Below, in pieces: positions 1 through 64,000 of a stretch of 64,000 nucleotides of DNA; the stretch's first letter is position 1, and each line of letters begins with the position of its first letter. The notes below the pieces were generated by a model. The model searched no databases, was not told where the DNA came from, and saw nothing but the letters and a program-made list of their open reading frames with translations. The stretch lies in the NCBI RefSeq assembly GCF_027579695.1, contig NC_083592.1, positions 29,702,961-29,766,960 on the forward strand. The letters run 5' to 3'. The position numbers were made by a program, and so were the translations under genes. The stretch is from Neoarius graeffei (Eukaryota; Chordata; Actinopteri; Siluriformes; Ariidae).

Positions 1-446
1 GCCAAATCTGTGCTACACAACTCATGTACACTCATGTACGACTTAGTTTTGTGGAATAACTGCTTATATATATATACACACAGTTGGGCAAAAAAGTATT
101 TAGTCAGCCACCAACTGTGCAAGTTCTCCCACTTAAAAAGATGAGAGAGGTCTGTAATTTTCATCATAGGTACACTTCAACTATGAGAGACAGAATGGGG
201 GGAAAGAATCCAGGAAATCACATTGTAGGATTTTTAATGAATTAATTGGTAAATTCCTCAGTAAAATAAGTATTTGGTCACCTACAAACAAGCAAGATTT
301 CTGGCTCTCACAGACCTGTAACTTCTTCCTTAAGAGGCTCCTCTGTCCTCCACTCGTTACCTGTATTAATGCCACCTGTTTGAACTCATTATCAGTATAA
401 AAGACACCTGTCCACAACCTCAAACAGTCATACTCCAAACTCCACT

Positions 447-1469
447 ATGGCCAAGACCAAAGAGCTGTCAAAGGACACCAGTAACAAAACTGCAGACCTG
501 CACCAGGCTGGGAAGACTGAATCTGCAATAGGTAAGCAGCTTGGTGTGAAGAAATCAACTGTGGGAGCAATTATTAGAAAATGGAAGACATACAAGACCA
601 CTGATAATCTCCCTCAATCTGGGGCTCCACGCAAGATCTCACCCCGTGGGGTCAAAATGATCACAAGAACAGTGAGCAAAAATCCCAGAACCACATGGGG
701 GGACCTAGTGAATGACCTGCAAAGAGCTGGGACCAAAGTAACAAAGGCTACCATCAGTAACACACTACGCCACCAGGGACTCAAATCCTGCAGTGCCAGA
801 CGTGTCCCCCTGCTTAAGCCAGTACATGTCCAGGCCCATCTGAAGTTTGCTAGAGAGCATTTGGATGATCCAGAAGAGGATTGGAAGAATGTCATATGGT
901 CAGATGAAACCAAAATAGAACTTTTTGGTAAAGACTCAACTTGTCGTGTTTGGAGGAGAAAGAATGCTGAGTTGCATCCAAAGAACACCATACCTACTGT
1001 GAAGCATGGGGGTGGAAACATCATGCTTTGGGGCTGTTTTTCTGCAAAGGGACCAGGACGACTGATCCGTGTAAAGGAAAGAATGAATGGGGCCATGTAT
1101 CGTGAGATTTTGAGTGAAAACCTCCTTCCATCAGCAAGGGCATTGAAGATGAAATGTGGCTGGGTCTTTCAGCATGACAATGATCCCAAACACACTGCCC
1201 GGGCAACGAAGGAGTGGCTTCGTAAGGAGCATTTCAAGGTCCTGGAGTGGCCTAGCCAGTCTCCAGATCTCAACCCCATAGAAAATCTTTGGAGGGAGTT
1301 GAAAGTCCGTGTTGCCCAGCGACAACCCCAAAACATCACTGCTCTAGAGGAGATCTGCATGGAGGAATGGGCCAAAATACCAGCAACAGTGTGTGAAAAC
1401 CTTGTGAAGACTTACAGAAAACGTTTGACCTCGGTCATTGCCATCAAAGGGTATATAACAAAGTATTGA
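447..1469 (+). CDS. Tc1 family DD34E transposase, open frame
   Basis: This 340-residue frame encodes a Tc1 transposase, which binds the element's inverted repeats and cuts and pastes it into TA sites. The N-terminal third has paired helix-turn-helix features ([12 protein letters not shown] near residues 36-47) and a GAPRKI-like linker; the catalytic part shows the three acidic residues in [11 protein letters not shown] (about 153), QHDNDPKHT (about 245) and [10 protein letters not shown] (about 280), with 34 residues between the last two. Length matches the family. No stop or frameshift is visible, but the element's right inverted repeat has been split by a LINE, so the copy is probably no longer mobile as a unit even if the protein works. 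The first ATG gives the canonical MAKTKELS start. Confidence 0.95.
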
Positions 1470-2023
1470 GATGAACTTTTGTTATTGACCAAATACTTAC
1501 TTTCCACCATAATTTGCAAATAAAATCTTTAAAAATCAGACAATGTGATTATCTGGATTTTTTTTTCTCATTTTGTCTCTCCCCTCCTAGAACTGCCACC
1601 TTATTGTGGTGGAGGGGTTTGTGTGCTTGAATGATCCTAGGAGCTATGTTGTCGGGGGCATTACGCCCCTGTTAGGGTCTCCCAAGGCAGACAGGTCCTA
1701 GGTGACAGGCCAGACCAAGAGCAGTTCCCCAAAACCCCTTATGAAGAATAATCAATCAAGGACCATGACGTTGCCCGGTATGGCGCAGCCGGGGCCCCAC
1801 CCTGGAGCCAGGCCTGGGGTTGGGGCTCGTATGCGAGTGCTTGGTGGCCAGGCCTTTGCCCACGGGGCCCGGCCGGGCTCAGCCTGAAGTGGTGACGTTG
1901 GCCCGATCTCCTGTGGGTTCACCACCCACAGAGGTAGCCGGAAGGGGCTGGTGCACTGTGGATTGGGCGGCAGTCGAAGGCAGGGGCCTCGACGACCTGA
2001 TCCCCAGACACAGCGGCTAGCTG

Positions 2024-2995
2024 TTGGGACATGGAATGTCACTTCACTGGGGGGGGAAAGAGCCTGAGCTTGTGCGGGAGGTTGAGAGGTACCGGCTAGA
2101 GATAGTCGGGCTCACCTCCACGCACAGCTTGCGCTCCGGAACCCAGCTCCTCAAGAGGGGCTGGACTGTCCACTTCTCTGGAGTTGCCCATGGTGAACGG
2201 CGGCGGGCTGGTGTGGGCTTGCTTATAGCTCCCCAGCTCAGCCGCCATGTGTTGGAGTTTACCCCAGTGAAAGAGAGGGTCACCTCTCTGTGCCTTCGGA
2301 TTGGGGAGAGGACTCTTGCTGTTGTTTGTGCCTACGGGACGAATAGCAGTATAGAGTATCCGGCCTTCTTGGAGTCCCTGGGAGAGGTACTGACAGGTGC
2401 TCAGACTGGGGGCTCCATTGTTCTACTGGGGGACTTCAACGCTCACGTGGGCGACAACAGTGACACCTGGAGGGGAGTGATTGGGAGGAACAGCCTCCCC
2501 GATCTGAACCCGAGTGGTGTTTTGTTATTGGACTTCTGTGCTAGTCACAGTTTGTCCATAACGAACACCATGTTCGAGCATAGGGGTGTCCATAAGTGCA
2601 CGTGGCACCAGGACACCTTAGGTCGGAGGTCGATGATCGACTTTATTGTCGTTTCATCGAATCTCCGGCCCTATGTCTTAGACACTTGGGTGAAGGGAGG
2701 GGCTGAGCTGTCAACTGATCACCACCTGGTGGTGAGTTGGATCCGCTGGTGGAGGAGGAAGCCGGACAGACCTGGCAGGCCCAAACGTATGGTGAGGGTC
2801 TGCTGGGAACGTCTGGCTGAGCACTCTGTCGGGGAGGTCTTTAACTCCCACCTCCGGGAGAGCTTCTCCCAGCTTCTGAGGGAGGCGGGAGACATTGAGT
2901 CTGAGTGGCCCATGTTCTCTACCTCCATTGTAGACGCGGCTGTTCGGAGCTGTGGCCACAAGGTCTCTGGTGCCTGTGGTGGCGGCAATCCCTGA
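2024..2995 (+). pseudogene. LINE ORF, apurinic-type endonuclease part
   Basis: This 323-residue stretch is the N-terminal endonuclease domain of the LINE polyprotein, which nicks target DNA to prime reverse transcription. Visible APE signatures are [21 protein letters not shown] (about residues 135-146) and [12 protein letters not shown] (about 230-241), the conserved asparagine/aspartate and SDH-like catalytic motifs. The frame stops at 2993-2995 and continues in the same phase at 3059, so the break is a single nonsense codon between the endonuclease and RT domains. The annotated ATG at 2024 may not be the true start because similarity to a leader region upstream could not be judged. Confidence 0.85.
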
Positions 2996-3058
2996 ACCCA
3001 GTGGTGGACACCGAAAGTAAGGGATGCTGTCAAGCTGAAGAAGGAGTCCTATCGGGCC

Positions 3059-3706
3059 ATGTTGGCCTCCAGGACTCCTGAGGCAGCTGATGGGTATCGG
3101 CAGACCAGGCGTGCCGCAGCTCGGGCAGTTGCAGAGGCAAAAACTCGGAACTGGGAGGAGTTTGGTGAGGCCATGGAGGAGGACTATCGGTCAGCCTCGA
3201 AGAAATTCTGGCAAACCGTCCAGCACCTCAGGAGGGGGAAGCAGTACTCTGCCAACACTGTTTACAGTGCGGGTGGGGAGCTGTTGACCTCGACTGGGGA
3301 CATTGTCGGGCGGTGGGAGGAATACTTCAAGGATCTCCTCAATCCCACAGTCACGTCTTCCATTGAGGAAGCAGAGGCTGATGACTCAGGGGCGGACTCG
3401 TCCATTACCCAAGCCGAAGTCACTGAGGTGGTTAGCAAGCTCCTCAATGGCAAGGCACCGGGGATGGATGAGATCCGCCCCAAGTATCTCAAGTCTCTGG
3501 ATGTTGTGGGGCTGTCTTGGCTGACATGCCTCTGCAACATCGCGTGGCGGTCAGGGACAGTGCCTCTGGAGTGGCAGACTGGGGTGGTGGTCCCTCTTTT
3601 TAAGAAAGGGAAGCGGAGAGTATGCTCCAATTATAGGGAATCACACTTCTCAGCCTCCCAGGGAAGGTTTACTTCAGGGTACTGGAGAGGAGAATTTGGC
3701 CGATAG
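3059..3706 (+). pseudogene. LINE ORF, linker and start of reverse transcriptase
   Basis: This part continues the endonuclease frame after the nonsense codon at 2993. It holds the linker (NWEEFGEAMEEDYRSASKKFW) and the first RT block, seen as LLNGKAPGMDEIRPKYLK and EWQTGVVVPLFKKG near the end. Around 3640 the reading frame shifts: the sequence after CSNYR no longer resembles RT in this phase, while a different phase picks up RT again by 3787. The frame therefore marks decay of the LINE copy rather than a separate protein. Confidence 0.8.
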
Positions 3707-3786
3707 TCGAACCTCGGATCCAGGAGGAACAATGTGGTTTTCGTCCTGGTCGCGGAACACTGGACCAGCTCTATACCCTTCATAGG

Positions 3787-4848
3787 GTGCTCGAGGGTTC
3801 ATGGGAGTTTGCCCAACCAGTCCACATGTGCTTTGTGGATCTGGAGAAGGCATTTGACCATGTCCCTCATGGTATTCTGTGGGGGGTGCTTCGGGAGTAT
3901 GGGGTTCGGGGCTCTTTGCTAAGGGCTGTCCGGTCCCTGTACAAATGGAGCAGGAGTCTGGTTCGCATTGGCGGCTGTAAGTCAGACCTGTTCCCAGTGC
4001 ATGTTGGACTCCGGCAGGGCTGCCCTTTGTCACCGGTTCTGTTCATAATTTTTATGGACAGAATTTCTAGGCACAGCCAGGGGCCGGAAGGAATCCTGTT
4101 TGGGAACCACAGGATTTCATCTCTGCTTTTTGCAGATGATGTTGTCCTGTTGGCTTCTGCAAACCAGGACCTTCAGCATGCACTGGGGTGGTTTGCAGTC
4201 AAGTGTGAAGCAGCTGGGATGAGAATCAGCACCTCCAAGTCCGAGGCCATGGTTCTCGACCGGAAAAGGGTGGCTTGCCCTCTCCAGGTTGGTGGAGAAG
4301 TCTTGCCTCAAGTGGAGGAGTTTAAGTATCTCGGGATCTTGTTCACAAGTGAGGGAAAGATAGAGCGTGAGATCGACAGGCGGATCGGTGCGGCCTCCAC
4401 AGTGATGCGGTCGCTTTACTGGTCCGTCATGGTGAAGAAGGAGCTGAGCCAAAAGGCGAAGCTCTCGATTTACCGGTCGATCTACATTCCGACTCTCACC
4501 TATGGTCATGAGCTTTGGGTAATGACCGAAAGAACAAGATCACGGATACAAGCGGCCGAAATGAGTTTCCTTCGCAGGGTGGCTGGGTGCTCCCTTAGAG
4601 ATAGGGTGAGAAGTACAGTCACTCGGGAGGAGCTCGGAGTAGAGCCGCTGCTCCTCCACATCGAGAGGAATCAGCTGAGGTGGCTCGGACATCTCTTTCG
4701 GATGCCTCCTGGACACCTCCCTGGGGAGGTGTTCCAGGCATGTCCCCCCCAGGAGGAGGCCCTGGGGAAGACCCAGGACACGCTGGAGGGACTATGTCTC
4801 TCAGCTGGCCTGGGAATGTCTCGGTGTTCTTTCCGAGGAGCTGGCTGA
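3787..4848 (+). pseudogene. LINE ORF, reverse transcriptase catalytic region
   Basis: This segment carries the RT palm and fingers: CFVDLEKAFDHVPH (motif with the first catalytic aspartate), LRQGCPLSPVLFIIF, and SLLFADDVVLLA, where FADD is the catalytic box. A C-terminal region with LTYGHELWVMTE, RTRSRIQAAEMSFLRRVAG and QLRWLGHL follows, typical of fish LINEs of this group. A second shift near 4745 spoils the last part (the arginine-rich tail and a W-rich end lie in another phase up to about 4935). The first ATG listed is not a real start: the domain is continuous with the upstream frame in the active ancestor. Confidence 0.88.
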
Positions 4849-5053
4849 GGTGTCTGGGGAAAGGGAAGTTTGGGCTTCCATTCTCAGACTGCTGCCTCTG
4901 CGACCCAGCCCTGGATAAGCGGAAGAAGATGAGACGAGGCATTTTGTCTCTCATAGTTGAGGTATACCTATGATGAAAATTACAGGCCTCTCTCATCTTT
5001 TTAAGTGGGAGAACTTGCACAATTGGTGACTGACTAAATACTTTTTTGCCCCA

Positions 5054-5056
<3 letters not shown>

Positions 5057-5120
<64 letters not shown>
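5057..5120. repeat. (TA)n microsatellite
   Basis: About 64 bases of alternating TA sit exactly at the TA target of the Tc1 element, between its right end and the next SINE. A shorter TA run also flanks the left end at 65-76. Confidence 0.95.
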
Positions 5121-5123
<3 letters not shown>

Positions 5124-5490
5124 ACAGCACAGTGGTGTAGTGTTAGCACTCTCACCTCACAGCAAGAAGGTTCTGGGTTCAAGCCCCGTGGCCGGCAAGG
5201 GCCTTTCCGTGCTGGGTTTGCATATTCTCCCCTTGTCTCTGTGGGTTTCCTCTGGGTGCTCCGGTTTCCCCCACAGTCCAAAGACATGCAGGTTAGGCTA
5301 ATTGTTGGCTCTAAATTGACTGTAGGTATGAATGTGAGTGTGAATGGTTGTTTGTCTCTGCGTCAGCCCTGTGATGACCTGGTGACTTGTCCAGGGTGTA
5401 CCCCACCTCTCGCCCATAGTCAGCTGGGATAGACTCCAGCTTGCCTGCAACCCTGTACAGGATAAGCGGCTAGGGATAATGGATGGATAT
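5124..5490 (+). mobile_element. V-SINE copy A, full length
   Basis: A tRNA-derived SINE. The head has an A-box-like GTGGTGTAGTGTTAGCAC and B-box-like GGGTTCAAGCC. A conserved central block follows (GTGGGTTTCC, CTCCGGTTTCCCCCACAG, CCAAAGACATGCAGG), then the long body through AGCTGGGATAGACTCCAGC and the 3' tail GGATAAGCGGCTAGGGATAA with a GGAT simple repeat. It is more diverged than copies D, G, I and J. Transcription by RNA polymerase III and mobilisation by a partner LINE are known for such SINEs. Confidence 0.92.
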
Positions 5491-5560
5491 GTGTATGTAT
5501 GTGTATGTGTATATGTATGTATGTATATGTGTGTGTGCGTGTGTGTGTGCTTTGTACAGA
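5491..5560. repeat. (TG)n/(TATG)n-rich microsatellite
   Basis: Interrupted TGTATG and TGTG runs continue from the tail of the SINE, probably grown from its terminal simple repeat. Confidence 0.8.
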
Positions 5561-5642
5561 TGAATGTACATTAATAGTGCTAATAGAAAGAATTGTAATG
5601 AATGAAAAGAAGGAAACTGCAAAAGTGACAGTATTCAACAGG

Positions 5643-5644
5643 AT

Positions 5645-5727
<83 letters not shown>
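5643..5727. repeat. (GATA)n microsatellite
   Basis: About 21 uninterrupted GATA/TAGA units. Long GATA tracts are common in fish and usually length-variable. Confidence 0.97.
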
Positions 5728-5728
<1 letters not shown>

Positions 5729-5754
5729 CAAATTGACTCTAAGGTGACTAATGG

Positions 5755-5965
5755 CAGTAAACAAGACAGCTCTGACGGTGCAAAGTGACAGGAGGAGCAG
5801 GGTTATGAACAGGACTATACAGTAGAGAGGTCAGAGTTCTCTCTGTCAGACAGAGGTGAGTTATTGTACAGTATGATGGCTTGGGGCAGGAAAGATTTCC
5901 TGTATTGGTCCCTACGACAGTGAAGAAGGTGTTGGAGAAGGTGCTCCTCTGTCTATCCAGAGTAT
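5755..5965 (-). pseudogene. LINE reverse-transcriptase C-terminal remnant
   Basis: On the minus strand the segment translates to CRRDQYRKSFLPQAI followed by ILYNNSPL and a stop, which matches the very C-terminal ending of many fish LINE ORF2 proteins (the RYKKSFIPQAIxLxN pattern). Upstream codons (EEHLLQHLLH) also fit. Only this tail is present, so it is a 5'-truncated LINE copy, the usual outcome of incomplete reverse transcription. Clade cannot be assigned. Confidence 0.6.
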
Positions 5966-6107
5966 TTGTTGGTTTGTCTACTCCTGGTTATGTCTACTCT
6001 TGAAATCTGTACATTTACTGTCTTTAACAAAGGTTACTAAAGTACATACATCATTATCATGTTGTATGAAAACAATTATTATTATTTTCCAATTGATAGA
6101 TGGATGT

Positions 6108-6174
<67 letters not shown>
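6108..6174. repeat. (TTTC)n microsatellite
   Basis: About 16 uninterrupted TTCT units. Confidence 0.97.
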
Positions 6175-6175
<1 letters not shown>

Positions 6176-6179
6176 AAAC

Positions 6180-9100
6180 CCTTTCAAACTCAATCTACCT
6201 TCATCTTAAACACACAACCCCTCAAACTTTTCAGCCTATTTACTGTGAACATGTGCTTATCATTGCTTGTTGGCTGCAGTGTGAATCCAAAGCCGTCGCA
6301 GGCTAAATCGTTATGTAGCTCTTTGTGACTGCCAAGTATCATATTAAAAAATGCATATTAAAGTATATATAAGGCTGCACTTATTACATAATCAAAGCTT
6401 TTGAAAAAAAAAGTTATAAATAATAGTATGCACAATCATTTATCTTTATATATTACTTTGGCGAAGAGTCTCAAGAAGACAAATAAAACAGCAGTCATGT
6501 TAAGTAAAGCAGATGATAAAGGCTGGCAAAGAGAGAGAAGTTGGAAAGTTGGCGAGCATCTCTGAAATGAAAGACTGCTTGATTTATAGTTCTGTACTTT
6601 TGAGCTTAGCGCTGTGAAATGTGCCTTGGCACTGTGCCTTTCCTCAGGCTTTCACTGCCAGTGCTGGAGCTTCTTTTGTTGTTTCAGTTCGAGGCGGAGG
6701 TTTTCCAGCAGAGCTCCAGTAGACCCCATGCTTTCAAGGGCAACACCTGAACCCAAACAACCCATTTATCTCTTTCATGGACCTATTCAAGCTTTACAAT
6801 CAAGCAAATATAACAGACTACAGTGCTGATTTCTAACACAAAATCCTGATGTCTGCCATCATTTACAGACTTTCGAGGCTGCCTTTTTGGCTTCTTCAGA
6901 ACAGGTTGTGTGATCAGGTTCTGTCAGGTCGGTGTCAAAACAAATAGCAGCGCAATGACCAGAATGTGAGTGCAGTGCTGGAATTTGTACAGCCACACCC
7001 TCAGGGCTCTGTAGTTAAAGTCAAACCCAATATGGACTTTAGATTGCGTTTTTATAAGCCGCAGCACCTAATTAAACCAGGGTAGCTTCGAATAAGACAG
7101 CGGCTCTCTTTACTGGGGTATTTGGACTTCAGCAGTGCAGGTGGCTATGATGTTCAGGGGTGAAATAAAATATAATCAATACCGATGAGACTAATAGAAA
7201 CTGTTCTTAAAGGAGACGCCCCTATGATTCCATAAAAACCTTCCTTTATGATGCTTTCTTCCTTTTCCATTCATTGAATTTTAGCACATAAGGCATGTAT
7301 AATGACTTTGATATGACTTACAAGCAAATTATCCAACAATGAAGACTAAATACAGTTTAAAAAAAAGAAAGAAAAAAAACCCTGAAGGTTTTCTAAAGAA
7401 ACCAACAACACAAGGGTTTCCTCCTTTTGGACCGTTACAACAGTTAAACATTTAACTAACCATTTTTGAAGGAATTAGAGTCAAAGTGTGAGCGTAGTAA
7501 CCCAGTAAGATCAATTTTGACTTCATAATAATGGCCATGATAATAACTATGAGTTGTGCCGATGATATTTGGCACATATGAACAATATTTACACCAAAAC
7601 AGCCTTCAGGACCTTGCCAGATGAATGATACCTTATTTACAGCTCTACTCCCTGATGAAATGCAAATTAGAGAAGGCTTCATCCATTGATCTTTTCCTCC
7701 AAATGGCACAATGTTGGATGCCTGATTGAACTATAATTACAGCTATTTGGCTTAAGATCCACGTCTGGCTTCAGGACAAGTAATTAAAATTAAGGTAGGA
7801 GTGCAGTGCCATTGCCAGACCCATCTGTGTACACATGTTCCTATCACAATCTGTGAAGCTGGATGCCAAATCACTGGGTTATCAAAGTGTTTCCTACATA
7901 ATTCTGAGAAGCAATTAAAACTCCAGAAAAGTGTAAACAGAACTGAGAAGAGACCATTTTTAAATCCCATTTTTTGTCAATAGCTTCATCCCAAACCATG
8001 ATCCATGAAGAGTGACCCCAATGAAGGGTCCATTTTATTGCTTGTGAGATATTCAGAGTCTTAACGTATAAGCTACAGACAAGACAAAGGCGTATGATGA
8101 TAACCAGGACGTTGGCAGAAGAATCATCACCTTGGAGTGAGCTGCAGGCTTTTGTGTAGTGCTGATGAAGCTGAGCAGAAGCCCTGGAGCCACATTCAAC
8201 ACTCCATTAATCAGGGTTTAAACAGCTGTGGCCTGCCTTGCTTCTTCTGCAGCCTAATTGGTGGAGATTAGTGCTTTTACTGCTGACCTCAGACCGGTTT
8301 GTTGCCACACTTATCATCTTCTGGTGACCAGTTTCCTTCCTGGTTGGTAGTTGGATGAACATAATTACACATCATGACAGACTCTCTTATAGAAACGTCT
8401 GAAATCTAAAATCCTGTCGTAATTCTGTGGATATCTCAGATTAAAGTTGAGGCAGAGAACCAACTGTGCACTCAAAAGCTCATTTCATACTAATTGAGCA
8501 TTTTAGGTCAAGTGAGACTCAGGCACAGTTTCTAGCACACAGTAGTTTCACATTAACTAGGAGTACAGGATTTTCTGGTTTCCTTGTTGAAGGAATAACG
8601 GCAGGTCTGTGGTCTAAACCTCTCATAGATCATTAATTACTTCTTCTAGGCCTTTGGTTTATTTGTCAGGCATTATTGCTCTGCGTGGATGGATAGCTCC
8701 TGTGCCGTCAGTTTTGTAAAAGCCCGTGCTTGAAGTGTTGGAGCTACCCAAATATTTATTCTGCCTGGACCAAGCTGAACATCTCAGGGTGTCTTACTTC
8801 CTTTGCCAAACACTCAGAAGGCCCCTTGTGTTTAAAAAGGTTAGCTTCTCTCATTTTGTTTATAATAGCGTAGCCGAGACCTAACCATGGCTAAGAAAAA
8901 AAAAAACTACCCTGGGTGAATCAGGCATTAATCAAAACTTTGATTAATCTTAACATATTCCAGTTAAAGATGTTCAAAATACTGTATTTAAGGATTTAAT
9001 TTGTATGTATTAATAATGAATAATAAAGTAATAGTAATAGTAGTAATAGAGATATCTTGTGTCCAGAGCCTGTTTTTGTTAATGATAGTCAATGTGAATA

Positions 9101-9782
9101 ATCTGAAGCAAACCTCTCCAGTAATATTTCAGTGTAACAATAATAGAAGTGTGTTTATAACACAGCGTAGTGTGGCGTCAGTTTCCGAGAAATCACTTTG
9201 CACGTTTTGTTCCAGCATGTTTCCACAACACACTTCAAAGCATTTTTGCCACTGGTTCTCAGCACAGTGACTTCACGAGTGTATCTCTAGCGCTGATCAT
9301 CATCACAGGGGCTGCACAGCCATTTCACGCATCATTGAGCGAACAAACAAACAGAGGTGCGACCAGGCCCGCTTAACGTAACAACCGAACGGCAGATCAA
9401 CACATCCATGAAGAGACGTACAAGGAATGTTTTTGCTCTCATTCCCTCCCCCAAGCAGTAAGGAAGCAGAGCCAAGCTGAGATTCCTCGGTGTCAGACAT
9501 GTGTATTAGATTGCATCCTGAGGCAGTGCACCTGGGTGCTGCTGTTGACACAACTGTCATCCGTGCTGACAATATTTATGGTCACTTCAGGGTGACCACA
9601 GATGTGTGGACGTCTTCTGCATTTGTCTGGGATGTTTAGTTCATCTGATTGTGGAGCTGGCAGGACTTTGTCTTGTTCTCCCAGAACAATACAATACTCC
9701 TAATACACACAGGTACAACTGAATAACATACACAAACACACTCTTATTACAATGTAAATTATCTGGTGGAAGAAATGAAACA
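6180..9782. other. 3.6 kb without recognisable genes or repeats
   Basis: No frame here has a recognisable domain, and no inverted repeat or SINE is evident. AT-rich blocks containing TAATTA/AATTAA motifs occur (for example 7725-7795 and 8245-8280). This is the longest apparently non-repetitive stretch on the left side and may hold regulatory sequence. Confidence 0.5.
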
Positions 9783-9906
9783 CTATTCTTGGGTTTCACG
9801 TGACATCACATCCACCTCATTAGTTATTCAAAACTTTAGCTGGTGGTCTACCAAAGCTCAGTTCACAAAGCGTTTGTACAGAGAAGGTGCATTGCTCACA
9901 TGAAAA

Positions 9907-10114
9907 ATGCCTTACGCTTGCGTTGTTCAAATCGATCAAACTGTGAAACTGATAAAAGTTTCTTCAGGGTTCCCCGTGAACTAATAAAAAAGGGGTGAAC
10001 GAACACAGGATTTCACAAAAAGACGTCGAGAAAGGTGGCTTTTGAACCTCTCACTGAAATCGAAGGGAGCCGAGTTGAAGCATGTTCGAGTTTGCAGTCA
10101 TCACTTGGTGAAAG
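9907..10114 (+). pseudogene. THAP-domain exon, frameshifted
   Basis: THAP domains are C2CH zinc fingers that bind DNA and occur in P-element-type transposases and host factors. Here MPYACVV from the ATG at 9907 gives the first cysteine; one shift later CSNRSNCETDKSFFRVPREL supplies the second cysteine and the FFR.P signature; after another shift near 9996 comes ERTQDFTKRRRERWLLNLS and VRVCSHHLVKG, the distal C..H pair. The exon ends at G|GTTTGT (10114/10115), the same position and phase as the donor in the 52-kb copy. At least two frameshifts make it non-functional. Confidence 0.75.
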
Positions 10115-10198
10115 GTTTGTATATCCCTCTCAGCTATGTCCTTAGTGTTTTCCAAGTACTTCTTTTTTGCTATGTGTTGTTATTTTATGGTACTTTTT

Positions 10199-10393
10199 TT
10201 AGTCACGAAGCGCTAAAGTCCCCAGCTGTTTCTTTGTTTCCTCCTCACAAAGTCCATATGCATGAAGGTCGCGACAAAATTCTTCCCTGGCCATACAGTT
10301 ACAATGCGCCATGATCACTTCTCCATCTTGTTTAACTAAGATCCAGGTCTTTAAAGGGGTTTCTGATGATCTTTGTGAATGATTTACCTGAGA
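10199..10393 (-). pseudogene. SWIM zinc-finger exon remnant
   Basis: Read on the minus strand, an acceptor-like CTCTTATCTCTCAG is followed by [18 protein letters not shown] and then [13 protein letters not shown]. The HSQR..ETP..W block followed by AHC.CMA is the characteristic start of a SWIM-type zinc finger (CxC...CxH) found in a family of large fish and cnidarian proteins that, as far as I recall, often also carry a YqaJ-like nuclease domain. The second half of the finger is lost, since the sequence after CMAR diverges. It pairs with the upstream exon at 10486-10746. Confidence 0.6.
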
Positions 10394-10485
10394 GATAAGA
10401 GCGAGCACAAGTGAGAATCAAGTGAACTGTTGTTTGTTTGCATTTCAACTTGCAGTGCTTCGTTGTAAAGATGTGAACGAAAAGC

Positions 10486-10800
10486 TTAAAAAGACATACT
10501 TATATGGGCAAAAACAATACAGGATTCATTCGGCAGAGACTTGATACCGAGGTCCTTTACCCAGCCACATACAAAAAAGTTGTAAGCCTCCATACTCTTC
10601 CACACTTTCATCTGTTTTGCGGTGTAGAAGGACGTCTGTAACACCAGATAGTTCGAGATGTCGGGGAACTCGACTGAAGGGTAGTTTTCAAGATCGTATG
10701 ACAAATCCTTCTTTCCCAGACTGTACTGGTCGATTCCATTGCACACAGCAATCTCCTGAATCTATCTAAAGCGAGCAGTGGCTTCTAGATTACGAGCATA
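10486..10800 (-). pseudogene. Exon upstream of the SWIM finger (conserved YLV..S.YTxxQMKxxKSLEAYN block)
   Basis: The minus-strand frame reads CNGIDQYSLGKKDLSYDLEN then PSVEFPDISNYLVLQTS and FYTAKQMKVWKSMEAYNFF, a block I know from SWIM-type fish proteins, ending close to a GT at about 10500. The next exon (10393-10199) continues it in the expected order. The frame is open from 10746 leftward, but upstream there is an in-frame stop near 10763. The GIDxY..K.DLS.D..P.VEFPD portion aligns with the minus-strand frame at the right end of the element at 52646-52945, so the two elements share this gene. Confidence 0.6.
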
Positions 10801-10977
10801 CTCTAAGTTATCGCTAGTTGTTTGCACTACAGCAGCTATTTTAGTTTGCTAGACCACCAGCTGTTTTACCGGAAGTGAAATCGCTAAGAAAAGTCACGTG
10901 ACTGAAACCCAAGAATAGAGAGAGCTAAACAGGTTCACTTCCAAGCTTGCTAGCTTGGAGTAGTAATTAGTTCCAAG

Positions 10978-11792
10978 CAGTGTTGGGCACGTTACTTTCA
11001 AAAAGTAATTAGTTATAGTTACTAGTTACTTTTCCCAAAAAGTAACTGAGTTAGTAACGGAGTTACTTTGTCATAAAAGTAACTAATTACCAGGGAAAGT
11101 AATTATTCCGTTACATTTTGTTCCCCCTCAAAAAAAAAATCAAATTCAATTAGTGTAATCATAATAAAAGTGAATGTTAAATGTGTTTAATGACTGAAAT
11201 GGACACTTAACAGAACCAATTAGTAATGTTATCTACACTATATTAATATGTTTGTGGGACAATGTGAGATAAGACGTATATCAAATGTAATATATTTTTG
11301 TAGTTATTAAAATTATGTTACTAATTACTGGCCACTGACGAGGACAAACGCTTTGTTCCTCGACATAATGTGCATTGCACGTAGACACTCTTGCCTTTTA
11401 TTTCAAGTAATGAAAAGTCCTGGCTGTATTTCCAGTGTGAAAGCGCAGTGCTGGGCTGACCGCTCGCCATCGCTGGGTCTTCCGATTGAAAGAGCGCGCA
11501 GTAGTGCACTAGGCATGGCCTACCTACATCTGTTGTCCAAATCTACTCTGATTGGCTTACTGTGCCGTTGTCTCGTGTCTCCCCGCCCCACACGAAAGCA
11601 GAGTAAAGAAAGGCTGAACGAGCAGCGTGCCAGATGAGAACAGCTTTAATAAAGTAACGCATAGTATTTTATTGTAAGTAACGGGAACGGCGTTATAACG
11701 ATGTAAAAAGTAATTAGTTAGATTACTCGTTACTAAAAAAAGTAATGCCGTTAGTAACGCCGTTATTTCTAACGCTGTTATTCCCATCACTG
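10978..11792 (-). mobile_element. Non-autonomous hAT element with 8-bp target duplication
   Basis: The ends CAGTGTTGGGCACGTTAC (10978) and, inverted, CAGTGATGGGAATAAC (11777-11792) are hAT-like, and the flanks carry a perfect 8-bp duplication GTTCCAAG (10970-10977 and 11793-11800), the hAT signature. Both ends are rich in GTAACxxxGTTAC repeats. The interior keeps part of a BED-finger exon on the minus strand and no transposase core. Confidence 0.92.
11390..11509 (-). pseudogene. BED-type zinc finger fragment of a hAT transposase
   Basis: The minus-strand frame gives HWKYSQDFSLLEIKGKSVYV then QCTLCRGTKRLSSS. The aromatic stretch followed by a CxxC pair and a G-K/R-L-S motif is how the BED finger begins in fish hAT transposases. 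The distal HxxxH half is not present before the frame ends, so only the first half of the finger remains. Confidence 0.5.
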
Positions 11793-11800
11793 GTTCCAAG

Positions 11801-12289
11801 CAATACTAAGTAAGCTAATTTTAAGTACCATATAGTGTAAAAGAACAGTAAACAGTACACTTCCACATTGTAAGATTACAGCAGTCATTTAAGGTTATGA
11901 CTTGTCACACCATAGAAGATAAGCCTAATCATAATCCATAACAAACTTTGCGATAATTTGTTCTCCATGTCAGATTATATGATGAAGATCCTCTAACAAT
12001 AAACCTGCAATGAAAGAAAATTACTACGTTCAGCTTATGCCATTAATCAGCATGACTCAGATTCGTGCAGCAAATGGGGTTGTATAAACAGAAACAAGCC
12101 CACACTATGAGAGAGGTAATGTTATGTCGAGATAAAACACATTTTATAATGCAAATAAGAGTTTATAGTCATTCACGCTCTTCTGCCACAATTCGACACG
12201 CCTTTAAATCCAACACGTTTGGTTTATGTTTCAGCATTTCTTCTGCCATAGCTGTAGCTGTCCCTTGAGTTTCACATAATTCTATGTAA
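11801..12289. other. Unassigned 0.5 kb
   Basis: AT-rich sequence with no supported frame or repeat. Confidence 0.4.
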
Positions 12290-12720
12290 ATCTATACTAC
12301 TAAAGGAAGGCTGTCTGTCTCTCTGTCTCTCTGTCTGTTCACCTATGCAAATTGACACGGCTGGACGCACATACTCCATACTTTGCATATGGATTGGTGA
12401 CACCCCAGAGGGGCCCAAGACAACATTTTCGATTTTCCAAAACATGGGATTAGTGCTAATCCAACACATAATTTCCCATAGGCTACATTCTCACGCTAAC
12501 ACACTGCGCGTAGCCTCGGCAGGGAATCCCCTCCTCCACTCGCCTGAGAGTTTTGATTGTACGGGACCTCGCAATCAGTGCTCCTCGCTGGACACTTCCA
12601 CTAGGGCCGAGTCTATGTCACTGAGGGAGCGTTTTAGCCCCTGTGAAGAGCACTATTCAGAGGAGATCAGGTTCACAGGCAATAACTACTTGTATCATAT
12701 AATGCAAGCCCATCTTAAAT
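12290..12720 (+). mobile_element. Helitron-like repeat (5' end type)
   Basis: The block starts A|TCTATACTACTAAAGGAAGG and continues with CTGTCTGTCT repeats, the style of fish Helitron 5' ends that start TC after an A host base. A 175-residue open frame (12345-12872) in it has no recognised domain; its open state may be chance. No 3' CTRR hairpin end was located, so the boundaries and the class are tentative. Confidence 0.4.
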
Positions 12721-13027
12721 TGGGTACAAACCGTCTACATTGTTACTGGGTCCTAAGTGCCTGTGCTTTGATTGAAAGTGATTTGGTAATTGGGTTTATT
12801 TCCAAAACAGCCGAAGTCCAGTTTTTACTAAACATTAAATTAACCAAAAATCTTGTTATCCTAATAAATTAGTATTACAATAAAAACCGCTCAAGTAAAT
12901 TTTATTTTTTCCCCCCAAAAAAATCCTAAGTCCCAGCATCTGTCATGTTCAAAACTCACCAATAGATCCTTCAGCCAATAGATTCTTATAAGGTCATATG
13001 CCTTTTCAATGATTCTTTATGCAGTAT

Positions 13028-13380
13028 TGAGTCAAGTCAAAGTCAAAGTCCCTCCTGTGCCAGGACCTGGTCTTCCCCAGCAGTCTCCCGTCCCAGTACC
13101 AACCGGGCCCTTAAGGCGCACTGGGCAGCACCGATCTCTGCTTCTGTAGCCCTCAGCCACTCGCCTATACAGCTGGGGTTACAGTGTGTGTGTGTGGGGG
13201 GGTAGTCCTCTGGTAACCACGAGAGTTTGACTCAACACTCACATCTGTATTGCAGTGTGCCTTGCCAGATGGTAGTAGGTACCATTTTTATGATGGTCTT
13301 CAGTATGACTCAACCGCGAGTAGAACTTGAAATCTCCCTGTCAAGAGGCGGACACGCTAACCATTAGTCCAGCTTGCAGT
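13028..13380 (-). mobile_element. tRNA-derived SINE, family 2 (minus)
   Basis: Read on the minus strand it opens with a tRNA-like head (TAGCGTGTCCGCCTCT-type A box, then a degenerate B box with GAG/AGTTCTA-TC), then the body AGACCATCATAAAAATGGTA, CTGGCAAGGC and a GGTTACCAGAGGAC block. Three other copies lie at 30664-30945, 41731-42008 and 51730-52990. A (TG)n tract has grown inside it at 13187-13201. Confidence 0.75.
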
Positions 13381-13419
13381 ACCTATGTAATAATGAGTAT
13401 GGAGGTTAAAATAATTAGT

Positions 13420-13728
13420 CAGTTCAGCCATGGTCTGAAGGTTAAAGAAACAGACTTGGGGCCCAAAGGGTCACTGGTTTGATTCCCAGGAATGGTAGGA
13501 AAAACGTGAGGGGAGTTAAGTGAATCACAGCCCCTGAGCAAGGCACCTAACCCCAAATGCTCCCTGGGTGCTGTAGCATAGTTGCTCACTGCCCTGGGTT
13601 TGTGTGTGCTCATTACTCACTTGTGTGTACGGTATGTTCACTGCTTCAGATGGGTTAAATGCAGCAGAGGAATTTTGCTGTGCTTGAGTGGACATGTGAC
13701 AAAAATAAAATGGCTTCTTCTTCTAATG
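13420..13728 (+). mobile_element. tRNA-derived SINE, family 3
   Basis: A tRNA-like head (GGTCTGAAGGTTA, B box GGTTTGATTCCCA) is followed by GAGCAAGGCACCTAACCCC, GCTCCCTGGGTGCTGT, TTCAGATGGGTTAAATGCAG and a CTTCTTCTTCT tail. This is a widespread teleost SINE type. Its 3' two thirds reappear, joined to a V-SINE head, at 26568-26968. Confidence 0.8.
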
Positions 13729-14161
13729 TGTTTTACTTATGTAATGATAAATAAGTGAAGTTTTTCATATCATAAATGTTAATGCAATACTGAATAACAG
13801 ACTACAAGTCATCTTCGATTGCTAGTATCTGGCACCTATGACACTGATATTGAGCTATTCAGTAATAATCATTGCACTGTTGCATATTCCCACTATTAGG
13901 GTGAAGGCAGGCTTGTAATACTCGAGTCCAGGACTCTGACTCAAGTCTGACTCATGCCCTAATTTTAAGGACTCATGACTTGACTTGGACTTGAGCACTG
14001 ATGACTCAGGCTTGGACTCGGACTCATGCATTAACTGCATTAGGACTCGGAAAATGGAGACGAGGACTCGGATTTTTTCTTTATTTTTTGTAACATGGCA
14101 TAATAATTTGGCATAAGATATTTATATCTACATTAATTTTTATACTAATTTTGTGTAAGAG

Positions 14162-14735
14162 TGTCATACCTGCGTGCCTTGGTGCATGCATCAGATAGAC
14201 TCTTGGGCACTCCGGACTGCCTGCGCACCAAGCGGAGTCTTGTGCACAGCGTAAACGACTCACACCTGCACAGGATTAAGGCACAAACAGCGCGCTGATA
14301 TAAAAACTGTGAAAACACATTTACTTTGCAAAGTATTGAGTTGCATTGCTGACACATTACTGAACCTTATTTCCTTGTTTGTTTTCCTGATCCTTGATTT
14401 CCTGTTTCTCGTCTTTGATTCTGCCGAGTCTACGATAGCCTATTTGTGCCTCGCTTGATCTATTGCCTGTTTCACTGTTTTACAATTTTGCCTGCCGTTC
14501 TGGATTGTTTACCTGTCTTCACTTTTTTAAATTTTATTTTATTAAGCTTCCACCTCAGATACAATAAATAAACATATAATAATTTTTTTTAAATGGTGGG
14601 GGTCACACAACAGAGCTAGGCTCCAATAACAGTGTGCCTATACAGTGTGCACTTGTATTAATAAACACACCTTCTGCACTTACATCCATCTCTCAACCAT
14701 GTCTGACAGAATACTTTGGACTCCTTGACATGCAC
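14162..14735 (+). mobile_element. LTR of a Sushi-like retrotransposon plus start of its interior
   Basis: The LTR runs from TGTCATACC (14162) to CTGACA (14703-14708). It has TATAAAAA at 14299-14306, a CAAAGTATT at 14329-14337 about 30 bases downstream, and AT-rich polyadenylation-type sequence. Immediately after the LTR is GAATACTTTG (14709-14718), which pairs with CAAAGTATT. The rest of the element is gone; an L2 LINE follows. LTR sequence resembles those at 31308-31772 and 42284-42750 (shared ACATTACxGARCCT and TTACATCCxxCT blocks). Confidence 0.75.
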
Positions 14736-15041
14736 ATTCTACGCACTTCCTGGTTCCCGAGTTGTTTGTGACAAGTCTTTTTTTCCACAAGTGTTGGTGT
14801 TAATTATTAATCTTTTTTTAATATTTTTTTCTACAAATAATTTTCCAGTATCCTCTTCATTTTTATTGTACTGTCACTTTCCTTTTTCCATTTTTTTCTC
14901 TCTCTTTTTTCAGAAAAACACAGAGACTGGAAGCTTTCTTTTTTTTCTCCTCCTGCATAAAGACCATAAGCGGAGGCCATCCACATCAGATCTGCTTTAA
15001 TATCAACAGATCTTCAATTAAGGTACGTGAATCTTTTCATC

Positions 15042-15947
15042 ATGGCACACCTTCAGCCTGTTCAGTGTGCTGAGTGCAGGATGTTTAGTCATTCTTCCTC
15101 TGTTGCTAGCGATAGCTTTATTTGTGATAAGTGCAGATTAGTTAGCTCTCTGACGGAGAAGATTATAGTGTTAGAAGCACGTATCCATGCTTTAGAGAAG
15201 GTCAATGAGAATGAGAACGGTGTAGTTTCTGTAGGGGAAAGTCTGGATGCCCGAGGTGGAGTTAGCAATCCCCCAACTCCGGCATTAGAGCCCTTACAGC
15301 GGGGCGAATGGGTGACGACTCAGCGGCATAAGCATAGAGCCAAAGCTACCACTGAGGCTCGCCCACGGGAGCACCACTCCTCTCCGCGTCACGTGTCAAA
15401 CAGGTTTGCTCTCCTTAGTGATGCAACCACTGAGAAGCCTGAAAGAGCTCTGGTTATAGGGGACTCTATCATACGGCATGTGAAATTAGCTCAGCCTTTA
15501 GGGGCACCAGCAGCTTTAGTCAGGTGTATACTGGGAGCCAGGGTGCCGGACATAGGAGGTAATCTTAGGGTCCTAGGCAAGCACAGGTTCTCAAAGATAG
15601 TTATCCATGCAGGAGCTAATGATATACGCCTTCGTCAGTCTGAGGTTACTAAGAGTAACTTTGTAGAGGTGTTTAAATTAGGGAAGGCAATGTCCGATGC
15701 TGTAGTATGCTCTGGCCCCATCCCAATGCGGCGTGGCAATGTAGCTTACAGCAGGTTATGGTCGCTGAACTGCTGGTTGTCCAGGTGGTGCTCTGAAAAC
15801 AGTGTGGGCTTTATAGATAATTGGGCTAATTTTGAGGGCACTGCTGGCCTGTTAGGGCGGGACCGTATCCATCCCACTCGGGAAGGTGCTGCTCTCATTT
15901 CCTGCAGCATAGGTCATAGTCTCAGAACAGGCCTAGTTAATTTCTGA
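15042..15947 (+). CDS. L2/CR1 LINE ORF1 with zinc finger and esterase domain, open
   Basis: About 300 residues. The start has a PHD-like cysteine pattern (QCAECRMFSHSS ... FICDKCRLV), then a short coiled coil (LTEKIIVLEARIHALEKV), a basic spacer, and an SGNH-type esterase: ALVIGDSIIRHV (GDS block), IVIHAGANDIRL (GAND block) and DRIHPTREGA (catalytic D..H). CR1/L2 ORF1 proteins with PHD and esterase modules are known; they bind the LINE RNA and the esterase role is unsettled. All catalytic residues appear kept and the frame has no break. I start at MAHLQPVQ (15042); the upstream ATG at 15027 is also in frame. Confidence 0.88.
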   Translation: MAHLQPVQCAECRMFSHSSSVASDSFICDKCRLVSSLTEKIIVLEARIHALEKVNENENGVVSVGESLDARGGVSNPPTPALEPLQRGEWVTTQRHKHRAKATTEARPREHHSSPRHVSNRFALLSDATTEKPERALVIGDSIIRHVKLAQPLGAPAALVRCILGARVPDIGGNLRVLGKHRFSKIVIHAGANDIRLRQSEVTKSNFVEVFKLGKAMSDAVVCSGPIPMRRGNVAYSRLWSLNCWLSRWCSENSVGFIDNWANFEGTAGLLGRDRIHPTREGAALISCSIGHSLRTGLVNF

Positions 15948-16043
15948 CAATCCAGAGCCAAGGCCAGGGAGCAGACGAACAGGCTAAACCAACTGTCCAC
16001 TAACTGCACAGAGTCGTCACTCAGGGTCCACTACATCGAGACT

Positions 16044-17030
16044 GTGTCTGTTCCCCGAGCTCAACAAAAAAGTAGAAATATTCAGAGAGTTTGTTCCAGT
16101 AACCTAATCAATATAAAATCAGATTATACTGACTGTACAGCAGCTGCCAGCACCTTTGATCTAAAGGTGGGGCTATTAAATATTAGATCTCTTACATCTA
16201 AAGCGCTAATGGTTAATGAACTCATTACTGATCAGGATTTTAATGTACTTTGTTTAACTGAAACATGGATTAAGCCAAATGAATATATAGCATTAAATGG
16301 AGCTAGTCCTCCTGGATACAGTTATATACACCAGCCTTGTCTAACTGGCAGAGGAGGAGGCATTGCGGTTATTTATAATGATTATCTAGTGTAACACAAA
16401 AACCTAGTTATAAATTTAATACATTTGAAGTTCTTCATACTAATATAATGTATGTAGCCTCAAAAAATAGGTCTACGCAGTTAATTCCGTTATTTATTAT
16501 TTACAGGCCCCCGGGGCTATATTCTGAGTTTCTTTCTGAATTTGCAGATTTTATCTCAGGTCTGGTTATTTCCTTAGACGAAGCTTTAGTTGTCGGAGAT
16601 TTTAATATTCACTTCGATAACCCAGAAGACCCTTTGAAAACAGCGTTTGTGTCTATTTTAGATTCAGTAGGGATTAATCAGAATGTCATAGGACCAACCC
16701 ATAATGATGGTCACACCCTCGATCTAAAACTAACATTCAGGTTAAACGTAGAAAATATAGTCATACTTCCACAGTCTGAAGTTATCTCAGATCATTATCT
16801 CATCTCATTCAAACTATGTCTGAGTAATAATATATGCACCTCACCACGCTACTGTATTAAATGTACATTCACGTCAACTACTGCACAGAGCTTTATAAAT
16901 GATCTCCCAGAGTTAACTTTGATTGGGTCACTGTCAGCCCCTGCAGAACTTGACCAGGCAACTGAATGCTTAGTCAACATAACGTCTTTTCTTCTCACTT
17001 TCCGTTACTGTAGTCAGTCTTTCATGTTTC
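16044..17030 (+). pseudogene. L2/CR1 LINE ORF2, endonuclease part only
   Basis: ORF2 begins around 16044 and shows KVGLLNIRSLTSKA, VLCLTETWI and GYSYIHQP, the APE N-terminal motifs, until 16394. A stop and frameshift at about 16395-16447 moves the frame, after which IIYRPPGLYSEFL, EALVVGDFNIHFD, GHTLDLKLT and VISDHYLISF give the remaining endonuclease motifs. Similarity ends near 17000 (TECLVNITSF); none of the RT motifs is present, so the copy cannot mobilise itself. The downstream tail of the frame to 17101 is unrelated sequence. Confidence 0.85.
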
Positions 17031-17189
17031 ATTCGCATGCTCACATCCTCCCCTGCTTGTACTCAGTGCAATATGTATACTGTTCCTACTTACAGTATTG
17101 AGGTGACATTGGGCATACCTAACAACCTGTGTTTTCTCTCTCTCTCTCTCTCTCTCTCTCCCCCCCCAAAATATGTCCGTCTGAGTTAC

Positions 17190-17752
17190 ATGTTGGTCCT
17201 GGGATCGAGATGCTGACCTCTTCTGCTCCTCGGACCTGCCTGATCCATCCTGGTGCCCTGTGTCTGGTTGGAGTCTCATCATATCACTCCTGTGGAGGAT
17301 GGCCCCATGTGGACAGTTGAAATTCACACCTGGAGGACGCTCTGGACTCTTATGGTAATGCTTTTATGGCTGAGGACTACAGCTGACTTGCTAACTTTAG
17401 GACTGCAGTTGTCATGAACAGTTTAGCACTCAAGTTTCCATCAATGAAGAGTTTATAACATCAGTGAAACTGACTTCATGTTAAAACTGTTAATGTTATA
17501 GTCATGTTGTCTGTTGTTGCCCAAATGAGGATGGGTTCCTTTTTGAGGCTGGTTCCTCTCGAGGTTTTTTCCTCATGTCGTCTGAGGGAGTTTTTCCTTG
17601 CCACCGCCACAGACTTGCTCATTGGGGATAGATTAGGGATAAAATTAGCTCATGTTTTAAGTCATTCAAATTCTGTAAAGCTGCCTTGCGACAATGCTTA
17701 TTGTTAAAAGCGCTATACAAATAAACTTGACTTGACCTGACTTGACATTCAC
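17190..17752 (+). other. L2 LINE 3' untranslated region
   Basis: Contains GATCCATCCTGGTGCCCT ... GAGGATGGCCCCAT, GGTTCCTCTCGAGGTTT, GAGGGAGTTTTTCCTTGCCAC and the terminal AAAGCGCTATACAAATAAA, all standard for this fish L2 group. The first block is a single copy of the unit that is repeated four times at 19907-20222. Confidence 0.85.
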
Positions 17753-17975
17753 CTGTTCATACATCATGTTCAGGAACAAGCTAATGTTAATGGGGTTAAA
17801 ACAGCCACCATCAAATGGTGCGGTTGGAGTCTTGGACTCGACTTGGCTCAATAGTGGACTCGACTTGGACTCGACTCAAATTTTTTTTAATGACCTAGAC
17901 TTGACTCAGACTTGAACACTGGGACTCGAGACTGGACTCGGATTCGAGGTTTAGTGACTCGACTACAACACTGGG

Positions 17976-19104
17976 TGAATGTCAAAGGAATTATGCCTGG
18001 GATTTACTTTGAGTAAACTAATTTGAATACTGTATAACACTTTCTCTCTCTCCATGTTGAAAATGTCTCTGAAATATCTCGTTTTAGTTTGATGAATGGC
18101 AATTCGGTCCACCTTAATACAAATACTGGAACTGTAAAAGAGTCCGATGAAATTTAGATCTTCTCTGATTGTTCTAAGATGGATTGAGGAGGATTTGGAA
18201 ATACAGCCCGTTAATTACAGCTATGGCAGGTTAACCCGTCCTCTGGAGGATTTTCGTCCTCGAGGTTTAAACGATTCCCTTGAATGTTCCAGTCAAAGAC
18301 CTGCTGTACACTTTACTTCTGAGCAAAATAGGACTTTTCCTTTCATATCTAATCACACAACAATGACTTCATCTCACTAAATTTAGATTAGAAAGAGTGC
18401 AAACATACTGTATCATAAAAATGTCAGTATTGATCTAGGCCTCTGGTATAAGGCCTATAAATCGCAACCTTGTGATTAACACTTGACTTGGAGAAAGTCA
18501 CTTTTCTCTCGGTAGTGAGAGTTGTTTTCGTGGCTGCTGACCTTTTTTTTTCTTTGCCACTTTGTCCAGGTTTTGTAGTGGAAAACGTGAGCAGTTTTCT
18601 CCTCTTCAGAATGAAGCTGTGTCTTCTTGATTGAAGTTTATATAGGAAGGTCAGTGGTTGCTGCCTCGGGGCCGTGGGATTCCTTCAGGTGCTATATATC
18701 AACCCAGAGCAATAAATGCCACTGGCTGTATTTCTCAGGACAAAGGCAGGTGTCTTCTCATCTCTGGTAAAGATGAATGTGTGGTTCATGGATAAGGTGA
18801 GTCTCAAAATCAATGAAAAAGGGGGAAAGATAGTAGAATGCCATACATAATATACATGTCTTACAAAGATGCTTTAAGATGTGTAGGATTTATGTTTCAC
18901 CTGAGAAGAGGCTCAGTGATGCAACCTAATAACTTCCTTAGTATTAACTCATCCCCTTTTGTCCAGATGTGCAAAAGCAAGTGCATATCTGCAATAAGAA
19001 TGATTTTATTATTTTTTAATTTTTTTATTTTTGTAAATGTCTGTATAGCACTTTTAAAGTTTTTAAATGATCACACCATGGGGTGTGCTGTTGTAAGAAA
19101 TTAA
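17976..19104. other. Unassigned 1.1 kb, with one weak exon candidate
   Basis: No recognised repeat. At 18739-18796 a 58-base open stretch lies between TTTCTCAG and GTGAGT; this is treated as a finding, not a gene. Confidence 0.4.
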
Positions 19105-19240
19105 TCAAATCAATTTATTTGTATAGCATTGTTAACAATAGACATTGTCATAAAGCAGCTTTACAGAAAAAATAAAGATTTCAAACATATGAACTAACAA
19201 TTTATCCCTAATAAATTTATCCTTAATAGATTTATTTATC

Positions 19241-19511
19241 ACAGTCTCCCCGTGTCCGTGTGGGTTTCCTCTGGGTGCTCCGGTTTCCCCAACAGTCCAA
19301 AGACATGCAGGTTAGGCTAATTGTTGGCTCTAAATTGACCGTAGGTGTGAATGTGAGTGTGAATGGTTGTCTGTGTCTATGTGTCAGCCCTGTGATGACT
19401 TGGCGACTTGTCCAGGGTGTACCCCGCCTTTCGCCCATAGTCGGCTGGAATAGGCTCCAGCTTGCCTGCGACCCTGTAGAACAGGATAAAGCGGCTAGAG
19501 ATAATGAGATG
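19241..19511 (+). mobile_element. V-SINE copy B, 5'-truncated
   Basis: Begins inside the central domain (ACAGTCTCCCCGTGTCC) and runs to the GATAATGAGATG tail. Flanked by 13-bp duplications AGATTTATTTATC at 19228-19240 and 19512-19524. The tRNA head is missing, so it is dead on arrival. Confidence 0.93.
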
Positions 19512-19906
19512 AGATTTATTTATCCCTAATGAGCAAGCCTGTGGCAATGGTGGCAAAGAAAAACTCCCTCAGACAACATGAAGAAGGTCCTCGATAGGAA
19601 CCAGACTCAAAAGGGAACCCATCCTCATTTGGGTAATAACAGATAGTGTGATTATAAATAACTCACTCCTATAAGTGTGTCCTATATGGTTAAAAAGTAC
19701 AGCTCTATAACCAGGAAATTCATTATAGTTTTAGCATGAAGTCTATTTTGTTGACGTTATCAACTGTTCATTGATGGAGACTTGAGTGCAAAACTGTTCA
19801 TGACAACTGCAGTCCTAAAGTTTTCATGGCAATTGTAGCCCTCAGCCATCACAGCAAAACTGTAAGTGTCCAGAGCCATCTTCCAAGTGTATTTTTAGAG
19901 TGACCA

Positions 19907-20222
19907 TATGGGGCCATCCTCACTGTGCAAAGTGATGAGAACTCCAGCTAGAAGTAGGGCATCAGGATGGACCAGGGGCTGTACTTATGGGGCCACCCTC
20001 ACATTGTAAAGTGATGGGAACTCCAGCTAGAAGTAGGCCCTCAGAATGGACCAGGGACTGTAAATATGGGGCCATCCTCACTGTGCGAAGTGATGAGAAC
20101 TCCAGCTAGAAGTAGGGCATCAGGATGGACCAGGGGCTGTACTTATGGGGCCATCCTCGCAGTGTGAAGTGATGAGAACTCCAGCAAGAAGTAGGGCATC
20201 GGGATGGATCAGGCAGGTCCGA
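19907..20222. repeat. 4 x 79-bp tandem array inside L2 3' UTR
   Basis: Units start TATGGGGCCA at 19907, 19986, 20065 and 20144, exactly 79 bases apart, each ending near CAGGGRCTGTA. Units 1 and 3 are closest to each other in their start, units 2 and 4 differ by a few bases. Confidence 0.95.
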
Positions 20223-20281
20223 AGAGCACGAGAGGCGAGCATCAATGGTGTCTCCAGATCAACGTGTAACTAAACATAGAT

Positions 20282-20286
<5 letters not shown>

Positions 20287-20322
<36 letters not shown>
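20287..20322. repeat. (GA)n microsatellite
   Basis: About 15 GA units next to the end of the L2 fragment. Confidence 0.9.
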
Positions 20323-23100
20323 TTTACGTATGCCCGTTGTCACCTAATGGTTAAGAATAATGTACATTGTGTGCTGAGTGCAAGCAGGGACTCCAGAATC
20401 ACTGCTGTTACAATATCAAACACCTTACAGCTATTTGCCCAACATTCTACACTTAATTAAAATTAATTAATTAACATACCTTTTTTATCCATTTACTGTT
20501 TAGCTACATTTAATGTTGTAGAATGTCCTTGAGAGATTTAGTTCCTGTTATCACTTGCATTATAGCAGCTAATAAACAGCCGTAACTTTATCAGCCCCTC
20601 TAAATTCTCTCTCCTGAAGTTAATAAGACTAAAAAGCCATTATCTTGTTACTGAGAAACTGAAAAGCACAAAGTCCTCTGTCCTAAAGATATTCCCATGT
20701 TGAAAAGTTTAAAGGAACAGCTTTACCTCCGACCATTACAATGTAATGCTCCTGCTGTTATAGAAAATAAACATTCAACCCATTCTGGCCAATCAGAATC
20801 TCGAATTCAGTAGTGCTGTGGTATAATGGCTGTTATGATTATTATGAAATATGATATCATGGGCCAATTTTGTCTAAATCATATGATTATAAGTTCACGA
20901 CAGTTCTTCAGTGCAGTATAATTCAGACAATAAAGATGATTATGCAGAATGTTTAAAGGCTCAACCTCCTGTGTCCAGGTTTTAAATTTGGACTGCATTT
21001 TTCAGACTGAGCATACTGCTTAAGACAGCTCTTTTGTTCTCGTCAAGATGTCTGGCAAAGCAATTTCCCCTTCGCTTTCATGCAGGGATGTTAGGATGAC
21101 CCCAGGACGACGTTCCTGGTCTTCTCATAAGTACCAGAAGCAGTGAAGGGATCTGGTGTGCTGATCTGCTTCCCCAGGCTTTTGTCCTCGATTTCACCCA
21201 GACGAAATGGCTCGGAAATTAGATTCATGTCACAGACATTGCATTTTAAAGAAGCCTGTCTGCGACAGACCATCCCAGAGTGCAATGCTTCATTATTCAC
21301 TAGCCAATGAGCTCTCCAGGACCTTCTCACTGTGCATGTGTGTGTGTATGTGTGTGTGTGCTGCAGGAAACAGATGAATTATTCACACTTTTAAGCATTG
21401 ACACACCAACTCAGGAGTAGTGCTTGACTCAGGGTGCTCTAATTTCTCTCGATCTCTTTTGTGCAAGGAACGGTCTTTAGACATTTTGAGATACTTTGTC
21501 ATTTCAATTTTATACCAAAGTCAGAGGCATGTTTTATTCTAGTTCCAGACTCTCTCGTGTTATTAAAATTCTCTCCAAGAAAGCCGACAGATTGAGAGCC
21601 AAAAGCTCTCAACGAAACAGATTTGGAAATGGATTAGCATGAAGTTGGAGCTTTAAAAAAAAATCCGACTTTGCTTTAATTAAGCTCCATTTAAACCTGA
21701 TGCGTTCCACTCAGATTTTTATTTTTTGTTAAGGAATCGTTGGGTTTATTCAGCCATGGGACCAGAGTGACTACAACTGGAATCCATCTGCATGCATTTC
21801 CGAAAGGCGTCTCCCAGAAGCAGAGCTCAAACACAGGCTCAGCATTAACAAAGAGGATGATTCCATGTGATCTTTCCCAGCTTTGAGTCGAAGCTTCCGT
21901 TCATGACTTTTGCCTCTATCAGTGCTGTTCTACTGAAGCACAACCACCTAAATTAAACCTGTGAGTGGTCAACACCTGGGTAGCACCTCCCCATTGCACT
22001 AATTGGTCCATGGAGTATAACATGAGCAGCACTTACTGCCCTTGGGGGTACAGCAGCCAATAAAAAGGCTATGTGCAGATGTCAAAGATAGCACTTTATC
22101 TCTCCCTTTCTACACCACTGGCATCAATTACCCTCAGCTAACAGGGTGTGAATTTAGATGGCATCAGCCTTGAAGTCAGCCTTTCACTGGAAAAAAAAAA
22201 TACTGCATCAAAATCAGGACAGATTCTATGAGATCTGAAAGAATTCAGAATGTACAGAAAACTGCATAAGGCAAGTTTATCAATTTCTTGTACAACTGAA
22301 ATGGACCTAGGATTGAACCCAACGGACAAATCTGCACAATGTGTGAACAAGCTGTTCTGATGTTGCTGAGTTGATTCACATGCTGGGAAGACATTTGCAT
22401 ATCTATTAAACAAACGGCTCAGTAAATCGCCATAATCCTTTCTCACACCCACGCCAAATGGCACCATGAGGGTTGCTCAAGCAAAATATTTGCTGAAGCT
22501 GCTTGGGTAGAAAGTCAAATCAGCACAGTTTGGGCCGTTTCTCCAAGTCGTTTCTCTTGGGGAAGGCGAGGATTTTGGAAAGGGTGGAGGCTGCGTTCAT
22601 CCATCTGTGGCCCTACATAACCCAGTCCAAGTTTCCAGAAAGCAGCTCATCACTTGTTCCATATACAGCACACCAGACGGTATGAACTGTTATATGAAAT
22701 ACTACCATATTTGAAACACATTGTCAAAAGGTCAATGACCATCAGGTAGAATGATGATTACTTCACAACTCATATTTCATTCTTTAAACAAAGCCTGATT
22801 TATTCATGGTTTTGACTTTAACAGTACTGTTCATGCTGTGAGGTCATGTTTAACGCTACATATGTTCACAGTGGTTGGATGCATGAGTTGGGGGGGAAAC
22901 GACTGTCCACATGTGGTTGGTGTTGGTTGTTCAGCTTGATGTCTTGTCATGTCTGAATCCCTATATGTTTTCTTTGAACAGACTAAACAAATCCTCCACC
23001 ATAAATTTACTACAATATGGATATACTTTTTGAAAATCATAGTCGGAGGGGAAAAAATTACATTTATATTTACTACAATCCTGTTACTATCCACTGTAAA
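20323..23100. other. 2.8 kb, mostly unassigned
   Basis: No recognised gene. Around 20515-20840 the sequence (TTATAGCAGCTAATAAA, AACAGCTTTACCTCYGACCATT, CCAATCAGAATC) resembles 34985-35110, so an old dispersed repeat is likely. The rest shows no inverted ends or domains. A short (TG)n lies at 21338-21361. Confidence 0.45.
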
Positions 23101-23102
23101 TA

Positions 23103-24704
23103 CAACCCCGATTCCAAAAAAGTTGGGACAAAGTACAAATTGTAAATAAAAACAGAATGCAATGATGTGGAAGTTTCAAAATTCCATATTTTATTCAGAA
23201 TAGAACATAGATGACATATCAAATGTTTAAACTGAGAAAATGTATCATTTAAAGAGAAAAATTAGGTGATTTTAAATTTTATGACAACAACACATCTCAA
23301 AAAAGTTGGGACAAGGCCATGTTTACCACTGTGAGACATCCCCTTTTCTCTTTCCAACAGTCTGTAAACGTCTGGGGACTGAGACAAGTTGCTCAAGTTT
23401 AGGGATAGGAATGTTAACCCATTCTTGTCTAATGTAGGATTCTAGTTGCTCAACTGTCTTAGGTCTTTTTTGTCATATCTTCCATTTTATGATGCGCCAA
23501 ATGTTTTCTATGGGTGAAAAATCTGGACTGCAGGCTGGCCAGTTCAGTACCCGGACCCTTCTTCTATGCAGCCATGATGCTGTAATTGATGCAGTATGTA
23601 GTTTGGCATTGTCATGTTGGAAAATGCAAGGTCTTCCCTGAAAGAGACGTCGTCTGGATGGGAGCATATGTTGCTCTAGAACCTGGATATACCTTTCAGC
23701 ATTGATGGTGTCTTTCCAGATGTGTAAGCTGCCCATGCCACACGCACTAATGCGACCCCATACCATCAGAGATGCAGGCTTCTGAACTGAGCGCTGATAA
23801 CAACTCGGGTCGTCCTTCTCCTCTTTAGTCCGAATGACACGGCGTCCCTGATTTCCATAAAGAACTTCAAATTTTGATTCGTCTGACCACAGAACAGTTT
23901 TCCACTTTGCCACAGTCCATTTTAAATGAGCCTTGGCCCAGAGAAGACGTCTGCGCTTCTGGATCATGTTTAGATACGGCTTCTTCTTTGAACTATAGAG
24001 TTTTAGCTGGCAATGGCGGATGGCACGGTGAATTGTGTTCACAGATGATGTTCTCTGGAAATATTCCTGAGCCCATTTTGTGATTTCCAATACAGAAGCA
24101 TGCCTGTATGTGATGCAGTGCCGTCTAAGGGCCCGAAGATCACGGGCACCCAGTATGGTTTTCCGGCCTTGACCCTTACGCACAGAGATTCTTCCAGATT
24201 CTCTGAATCTTTTGATGATATTATGCACTGTAGATGATGATATGTTCAAACTCTTTGCAATTTTACACTGTCGAACTCCTTTCTGATATTGCTCCACTAT
24301 TTGTCGGTGCAGAATTAGGGGGATTGGTGATCCTCTTCCCATCTTTACTTCTGAGAGCCGCTGCCACTCCAAGATGCTCTTTTTATACCCAGTCATGTTA
24401 ATGACCTATTGCCATTTGACCTAATGAGTTGCAATTTGGTCCTCCAGCTTTTCCTTTCTTGTACCTTTAACTTTTCCAGCCTCTTATTGCCCCTGTCCCA
24501 ACTTTTTAGAGATGTGTTGCTGTCATGAAATTTCAAATGAGCCAATATTTGGCATGAAATTTCAAAATGTCTCACTTTCGACATTTGATATGTTGTCTGT
24601 GTTCTATTGTGAATACAATATCAGTTTTTGAGATTTGTAAATTATTGCATTTCATTTTTATTTACAATTTGTACTTTGTCCCAACTTTTTTGGAATTGGG
24701 GTTG
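23103..24704 (-). mobile_element. Tc1-like transposon, minus strand, complete
   Basis: Ends CAACCCCGATTCCAAAAAAG (23103) and the inverted CAACCCCAATTCCAAAAAAG (24685-24704), flanked by TA at 23101-23102 and 24705-24706. The inverted repeats extend about 60 bases (GTACAAATTGTAAATAAAAA on both sides). The motif AAAAAGTTGGGACA recurs inside each end (about 23297 and 24490), giving the IR/DR arrangement of two transposase sites per end. Length 1.6 kb. Confidence 0.95.
23323..24396 (-). pseudogene. Tc1 transposase with one premature stop
   Basis: Minus-strand frame starting [11 protein letters not shown]. The DNA-binding part shows [20 protein letters not shown] and a GRKTIL linker; the catalytic core has [22 protein letters not shown] and [11 protein letters not shown] with 34 residues between the second D and E. 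The only defect I see is an in-frame TGA at 23473-23475, about 50 codons before the natural end at 23323; beyond it the frame continues with RPKTVEQLESYIRQEW and ends GDVSQW. The stop lies just after the last catalytic residue, so the truncated protein of 307 residues keeps the whole DDE triad but lacks the C-terminal helices. Confidence 0.92.
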
Positions 24705-24844
24705 TACTTAACCTGTATACTCAGTTAAGAAGGCAAGGGTTAACCAAAGAGTACAAAGTTGTCTTCATTTTGGTGATGTTCACATAAAAGGGTCACATTA
24801 AATTAGTAATTCAGCATTTGGGCTGCCCTTGTATCTCCAAGTAA

Positions 24845-25180
24845 CAGAAGTGGACAGTAATGAAGTACATTTACTTGAGTACTGTACTTAAGTACACTTT
24901 CTGAGTATCTGTACTTTACTCGAGTATTAATTTTTTGGCAACTTATGACTTTAACTTCGCTACATTTGAAAGACAAATATCGTACTTTTTACTCCACTAC
25001 ATTTCTATCAAGGTCCTCGTTACTCATTACTATGAAGTGGCTTTGAAAGTGGATGTTTTTTTTTCTTTTCTTTTCTAGAATGTGATTGGTTTTTTCACAG
25101 GTGACACCGAGACAGCCTGTCAATAATCACTAGGGTCAGGTCACGTCCATAGACTGAATAAAATAAAGTTCAGTGAAAAT
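24845..25180. mobile_element. hAT-like end repeat (AGTACA-rich)
   Basis: CAGAAGTGGACAGTAATGAA opens a block full of ACTTGAGTAC and TACTTTACTC repeats, a common teleost hAT-type terminus. Only this end is identifiable; it abuts the GACTC-type element on its right. Whether it belongs to the same composite element is unclear. Confidence 0.5.
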
Positions 25181-25428
25181 TTCAAGTCGAATCCACTACT
25201 GGTCTGTGTCGAGTCTGAGAACAAGACTCCAACCGCACCTTTTGATGGTGGTTGTTGCTGCCTTTATGTGAAAGTGTCTCTGCTGCTGTGTTGGACTAAC
25301 GTTCCTGCTTGACTGCCCCATTTTAGTTAATAGGCTACAGATAAAAAGCTTGTTCATCGCTCAGCAAGCCCTGCCCACTATCAACAGGGCAAAAACCATG
25401 AGAGAGGGTTAACATGAGCTAGTTCATC

Positions 25429-26222
25429 AGGCCAAGTTTACATTAGACCATATCTGTCTCGTTTTCTTTGTGGATTCACTGTCCGTTCACATTAAAACAC
25501 CGGGAAACGCCGGGAAACGGGAATCCGCCAGGGCTCACGTATTCAATCCAGTTCGTGTCTGGTCCGGTGCTGTGTAAACATTGAGGATACGCGGATACGC
25601 TGTGCTGAGCTCTAGCTGACGTCGTCATTGGACAACATTACTGTGACATCCACCTTCCTGATTCGCTGGCGTTGGTCATGTGACGCGACTGCTGAAAAAC
25701 GGCGCGGACTTCCGCCTTTGTATCACCTTTCATTAAAGAGTATAAAAGTATGAAAATACTGCAAATACTGATGCAAATACTGCCCATTGTGTAGTTATGA
25801 CTGTCTTTAGGCTTGCCATCCTTCCACTTGCAAGTGGTAAGTGACTTGCGCATGCCCGATATGCACTGGGATCACACACACAGCGGCTCAGTCCCGAATC
25901 ACTGCTCGTGCGCTTCACTCGCGTGCTCTGTGAGCTGCGCAGGGCCGGAGTGCGCACCCTCCAGAGGGCACTCGCTGTTCAGGGCGGAGTGATTTGGAGC
26001 GCAGGATGCCTGCGGAGCCGAGCCACTGAGGAGAAATTTACACATTACATATTTACACATTTCAACTTACGTGCCGTCTAATTAGTCATGTGATTAGCGT
26101 ATCCGTGTATTGGCGTTGCTGTGTGCACGCGAATCGTGTATTGGCGTTGCTGTGTGCACGCTAATCGTTTTTAAAAACGTTAATCTGATGATCCGCTGAT
26201 ACGGTCTAATGTAAACCCCACC
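25429..26222. mobile_element. MITE with TTTACATTAGACC ends
   Basis: Inverted ends AGTTTACATTAGACCATAT (from about 25435) and, on the other side, the complement of GGTTTACATTAGACCGTAT (to about 26217). The inside is CpG-rich at 25880-26000 and holds a 31-base direct duplication (CGTGTATTGGCGTTGCTGTG at about 26105 and 26136). No coding capacity recognised. Confidence 0.7.
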
Positions 26223-26261
26223 TCAGTCAGCAAGCAAGCCCCGCTATAAACAGAGCAATGA

Positions 26262-26494
26262 ACATAGCGTGTCACTTCCTTCTCTGGATGGAGTCTTACC
26301 AAATGACGATTGAAGTTCGAGGTTGTCCCCGTTGTCTCCTCGATAGTTCTTCTACACATGGAACACGTAGCAGCGCATTTTTTTCCCACTGCACGAGAAG
26401 TCTGTATAAGCAAAGCGGACAATCCTAGGGGCTTCTCTCCAGGCATTTTAGCACCGTTAACATTAGTTTGTTCCTGAACATGACGTATGAACAT
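26262..26494 (-). pseudogene. hAT transposase N-terminus with BED zinc finger
   Basis: Minus-strand frame with KMPGEKPLGLSALLIQTSRA then KKCAATCSMCRRTIEETTGT and TSNFNRHLVRLHPEKE. The CxxC followed by an NFNRHLxRLH block is a BED finger, the DNA-binding module of hAT transposases and ZBED proteins. Only this first exon is present; the dimerisation and catalytic parts are absent, so the element is non-autonomous. After HPEKE the frame runs into the inserted MITE. Confidence 0.7.
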
Positions 26495-26567
26495 ACACGT
26501 ATGTGCATTCTCTTGCAGGAAATTAGTGCAAAAATTAATGTAAATATAAATATCTTATGCTAAATTA

Positions 26568-26968
26568 TTAGAAAGAAAGGAAAGAAAGAAAGCACAACTT
26601 TATTCATCACACACTTGTGAAATTTCCTTTCTGCATTTAACCCATCTGAAGCAGTGAGCACACACATGAGCAATGAGCACACACACCTACCCAGAGGTAG
26701 GTGGGCAGCCATGCTAACAGCACCCAGGGAGCAGTTGGGAGTTAGGTGCCTCGCTCAAAGGCACCTCAGCCCAAGGCTGTCCCATATTAACTTAACCTGC
26801 ATGTCTTTGGACTGTGGGGGAAACCGGAGCACCCGGAGGAAACCCACGCAGACGTGGGGAGAACATGTAAACTCCACACAGAAAGGCCCTCGCCGGCCAC
26901 TGGGTTCGAACCTAGAACCTTCTTGCTGTGAGGCAACCGTGCTAACCACTACACCACCGTGCCGCCCA
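26568..26968 (-). mobile_element. Chimeric SINE: V-SINE head joined to family-3 tail
   Basis: On the minus strand it starts as a V-SINE (GGCGGCACGGTGGTGTAGTG, B box GGTTCGAACC, central block to CAAAGACATGCAGGTTAAG at about 26785) and then switches to the family-3 SINE body (GAGGTGCC, GAGCGAGGCACCTAACTCCC, TTCAGATGGGTTAAATGCAG) ending in a CTTTCTTTCTTTCC tail. Confidence 0.85.
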
Positions 26969-27410
26969 TTGGGGCAGTATAATGGCACGTTGCAAAAAAT
27001 AAAGAAAAAATCAAAGTCCTCGTCTCCAATTTACGAGTCCGAATGCAGTTAATGCACGAGTCCAAGTCCGAGTCATCAGTGCTCAGGTCCAAGTCAAGTT
27101 ACGAGTCCTTAAAATTAGAGCACAAATCGGACTTGAGTCCGAGTCCTGCACTCGAGCACTATAAGCCTGGTATTATCTTAGGTTCAAATGATTTGACTTT
27201 GATTTTAATATGTGGTTTGGTGGAGATATCCACTCTACCGTTTGCCCTTTTAGTTCATTGATTGATTGATTAATTAATCAATCAGTAACAGGGTTGGGAT
27301 ATATACGGTACATAAACTGTGGCTAACTAGCATCCATGCTCACAGTAGCTCGAGAACATCTAAAGACAGTTTAATGATTTATTTTAAAAAATTATTTACC
27401 TTCACTTGGG

Positions 27411-27763
27411 TCCGGGTTCGAGCCCCGTGGCCGGCGAGGGCCTTTCTGTGCGGAGTTTGCATGTTCTCCCTGTGTCCGCGTGGGTTTCCTCCAGGTGCTC
27501 CGGTTTCCCCAACAGTCCAAAGACATGCAGGTTAGGTTAACTGGTGACTCTAAATTGACCGTAGGTGTGAATGTGAGTGTGAATGGTTGTCTGTGTCCAT
27601 GTGTCAGCCCTGTGATGACCTGGCGACTTGTCCAGGGTGTACCCCGCCTTTTGCCCGTAGTCAGCTGGGATAGGCTCCAGCTTGCCTGCAACCCTGTAGA
27701 ACAGGATAAAGCGGCTAGAGATAATGAGATGAGATGAGATGAGATGAGATGAGATGAGATGAG
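27411..27763 (+). mobile_element. V-SINE copy D
   Basis: Starts at the B box (TCCGGGTTCGAGCCCC), so the A box is missing; complete from there to a (GATGA)7-type tail. Flanked by 13-bp duplications ACCTTCACTTGGG (27398-27410, 27764-27776). Confidence 0.95.
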
Positions 27764-27776
27764 ACCTTCACTTGGG

Positions 27777-29803
27777 GAACAGGGTTGGTAAGTACATTCA
27801 CATCTCGGGGAGGTAAATACATTTACCTGTTGGAGTGCTACATCTATTTGGAACCATTCAAGGTGCTTTTTTTCAAGAAGTGATTTTTTTTCCAAATACA
27901 CGAACAAAAACATGATTGACTTGTTTTATTTGTCCAATAAAAAAAAAAAGAGTAAAAATGTATTGATTAAAAAAAAAGATAAAACAGCTAGTTAAATGTA
28001 TGTACATTTTTAATCAGGAAAAATCGTTTGTGCCATTTAAACATACTAAGACATCATGTGTGGAAATGTTACTACCTTTTTCTTGATTAAATCCCACTCC
28101 AATATATGTTTCAGTGTAACAGGGTTAAATGAATGTTGTTGGACTAGACACTGTTCTTAACCTATAAATAGATACCTCATGGAAAGAGTTTCAAACAATG
28201 AATTAATGAAAAGAATAAAATGTTTGAAGTATTTTAGTAATTTACATTCCTGTCCCAGTGGTGTTTGCCAGGAGAAACATTGTTTTATGTGTGTTGTAGA
28301 GGATTTATTAATATTTGAAGTGATTTATGGAGAGAATATGCACATTTATTGTTGTATAGGACACTTTGAATGAGTCCTTCACCTTTACTTTACATGGCCA
28401 TTTATAAATATAATATCAGTGGGATGCAAATGGAAACCCTTTTGTGTTCTTGCCCAGTCGTACCAGAAATATTCTATTAGATGCAATGCAAATTACCTTT
28501 GTTTCATCTAACGGTCACCAATACAGGATCAGTGTAGGAATAATTAATAAATTGCTTTAATTTCTGCCATGCTAATTAAACGACGTGAGCTGTTTTGTAA
28601 AGAGTCTCATTTGTAGAGTATCCCCCCCCTGTCCATTTCGTTTGTCTCAGGACTTTTGATAGACCTCGGCCCCAGATTACAATAGCTCATTCATTACCCA
28701 TGGATGGGGATTTTTAGACCAATGATAGCTTTGATGAGCTCACTGCTGCAGTTAGCAGGACTCAGTTTGCATACTAACCGGGAAAGCAGCTGAAGCGTTC
28801 CCACATTAATCCTCACAAAGATGAACAAAGTATGATCAGCAAACAGAATTGTTCCATTTTAGCTGTGTGTGGATCCAATGCATAAGCAATCAGCCTTTTC
28901 ACCATCTTCACTGTGTAAAGAGTGTTGGCTCCAGTGGCCCTCGCCAGACTGTCTACTAGCGTCCAGCATGCGCTGATGAGCCTGAGAGTGCTGCGTGGAA
29001 TCACTTTGTTGTTTACTTTTCTCAAATATGTTTGGTTGAAAATTATCTCCCTGTTGAGCAAACCGTTTAGCGTCAGTCCATCATTTTATGGATGAATTCT
29101 TGCTCGTTTCTGAGAGTGGGGTTGAGGAAGCAAATGATAAAAGTAATCGTGTAGAATTCAGCCTAATATCCATAAACCAAGCTGTTTCTCCTCCTGTAGA
29201 CGTTTCTACATTTAAAAGATTGAAAATGATCGATGATTGTTTCATATTTAAATGAAGCTCACACTAGAGCCCACTTTACACTACACCAGCTGTCCACTTC
29301 GGTTTGTCTAAGAGGCTTCATTGACCTCAGACCTCTACCTACAGCACACGAGAACATCTCCAACCCTGTGAGCACAAAGGAAGGCTTTTGCAGATTCATT
29401 TTAGGAATTTCAGATTTGAATGTGAAATTCACTACTCAAGAATCCTCTTGACATGCTAATACAGCCACGCTATTCACACTGGACTGGCAAGACACAGATT
29501 TGAAATTGCATGTAATTACCATCAGAGAGAGCTTTTCGGAACGGTGATTTCAGTTGTGGATGAAATAAACGTTGTTGATACTGAAAGGTTAATAAATAAA
29601 AAGCAACCTGCCTGAGATTGGTCCTTGACATTTCACAATGCATGTTTAACACCAGAAATACCATAAAATAGGAAAATATAGCTTTTATTTGTGATGTACA
29701 CAGAGACAAGATGGACAGACAGAAGAAAGATGCATGAATAAGGAATATTAATATACCTACTAAGATATTTCTCAGAAAAAAAGGAGATGAGAAAATGTTT
29801 AAA
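27777..29803. other. 2.0 kb without recognised features
   Basis: No domain-bearing frame or repeat ends. The interval 28430-28630 is AT-rich with ATGCAAAT, ATTAATAAATTGC and GCTAATTAAACG motifs and looks like non-coding sequence that could be conserved. Confidence 0.45.
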
Positions 29804-29807
29804 TACA

Positions 29808-30246
29808 CAGTACTGTGCAAAAGTCTTAGGCCGCCTATTTTTTTCATACAAGCTTTGCTATAGATTTCTATTTTATGACTTCTACATTATCGAGTCAGTA
29901 CAAAAACATTTTAGAGCCAAAATGTTTGTTTTCCATCACAAAATTAAATGTTACAGAAAAAAAGGTTTGTATCTGAGCAGCAGATTCCATAAGAGAGCAC
30001 TTTTAAGATTAAAAAAGAGAACATAATGAAGGCTGCTGGGTTTTGGTGCAAAATGAAGAAGCGAGTGTGACAGTCAAAGTGTCCAGAAGAACTGAGGCTG
30101 GTTCTGTAAGATGCTCAGTAAAACCTACAGCTCATTTCCTTATCAAACTGCACTCACTGTACCTGAGACTACGATTTTTTTTATAAAGCAAAGGGTCATC
30201 TCAAATATTGACTTTATGTCATTTATTATGACTTACTGCTGTTTAT
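29808..30246. mobile_element. Mariner-type MITE, right end lost
   Basis: Begins CAGTACTGTGCAAAAGTC and matches 59621-60161 over its length (for example GTGTCCAGAAGAACTG and TTCCTTATCAAACTGCACTC). The copy stops at CTGTTTATA, where an inverted-repeat element starts. A short TACAGTACTGT at 34245-34255 may be the displaced other end. Confidence 0.85.
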
Positions 30247-30612
30247 ATATATTCTATCCACATTCACTGGATATGAGCAATCGCGCACTCTGATTGGCTG
30301 CTCTACTACCAGGCTATCAGCTCATATACCGTGAGTAGAGAAAAACAAAATGGCGGAGCGGGTTGCTGAACCAACTGAGGCAAGGGCGTGGGAAGTGGGG
30401 TGCTGAGGGCGCTGCAGCGCCCTCTACTGGATTACTGAGGGTGCTGCGCACCCCTACTGAGCAGGGATGAAACGTTTTAAATCATTACTAATTTTGCCTG
30501 CATGGTTTTCACAGCCTAACTGATATGAGAACATGTTTTCTGGTAGCATAGTAAGACCATTCTCTTTCTGTGAATGGGCCATTCACAGAAATCTTAAAGT
30601 GCATTATAACAG

Positions 30613-30613
<1 letters not shown>

Positions 30614-30648
<35 letters not shown>

Positions 30649-30659
30649 CGTGTGTGTAT
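30614..30659. repeat. (TA)n(TG)n microsatellite
   Basis: Short TA run followed by about 14 TG units. Confidence 0.9.
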
Positions 30660-30663
30660 ACAG

Positions 30664-31001
30664 TATGTAGCGTGTCCGCCTCTCGATCTGGAGATCGTGA
30701 GTTCTATTCACGGTCGGGTCATACCAAAGACCATCATAAAAATGGTACCTACCCGTACCGTACTACCATCTGGCAAGGCACGCTGCAATACAGATGCGAG
30801 TGGGGAGTTAAACTCTCGTGGTTACCAGAGGACTAGCCCCCCACTGTAACCCTAGCTATGTAATAGGCGAGAGGCCGAGGGCTGTGGAAACGGAGATTGG
30901 CGCCACCCGATGCGCCACACGGCGTGGGAAGGACTTTAACATAATAAGGACTTCCCATATATTTAACAAAGGACTTCCCACACGGCGTGGGAAGGACTTT
31001 A

Positions 31002-31006
<5 letters not shown>
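30664..31006 (+). mobile_element. tRNA-derived SINE, family 2
   Basis: tRNA-like head (GTGTCCGCCTCTCGATCTGG, GTGAGTTCTATTCACGG) and body CATACCAAAGACCATCATAA to GAGAGGCCGAGGGCTGTGG. The 3' motif CACACGGCGTGGGAAGGACT occurs twice (about 30916 and 30979), a duplicated tail. Confidence 0.8.

Positions 31007-31074
<68 letters not shown>
31003..31074. repeat. (CA)n(TA)n then poly-T
   Basis: CA, TA and T runs in succession; prone to assembly error. Confidence 0.95.
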
Positions 31075-31077
<3 letters not shown>

Positions 31078-31307
31078 CCCATGACCCCCATTAACTAGGC
31101 TACTTAATATGCAGCACCCCTGACCTAAAATGTGTTCCCGCGTGCCTGAACTAAGGAACCCAAAAATTACAAAAAAAACCCCAACAAAGTATGGAATAAA
31201 AGTATTTGATGGTAAGAGTGTATCGTTTTTATTTTTCAAGAGTTATTGCATTTTTCACAAATTGCTACTGTCAGTTTGCCGGTTTGTTTACATTCTAAGC
31301 GGAAATG

Positions 31308-31772
31308 TGTCAGGTACGCAAGCTAAGTGGATGTAAGTGTAGAAGTAATCAATTTAATAATAACAGTGCTGTTTATATACAAAGTGCACAAACACACACA
31401 AAGGCAAACAGCCCAAGACAGCAGGCTAAATCCAAATCGTAAAACAGGCAAAAGGGTTGGGCAAGGTGCAAACAGGATATCAGAGGCAAATCATGAACAG
31501 GAACAAGAAACAGGCACAGGAAATCAAGAACAGGAACGAGAAACAGGCACAGGAAATCAAGAACACGGGTAGAAAGGCTCGGTAATGCGTACTGATGTAT
31601 CATAATACTTCGCACCAATCATGCATCAGCACAGTCCTTAAATAGGTGCACATAGCTCTTTAATAGAGTTCAGGTGCGCATTGTTAATGGCGCGTGTGCT
31701 GTAGTCCGCTTGACATGTGCACAGCCTGGGGTGCGCCTTCAGGTGCACGCGCCACAACACACAGGACTGACA
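31308..31772 (-). repeat. 3' LTR of the minus-strand LTR element
   Basis: 465 bases, TGTCAG...CTGACA, with a TATTTAAG box and AATAAA-type end on the minus strand. It differs from the 5' LTR by about 20 bases around 31500-31560 (an extra repeat of GGAAATCAAGAACAGGAACG-like units). Confidence 0.9.
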
Positions 31773-31789
31773 GAACCCCCTCCCAAAGA

Positions 31790-33590
31790 GTTCTCTCCGG
31801 GAGCGAAAATCCATCATATTTGGCTCCGGTGGGGATTCGGGTTCAGGCTTAGGACAAGACTTGGACTCCAGACTAGGAGTGTGCTTGAGTTCAGGACTTG
31901 ACTTGGGCTCTGGATTGGAATCATACTCAGAGTCAGGACTTGACTTGGGTCTTGGACTTGGTTTGGATCCAGGACTGAAGGTGGACTCAAGCTCTGGGCT
32001 GGATTTGAGCTCTGGAGATAACTTGAGATTTGGGCTGTACTCTGGCTCAAGCTCAGGAGATGACTCAGGCTGGGGTTCTGGAACTGGCTTGGACACAGGG
32101 CTGGGCTTGAGCTCTGGAAATGACTTGAGCTCTGGACTTGACTTGGGCTTTGGACTGGACTTGAGCTCTGGGGATGACTCGAGTTCTGGGCTGGACTTGA
32201 GCTCTGGAACTGACTCGGAACTTGATTGTAGTTCAAACTCAAGATGTGACTTGGACTCAGGACTTGGCTCTAGTGCGAAATCTGGATGGGACTCAGGCAT
32301 GGGCTCGAGCTCTGTCAGTGCCTTGCTATGGTCCTGGCCGGGCGGCAGGACGATGACGATGTCTTCATAGCCGAGTGGCAGTGGGACGACGATGCTTTCA
32401 TAACCAGCTGAGGCAGAGGTTCTGAAACAGGCTCAGGTTCTGGCACTGGCCTTGACTCTGGCATTGGCACTGAAGCTGGAGCAGGTGCCGACTCTGGCGT
32501 AGGTTCTGATGCTCTAGCTGACCTTGGCACTGGCTCTGGAGTAGGCACTGATGCAGGTCTGACGCTGGCTCTGGCATGGGAGCTGACTCCAACACTGGTG
32601 CTGGCATAGGTTCTGGAGTGGACACTGGCACAGGCTCTGATGCTGGCTCTGGCACTGGAACTGACTCCGACACTGGCACTGGTTCTGGAGTAGACACTGG
32701 TGCTGACTCTGACTCTGACTTTAGCACTGGTTCAGGAGCAGACACTGGTGCTGACTCTGGCACTGGTTCTGGAGCAAATGCTGGTGCTGGCACTGGAACA
32801 GATGCTGGCGCTGGAACAGGAACAGACACTGGCACAGGAACAGACACTGCCACTGGAACTGGAACAGATGCTGCTGCTGGCTCAGGTTCAGGCATGGGTT
32901 CTGATACAGACATTGGTTCAGGCATAGATTCAGGTGCTGGTTCTTGCTGAGAAACCAGCTCTGGAGAGACAGCCTCTAGGAGGGGCTCAGGAACAAGAGC
33001 CTCCTCTGCTGTCTCTACTTTGGCCACTGGAGGAAGCTCTGGAGCAATGGCCTCCTTCGCTGCATCAGCCACTGGAGGGAGCTCTGGAGTGATGGCCTCC
33101 TCTGCTGCGTCAGCCACTGGAGGGAGCTCTGGAGCGATGGCCTCCTCTGCTGCATCAGCCACTGGAGGGAGCTCTGGAGCGACGGCCTCCTCTGCTGCGT
33201 TGGCCACTGGAGGGATCGCCAAAAAATTCCATGGGGTTCCTCCTTTACTAAAGATTCAAAAATGAACTTGAGCATGGCAAAAAAAGTCTGTGAGCTTCGA
33301 AGGCATGGGTGCTCGACTCAATTCAGGTAATCCACCCATCTGCGTGCTTGTCCAGCAATAAATGTTAGGATAAAGCCTACCCAGATGGGTTCTGGTGGCT
33401 TGGGCTCTTGGAGGTCCTCATAGAAGAAATCACATTGAAGACTGAATCCCATAGGATGATATATTCTGTAGTAGGGTGCTGGGGGACTCCAGTCAGACTT
33501 CAGCCGGAAATACGAGGCGAGGGGCTGAGACAGGGAAACCTGGAAGCAACATGGAATTGCGTACTGAAAAAACTTCTGTTACATCCATTG
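31790..33590 (-). pseudogene. Degenerate gag-like region with Pro/Glu/Ser repeats
   Basis: From the ATG at about 33583 (MDVTEVFS...) the minus strand has a gag-like stretch: EPIWVGFILTFIAG and QARRWVDYLN, with stops between. Then follows a repetitive section read in two phases: ELPPVADAAEEAI repeats (33020-33222), VPVPAPASVPVP-type repeats (32400-32950) and SSPELKSSPELE-type repeats (31860-32240). Near the end FRSRRELFGRGFC precedes the purine tract. The last two blocks are open over 274 and 220 codons. No known enzyme domain. The same RELFG ending occurs in the element at 42284-44705. Confidence 0.6.
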
Positions 33591-33605
33591 TATGGCGAAG
33601 TATTC

Positions 33606-34051
33606 TGTCAGGTACGTAAGGTAGGCGGATGTAAGTGCAGAAGTAATCAGTTTAATAACAACAGTGAAGTTTATATACAAAGTGCACAAACACACACAAA
33701 GGCAAACAGTCCAAGATGGCAGGCTAAATCTAAATCATAAAACAGGCAAAAGGGTCGGGCGAGGCGCAAACAGGATATCAGAGGCAAATCGAGAACAGGA
33801 ATGAGAAACAGGCACAGGAATCAGGAAACAGGAAATCAAGAACACGGGTAGAAAGGCTCGGTAATGCGTACTGACGTATCGTAATACTTCGCACCGATCA
33901 TGCATCAGCACAGTCCTTAAATAGGTGCACATAGCTCTTTAATAGAATTCAGGTGCGCGTTGTTAATGGTGCGCGCGCTGGAGTCCACTCGACGTGTGTG
34001 CAGCCCAGGGCACGCCTTTAGGTGCACACACCACAGCATGCAGGACTGATA
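33606..34051 (-). repeat. 5' LTR of the minus-strand LTR element
   Basis: 446 bases. On the minus strand CTATTTAAGG (complement of 33915-33924) is followed about 31 bases later by GCGAAGTATT (complement of 33883-33892), which is complementary to the primer site at 33594-33605. Confidence 0.9.
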
Positions 34052-34168
34052 AAATGACTTTGTCGGATGTTTTGTATCATTGTAGATTATAACGTTTTTA
34101 TTTATCGAATTTGCAAAAAATAAAAATATGTTCTGTTTCTCAAAGTCCAGTGAATGTGGATAGAATAA

Positions 34169-34237
34169 AAGTTATTCCACTCAATCTCGTTGTACATGGC
34201 TTATAGCCCATGTACAACTCGATTTCATGGAATAACT
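34169..34237. repeat. Hairpin palindrome GTTATTCCA...TGGAATAAC
   Basis: Arms GTTATTCCA with GTTGTACATGGGC-type inner stem fold back on CCCATGTACAAC and TGGAATAAC with a tiny loop at about 34203. Half of a related sequence is at 20-60. Confidence 0.85.
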
Positions 34238-34250
34238 GTTAAATATACAG

Positions 34251-34253
<3 letters not shown>

Positions 34254-34301
<48 letters not shown>
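34254..34301. repeat. (TG)n microsatellite
   Basis: About 23 TG units after TACAGTACTG. Confidence 0.97.
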
Positions 34302-36145
<1,844 letters not shown>

Positions 36146-36237
36146 CCTAAGCGGTATATAAAGGGTACAAATAAGTACCTTAGACGGTACTGCCCCACTG
36201 ACAAGCCACTGTACCCCTAAATGTACAATAATTAAAT

Positions 36238-36347
36238 AATATTGGCTGGCTTTTTTTTCGTGGTATATCAGATATATTCCATTCAGCTAGCATGATATTG
36301 AACGAGTCAAAGACTCTGATATACCATGAAAAAAGCCAGCCAATATT
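36238..36347. repeat. Inverted repeat / hairpin MITE
   Basis: ATTGGCTGGCTTTTTT plus CGTGGTATATCAGA faces its complement TCTGATATACCATG plus AAAAAAGCCAGCCAAT across about 50 bases, followed by short ATT repeats. A related GGCTGGCTTTTTTGC lies at 45525-45540. Confidence 0.85.
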
Positions 36348-36722
36348 ATTATTAATATTATTATTATACATACACATTCCTTTCAGGTGTTCAATGCGTC
36401 TTTCTCTTTCAAAATTCTCTCAAAATCTTCCGTATTTAACGAAGCAAGCCTGGCGGCCATGTTTGTTTACAAATGGTCACAGTCACTCACTTGCTAGTAC
36501 GGACGTTTTACGTCTCCGACATGTGACATCATGTTGTCTTGACAACCATGCAATATCGTAAACCATATCCAATGCTCATTCCCCATTGGGTAGAGTGACG
36601 TAATACACGTAGGATAAGCGATATGCTGACAATATTGCATGCTATCCAACCAAGTGAATGGAACCTGCTAGAAGGGAATAGAACACGTGTTTTATTCCAT
36701 TGAAAAATTTTCTGAGTGTAGG

Positions 36723-37623
36723 ACTATAATCTAAATACATTACATGAAACAAACCTGATAAACATGAGTTTTTTTCCAATATAATCTCTGTTTATCTCAT
36801 CTGTATAGCGTACATGTGATTACCACAAACAAGGATTTCATTTCTATGTACAACAGAAACTCAAAACTTACTTGTGTATTCAAAACTTGGTTCTAAAAAG
36901 TCTAAAGGCATTTGATAAATTCTGGCAAAAACACGTTCGCAAAACCCACAAGTATTTCACTCTTTCAAACACTGGAACAATAACGTATAAAAGTAATTCC
37001 ACTGATTTAAGCTTTCCATAGTAATCTTGCAGCATCAGGCAGAAACTCACACACTTCCACGTTTTACTTAGAGCTACATTGGTAACACATAACCACAAAC
37101 TCTTCCCTCTGGAAAAAGTCGTCATGTCTCTAAACGCTCAATTTACAAAAACATTTGAGCGAAGAATTCAGAAGACTGGTGAAGAAGGTTTGTAGGGAAT
37201 AAAACACTTGGGCGTGTGCTGTTATGGAAAAATAATGAATGACATGGAGGTGTGATGCGGCCTGACATGAAGTAAAGTTACACTCTTACCACCCCAAAGC
37301 TGAATATTTTCCACTTCTTCTACATGATTTTATTCTCTTATTCCACAGCATGATTCCAAGGATTAAATTTTTTTTTAATTAATGAACACACATTTTTTCC
37401 ATTTATTGTCACTGTGGAATGTCTGCACAACAAGTTTGCCATCTATAAACAGTTGTTCCATCACCAGCTTCTCTTTTTCTTCCCTCTCTTATGAACATCT
37501 CCATCCTGAAGACTTTCCCATGGCAGGAAACCAAAAGCAACAAATTTAACTAACAAAATGCTGACAACGGATACTCTGTAAAAAGGGTCAATAATCATAC
37601 TTTTTTGTTTATTTTAGGATTAA
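36723..37623. other. 0.9 kb unassigned
   Basis: AT-rich sequence without supported features. Confidence 0.4.
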
Positions 37624-37637
37624 ATAATCTGAAGCAT

Positions 37638-38007
37638 GGTGGCACGGTGGTGTAGTGGTTAGCACTGTTGCCTCATGGCAAGAAGGTTCTGGGTTCGAGC
37701 CCAGTGGCCAAATAAGGGCCTTTCTGTGTGGAGTTTGTATGTTCTCCCTGTGTCTGCATAGGTTTCCTCCGGGTGCTCCGGTTTCCCCCACAAGTCCAAA
37801 GACATGCAAGTTAGGCTAAATGGTGGCTCTAAATTGACCATGAGTGTGAATGGTTGTTTATGTCTCTGTGCCAGCCCTGCGATAACCTGGCAACTTGTCC
37901 AGGGTGTACCCTGCCTCTCGCCCATAGTCAGCTGGGATAGGCTCCAGCTTGCCCGCGACCCTGTACTGGATAAGTAGCTACAGATAATGGATGGATAGGA
38001 TAGATGG
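37638..38007 (+). mobile_element. V-SINE copy E, full length
   Basis: Complete from GGTGGCACGGTGGTGTAGTG to a GGATGGATAGGATAGATGG tail, flanked by a 14-bp duplication ATAATCTGAAGCAT (37624-37637, 38008-38021). Its 3' end reads GGATAAGTAGCTACAGATAA, and several substitutions show it is older than copies D, G, I and J. Confidence 0.95.
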
Positions 38008-38021
38008 ATAATCTGAAGCAT

Positions 38022-39200
38022 CTCTTGTACAAGTCCCTCTGTAGATCATTACTATAGAAACAATAATATCTTGGAAGAGGTGCATTATTATAGATATACA
38101 GTAGATCGAGGTAGTTAAATGAAAAAGTATGGTTTTCCTTTAGCCATTTCGATTCCTGTTAGAGATCATGCAAATAATTTCTCGAAAAGACTTTAAAATT
38201 GTTACGCTCCTTAAACCAGAAACGTTCTAAATGGTGTCTGGTGAATGAAGTAATAGAACTGAAAGTGAGGACTATGTTACTATATCCACAATAAAGCACT
38301 TCACTGCCAGTGTCTTTCATCATCATGAAGGGAAAAAAAGAGATCTGCTCCATGCCATGTATGATATATATCATCCAGCACGTCAGCATGTCACAGAGGG
38401 GTCATTTAAGCAGTTTAAGAATGATTCGAAGGAGCTAATCAGGATCTTGCCGGCGCTACATGACTGGTGACCTTCCAATTAAATTAAAGAAGGCGAATCT
38501 ATGTCTTTCAATTAATTTGAAGGATGTCCCAGAACAGGTTTTCTCACTGTTCCTCAGTATCTTAATCTGGCTCAGACAGGCAGAAGCAGCCAATCAGACC
38601 AGCAAACGGCTCCTAATGCTAACTCCAATGACTCCAATGCTCGAGATGATATCTAAAATAGCTCTATGAAACATGATGAGGCCGCAGTGTCAGAGGATTC
38701 CATCCACGCATTATAAATCCTGACAAGCCCAGTGCAGCATATCTGCAGATATAATACTCCCATAATGACACTCTCACCTTGACTCATTCTTTACTCATGA
38801 CAGGGTAATACAAGGCTCCATATGAAGCTGAAAATGCGGCACATCACAGCAAAATTTGCTTCATAGGAAAAAATAGATGATAGCCTAGTGATAGACATAA
38901 ACACAGCTTTTCCAGTGTGTAAATGATGGATAGAGAAACAGAATGGCTTGTAGGTTTGTTTTGTAATTTGCAGTCTGTGTTTAGTGAAAGTAAACTCAGT
39001 GAAAATAATGTAGCTACAGCTTTCGCTAAAGGATTGTTCTGTCTTTATATAAATGTAAAAACCAGGCCAACAATAACAGCTGTCTGGATGTAAACAAATA
39101 TAGAAGTACACCAATACACATCTCTGAAACAGCATCTCCAGACACCATCCTAATAATACAACAGTAATACAACATTGAGCCTGCACACACACAACCGCAC
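38022..39200. other. 1.2 kb unassigned, possible conserved non-coding sequence
   Basis: No repeat recognised. 38430-38540 has CAATTAAATTAAAG and CAATTAATTTGAAGG, homeodomain-type sites in a non-coding setting. Confidence 0.4.
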
Positions 39201-39209
39201 GGGAGCTGG

Positions 39210-40160
39210 GGTTTTTTACCTCGTCCGGGACGTAGTCCACCAGGGGGCGAGGGACTGTTTTCGATGGGGTTTCTTTGTTTCTCTGTTTTTTTGTTAACAA
39301 CATTACGGGAAAACGGCTGGACCAATCTTCATGAAACTTTCAGGATAGATGGGCATTGGTCTCAAATAGAACTTCCAACATTTTAAGGGCCATCTGGTCA
39401 AGGTCACAAAAAAGGTCTAAATCATTTTTTTCCATGATATCTTCCTTCATATTTATCATATTTATTTCAAACCAATTCTAAAACGTTCATCTTTCAATTC
39501 TACTTCCATTGATATGCTACATAATGGGGTATCTTTCATAGTTTTCTTTCAACCTTTCATTTGTTTGTTTGTTTGTGTGTCTGTCTGTCTGTCTGTTAAC
39601 AAGCTAGCGTCTAGACAGTTGCACCAATTGACTTCAAATTTTCAGGGTAGGTGGGCAATGGTCCGTAGATTACCTGATTAAATTTTGAGGGTAATTGGGT
39701 CAAAGTGAAGGTCAAGGCCACTGGAACTGTCAACCTTTCGGTCAAAATAACATATTTTCCATTATAAATCAAACAGTTGCCGATAGACAGATGTTTACTA
39801 TTATGAGCATATAAGAACTCCCATATGGCCTTTCATTTGGCACCATGATCTTTGACCTTGAGTAACCTTGAAAGGTCAAACTCAAGGTCATGGATTTTCA
39901 GAGGGCTGTAACTTGAAAACAGTTGATGGTAGACAGATATTTACCATTATCAACTTATAGGAAGTGCCATATGGGCTTTCATTTGGCACCATGACCTTTG
40001 ACCTCAAATGACATTGAAATGTCAAATTCAAGGTCATGGATTTTCATAGGACTATAACCTGACAGCTGATGATTGAGAAATATTACCATTATCAACATAC
40101 AGGTATAAAATAAGTGCTGCTGGGCGAGGTTTGTTTTGCTTGGCAACACTTGTTCTTGTT
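39210..40160. repeat. Dispersed repeat with tandem AGGTCA half-sites
   Basis: A block opening near GGGGCGAGGGACTG and ending near GGGCGAGGTTTG contains three degenerate tandem segments of about 136 bases (for example CATATGGCCTTTCATTTGG at 39833 and CATATGGGCTTTCATTTGG at 39968). At least eight AGGTCA/TGACCT half-sites occur, including the exact DR1 TGACCTTTGACCT at 39992-40004. (TGTC)n runs at 39575-39597. The repeat class is unknown to me; similar CTGTCTGTCTGT-containing ends occur at 12310 and 63095. Confidence 0.6.
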
Positions 40161-40164
40161 TTGC

Positions 40165-41730
40165 TTTGTTTTTTTGAGATGGATGTGAACTTTACTTGAA
40201 AAGCTGCACCAAACAAAACACACCTAGGTATTATTCAGGCTTATTTGACCTTGACAACCATCTCTGTTTTTTTCCTCCCCCATCATATGAGCAAAAGATC
40301 AATACAACTCAAATGAAATAAAAATCATCTTGGCTCAAGGAGGTCTCCTTGAAATGCTCAGGTATGTCAAAAGTATTTAATCGGGATGAAAATGAAGCAA
40401 ATCTGTTCCAGGGATTTAATGAAGCAAAATTGGTTGCCACGCTGCACTGCTTGCTTTGTTCTCAGCTTCAGCTCTGTGCTCTAGTCAGGATCAGTCACAA
40501 AAAAAAAAAAAAAAATTATGGATTGGTGTGATTGTCAATTGAGATATGAGAAAAGAGTGATGTGGTGAAGAGCAGGCTCAAAGCTTCCCTAAAATCACTT
40601 TTTGGTTCAGTGAGAAACAACAAAGAGGATGGCACTTCTGAGGATGCGAGGCAGCTCTGACCCTTTGTACGAGATGTTACCATACAAAAGAAGCCTGTCT
40701 CTTGTTCACTATGCTCCTCTCAGACAAGGCTGGATGAACAGAGATCATAATGATGCAATGTGATTTGGGGGAATGGGGAAAAAAAAACCATCAGCCAAAA
40801 AAAAAAAACATCAGCCAAAAAAAAAAAAAAAATCATAAAATTCTCTCATATAAAAAGGTCACTTGAACAAGGTCAGGACAGGCAATAAATGTAGCTGACA
40901 GATGCCCTAAAAAAGTGAAGGTGCCATCATTAATTTGAACCCAGATCCTCAGTGCTCTTTTAATTGTGTCTGTACACTGACAGGATGACAGATCCAGTGT
41001 GAGCCAGATGCTCGTGTCTGGGAATATGACAGGAAGCAGGGGGATGCACAAAATCTGGAGAGAAAGAGAGCAAGAGAGAGAGATAGAGAGAGAGAGACGG
41101 GAGTACAGCATGCTGATCAAACCATCTCACCATCTAGCAACTGACATTAGTTCCAAAATTTCAAAATTCATTCCTTCGCTGATTAAGAAATGCTCTGCTT
41201 CCCTCACTGTCTAATTTACACTTTAGTGCATGAAGAGATGAGTAGCAGCGTCTATCTCCAGTATGCAACACTGGCAGCGATGCACGTGTGAGTGAGCTTG
41301 TGTATCACACGCTCAGAGTTTTACAGTTGAAATCCTGAAGCCCTTCAGGTAAAAGCTGCTGATCCTTTCATGAGCAAGCTGCAGGCAGAAGCAAGCAAAA
41401 TTGTGGGTTTTGAATAATTTTGAAAATAATCACTCAAAGAATGAAGAATGATGTTCAGTCTTTTGATTTTCTGTGGCTCTAATCTGGGGCTTTGGTGAAG
41501 CACAGTAAGGGTTTTATCACCATTACTAAACCTAATCCTGATACAAATTAAATACAGGCAATAATTTTTAATCTAGACTTGTGGCTTGGACTCGGGTTCA
41601 TTTTGTGACATATCTGGCAACTTCTCTGCAAAAACAGAACCATAAAACTACTCCTGAAAAGGCATAATGACATTAGAATGAGATCATGAACTGTGTTGAT
41701 TAGCCAAGCTAATACATTTTTTAAAAGTCT
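40165..41730. other. 1.6 kb unassigned with simple repeats
   Basis: Poly-A runs at 40499-40514 and 40785-40833 and a (GA)n tract at 41058-41098; otherwise nothing recognised. Confidence 0.4.
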
Positions 41731-42008
41731 CTCCCGTCCCAGTACTAACCAGGCCCTGAAGGCACATCGGGTGGCGCTGAACTCTGTTTCTACAACCCTC
41801 GGCCTCTCATCTATTACACTGCCAGGGTGACAGTGGGAGCTGGTCCTCTGGTAACCATGTGAGTTTGACTCCCTACTCACATCTGTATTGTAGCGTACCT
41901 TGCCAGATGGTACCATTTTTATTATGGTCTTTGGTATGACCCGACCGCAAGTAGAACTCACGATCTCCTGGTCAAGAGGCAGACATGCTAACCACTAGGC
42001 CAATTCAC
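41731..42008 (-). mobile_element. tRNA-derived SINE, family 2 (minus)
   Basis: Same family as 13028-13380: on the minus strand GTTAGCATGTCTGCCTCTTG head, GAGTTCTACTTGCGG B-box region and the AGACCATAATAAAAATGGTA body. Confidence 0.8.
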
Positions 42009-42283
42009 AGTATACATTTAAAGATGCTGCCTGCAAAGTTGAATTCTGAGTAAAATGTTCAATGTCTATGGCTGTTGGAATTTCAAGATGTTGCGATGCT
42101 GCACACATCATGTACTCTGTGTCACTGTTTTTTCGAGATAAAATGCGTCCCACATTTTACGATTCTGAAAATTACCAAAGTAAGCAAGCAGCAATATCAT
42201 GTGACCACCGTGGGGCGGCTTTGAACTACTTTTAACCAAAACAAGTTGACGTGGACGAACATGGCGGACTCCGCTCTCCTGCT

Positions 42284-42750
42284 TGTCACACCTGCATGCA
42301 TTGGCGTGTGCAACAGACTTTCTCTCATGCACGCTCTGGACAGCAGGTGCAATGAACTGACTCTCACACATCCTCTGAACAGCGTGCGCCATTAATGACA
42401 CAAGCCTGCATTGGATTAAGGTGCAATCAGTGCACTTATATAAGGATGCTGAAGATTCATTCAGATTGCGAAGTATTGTGTTGTGAATGACACATTACCG
42501 AGCCTTGTTATTGTGCTGTTTTCCTAGTTTCCTGATTCCTGTTCCCTTTTTTGGGGGGGGATTCTGCTTTTGTCTGTACCTTGGATAGTCTGTCTGTACC
42601 TTGCTCAACCCATTGCTTGTTTACTGTTCATGATTTCTGACTGCCGTATTGGACCGTATACCTGATCATTGCTTTTATAATAAATTCTTCTGCAAATACA
42701 TCTGACTCTTCCCAACCCGTTTATTGACAGAATAGTTTGCCTAGCTGACA
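42284..42750 (+). repeat. 5' LTR
   Basis: TATATAAG at 42437-42444, GCGAAGTATT at 42468-42477 (31 bases after the TATA start), ATAATAAA near 42677. Confidence 0.88.
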
Positions 42751-42803
42751 GAATACTTCACCTGAGTGATAGTGTGCATCACTTACCGTCTTACCATCAC
42801 AAC

Positions 42804-43174
42804 ATGGATGTAGCAGAAGAGAACTGACATGCTCCTCAATGACATGCCCGGGTTTCTGTGTCTCAACCCTTAGCCATATTTTTCTGGCAGCGACTTGGGG
42901 TGGACACCCCTATGTCACCCTGTGATGGGGTGGAATATCACCCAAAGGGGTTCACAATGCAGTGTGTGTTTTTTTATGCTGACCTGGAGGAGCCCAAGCT
43001 TCCAGAGCCCATCTGGGTCAGCTGCATGATTCACTGGCTCACAGGATGAGCACACCAATGGGCCGAGTACCTAGTAAGAGTGGAACACCTATGCCTCTGA
43101 AACTCCCAGTCATTACACATCACGCTCTGGTACCTATTTGAGGCTCTGGAGAAGGAGGATGCCCAGGAATTTTT

Positions 43175-43205
<31 letters not shown>

Positions 43206-44219
43206 GGGGGGCTATGACATTAGAAGCCAATGCAGCAGCAGTGTAGGAAGCCATCGCTCCAGAGCTCCTGGCAGTGGCTGATGCAGCAGAGGAGGCAGTC
43301 GCTCCAGAGCTCCCTCCAGAGGCCAATGCAGCAGAGGAGGCTGTCACTCCAGTGCTCCTTCCAGAGGCCTTCAGTTCCAGAAGCAGTTCCTGAACCAGGT
43401 CCACAGCCAGTCCCAGAACCAGTTCCAGAGCCAGTCCCAGCGGCCAACAGGGTGGCCTTTGTTCCAGAGCTAGTGTCCAAGCCAGAGCTAGCACCAGAGC
43501 AAGCGCCAGAGCTAGTTCCAGAACCAGCACCAGAGGCCGATGGGGTGGCCTCTGCCCCACTGCTAGCTCCTGAGCCAGCGCCAGAGGTTGACAGGACAAC
43601 CTCTGCCCCAGATTTCAGTGGAGGTGAGCTCTTGAACCCGGTGCCTGGCTTTGAAGACATCATCCTGCCACCCAGCTTTGAAGACACTGTCCTGCCCCCC
43701 GGCTTTGAAGACATCACCGCCATGCCACTCGGCTTTAACAAGGACAAGAGCAGTGCTCAGACAGAGCCTATGTCTAGTCCCGATCCCAAGTTCATGACCA
43801 GCCCAGAACCCGAGTCCTCGTCCATGTCTGGAGCCCAAGTCCATGCCCTGTCTAGAGCCTGAGCCCAAGTCCTGTCCAGAACTCAAGCCCAAGTCCCTGT
43901 CCAGTCCGGAGCCCAAGTCTGGTCCGGAGCCCATACCAGGTCCTGCCCAGAACCTATGTCCATGTCCAGTCTGGAGCCCAAGTCCTATCCTCAGTCCAAA
44001 TCCTGTCTAGAGCCCAGGCCCATGCTCGAGCCTATGTCCAATCCAGAGTCCAGGTCCTGTCCAGAGCCTGAGCCCAAGCCCCCACCTGAGTCGAGAAGCT
44101 GTTGCCACGTCTGCCCAGAGCGGAGTGCCAATGGCATGGCATCCAGCGCCAGGCCCTCACCCCCGGGGCCATTGAAGATGGGTTTAAGCTCCCAGAGGGA
44201 GCTCTTTGGGGGGTGGTTA
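42804..44219 (+). pseudogene. Degenerate gag-like region with Pro/Glu-rich repeats
   Basis: Starts with ATG GAT GTA GCA GAA (42804), as in the relative at 33 kb, but stops follow at once. Gag-like pieces are recognisable: PLAIFFWQRL, EEPKLPEPIWVSCM then IHWLTG, AHQWAEYL. A T15G27 tract (43170-43211) breaks it. Downstream an open 210-codon frame (43230-43862) is rich in PEPVPEP and PELVPEPAPE repeats, and another (43956-44276) in EPKSYPQSKSCLEP-type repeats ends LSSQRELFGGWLC, matching RELFG in the other element just before the purine tract. No catalytic domain is present. Confidence 0.6.
43170..43211. repeat. T15 then G27 homopolymer tract
   Basis: Fifteen T (43170-43184) followed by 27 G (43185-43211). 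Could be a G-quadruplex former or a sequencing/assembly artefact. Confidence 0.95.
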
Positions 44220-44705
44220 TGTCGCACCCATGTGCATTGGTGCACGCAACAGACTTTCTTTCATGTGTGCTCTTGACATTGCACACAACGAACTGACTCT
44301 CATGTGAGCTCTGAACAGCGTGTGCCGCTAATGACACACACCTGCATTGGATTAAGGTGCAATCAGTGCACTTTTATAAGGATGCTGAAAACTCATTCAA
44401 GTTGCAAAGTGTTGTGTTGCAAATGACACATTACCGAGCCTTGTTATCATGCTGTTTTCCTAGTTTCCTGATTCCTGTTCCTTGTTTTTTTTGGATTCTG
44501 ATTTTGTCTATACCTTAGATAGTCTGTTTATGCCTCAGTCAACCCATTGCCTGTTTACCATTCATGATTTTTGTCTGCCGTATTGGACCGTATACCTGAT
44601 CACTGCTTTTATAATAAACTCTTCTGCACTTACATCCGACTGTACTCAACCTGTTTATTGAGAGAATACTTCACCTCGGTGATAGTGTGCCTCACTTAGC
44701 TGACA
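44220..44705 (+). repeat. 3' LTR
   Basis: Preceded by the purine tract CTTTGGGGGGTGG (about 44204). Contains an extra 20-base GATAGTGTGCCTCACTTA segment near its end that in the 5' copy lies just inside the LTR, suggesting past template switching. Confidence 0.85.
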
Positions 44706-44710
44706 CTGCC

Positions 44711-45327
44711 AACAAAAAGCCAGCAGAAAAGAAAAGGAAAGCCTGCTTAGTGAGTGCAACTTTAAAATAGAGCAAGGTTAGATGATGTCATTTTTATGGA
44801 CAGATAACTAAATCATTCTAGCTTAGCTATCTTAGCCTTAGAATGCATGGGCTCGACTCCCGGTAGTGACTATGGAGTTATGGGGCCTTTCATGTGACAT
44901 CATCATAACTGCAGATTTGTTTATCTGGCCAAGCTTTGTGTTTGACAACAACCGGCACAAGTGTATGTGAGTGATTAGAAAAATGGGTTTATTGGATATT
45001 TGATCATTTGGTACAAGAAAAATTTTAAACAGAAGTGTCTTTAGACTTTTGTCATTATCTAAGTTAGCTAACACTAAACTTCTGTGGTAGCGTTAGCTAG
45101 CTAGCTGAATTAGCTATAGCTGAAGATGAAGGTTGCGAGTACTAAAATGCAAAGAGCAGCAACTCTTTTTGAAACTTTTATTGAAAGTTCCTTGTGTTTT
45201 GTGACTTCATTTTGACAAGTTAAAATATTCCTCTCGGGTTATTTGCATTCTTGAAACAAAACCCCACAAACACACTTCTGATTGAGTTATCAGTCAGATG
45301 CTAATGAAAGAGAACCGAACCTGGCCC
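44711..45327. other. 0.6 kb unassigned
   Basis: Flank of the LTR element. ATGGCGGACTCC at 42260 and AACAAAAAGCCAGCAG at 44711 would be adjacent before the insertion and resemble the start of a mobile-element exon, but this is not demonstrable here. Confidence 0.35.
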
Positions 45328-45850
45328 TGTGTCTCAATTCACATACTTCTGTTAGTACACTTTGGTGTAGTACACTGTGTACACTATGGACTTAATTGTG
45401 TAGTGTGTGAATTTCTACAGGGTAGTGTTGTCTCACATTGAACACAGCAAGTTGTGCACTTACTGGAAATGACGATCGCAACATATGACCGTGATTGTTG
45501 CATAACCTGCCAAAAAAATACCGGCTGGCTTTTTTGCTCAGCTCTTAAAAATAAATGTGATTTTAATTTCCTCGGTCGTGTGCATAGATATTTTACGCAC
45601 CTTGGAAATTACGCTCCCAACAGAGTCAACGTTGTGTCCTCTTCCAACTGACTGAAAATAGGTTGGTGGGCCCTCCTCTTCCGCTACATAGCTAAGATGG
45701 CATACAAGGAGGTGAGAAGTGTCCAGCTTTGCTCACCCTTATAAGTACACCATCAGGGTTCTCATAGTGCACTGCATGTTGTTATACTTATCAGTGTGAA
45801 CGCACTAACACACTCAAAATATCAAGTGGAAGTGTGTGAATTGAGACACA
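45328..45850. mobile_element. MITE with 16-bp inverted ends
   Basis: TGTGTCTCAATTCACA at 45328-45343 and its exact complement at 45835-45850; 523 bases, rich in GTACAC/GTGTAC motifs inside, no coding capacity recognised. Confidence 0.85.
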
Positions 45851-46092
45851 CGGTGAATGTGAGACTGTTGTTTACATTCAGCAAACATGTCCGATCATTT
45901 AACTAACAAATTATTCTTCATGCACTTAAGTAACCTGATAACAGGTAAAAACCTGGGTATATAATCACTGGATTTCTTTTAGTAATGAAAATATTAGTTG
46001 AATTACATTTTCAACTAGAAATTGGTTCGGTGGTTTTTATAGACTGACATCAAGTCATATCGATTATTCACTGCTTACTACTTAACTGAGAC

Positions 46093-46612
46093 TGAGGCCT
46101 TTACGGGAAAATATCAGACTGAAGTCTTGACAGCCTACGGCTCGGTCCGTACAAAAAGACCGTGGTCTGATATTTTCCCGTATAGACCGAGCAAGCAAAG
46201 TTAATAAGGAGTTTATTATATGGCTTTTTTTATTTCTAAGATTAAAACAGACGGTCATTATAATGAGACGTGATGCTGCTTTCAGTCACGTCATATTTGT
46301 AATGTAATTGAATCACGTATGCAGAATAAACAGCTAGCGGTTTCAAAACTGAATTTCTGTGAGCGGTTTCTGAACGCACTTCATTGCTCATTTCTTGAAT
46401 AACTCCGTGACTATTATTTGTCTTTTGGCTGTTTTTGATTCCGTTTTTATTTCCGATTAATCTTTTGTTGTCGTTTTGTTTTTGTTTGTTTTTGCAATAT
46501 TGAAAGAAAGAAATTGCCCACGGGCATTATGGGACAATACTGCCTGCCAAGGTACTAATCAGAGTGCACAATTTAACCGGAAATAGCTTGTGCCATATAA
46601 TAGCACTGAATA
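46093..46612. mobile_element. Foldback repeat: hairpin plus TTATTATATGGC-ended segment
   Basis: TACGGGAAAATATCAGAC (46096) and GTCTGATATTTTCCCGTA (about 46168) form a hairpin. Just after it, TTTATTATATGGC (about 46211) faces GCCATATAATAGC (about 46593) as inverted ends of a 0.4-kb piece. Class unknown. Confidence 0.55.
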
Positions 46613-46865
46613 ATTTCTTTCTTTCTTTCTTTTTTATTTATGCGACATAACCTATATTTAATGTCATATGATGTCCTGTATTTCTTGTCAGCTGGAAGCA
46701 GAATTGACTTGTGCTTACTGGGAATATGTTCCAAGCACTTGGTCTTAATTGTGACTTGCTGTGAAGTACCAAGTTTGGAAATGGTATGAATTCATCATGG
46801 GTCAGACCTCGCAAGTAACTGCTAGCCTCTGCCTGTATGTAGACGAGTAATTACATAAGTAAGTA

Positions 46866-48474
46866 CAGTGGTGCTTGAAAGTTTGTGAACCCTTTAGAAT
46901 TTTCTATATTTCTGCATAAATATGACCTAAAACATCATCAGATTTTCACACAAGTCCTAAAAGTAGTTAAAGAGAACCCAGTTAAACAAATGAGACAAAA
47001 ATATTATACTTGGTCATTTATTTATTGAGGAAAATGTTCCAATATTACATATCTGTGAGTGGCAAAAGTATGTGAACCTCTAGGATTAGCAGTTAATTTG
47101 ATAATCCTAGAGGTTCACATGTTTTCAATCAATGGGATGACAATCAGGTGTGAGTGGGCACCCTGTTTTATTTAAAGAACAGGGATCTATCAAAGTCTGA
47201 TCTTCACAACACATGTTTGTGGAAGTGTATCATGGCACGAACAAAGGAGATTTCTGAGGACCTCAGAAAAAGCGTTGTTGATGCTCATCAGGCTGGAAAA
47301 GGTTACAAAACCATCTCTAAAGAGTTTGGACTCTACCAGTCCACAGTCAGACAAATTGTGTACAAATGGAGGAAATTCAGGACCATTGTTACCCTCCCCA
47401 GGAGTGACCGACCAACAAAGATCACTCCAAGTGCAAGGCGTGTAATAGTCGGCAAGGTCACAAAGGACCCCAGGGTAACTTCTAAGCAACTGAAGGCCTC
47501 TCTCACATTGGCTAATGTTAATGTTCATGAGTCCACCATCAGGAGAACACTGAACAACAATGGTGTGCATGGCAGAGTTGCAAGGAGAAAGCCACTGATC
47601 TCCAAAAAGAACATTGCTGCTCATCTGCAGTTTGCTAAAGATCACATGGACAAGCCAGAAGGCTATTGGAAAAATGTTTTGTGGATGGATGAGACCAAAA
47701 TCGAACTTTTTGGTTTAAATGAGAAGTGTTATGTTTTGAGAAAGGAAAACACCACATTCCAGCATAAGAACCTTATCCCATCTGTGAAACATGGTGGTGG
47801 TAGTATCATGGTTTGGGCCTGTTTTGCTGCATCTGGGCCAGGACGGTTTGCCATCATTGATGGAACAATGAATTCTGAATTATACCAGCAAATTCTAAAG
47901 GAAAATATCAGGACATCTGTCCATGAACTGAATCTCAAGAGAAGGTGGGTCATGCAGCAAGACAACGACCCTAAGCACACAAGTCGTTCTACCAAAGAAT
48001 GGTTAAAGAAGAATAAAGTTAATGTTTTGGAATGGCCAAGTCAAAGTCCTGACCTTAATCCAATCGAAATGTTGTGGGAGGACCTGAAGCGAGCAGTTCA
48101 TGTGAGGAAACCTACCAACATCCCAGAGTTGAAGCTGTTCTGTATGGAGAAATGGGCTAAAATTCCTCCAAGCCAGTGTACAGGACTGATCAACAGTTAC
48201 TGGAAACGTTTAGTTGCAGTTATTGCTGCACAAGGGGGTCACACCAGATACTGAAAGCAAAGGTTCACATAATTTTGCCACTCACAAATATGTAATATTG
48301 GATCATTTTCCTCAATAAATAAATGACCAAGTATAATATTTTTGTCTCATTTGTTTAACTGGGTTCTCTTTATCTACTTTTAGGACTTGTGTGAAAATCT
48401 GATGATGTTTTAGGTCATATTTATGCAGAAATATAGAAAATTCTAAAGGGTTCACAAACTTTCAAGCACCACTG
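46866..48474 (+). mobile_element. Young Tc1-like transposon, complete
   Basis: Ends CAGTGGTGCTTGAAAGTTTG at both termini (46866 and inverted to 48474), with TA at 46864-46865 and 48475-48476. The inverted repeats run about 210 bases and differ at only a handful of sites (for example GTAGTTAAAG versus GTAGATAAAG). Total 1609 bases. Confidence 0.97.
47232..48254 (+). CDS. Tc1 family DD34E transposase, apparently intact
   Basis: A 340-residue transposase beginning MARTKEISEDLRKSVV; an upstream in-frame ATG at 47154 would add 26 residues, but the internal start matches the family length and beginning. Features: N-terminal helix-turn-helix (AGKGYKTISKEFGLYQSTVR), GRPR-like linker reading DRPTKI, second helix-turn-helix region (STIRRTLNNNG), and catalytic motifs [23 protein letters not shown] and [11 protein letters not shown] with 34 residues between the last D and E. 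C-terminal WAKIPPSQC and the usual AQGGHTRY ending are present. No disabling change seen; together with nearly identical inverted repeats this suggests recent activity. Confidence 0.96.
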   Translation: MARTKEISEDLRKSVVDAHQAGKGYKTISKEFGLYQSTVRQIVYKWRKFRTIVTLPRSDRPTKITPSARRVIVGKVTKDPRVTSKQLKASLTLANVNVHESTIRRTLNNNGVHGRVARRKPLISKKNIAAHLQFAKDHMDKPEGYWKNVLWMDETKIELFGLNEKCYVLRKENTTFQHKNLIPSVKHGGGSIMVWACFAASGPGRFAIIDGTMNSELYQQILKENIRTSVHELNLKRRWVMQQDNDPKHTSRSTKEWLKKNKVNVLEWPSQSPDLNPIEMLWEDLKRAVHVRKPTNIPELKLFCMEKWAKIPPSQCTGLINSYWKRLVAVIAAQGGHTRY

Positions 48475-48476
48475 TA

Positions 48477-49083
48477 AGTAAGTAAATTGCAAGTGAATGT
48501 CACCAAAACTAAGGACATGATCGTTGATTTCGGGAAGAAGCAGGTGAGGGACTTCGGTCCCCTGCTGATCAATGGACCCACAGCTAAAAGGGTTAGAAAC
48601 TTTAAATATCATGGGGTCCATCTCACAAAAGACCTTTCCTGGACAACACACAAACAGCTTAGTGCCAGTGGTTTTATCACCTCCAGAGCTTCGTCAGGTT
48701 CAGATTCTCCCACAAGGTACCGACTACAAGGTACTACTGAGCGCTTTCTATACTGGTGCTGTGGAGAACCTGCTAACAGGGAGCTTGGTTTGGAGGTGCC
48801 ACGGCCCGGGACCGTAAGGCACTGTGCAGAGTGGTGAGTGAGCCAAAGTCATCAGGTCCTCACTTCCCCTACATCACAGACACCTACATGCAGAGATGCA
48901 GGACCAGGACCAGAAAAATCATTAAAAACAGCTACCAGTCTGGTCATAGACTCTTCACAGTGTTCCCACCTGGGAAGAGTTACTAGATCCTGAGGACTAA
49001 CACAGAGAGGCGCAGGAGTTTCTACACTCTGGCAACCTGGCTACTGACCGAGGATACCTGAATGACCTTGAACATTTCTACCT

Positions 49084-49123
<40 letters not shown>

Positions 49124-49330
49124 CATTGTGGACTTGAATTTGCAAACTGCATTTTGCACCATTCAATTTTTATATTGGTTTATTTATGCTGACATTATTG
49201 CACATTTGATTCTTGTATTTTGCACATTCATATCTTACTTCATTTATTTATTTATTTATTTATTTATTTATTGTTGCTGTTGATGACTCTGTGTGCTGTT
49301 GCAATGTGGGATGAGGAACTAAGGAAAAAT
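48477..49330 (+). pseudogene. LINE remnant: RT thumb/C-terminal part and 3' UTR
   Basis: LQVNVTKTKDMIVDFGKK at the start is the RT region after the catalytic box (the LxVNxxKTKEMVVDF pattern of fish LINEs), followed by FKYHGVHLTKDLSWTTH. Further on, with frameshifts, RLFTVFPPGKSY and NTERRRSFYTLATW resemble the C-terminal end. Upstream RT and endonuclease are missing and the new Tc1 lies directly to the left. (CA)n at 49085-49118 and (TTTA)n at 49240-49273 are inside the 3' region. Confidence 0.65.
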
Positions 49331-51715
49331 ATGTCACTCCATTGTATATCATTTGTATGTAACAAATGGAGAAAACTGACCTAAATAAAAATGTGTGTAA
49401 CTTTATTTGGCCAAGTTACGACACAAACAGCCATAATTGTATCTGGAAAAACTAGTCTTTAAAAAAACGAAAGAAGGAAAAGTAAGAATTTGATTTCAGA
49501 GTTTTAGCCTACAGATATTTCCATCAAACCGATCCAAGGAAATCCCCTGAAGGATGTATTGCTGAAACACACACATCAACTTTCTCACATTTACACACAA
49601 GCCTACATTTTTACACACACGCACTCTCTTACATCCTCACAGGCCTACACTTGTATGAGCACGCGCACACGCACACACACAGCATGCAGCTGCAGGGTTC
49701 AAGTGTTGCCAGATGGAATGATTTTCCTCACTGGGTCTGCAGTAGAAAGGCCGTGTCCATTAGCAGCGGAGCTGCAGGCCATCAAGCAGAGACGAGCAGC
49801 AGCAACATGGCGCTTTGCTTTACTGCTCATTCTTGTTTGATTAGGATTTGTATGTAGTCTGGAAGAAGATTAACTTCTTCCTTGAGCTGAAACATGTTCC
49901 TCTTCTGTTTTTTGAGCAGAAACTGAGATCACGTTAGTTTGCATTAAACACAACTCCGACTGCAGGGATTAGATCATGCCAGTCTGAGAAACAACAACAG
50001 GCTTTATGTGAAGGGTGCATGCACGTAATTACTCAGAAGTGCTTTTTGGATGTGCATGCAACATAAATGGAATGGAAAACAACATCCAGAGAAAGTGAAA
50101 GGGTCAGCTGAGGTAGTTCATCCATGTTTTCACAGTCAGAATCTCCTGGAAAAACACTTGCAACATATTAAAGTGATTGCCGTTTTTGTTTTTTTCCTTT
50201 TGATTGAGCAACATTAACTAAAACCAAAATCCTGAGTATTGTCGTTATTCCGGTAACTAACTCCATCATAATCCAGTAGTGCCAGTTTCTATGAAAACTT
50301 GTACAGTGAGCTTGCACAGTGAACTAAAGCACGACACACTTTTAAAACACGGGGGAATTAAAAACGCCTCGCACGTAGAACATTCCCGAAAGGTTCCCCA
50401 GACGGGGCTAAGAATAGCCCAGACGCTTTCCAATCCAAACAAACTGCTACACATTTCTGCCTCGCTCAGGGGACGCCTCGGGTTTAAACACCTGCGAGGT
50501 GTCGAAAGCTCAGTATATTATTTGGAGGGGGAAAAAAACCCCAACATCTCATAATGTAAGATATAAAGCCATTCCCCTGTTCTTTCTACGTACATATTAT
50601 AGCCGCTAAATTACTAAACGTCTCTCGAGCAAATTTACGGTGTCCTGAGGAAAGGTACACGTGAGGGAACTCCTGAGGCCGGAGAAAGATTTACACAGGA
50701 AATTCACTCGTGACAGACAGGATTGTGATAGATAATGATTTTCTCTGATTGCTCTGTTCCCTCTGTGTTGACATGATGCTATATATGAAGCAATCACTCA
50801 AATGATAGCCGTCAAACTGAAGAATTTCTTGATGGTGTCAGAGAATCCCCACAAGCTCCAAAGTGCCCTGTTGTAGCTGTATAATTAGAAATGGAAAAGT
50901 GATAAATATGAAATTATCTGAACACGAGCGTCTATTTTCGATAAATACTTCCTGTCAGTAAGCTCGTTTCCCGTCTCTATATTTGTTCGTTCATCTGTCA
51001 GCTGTGGTTCAATAACAGTCTGGACTCTGTGCTGGGCTGAATGGCTGCTGGTGCTCAAATCAGATATGCTCAAAACCACACACACACACACACGGTCAGA
51101 CTGCAGCAGGTGCTGACTGAGAATCTAATTGTACATTTTATCCAGCTCTAATCACAGCTAATAAAACCAAACTATGGATAAAGCAAAGCAGCTGCGTTAC
51201 AACCAAGTTGTATTTATTTGCATTTATTTGTGCTACTTGTTTGTACTCAGACCTCAGTTTTAAAGGAAAGGTTCATGATCTGCGCTTGTGCGTGACCTGC
51301 AATGACAGGCTGACATGAACAGACAATTGTGATTATGTTCATCTTTTATTCTTGTGAATTAACACCAATGTGCATAAGTGCAGCTCTGAACTTCAACTGT
51401 CTGCTATGATCACTAGGGCTGGGCAACATAACGATGATAATAATATCGAGATAAACGATGATACACTTTTCTCAGATACTGCAATACCTTTTTTTGTTAA
51501 AGAAAATTGTAATCTGTTTTTAAAATCATAATTACACTGGAAGCAGCTGATTTGATTTGATACAAAGTCTTTAAAAATGTGTTACAGTTTACTTCAAGAA
51601 TTTTGTTTTTCCTTCTTTTCAGCATTGATTTAGAGTATCATCAAATTCAGTTGTTTCTCGGGCTCTTTAAAATACTGGGAGTTTGGTAGCAAACTTATGG
51701 CCAATTATCATGATG
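49331..51715. other. 2.4 kb unassigned
   Basis: CA-rich patches (49564-49680, 51076-51092) but no supported gene or repeat end. Confidence 0.45.
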
Positions 51716-51871
51716 TTACGTGTTTTTGTCATCAGGTCATACCAAAGACCATCATAAAAACGGTACCTACTGCCGTCTGGCAAGGCACGCATCAATACAG
51801 ATGCTAGTGGGGAGTCAAACTCTTGTGGCTATCAGAGAACTAGCCCCTCATTGTAACCCTAGTTGTATCTT

Positions 51872-52944
51872 TGACTTGCAAGTGACGTCAAAGCAAAATA
51901 GAAACCCGGATGTCGGCCATGTTGGTGGATATACAAATGTGGGGTCAAGCAGCATTCTATACGAAACATAGTCACGCGTCTCTTTGTTTTTCCACTGCTT
52001 TAAGCGTTCTTTTAGCTCTGCCATATCTTTGTGCTGTATATGGTTGTGGTCACAACAGTACTCATGACCGTGGCATGTTCTGATTTTTTAGAATTCCGTC
52101 CGTGATTCGGAAAGAGGGCGAGGAAACTCTGAGGCTTAGTACGGAGAGGAGACGAGCACGGCTGAATAACATCAGCAGGGCTGATCTAACAGAGGCTAAA
52201 ACCAAAACAGCTCGTGTTTGTAGTAATCATTTTATCTCAGGTGAGATTCAAAAGCTTTCTCGATAAGATCATGGAAGAATTTTATTTTGTGTTGCTAGAA
52301 TTTTGCTATAAAATGAGCGTTCTCTTGTTGTCGTTCACTCGGTCGTTGTTATAATTTTAACACGTGTATTACTGTTTCACTTCTAGGAGCACCAGCAAAA
52401 TTATACGATAGAAACAGTCCAGACTGGGCACCCACTCAGAACATGGGCTATGTTTCGTCCAAGGTCGGACTTGATTCTGCAGCAGCCGAACGACACCAAA
52501 GAGCTCAAAGGAGGACAAAGACAGCTGAATTTGCGGAAGCTGCATGTGGTAGCTCGCCCGTGGAGTTCCAAGACATCCAAGACACCACGGTTAAAGCTGG
52601 GAAATTTATATCAGGGCAGCTAATTTTGACTGAAACAAAGTAATATTATTTCGAAACTTCCATAAATTTAAGCTTTCCAAACTGATCTGGATACTCGATG
52701 GTCAGTAGAAGCATCTTATCCTCAGAAAAATCCAACTTTTTTGAATAATATAGGTCAAAACCACACATATCTATCTTCTCTTTGTATCGAATCTTCACTC
52801 GACCGTTCAAATCGTGGTTATACTGAGAAAATTCAGCATTGTTTACAGACACTTTCAGCGGCTGCCATCCTGGTTGCTTTGTATCTTCTCCATCATGACA
52901 GACGCTCATGACGTAGCACATTTTGATCACATGGTTGCAAGTCA
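51872..52944. mobile_element. Inverted-repeat element with THAP gene and convergent gene (copy 2)
   Basis: Ends TGACTTGCAA (51872-51881) and its complement (52935-52944). A two-exon THAP gene reads rightward from the left end; a second gene reads leftward, its ATG lying on the right terminus. The same arrangement, with a homologous right-hand gene, occurs at 9783-10918, though the terminal sequences differ. Confidence 0.78.
52021..52643 (+). pseudogene. THAP-domain protein, two exons, one in-frame stop
   Basis: Exon 1 (52021-52240) reads PYLCAVYGCGHNSTHDRGMF, stop (TGA at 52081-52083), FFRIPSVIRKEGEE, TERRRARLNNISRADL and ARVCSNHFISG: a complete C2CH THAP finger (two cysteines, FFRIP, then C..H). 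The expected start codon is CTG instead of ATG. Exon 1 ends at a GTGAGA donor (52241); exon 2 starts after TTCTAG at 52387 and continues in phase as APAKLYDRNSPDWAPTQNMG, the normal C-terminal side of fish THAP proteins, ending at TAA 52641. Function would be sequence-specific DNA binding, probably of the element's own ends; the copy is inactive. Confidence 0.82.
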
Positions 52945-52945
52945 T
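52646..52945 (-). pseudogene. Convergent gene, N-terminal exon related to SWIM-type protein
   Basis: A 99-residue minus-strand frame starting at the ATG on the right terminus: MTCNHVIKMCYVMSVC, WQPLKVSVNNAEFSQYNHDL, RVKIRYKEKIDMCGFDLYYS, KKLDFSEDKMLLLTIEYPD. The last part aligns with the copy-1 gene (GIDQYSLGKKDLSYDLEN ... VEFPD). In copy 1 the homologous gene goes on to a SWIM-type finger; here it is cut after EYPD and meets the THAP gene tail to tail, 2 bases apart. Its role is unknown; it could be the second protein of the transposition machinery. Confidence 0.5.
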
Positions 52946-52990
52946 CTATAGGTGAGAGGCCGAGAGCTATAGAAATGGAGATCGGTGCCG

Positions 52991-53606
52991 CCCAATGCGC
53001 CTTAAAGAACTGAAGACAATTTTTTTTATTATCAAAATTCTATTTATCTCATTTTATTAAATATCAGAATGCATTTTTGATCGCTATTTTGTCACTGCTA
53101 TAGCAAGTTATGAGTGTTTGAAATATGCTCTGTAATATATCAGTCCATATGTCAAAGCAATGGCCATAAACGAGATTCGTTGAGACCTGTGCAGGACATC
53201 ATAGGACAAAAGTAAAATGTACAGCGGAAATCAAAGTGACCGACATCTGCCAACGTTGTCAAAAGACGTGCGCGCCCTTTTTCGAATGCTGATGTAATCA
53301 AGCTGGAAGTTTTGTTTGTTTTGATAGCAATCAGGAAAGTTTGAAAAAAGTAGGCAGTAATCATCATTTAAACTCGTTTTTGTGCAATATTTCGTTTGGA
53401 AAACAGTTTTCAAAATGGCGGCACTGGCACCTTTCTGATACTTCACGTTTCGAAGTCTCGCACAAGTTTCGTGAAGATTGCGCGGATAAGCGACGCCTGC
53501 TGTGGACCAAACGAACTAAATTCAACATGGCTAAAAACCGAATAGGCCGATAAGTATAATGTTTAATTGCAATTAGTTGCCAATACGAGTCATGATATAA
53601 GGTTAC
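52991..53606. other. 0.6 kb repeat-like flank
   Basis: Contains ATGGCGGCACTGG (53416) and CACAAGTTTCGTGAAGATTG; continues after the gypsy element at 58529. Probably an older repeat that served as target. Confidence 0.4.
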
Positions 53607-53913
53607 TGTAGCAACTCGGATGGGTGGGTGGAGCACAGAAGGACGGCAGGCCAGAACTGAGTTCACAAACACGTTTATTATAGCTTTTCAGGCTTAACTA
53701 TACTTTGGGATACACACACACACACACACACCAGTCATCTGGTTGGGGAGCGAACCCTTTCTGCTCTCGCTCTCTTCCTTAAATAGGGCGCGGTCACTGG
53801 GGAAGACACACAAACACATTAATCAACCTCAGGTGTAGTGATTCTGCCATTTACCTTCCCCGACTCCACCCTCCGGTCACAGACCGATGCTTGGCCACGC
53901 CCCCACTGCCACA
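53607..53913 (-). repeat. 3' LTR of the Gmr1-like element
   Basis: 307 bases with an internal (CA)n tract (53712-53731). On the minus strand a TATTTAAGG box lies near the complement of 53779-53787. Confidence 0.93.
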
Positions 53914-53940
53914 TACCCCCACATACCCCCACCGCCTGAC

Positions 53941-54915
53941 TCAGGCCGGGCAACCGTCCGGCCCACAGCCGACTCCCCCCCCCCGACGGGAGAGGAAGTC
54001 CGCCACGACCATCTGCGCCCCCGGCCTGTGGACCACCTTGAAGTTAAATGGTTGGAGTGCCAGATACCAATGGGTGATCTGCGTGTTGGCATCCTTCATG
54101 CGGTGGAGCCACTGGAGGGGCGCGTGGTCTGAACAGAGGGTGAAAGGTCGCCCCAGCAGGTAGTAACGGAGGGCAAGGACCGCCCACTTGATGGCCAGGC
54201 ACTCCTTCTCTATGGTGCTGTAGCACCCCTCACGCACCGACAGCTTTCGACTAATATACAGCACTGGGCGATCCTCCCCCTCCACCTCCTGGGACAAAAC
54301 AGCCCCCAGCCCTCTGTCCGACGCGTCCGTCTGCAATATAAAAGGGAGAGAAAAGTCAGGGGAGTGTAACAGTGGCCCCCCACACAGTGCAGCCTTTACC
54401 TCAGAAAAAGCCTGCTGGCATTGCTCCGTCCACTGGACCGTATCTGGTGCCCCCTTTTTAGTGAGATCAGTCAGTGGGCTGGTGACGTCCGAATAATTAG
54501 GTATAAACCTACGATAATAGCCGGCCAGCCCCAGGAACTGTCTCACCCCCTTTTTGGTCTTGGGCCTTGGGCAGGCCGCAATCGCTGCAGTCTTGTTAAT
54601 TTGGGGACGCACCTGCCCATTGCCCAAGTGGAAGCCCAGATACCGTACTTCCACCCGCCCAATCACACACTTCTTCGGGTTGGCTGTGAGACCCGCCCGC
54701 CTCAGTGACCTAAGGACGGCCCTCAGGTGTTGTAGGTGCCACGGCTAGTCATTACTATAAATAGTGATGTCGTCAAGGTACGCGGCAGCATAGGTGGCGT
54801 GGGGGCGGAGGACCCTATCCATCAGCCGCTGAAATGTAGCGGGCGCCCCAAACAGCCCAAAAGGAAGTGTGACGAACTGGTGTAAGCCGAACGGTGTGGA
54901 AAAGGCCGTTTTTTC
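53941..54915 (-). pseudogene. RT end and RNase H of the Gmr1-like element
   Basis: Minus strand. The RT active-site box YLDD is encoded just upstream of 54745 and is followed by a stop codon (about 54745-54750). The frame 54666-53941 continues with VRYLGFHLGNGQV, FLGLAGYYRRFIPNYSDV and then RNase H: FILQTDASDRGLGAVLSQ, YSTIEKECLAIKWAV, LCSDHAPLQWL. The RNase H acidic residues (TDAS, EKE, SDH) are visible. The terminal HRPGAQMVVADFLSRRGG matches the usual gypsy ending. Broken by at least two stops and possible shifts between 54667 and 54915. Confidence 0.88.
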
Positions 54916-55701
54916 TCAGGATAATGGAGTCAAGGGGATCTGCCAATAACCCTTTGTTAAATCCAGTGTCGAGTAAAAGCGAGCTCTGCCTAGCCGATCG
55001 AGCAACTCATCAATACGAGGCACTGGGTACGCATCAAATTTAGACACCGCGTTGACTTTCCTATAGTCTACACAGAACCAGACCGACCCATCAGCCTTGG
55101 ATACCAAAACCACCAGGCTGCTCCAGTCACTGTGGGACTCCTCGACGATGCCCATTTCGAGCATGGCCTCGAGTTCTTCCGAAACCACTTTTTTCTTGTG
55201 TTCGGGTAGCCTGTAAGGGCGGCTACACACTACCACCCCCGGGGGCGTCTCAATGTGGTGTTCTATGAGGTTGGTGCAGCTGGGCAGGGGCAAGAATACG
55301 TCCGAAAACTCGGTCTGCAACTGGGCAACCTCCGCGAGTTGGGTCGGGGAGAGGTGGTCTCCACAGGGGACTGGAGAGGTACGCGATGCCAATGTTCCCT
55401 TTTGAACCTCCGGCCCCAGCTCCGCCTTCTCCTGAACCACCAACGCCACGGGGACCTCCTCGTTCCAGAGTTTGAGCAGATTAAGGTGGTAAACTTGTAA
55501 CGCCCCACCCCTGTCCGTTCGCCTCACCTCATAGTCAACGTCCCCGACTCGCCGTGTGACCTCAAAGGGTCCTTGCCACTTGGCGACTAATTTGGAGCTC
55601 GATGTGGGCAACAGTACCAGCACTTTATCTCCCGGTGCGAACTCCCTGAGGCGCATACCCTTGTTGTACAGGCGGGTTTGTCGTTCTTGGGCCTGCCGCA
55701 A
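54916..55701 (-). pseudogene. Integrase C-terminus and start of RT, Gmr1-like element
   Basis: A 261-residue open section whose first third is the integrase C-terminal domain (RLREFAPGDKVLVLLP, LVAKWQGPFEVTRRVGDVDY) and whose remainder is the RT beginning (ETPPGVVVCSRPYRLPEHKK, LEMGIVEESHSDWSSLVVLV, WFCVDYRKVN, YPVPRIDELLDRLG, FYSTLDLTKGYWQIPL). The two domains sit in one frame in this order, which is the direct evidence for integrase preceding RT. It ends at a stop right after the QIPLTPLS motif. Confidence 0.92.
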
Positions 55702-56497
55702 ATTCTCCTGGGTTAGGTGGGCGACTGTGTGGAGTTTTGCGCGCAGGTCAATAACGTATTAGATTTCATTTTTACTTGGTGAAGGTCCCTCCTCCCAATT
55801 TTCCCGCAGCACATCTAGAATGCCACGCGGCTTATGCCCGTATAACAATTCAAATGGGGAGAACCCCGTGGAGGCTTGTGGGACTTCTCGTACTGAAAAC
55901 AACAAGGATTCGAGCCACTTATTCCAATTACGTGCGTCCTCACTTATGAATTTTTAAATTATATTTTTGAGGGTGTGATTGAACCGTTCAACTAAACCAT
56001 CCATTTGTGGGTGATAAACACTGGTGCGGATCGGCTTAATACCCAACAACCCATACAGTTCCTTTAGTGTACGTGACAAACGCGGTACCTTGGTCAGTCA
56101 GAATCTCTTTCGGGATTCCAACTCAGGAGATGACGCGGAACAGCGCCTCCGCAATACTGTGTGCTGAGATATTGCGAAGAGGCACTGCTTCCGGGTATCG
56201 CGTTGCATAGTCCACCAGAACTAATATAAAGTGGTACCCTCGTGCTGACTGATCTAATGGCCCGACAAGATCCATCCCAATTCTTTCGAACGGGGTCTCG
56301 ATTAATGGGAGAGGGCGCAACGGCGCTTTTGGAATGGCCGCTGGATTTACTAACTGGCATTCGCGGCACGCCGTACACCACCTACGGACATCGCCATGAA
56401 TCCCTGGCCAATAGAACTGGGCCATTATTTGGGCTAGTGTTTTATCCTGCCCTAAGTGTCCAGCCATGGGATTAAAGTGAGCCGCCTGGAATACCAA
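55702..56497 (-). pseudogene. Integrase zinc-binding and core part, Gmr1-like element
   Basis: The frame 56497-56123 shows HFNPMAGHLGQDKTLAQI and WCTACRECQL, the HHCC zinc domain, and then PFERIGMDLVGPLDQSARGY and HFILVLVDYATRYPEAV, the integrase core with its first catalytic aspartates. The stop at 56123 and shifts to about 55702 spoil the rest of the core, where KPRGILDVLREN-like residues are still seen in other phases. The join with gag-protease at about 56518 is also broken. Confidence 0.88.
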
Positions 56498-56517
56498 TTC
56501 CCGTCAGCTTTTCAGAA

Positions 56518-58170
56518 TCAAAAGCTGCATGACTCGCTCTTTGTTTGAGTGTCCTGCGTCACTCGGTATAATCTATCCTTCATAATCGCGAAGTAGGGGA
56601 AGGACGGGGTGGCATTTGGCTGGAGCGTTTGACCATCGATTACCCTCACTTGGTCAAACGCATGCCGCAGAGTCTCGTCTCGCGACTGCTCTAATGGAAA
56701 ATCCGCGAGGGATTCCCCAACAGAGAGAGGAGGAACTGGTGGCTCCTCACTCTGACGTGGAGCTGACGTAGACAGCTCTGTGACAGCTGCTCCCACCAAC
56801 GTGACACTGGGACCTCCCCTTATTAAACTATGGCAGGACCCACTCTTTACTAGGTGCCTCATTAATTCCCCAAATCCCAGCCAATCCGTCCCTAAAATTA
56901 TTGAGTGGGTAAGGCGAGGATTAACCGCCGCCTTCACTATAAATTTTTCCCCTCGGAAAAAAATGTGGACTGACACTAAAGGGCAGCTGTGAACATCCCC
57001 ATGCACACACAACACCTTCACAAATTGCGCTCCCCCCAATGTCTCGTCTTGCACCAGGTTTTGGTGGATTGAGGTCTGATTACAACCCGAATCCACCAAT
57101 GCCTGACATGTATCCCCTTGGATACTCAGAGGTATGCGATATGCTCCGGCCCGATTGAGGGCAGCTCCTGGCGCGTCGGGGATCCGAACCACCGCGCCCA
57201 CCTCCATTACCGAGCACTGCTGTTGGAGGTGGCCCGGCTCCCCGCAGTGCCAGCAAACCGGCCTGGGCTTCCTCTCTGCACTGGTGCTCTGGGGCTCACT
57301 CACCTGAGGGGGGGGAGAGACAGACACAGACGGGAGAAACGGGAGGGCACCACAGGTGCGGCGGGCCGGCTGGGGTGAGGCCGGCCCCCGCCTCCGCGGT
57401 GGGGGAACAGGGCGAGGACGAGACACAGGAGGAGAGGGGGAGAGAGAGAGAGAGGAGAGGGGAGAAGAGGTTGTCTGCTGTCCTGCCATCGGGACAGCCA
57501 CCAAATGGTCCTCCGCCAGCTCGATTGCCTGATCCAGCGACGCCGGCCGGTGACACTGGACCCACTCTGCAGCTCCGGCTGGTAGACGCGCGATGAACTG
57601 CTCCAGCACCACCTGGTCGATGATCCCCTCGGCGTCGCGGTTGTCGGCCCTCAACCACCGCCCGCAGGTGTCCCGGAGTTGCTGGCCAAACACGAACGGC
57701 CGGCCGACTTCCTCCAAGCGCAAAGTGCGGAAGCGCTGCCGTTGTTGCTCAGGGGTGCGTCCCACATGCTGGAGGATGGCCCGGCGAAGGTCTGAGAAGG
57801 CCAACCGGCGGTCGGCGGGGAGCTGTAGCGCGGCCAGCTGTGCCTCTCCCGTTAGCAGGGGGAGGAGGTGCGCCGCGCGCTGTTCCATCGGCCACCCCGA
57901 GGTCTCTGCAACCTGTTCAAAGAGTGTGAGGAAGGCCTCGGGGTCGTCCTGCGGGCCCATCTTCATCAGGGTGAAGGGGGACGGTCCCGCGGTGGCAGAC
58001 CCCGCCGACGCGACGAGGTGCCGGAACGCCTGTCGCTCTTCCTGCTGAGCCAGCACCAGGGCCTCGAACCGCTGTTCCTGATCCCTCCGGAGGGCGACTA
58101 GTGCCTGGTGCTGGCTTTGCTGGGCCGTGGCAAGGGCGTGGACCAGCTCGGCGAAAGGGGAGGACTCCAT
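56518..58170 (-). pseudogene. Gag and protease of the Gmr1-like element, long open frame
   Basis: A 550-residue open frame starting MESSPFAELVHALATAQQ. The N-terminal part is coiled-coil rich; a capsid-like region follows (DDPEAFLTLFEQVAETSGW, AHLLPLLTGEAQLA, FRTLRLEEVGRPFVFGQQLR), resembling SCAN-type capsid. A Pro/Ser-rich linker (about residues 235-300) precedes a zinc knuckle CWHCGEPGHLQQQC (about 310-323) and an aspartic protease with ALVDSGCNQTS and IILGTDWLG. The gag-protease frame is open to RLYRVTQDTQTK. Binding and packaging of the element's RNA and maturation are the known family roles. It is open, but the polyprotein is broken downstream, so I class it as part of a defective element. 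Confidence 0.9.
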
Positions 58171-58213
58171 GGGGCTGTTTTCTCCTGCGCTCCTTCCTGG
58201 GTTTCAGCACCAC

Positions 58214-58317
58214 TGTAGCAACTCGGATGGGTGGGTGGAGCACAGAAGGACGGCAGGCCAGAACCAAGTTCACAAACACGTTTATTATAGCTTTTCAGCC
58301 TTAACTATACTTTGGGC

Positions 58318-58348
<31 letters not shown>

Positions 58349-58523
58349 CAGTCGTCTGGTTGGGGAGCGAACCCTTTCTGCTCTCGCTCTCTTCCTTAAA
58401 TAGGGAGCGGTCACTGGGGAAGACACACAAACACATTAATCAACCACAGGTGTAGTGATTCTACCTTCCCTGACTCCATCCTCCGGTCACAGACCGACGC
58501 TTGGCCACGCCCCCACTGCCACA
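58214..58523 (-). repeat. 5' LTR of the Gmr1-like element
   Basis: 310 bases; (CA)n tract longer (58320-58348) than in the 3' copy. Few point differences elsewhere suggest a fairly recent insertion. Confidence 0.93.
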
Positions 58524-58528
58524 GTTAC

Positions 58529-59183
58529 TAAAACCGAAAACGTAATTGAATAACACGTTAATTAAGAAATAAAGCAAGTTTAAAAATGACTTCAATTCTC
58601 CTTTAAGGACCTGGTTAGTACTGCGACAGGAGATTGCCTGGGAATAACAGGTAACAGGTCCTGGCATGGGAGGAGCTTTGAATTTTTTTGCATTTGTTTT
58701 TGTCACATTGCACAACCCTAATGCTCACATCAGGGCACGTTCTGTCAAAAGTTCAACTACGAACAAATAAGAATGTAGTTTCTATAAACTGCAGGCATTG
58801 CTGTATGCTGTTCATCTACGTACATGTTCGTATTTATTTGCTTTGCAAGAGGTGTGTTTTTGATGGATATGAAAATCTCATTTTTAACACAGCTTTTTTT
58901 TAAGCATTTTTTATTTTGAATTTCAAAACAGCTAGCGTCAGCTACGTCAACAAAATCAGAGACTTTTTATTTAGTTGATTTTATTAGCTTCACCATCAAT
59001 ACTTAAATTAACAAAAATAAATAATGGAAATCTTTACAACTATAAATAAGTTTTTAAAAAATGGCAGGATGACCAGAACAGCGTTAGCCAATTACTGTCG
59101 GCACACAGGATTTTTTTTTTTTTTAAAGCTGTATATTATAAACAAGAGTAATCTACCACCAACATAAGACAGGACGTGCAAGA
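58529..59183. other. 0.65 kb unassigned
   Basis: AT-rich; begins with the right half of the gypsy target sequence. Confidence 0.4.
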
Positions 59184-59560
59184 CTCATCTCATCTCATTA
59201 TCTCTAGCCGCTTTATCCTTCTACAGGGTCGCAGGCAAGCTGGAGCCTATCCCAGCTGACTACGGGCGAAAGGCGGGGTACACCCTGGACAAGTCGCCAG
59301 GTCATCACAGGGCTGACACATAGACACAGACAACCATTCACACTCACATTCACACCTACGGTCAATTTAGAGTCACCAGTTAACCTAACCTGCATGTCTT
59401 TGGACTGTGGGGGAAACCGGAGCACCCGGAGGAAACCCACGCGGACACGGGGAGAACATGCAAACTCCACACAGAAAGGCCCTCGCCGGCCCCAGGGCTC
59501 GAACCCAGGACCTTCTTGCTGTGAGGCGACAGCGCTAACCACTACACCACCGTGCCGCCA
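59184..59560 (-). mobile_element. V-SINE copy F (minus)
   Basis: Complete, from the CTCATCTCATCTCATTATC tail (inverted) to ACCACCGTGCCGCC. No clear target duplication. High similarity to copies G, I and J. Confidence 0.95.
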
Positions 59561-59620
59561 ATTTCAAACATATAGATTTAAAAGTGTAATTTCATCCAAT
59601 ACTAGGGATTGTCGCATGTG

Positions 59621-60161
59621 CAGTACTATGCGAAAGTCTTAGGCCCCCTGTTTAGCTTTTCATACAAACTTTGTTATAGATTTCTATTTTATGACTTCTA
59701 CATTATTGATTCAAAACATTACAAAAACATTTTAGAGTCCAAACGTTTGTTTTCCAGCACAAAATGAAATGTTACAGAAAAAAAAGGTTGTATCTAAGCG
59801 GCATATTCCATAAGAGAGCACTTTTAAGATTAAAAAAGAGAACATAATGAAGGCTGCGCTGGGTTTTGGTGCAAAATGAAGAAGCGAGTATGACAGTCAA
59901 AGTGTCCAGAAGAACTGTGTCTGGTTCTGTAAGATGCTCAGTAAAACCTACAGCTCATTTCCTTATCAAACTGCACTCACTGTAGCTCAGACTACTATTT
60001 TTTTTTTTTAAAGCAAAGGGTCATCACACCAAATACTGACTTTGTTTCATTTATTATGGCTTACGGATTACTGTTTATAGTATTTTTCATTTCATTATTT
60101 TTAAGCCATTTTTGGTCTCCAGCATTTCTTTACATGTGCCTAAGACTTTTGTACAGTACTG
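59621..60161. mobile_element. Mariner-type MITE, complete
   Basis: CAGTACTATGCGAAAGTCTTAG at the left and, inverted, CAGTACTGTACAAAAGTCTT at the right (60142-60161). A second, right-truncated copy is at 29808-30246. No frame with transposase similarity. Confidence 0.88.
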
Positions 60162-60355
60162 TATATTATATAAATTCTTTATGTGAAGGCAGCTCATCAG
60201 ATCAGAGAGTAGCTACACGGCTAGAGACAGCATTCCAGAAAAGAAAAGAAAAAAAAGAAAAGAAAAGCACTTTCACAGACTTTGATAGATTTTTCATTTT
60301 ATTTACCCTCTCTGATCGGACTAACAAACTGATGAGAAAGTTGATGAGAAAAACA

Positions 60356-60717
60356 TCTCATCTCATTATCTCTAGCCGCTTTATCCTGTTCTACAGGGTT
60401 GCAGGCAAGCTGGAGCCTATCCCAGCTGACTACGGGCGAAAGGCGGGGTACACCCTGGACAAGTCGCCAGGTCATCACAGGGCTGACACATAGACACAGA
60501 CAACCATTCACACCTACGGTCAATTTAGAGTCACCAGTTAACCTAACCTGCATGTCTTTGGACTGTGGGGGAAACCGGAGCACCCGGAGGAAACCCACGC
60601 GGACACAGGGAGAACATGCAAACTCCGCACAGAAAGGCCCTCGCCAGCCACGGGGCTCGAACCCGGACATTCTTGCTGTGAAGCGACAGCGCTAACCACT
60701 ACACCACCGTGTCGCCC
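60356..60717 (-). mobile_element. V-SINE copy G (minus)
   Basis: Full length, with 12-bp duplication ATGAGAAAAACA (60344-60355, 60718-60729). Confidence 0.95.
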
Positions 60718-60931
60718 ATGAGAAAAACAGAATGTTTAAAAGATGATTACACATTTCTCTTCTCCGTGCATCAAATTCAAGATACACATTTCTCATCTGG
60801 TCAGAGTCTATAGTGCAGGTTTAACACTGACACTGTAATGTGATGCTCTGCTTTGAAAAACCTAACAGAATCGCTTCAATCTGTCAGCTGTACCAGCGAT
60901 TAAGTATTAAAGGTAACTGTTGTTGCCGTTG

Positions 60932-61290
60932 GGGTGGCACAGTGGTGTAGCAGTTAGTACTGTTGCCTCACAGCAAGAAGGTCCGGGTTCGAGCCCAGTG
61001 GCTGGCAAGGGCCTTTCTGTGCGGAGTTTGTATGTTCTCCCCATGTCTGCATGGGTTTCCTCCGGGTGCTCCGGTTTCCCCCAAAGACATGCTGGTTAGG
61101 TTAACCGGTGGCTCTAAATTGACCATAGGTGTGAATGTGAATGGTTGTTTATGTCTGTGTGTCAGCCCTGCGATGACCTGGTGACTTGTCCAGTGTGTAC
61201 CCTGCCTCTCGCTCATAGTCAGCTGGGATAGGCTCCAGCTTGCCTGCAACCCTGTACAGGATAAGCTGTTATGGATAATGGATGGATGGA
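60932..61290 (+). mobile_element. V-SINE copy H
   Basis: Full length, GGGGTGGCACAGTGG to a (GGAT)n tail; flanks TGTTGTTGCCGTT / TGTTATTGCCATT are an aged duplication (two differences). Lacks TGTGAG in the middle and has a GTTATGG 3' variant, so belongs to an older subfamily. Confidence 0.92.
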
Positions 61291-61467
61291 TGTTATTGCC
61301 ATTCAGTCATGTTAGCTGCTTATCTGAAATTTTATACACGTTCCTAAATTTTACTTCAATACTACTTGACTATATGCGTTTTAAGTAAAAGCTTGAGCTA
61401 TTTTTTTATAACATTAGCAAAATAATTTAAATCAATCTACTATATATCAGAATTGCATTTATTATAT

Positions 61468-61839
61468 GGCGGCACGGTGGTGTAGTGGTTAGCGCTGTTG
61501 CCTCACAGCAAGAAGGTCCGGGTTCGAGCCCCGTGGCCGGCGAGGGCCTTTCTGTGCGGAGTTTGCATGTTGTCCCCGTGTCCGTGTGGGTTTCCTCCGG
61601 GTGCTCCGGTTTCCCCCACAGTCCAAAGACATGCAGGTTAGGTTAACTGGTGACTCTAAATTGACCGTAGATGTGAGTGTGAATGGTTGTCTGTGTCTAT
61701 GTGTCAGCCCTGTGATGACCTGGCGACTTGTCCAGGGTGTACCCCACCTTTCACCCGTAGTCAGCTGGGATAGGCTCCAGCTTGCCTGCGACCCTGTAGA
61801 ACAGGATAAAGCGGCTAGAGATAATGAGATGAGAATGAG
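61468..61839 (+). mobile_element. V-SINE copy I
   Basis: Full length with 11-bp duplication ATTTATTATAT (61457-61467, 61840-61850); head GGCGGCACGGTGGTGTAGTG, B box GGGTTCGAGCC. Confidence 0.96.
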
Positions 61840-61850
61840 ATTTATTATAT

Positions 61851-63040
61851 ATGCACCCTCTCTCACACACACACACACACACAGTATTCAATTTTCTTCA
61901 GAAATAGTATCTTGAGGCAGCTCCTTTCTCCTCACTGTGCACTCAGTATAAAGCTGAATAATTAATACTGCACATTTCTTAACCCTTGAACACACATTTG
62001 CAAACGAGCGGCAGTAATTACCTGCTCCATTATTAAAATAGCATGACAAATCTTGCGGCGATTATAATGTGTATAATTATTACCACCGTTTAAGCTCTAT
62101 AATTGGCTGTTCCTAAAGTGACATATACTGTAGCAGAGTAAAATTTTCCAGAGAATTGCTGCCAGGAGCTGGTTTATAAAATGATAATGAAATCTCTCCA
62201 TAACTTTATTCAGTTCGCTTCCTCTCCTAGTTTCTGGGTCTCTTGCTTTGTAATTCATAAGCTTTTATTTTTGGGGTTGTTTTCTCCCCCAGGTCGGTTT
62301 CAGAAACAATACAAGCAGCTTTGTGGTGGTATTTATGCGGATGATGTAGCACACACACACACACACACTCCTGACTACATTAACCTCCTGTCGCTGCTCT
62401 CCGTCGATTTGCTTCATTAGACTGCAAATCCACTCCCATCACCCTGAAGATGCCACAGGGCCAGGTTGATCTGCAGGCCCATGCACTTATTTCATGCATT
62501 CTTATAAACCTCTGGCACGCTTCACATCCTCCGTCTAATCTACTCTGAATTTCAGTGCATGAACGCAGTCGTAGTGGGATGCTCCACTTTAAGGCACTGA
62601 TAAAGATAATTCCCTAAGCACCAAGCTGCCAGAAACAATGAGCGATGTAATTGGGTTTTATGCACAGTGTATATTTCTGGCTGATTTCTCTGATATGAAA
62701 TTAAATTGAAATTTTTTTCAAGGGATATTAGATACGTTTATGTCCATACATATGCAGGATATGTCCCGTTTACTCATTGTTCCAGTCGGGTCGGAAAACT
62801 GCAGTCAGTGCATGAATGCACATGTTTAGTATGTCACCACATGCTAAGAATAAGGCAGGAAGAAGTTGAAACTGAGATTGACTTGTAATTTCAGCGTATT
62901 AAATTGGATATACTACGGAGCAACTGTTATTGTCTCATTGTTTTTGAAAAAAATTTGACTGCTACTGTAAGTCAGTGTGACTTGAGGATGTACACGGCCT
63001 TTCAAAGTGGACTGTTAATGTCCCAGTCTTATAATGTTAA
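61851..63040. other. 1.2 kb unassigned, possible conserved non-coding sequence
   Basis: (CA)n at 61865-61882 and 62349-62368. The stretch 61985-62115 (GCAGTAATTACCTGC, CCATTATTAAAATAGC, TAATTATTACCACCG) has the look of a conserved vertebrate enhancer; no frame is supported. Confidence 0.4.
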
Positions 63041-64000
63041 TTATCCCCGTCCAAACGAAGTTTGGTGGGGGATATAGAAACGGGGTGGGTCGGTCCGTCT
63101 GTCCGTCTGTTTCTGGGCCATATCGTACTGAAGATATCTTCATGAAACTTTGTATACATATTAAGCAGCATGTGAACTGGTCCCTTTTGCTATTTTGGAT
63201 TTCTGAAAAAAAAAAAAAGAGTATTTTTCTAATTTTTACATAAAAAATAGGGCGGCATGGTGGTGTAGTGGTTAGTGCTGTCGCCTCACAGCAAGAAGGT
63301 CTGGGTTCGAGCCCCATGGCCGGCGAGGGCCTTTCTGTGCGGAGTTTGCATGTTCTCCCCGTGTCCGCGTGGGTTTCCTCCGGGTGCTCCGGTTTCCCCC
63401 ACAGTCCAAAGACATGCAGGTTAGGTTAACTGGTGACTCTAAATTGACCGTAGGTGTGAATGTGAGTGTGAATGGTTGTCTGTGTCTATGTGTCAGCCCT
63501 GTGATGACCTGACGACTTGTCCAGGGTGTACCCCGCCTTTCGCCCGTAGTCAGGTGGGATAGGCTCCAGGTTGCCTGCGACCCTGTAGAACAGGATAAAG
63601 CGGCTAGAGATAATGAGATGAGACGTAAAAAATAGATTTTGACATACTTTCTAAAAGCAATGGTGGTTTCCTGAGCATATATCCAAAACTATTCATGATA
63701 CGGATTTGAAAGTTGGTATACATGTTAACAAGGTGATGTAGATGTGCCTTTTCAAACTAAGAAATTTGAGAAATTTAAAATTTTCATGTTTCCATGGAAA
63801 TAATTTCAGACTTAGTCTCTCAGGTTAGCCTCCGGAGCAGAACTTGAAAACTATGAGTGGTATGGTCTTGAAAGTTGGTATACCGTATGTGCCTTTTGTT
63901 ACAAAGAACTGTGAGAAATATTAATTTTTAGCTCCCGTGGACAAACGGTCCGGTGGGTTATGCCATGGGCTGCTGAGGTCAATGTAAAGAGGTAGGGTTG
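63041..64000. repeat. Dispersed repeat of unknown class, split by a SINE, runs off the window
   Basis: Opens CCCCGTCCAAACGAAGTTTG, followed by a CCGTCTGTCCGTCTG run and ATCTTCATGAAACTTTG, similar in style to 39310-39345 (ATCTTCATGAAACTTTCAGG). Repeated GAAAGTTGGTATAC occurs at 63708 and 63869. The SINE 63251-63625 is inserted in it. Confidence 0.55.
63251..63625 (+). mobile_element. V-SINE copy J
   Basis: Full length, with 10-bp duplication TAAAAAATAG (63241-63250, 63626-63635) and GATGAGATGAGAC tail. Confidence 0.96.

Follow-up and report, generated by a model that had tools for sequence, protein, structure and literature searches.

Tf1 and Tj1, the self-primed chromoviruses of fission yeasts, are characterized by an RNA 5' end that is complementary to a site just past the 5' LTR, and by the absence of a tRNA-type primer site (PMC4600332, PMC10085805). 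For the Sushi group, PMC10085805, PMC6317226 and PMC4600332 cite Butler et al. 2001 as the source of self-priming, and for the Tcn1 and TAR lineages of plants it has been predicted from sequence (PMC6317226). As far as the literature found by us goes, self-priming outside yeast rests on such predictions, and our search yielded no paper joining self-priming, primer binding site, retrotransposon and covariation.

The LTR element families of the Neoarius graeffei genome described here, F1 to F5, share both features with Tf1 and Tj1, in that their predicted RNA 5' end is complementary to the site and no site begins with TGG. They differ from these in host and in sequence, and also in that the mechanism is experimentally proven for Tf1, whereas for F1-F5 it is predicted from sequence. 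Furthermore, Tf1 forms two flanking duplexes (the 'pretzel'), while here none stood out clearly from shuffles: among 18 duplexes in nine sequences the lowest p was 0.023, and the others ranged from 0.06 to 0.95. With vertebrate Sushi elements (the V-clade) our families have in common the DUF4939 gag, found in F2-F6, and LTR ends that fit the Sushi type on the 3' side (PMC3601003); however, F1 lacks a recognisable gag, and F2-F6 are tentatively assigned by their gag. The plant lineages resemble our families in the type of prediction, but belong to other hosts and are themselves known by prediction only. The mechanism is already known from Tf1 and proposed for Sushi, and F1-F5 would add members to it.

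Elements of the window

The window (the whole stretch of 64,000 nucleotides that was analysed, contig NC_083592.1) contains two non-autonomous F1 elements, whose features can be read directly from the letters. The 33-kb copy, from a family of 30 loci, lies on the minus strand (31308..34051) between CATTT duplications at 34056-34052 and 31307-31303; its 5' LTR (34051-33606) and 3' LTR (31772-31308) are 86% identical over the aligned part. A TATA-like box, TATTTAA (33917..33923, minus), is followed 31 nt past its first T by GCGAAGTATT (33883..33892, minus), the predicted RNA start and self-primer, whose core AAGTATT shows a mean conservation of 99% as against 90% across the LTR. The LTR terminates in TGACA at 33606, and the predicted primer-binding site, AATACTTCGC (33595..33604, minus), begins one base past this end. 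The complementary run measures 10 nt, while the longest elsewhere is 4 nt, with 0 of 393 other 18-nt LTR windows as long.

The 42-kb copy (variant F1b; 42284..44705, plus) has a 5' LTR at 42284-42750 and a 3' LTR at 44220-44705, which are 83% identical, and flanks CTGCT and CTGCC that agree in four of five letters. Here the box TATATAA (42437-42443) precedes the predicted self-primer GAAGTATT (42470..42477), and the predicted primer-binding site AATACTTC (42752-42759) follows the TGACA that ends the LTR at 42750, all on the plus strand. The LTR-end unit is duplicated (42725..42759, plus), TGACA-GAATAGTTTG being succeeded by TGACA-GAATACTTC, and the RNA start pairs over 8 nt with the site of the second unit (42752-42759) and over 4 nt with that of the first. 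The 8-nt run (longest elsewhere 6; 0 of 389 other 18-nt LTR windows as long) therefore assumes that the LTR ends at the second TGACA; counted from the first, the run is 4 nt. The initial annotation had recognized this order of TATA-like box, motif and post-LTR complement in both copies, and the complementarity in the two is more than chance. The open reading frame pieces of the F1 leader in this family gave nothing over the Pfam cut-off, although a degenerate gag may remain, and a look for a second duplex in F1 copies gave a single 9-nt match (L003) with no general pattern.

The same window offers a gypsy-type LTR element for comparison (53605..58523, minus), which is presumably Gmr1-like. It differs in having the integrase ahead of the RT, only a 5-nt, chance-level match to R, and a TGG primer site at 58212-58199, as was initially annotated. 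A TGG at the start of the site, typical of pairing with a tRNA 3' end, is absent from all F1-F5 sites.

The solo LTR at 14 kb

The third copy is a solo LTR (14162..14730, plus) that sits inside another dispersed repeat, as indicated by shared flanks, an AAGAG duplication and an empty site. The left part of the host repeat occupies 13904..14161 (plus) and its right part 17745-17974; a stretch of the same repeat without the LTR (26446..26570, minus) has a single AAGAG at 26514-26510. Among 30 copies of this family examined, 28 had both ends found, and 26 of these show AAGAG/AAGAG with at most one mismatch, the window copy itself being one of the two exceptions. The box TATAAAA (14299-14305) and CAAAGTATT (14329-14337) lie within this LTR on the plus strand, and so does AATACTTTG (14710-14718, plus), which had been annotated as a primer site just past the LTR, since the LTR ends only at the second TGACA, at 14730.

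It had further been proposed that a compensatory double change preserves the pairing in this copy, and both letters do differ from the 33-kb copy in a matching fashion. They are, however, both CpG transitions, and are found separately in sister copies: among the 30, the same R change occurs with CA in the primer-binding site in five, with CG in three and with TG in one, which is the window copy itself. In the genome at large, 54 of 75 matches show the RNA-start letters and could be used for a covariation test. In these, R CA is somewhat more often accompanied by TG in the site (6/13 versus 12/41), but no covariation is seen at the CpG positions of the F1 copies (one-sided p=0.21). As the supposed site is moreover enclosed by a solo LTR, a compensatory origin is highly improbable, and we rejected it in favour of CpG decay in a captured LTR; the two changes look like independent transitions. 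The 14-kb pattern has 1,807 matches in the genome, but these were likewise discarded as independent support: the flanks are common to the 30 copies examined, which makes the matches look like one insertion copied along with its host repeat. The 14-kb copy is a dead, decayed solo LTR multiplied within another repeat, with no role in self-priming. It also serves as a caution that CpG decay in a repeat-borne solo LTR can mimic a compensatory change.

Families with a Sushi-type gag

Elsewhere in the genome, families F2-F6 carry the DUF4939 gag; 28 loci were selected by a match to it, and 17 of them display a match between RNA start and site. Upstream of the gag, the primer/site pairs are ACGGAGTCTTT/AAAGACTCCGT in F2, GCTGAGTT/AACTCAGC in F3, CTCTGACCT/AGGTCAGAG in F4 and CTCTGATCGY/RCGATCAGAG in F5. 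These sequences differ at both sites, yet each family retains a perfect match of 8-11 nt, whose start lies 30-31 nt past a TATA-like box and whose end lies 1-4 nt past the LTR end. In F4 and F5 the box is TACTTAA, which an initial scan with the usual TATA forms had missed and which was accepted after inspection of the sequence. The 11 loci lacking a match mostly miss the LTR start or are decayed, as far as is visible. They comprise L069, L071 and L074 from the first eight loci, and L077, L080, L086, L089, L090, L091, L094 and L096 from the next 20. Six of these (L080, L086, L089, L090, L094 and L096) carry the F2-type site side with no R match of at least 8 nt in the stretch examined. In L091, AT-rich stretches gave a run of 8 nt at +27 and one of 9 nt at +26, which are taken as chance because the locus has no recognisable LTR. 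L069, the F6 representative, has a match of only 6 nt, a level reached by 5% of windows, and F6 was set aside as too weak to count as a supporting family.

The published 3' motif of Sushi LTRs, CNTNACA (PMC3601003), fits the 33-kb copy and F2-F5, and the 5' motif TGTYANR fits F2, F4 and the short form of F5, its last base failing in the long form of F5 and in F1. The initial label 'Sushi-like' is borne out by gag for F2-F6, whereas the F1 leader pieces of the window itself have no Pfam match over the cut-off.

In all nine tests on F1-F5 copies, the longest run of complementarity to the first 16 nt beyond the LTR was located in the 18-nt segment lying 26-44 nt past the box. These runs measured 7-11 nt, and none of the 331-512 other windows per LTR held one as long. 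Across F1-F5 the first paired letter is at +30 or +31, except in the F1 variants F1b and F1c, which leave the initial letters unpaired and begin to pair at +33 and +34. Between the families the primers differ at 3-9 of 8-10 compared positions, and the sites differ in step. Within F5, the last primer pair in 20 intact copies is C:G in 14, T:A in five and T:G in one, with no mismatch; the T:A pair falls in two places of an LTR tree built without both motifs (p=0.0004, and p=0.007 leaving out the copies that suggested it). In F2, the CpG of the pair is mismatched in L088, and in L092 it is changed on both sides in a matching way. Complementarity is maintained through two-sided changes between families and at the last pair of F5, and not at the CpG sites of F1. 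The motifs, their fixed positions, the complementarity in five sequence versions and the paired changes in one family are direct observations.

Proposed mechanism and alternatives

Taken together, F1-F5 are very probably LTR elements that prime their own reverse transcription in the Tf1/Sushi way, a reading already offered in the initial annotation and now more firmly supported by the other Sushi-gag families of the genome. RNA synthesis would start about 30 nt past the TATA-like box, and the initial 8-11 nt of the RNA would pair with the site 1-4 nt past the LTR end. If the steps known from Tf1 apply here too, the RNase H of the element would then free the 5' RNA piece, the 3' end of which would start minus-strand DNA; this start would also set where the LTR ends on its 3' side.

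Chance complementarity has to be considered, since short motifs were picked by eye and chance runs of 5-6 nt do occur in F6 and in the Gmr1-like control. Nevertheless, the longest LTR run stood at the predicted place in 9/9 tests over five sequence versions, which contradicts chance complementarity for F1-F5 and leaves it a negligible probability. Alternatively, reverse transcription might be primed by a host tRNA or by part of one (an internal or half-tRNA fragment), with the RNA-start match incidental. Half-tRNA priming is known in some copia-type elements (PMC6317226), and a tRNA-like stretch occurs in the U5 of F2, albeit below the Rfam threshold (19.5 versus 29 bits). ARAGORN found no tRNA genes in the window or in L069-L076, Rfam returned below-threshold hits only on three loci, and the U5 end of F2 folds no better than shuffles (z -1.2). 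Against a tRNA primer, the F1-F5 sites lack the TGG start and differ from one another, each matching its own RNA start, and with a tRNA primer there would be no reason for the site to track R, so that this explanation appears improbable. We consider it equally unlikely that the motifs pair for another purpose, such as an RNA hairpin in packaging, translation or transcription control, with a different primer in use. The data do establish the pairing rather than its use, but one partner lies at the predicted RNA start, and the paired stretch ends within 1-4 nt of the LTR border, where minus-strand DNA is required to start; a hairpin would have no need of both places.

The five versions of the primer pair in one genome, at a fixed distance from the box and changing together, move the case onto covariation, and how primer and site stay matched becomes answerable by counting. 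In Tf1 the primer is kept and copied. It is conceivable, though we hold it somewhat doubtful, that in F1-F5 the primer also rewrites the site in every cycle, the RNA 5' piece staying on the minus strand and being copied into the new element. A mutation of the RNA start would then reach the site in one step, without an unpaired intermediate. This would explain both the free drift of primer pairs between families and the way in which C:G and T:A each turn up within F5, in two places of the tree. If true, such rewriting would set these elements apart from tRNA-primed elements, which stay tied to their tRNA.

LTRs and short elements of the window

Three related LTRs, at 14162 (plus strand), 33606 (minus strand) and 42284 (plus strand), each carry a TATA-like box, about 30 nt further on a motif at the predicted RNA 5' end (R), and its complement, the putative primer-binding site (PBS), much as the initial annotation had it, except that the site of the 14-kb copy does not follow the LTR but lies inside a solo LTR. 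The assembly containing the window comprises 2.34 Gb in 38 contigs; we term the window family F1, call its 42-kb type F1b and use F1c to denote an additional LTR within locus L076. A 2.7-kb element flanked by CATTT on either side has the 33-kb copy as its 5' LTR and a partner LTR at 31.3 kb (86% identity); likewise, the 42-kb copy forms the 5' LTR of an element of 2.4 kb, with its partner at 44.2 kb (83% identity). Both elements are short and decayed, with an interior composed of a leader ORF and a long, coding-like Pro/Glu/Ser-rich repeat. These repeats of the non-autonomous F1 elements (31.9-33.2 kb, minus strand; 43.2-44.2 kb, plus strand) keep, in some copies, an open frame as long as 300 codons. 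Across 29 copies of the F1 LTR, the R core AAGTATT shows 99% conservation against an LTR mean of 90% (97th percentile of 7-mers), and the PBS core AATACTT shows 97% (83rd percentile). The 42-kb type has a duplicated unit of TGACA plus primer site at its LTR end (42725-42759; also in L003, L005 and L008), and the 44-kb 3' LTR (44655-44705) displays a further LTR-end form that includes leader-like sequence.

The gypsy-type element at 53605-58523 (minus strand), which served as control, does possess the TGG primer site previously ascribed to it. It encodes a SCAN-domain gag, its integrase precedes RT/RNase H, its LTRs are ~95-97% alike in matched blocks, and we take it to be Gmr1-like. An open ORF of 307 codons (23473-24396, minus strand) presumably resembles a Tc1/mariner transposase.

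The 14-kb solo LTR and changes at CpG positions

The 30 copies examined of the 14-kb family (L039-L068) have in common the LTR plus DNA on both flanks; because this flanking DNA is shared, the LTR is placed within another dispersed repeat, along with which it appears to have been copied. In the window, the left part of this host repeat (13904-14161) is followed by the solo LTR (14162-14730) and the right part (17745-17974), the repeat being split by a LINE-like element (~14740 to 17744). This element, next to the solo LTR, contains a GDSL-type esterase ORF (Pfam), and in L057 two LTR copies stand ~656 bp apart. Among the 28 copies with both ends found, the AAGAG flanks are exact on both sides in 15, have one base different in 11 and four in two, one of which is the window copy; an LTR-free version of the same host repeat at 26.5 kb in the window has a single AAGAG (26514-26510). 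The AAGAG flanks therefore place the last base of the LTR at 14730, in the second TGACA, and the primer site, earlier thought to adjoin the LTR, lies 12-20 nt short of that base.

The compensatory double change proposed for the 14-kb copy is likewise not borne out. The letters changed there are both CpGs of the pair, and in the 30 family loci R CA accompanies PBS CA in five, CG in three and TG in only one, the window copy itself, while PBS TG occurs alongside R CG in two. A pattern with free bases at these two positions gave 1,807 genome matches versus none in a reversed control, which we do not count as independent because the flanks are shared. In the 33-kb type (24 loci), PBS TG is found in one of six copies with R CA. 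A larger sample of 75 matches, taken as found, 5' LTR or otherwise, came from a pattern that left both dinucleotides open; R letters were available for 54, and PBS states came from two further pattern searches, with the remaining matches scored CG. Here PBS TG accompanies R CA in 6/13 versus 12/41 for other R (one-sided p=0.21), and PBS CA accompanies R TG in 3/13 versus 13/41. Clear R/PBS covariation at the CpG sites was thus not found in these 54 of 75 matches, as expected if most changes post-date insertion.

Predicted primer/site pairs in Sushi-gag families

A search of the same genome for the Sushi gag (DUF4939) scored 150 among 8,805 first-look candidates, all 150 listed matches being over the cut-off. 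Upstream regions were inspected at eight gag loci and then at 20 more picked for differing match ranges, and 17 of these 28 have a match of at least 8 nt between the predicted RNA start and a site after the LTR end. The predicted primers and sites are ACGGAGTCTTT and AAAGACTCCGT in family F2, GCTGAGTT and AACTCAGC in F3, CTCTGACCT and AGGTCAGAG in F4, and CTCTGATCGY and RCGATCAGAG in F5. Throughout F1-F5 the first motif starts 30 or 31 nt past the initial T of the box; in F4 and F5 the box reads TACTTAA, a form admitted only after the sequences had been seen. The LTR ends conform to CNTNACA, the published Sushi LTR 3' motif (PMC3601003); the site lies 1 nt (F1, F2), 4 nt (F3) or 2 nt (F4, F5) beyond them, and a gag-side ATG comes at most a few dozen bases later. 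In F2, F4 and F5 the LTR start, taken as the onset of homology between insertions at different places, is at most 3 nt from TGTTA or TGTCA. Any two of the F1-F5 primers, placed in register at their 3' ends, have different letters at 3-9 of 8-10 positions, and their sites are separated by just as many differences. The U5 of F2 (L073, L093) has a tRNA-like stretch immediately upstream of the LTR end, which the Rfam tRNA model scores at 19.5 bits in L093 (threshold 29) and in which ARAGORN found no tRNA gene; the stretch GGGTTCAAACCCC at the U5 end of F3 (L087) resembles it.

We compared the 16 nt following the LTR end with 18-nt windows across the LTR in nine tests (F1, F1b, F1c, two F2, F3, F4 and two F5). 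In all nine the longest run, of 7-11 nt, falls 26-44 nt past the box and is equalled by none of 331-512 other windows. With the first TGACA as its end, the 42-kb LTR gives a run of only 4; the runs of a further Sushi-gag family, F6 (L069; 6 nt), and of the TGG-site control (5 nt) are each matched by 5% of windows.

Paired change within F5 and the likely priming mechanism

The first F5 loci pointed to two versions of the last pair, primer C facing PBS G in one set of copies and primer T facing PBS A in another. Pattern searches returned four rows for the short-LTR form and 19 for the long form; the 19 rows represent 18 places, among them one unrelated match due to chance. The long-form search fixed the letters of the eight remaining pairs toward the primer 5' end and left the last two free. 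One of the 21 copies left after fetching has a disrupted PBS, and the 20 scored show C:G in 14, T:A in five, T:G in one and no mismatch at the last pair (Fisher p=0.0004; p=0.007 with the four suggesting copies removed), a position outside CpG on both sides. The last-but-one pair, a CpG, is mismatched in 3/20, and the other letter of that CpG shows one mismatch and one wobble, both in the short form. In a tree of the F5 LTR body without both motifs T:A occurs in two places, and one copy, L130, groups inside the C:G copies, behind forks with good support; the pair labels are clustered because of near-copies. Covariation across copies, the check suggested by the initial annotation, is seen at this last F5 pair but not clearly at the CpG sites of F1. 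The F5 LTR forms (L081, L085 versus L082, L083) differ in length by ~150 bp, with U3 starts TGTTAGAG and TGTCAGC, which suggests that elements have exchanged U3.

In LTR elements generally, the 3' LTR border marks the start of minus-strand DNA. In the five sequence versions here, this border meets the end of a duplex with the predicted RNA start as its other strand. Tf1 and Tj1 share such complementarity between RNA start and LTR border (PMC4600332; PMC10085805), an arrangement that PMC10085805 describes as common to the Tf1/Sushi group. The two flanking duplexes of Tf1 did not stand out above shuffles here (18 comparisons in nine sequences, lowest p 0.023). The predicted RNA start would pair with the site after the LTR end and prime minus-strand DNA, with RNase H cutting and extension presumably proceeding as in Tf1, and Tf1-type self-priming is, judging from the sequences, the most likely mode of action of F1-F5.

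By gag and LTR 3' ends F2-F5 fit with Sushi. The primer/site anatomy first proposed for F1 stands and F1 probably works like F2-F5, but we do not file it as Sushi, because no Pfam match to pieces of its leader ORF exceeded a cut-off. F1-F5 are newly described, the self-priming mechanism itself being already known. The 42-kb family retains an older TGACA-plus-site unit now within the LTR, which is only suggestive and would fit a border that tracks whichever site is used. We tentatively raise the possibility, to which we give somewhat less than even weight, that the primer serves as template for the PBS in every cycle, which would let the pair evolve in single steps.
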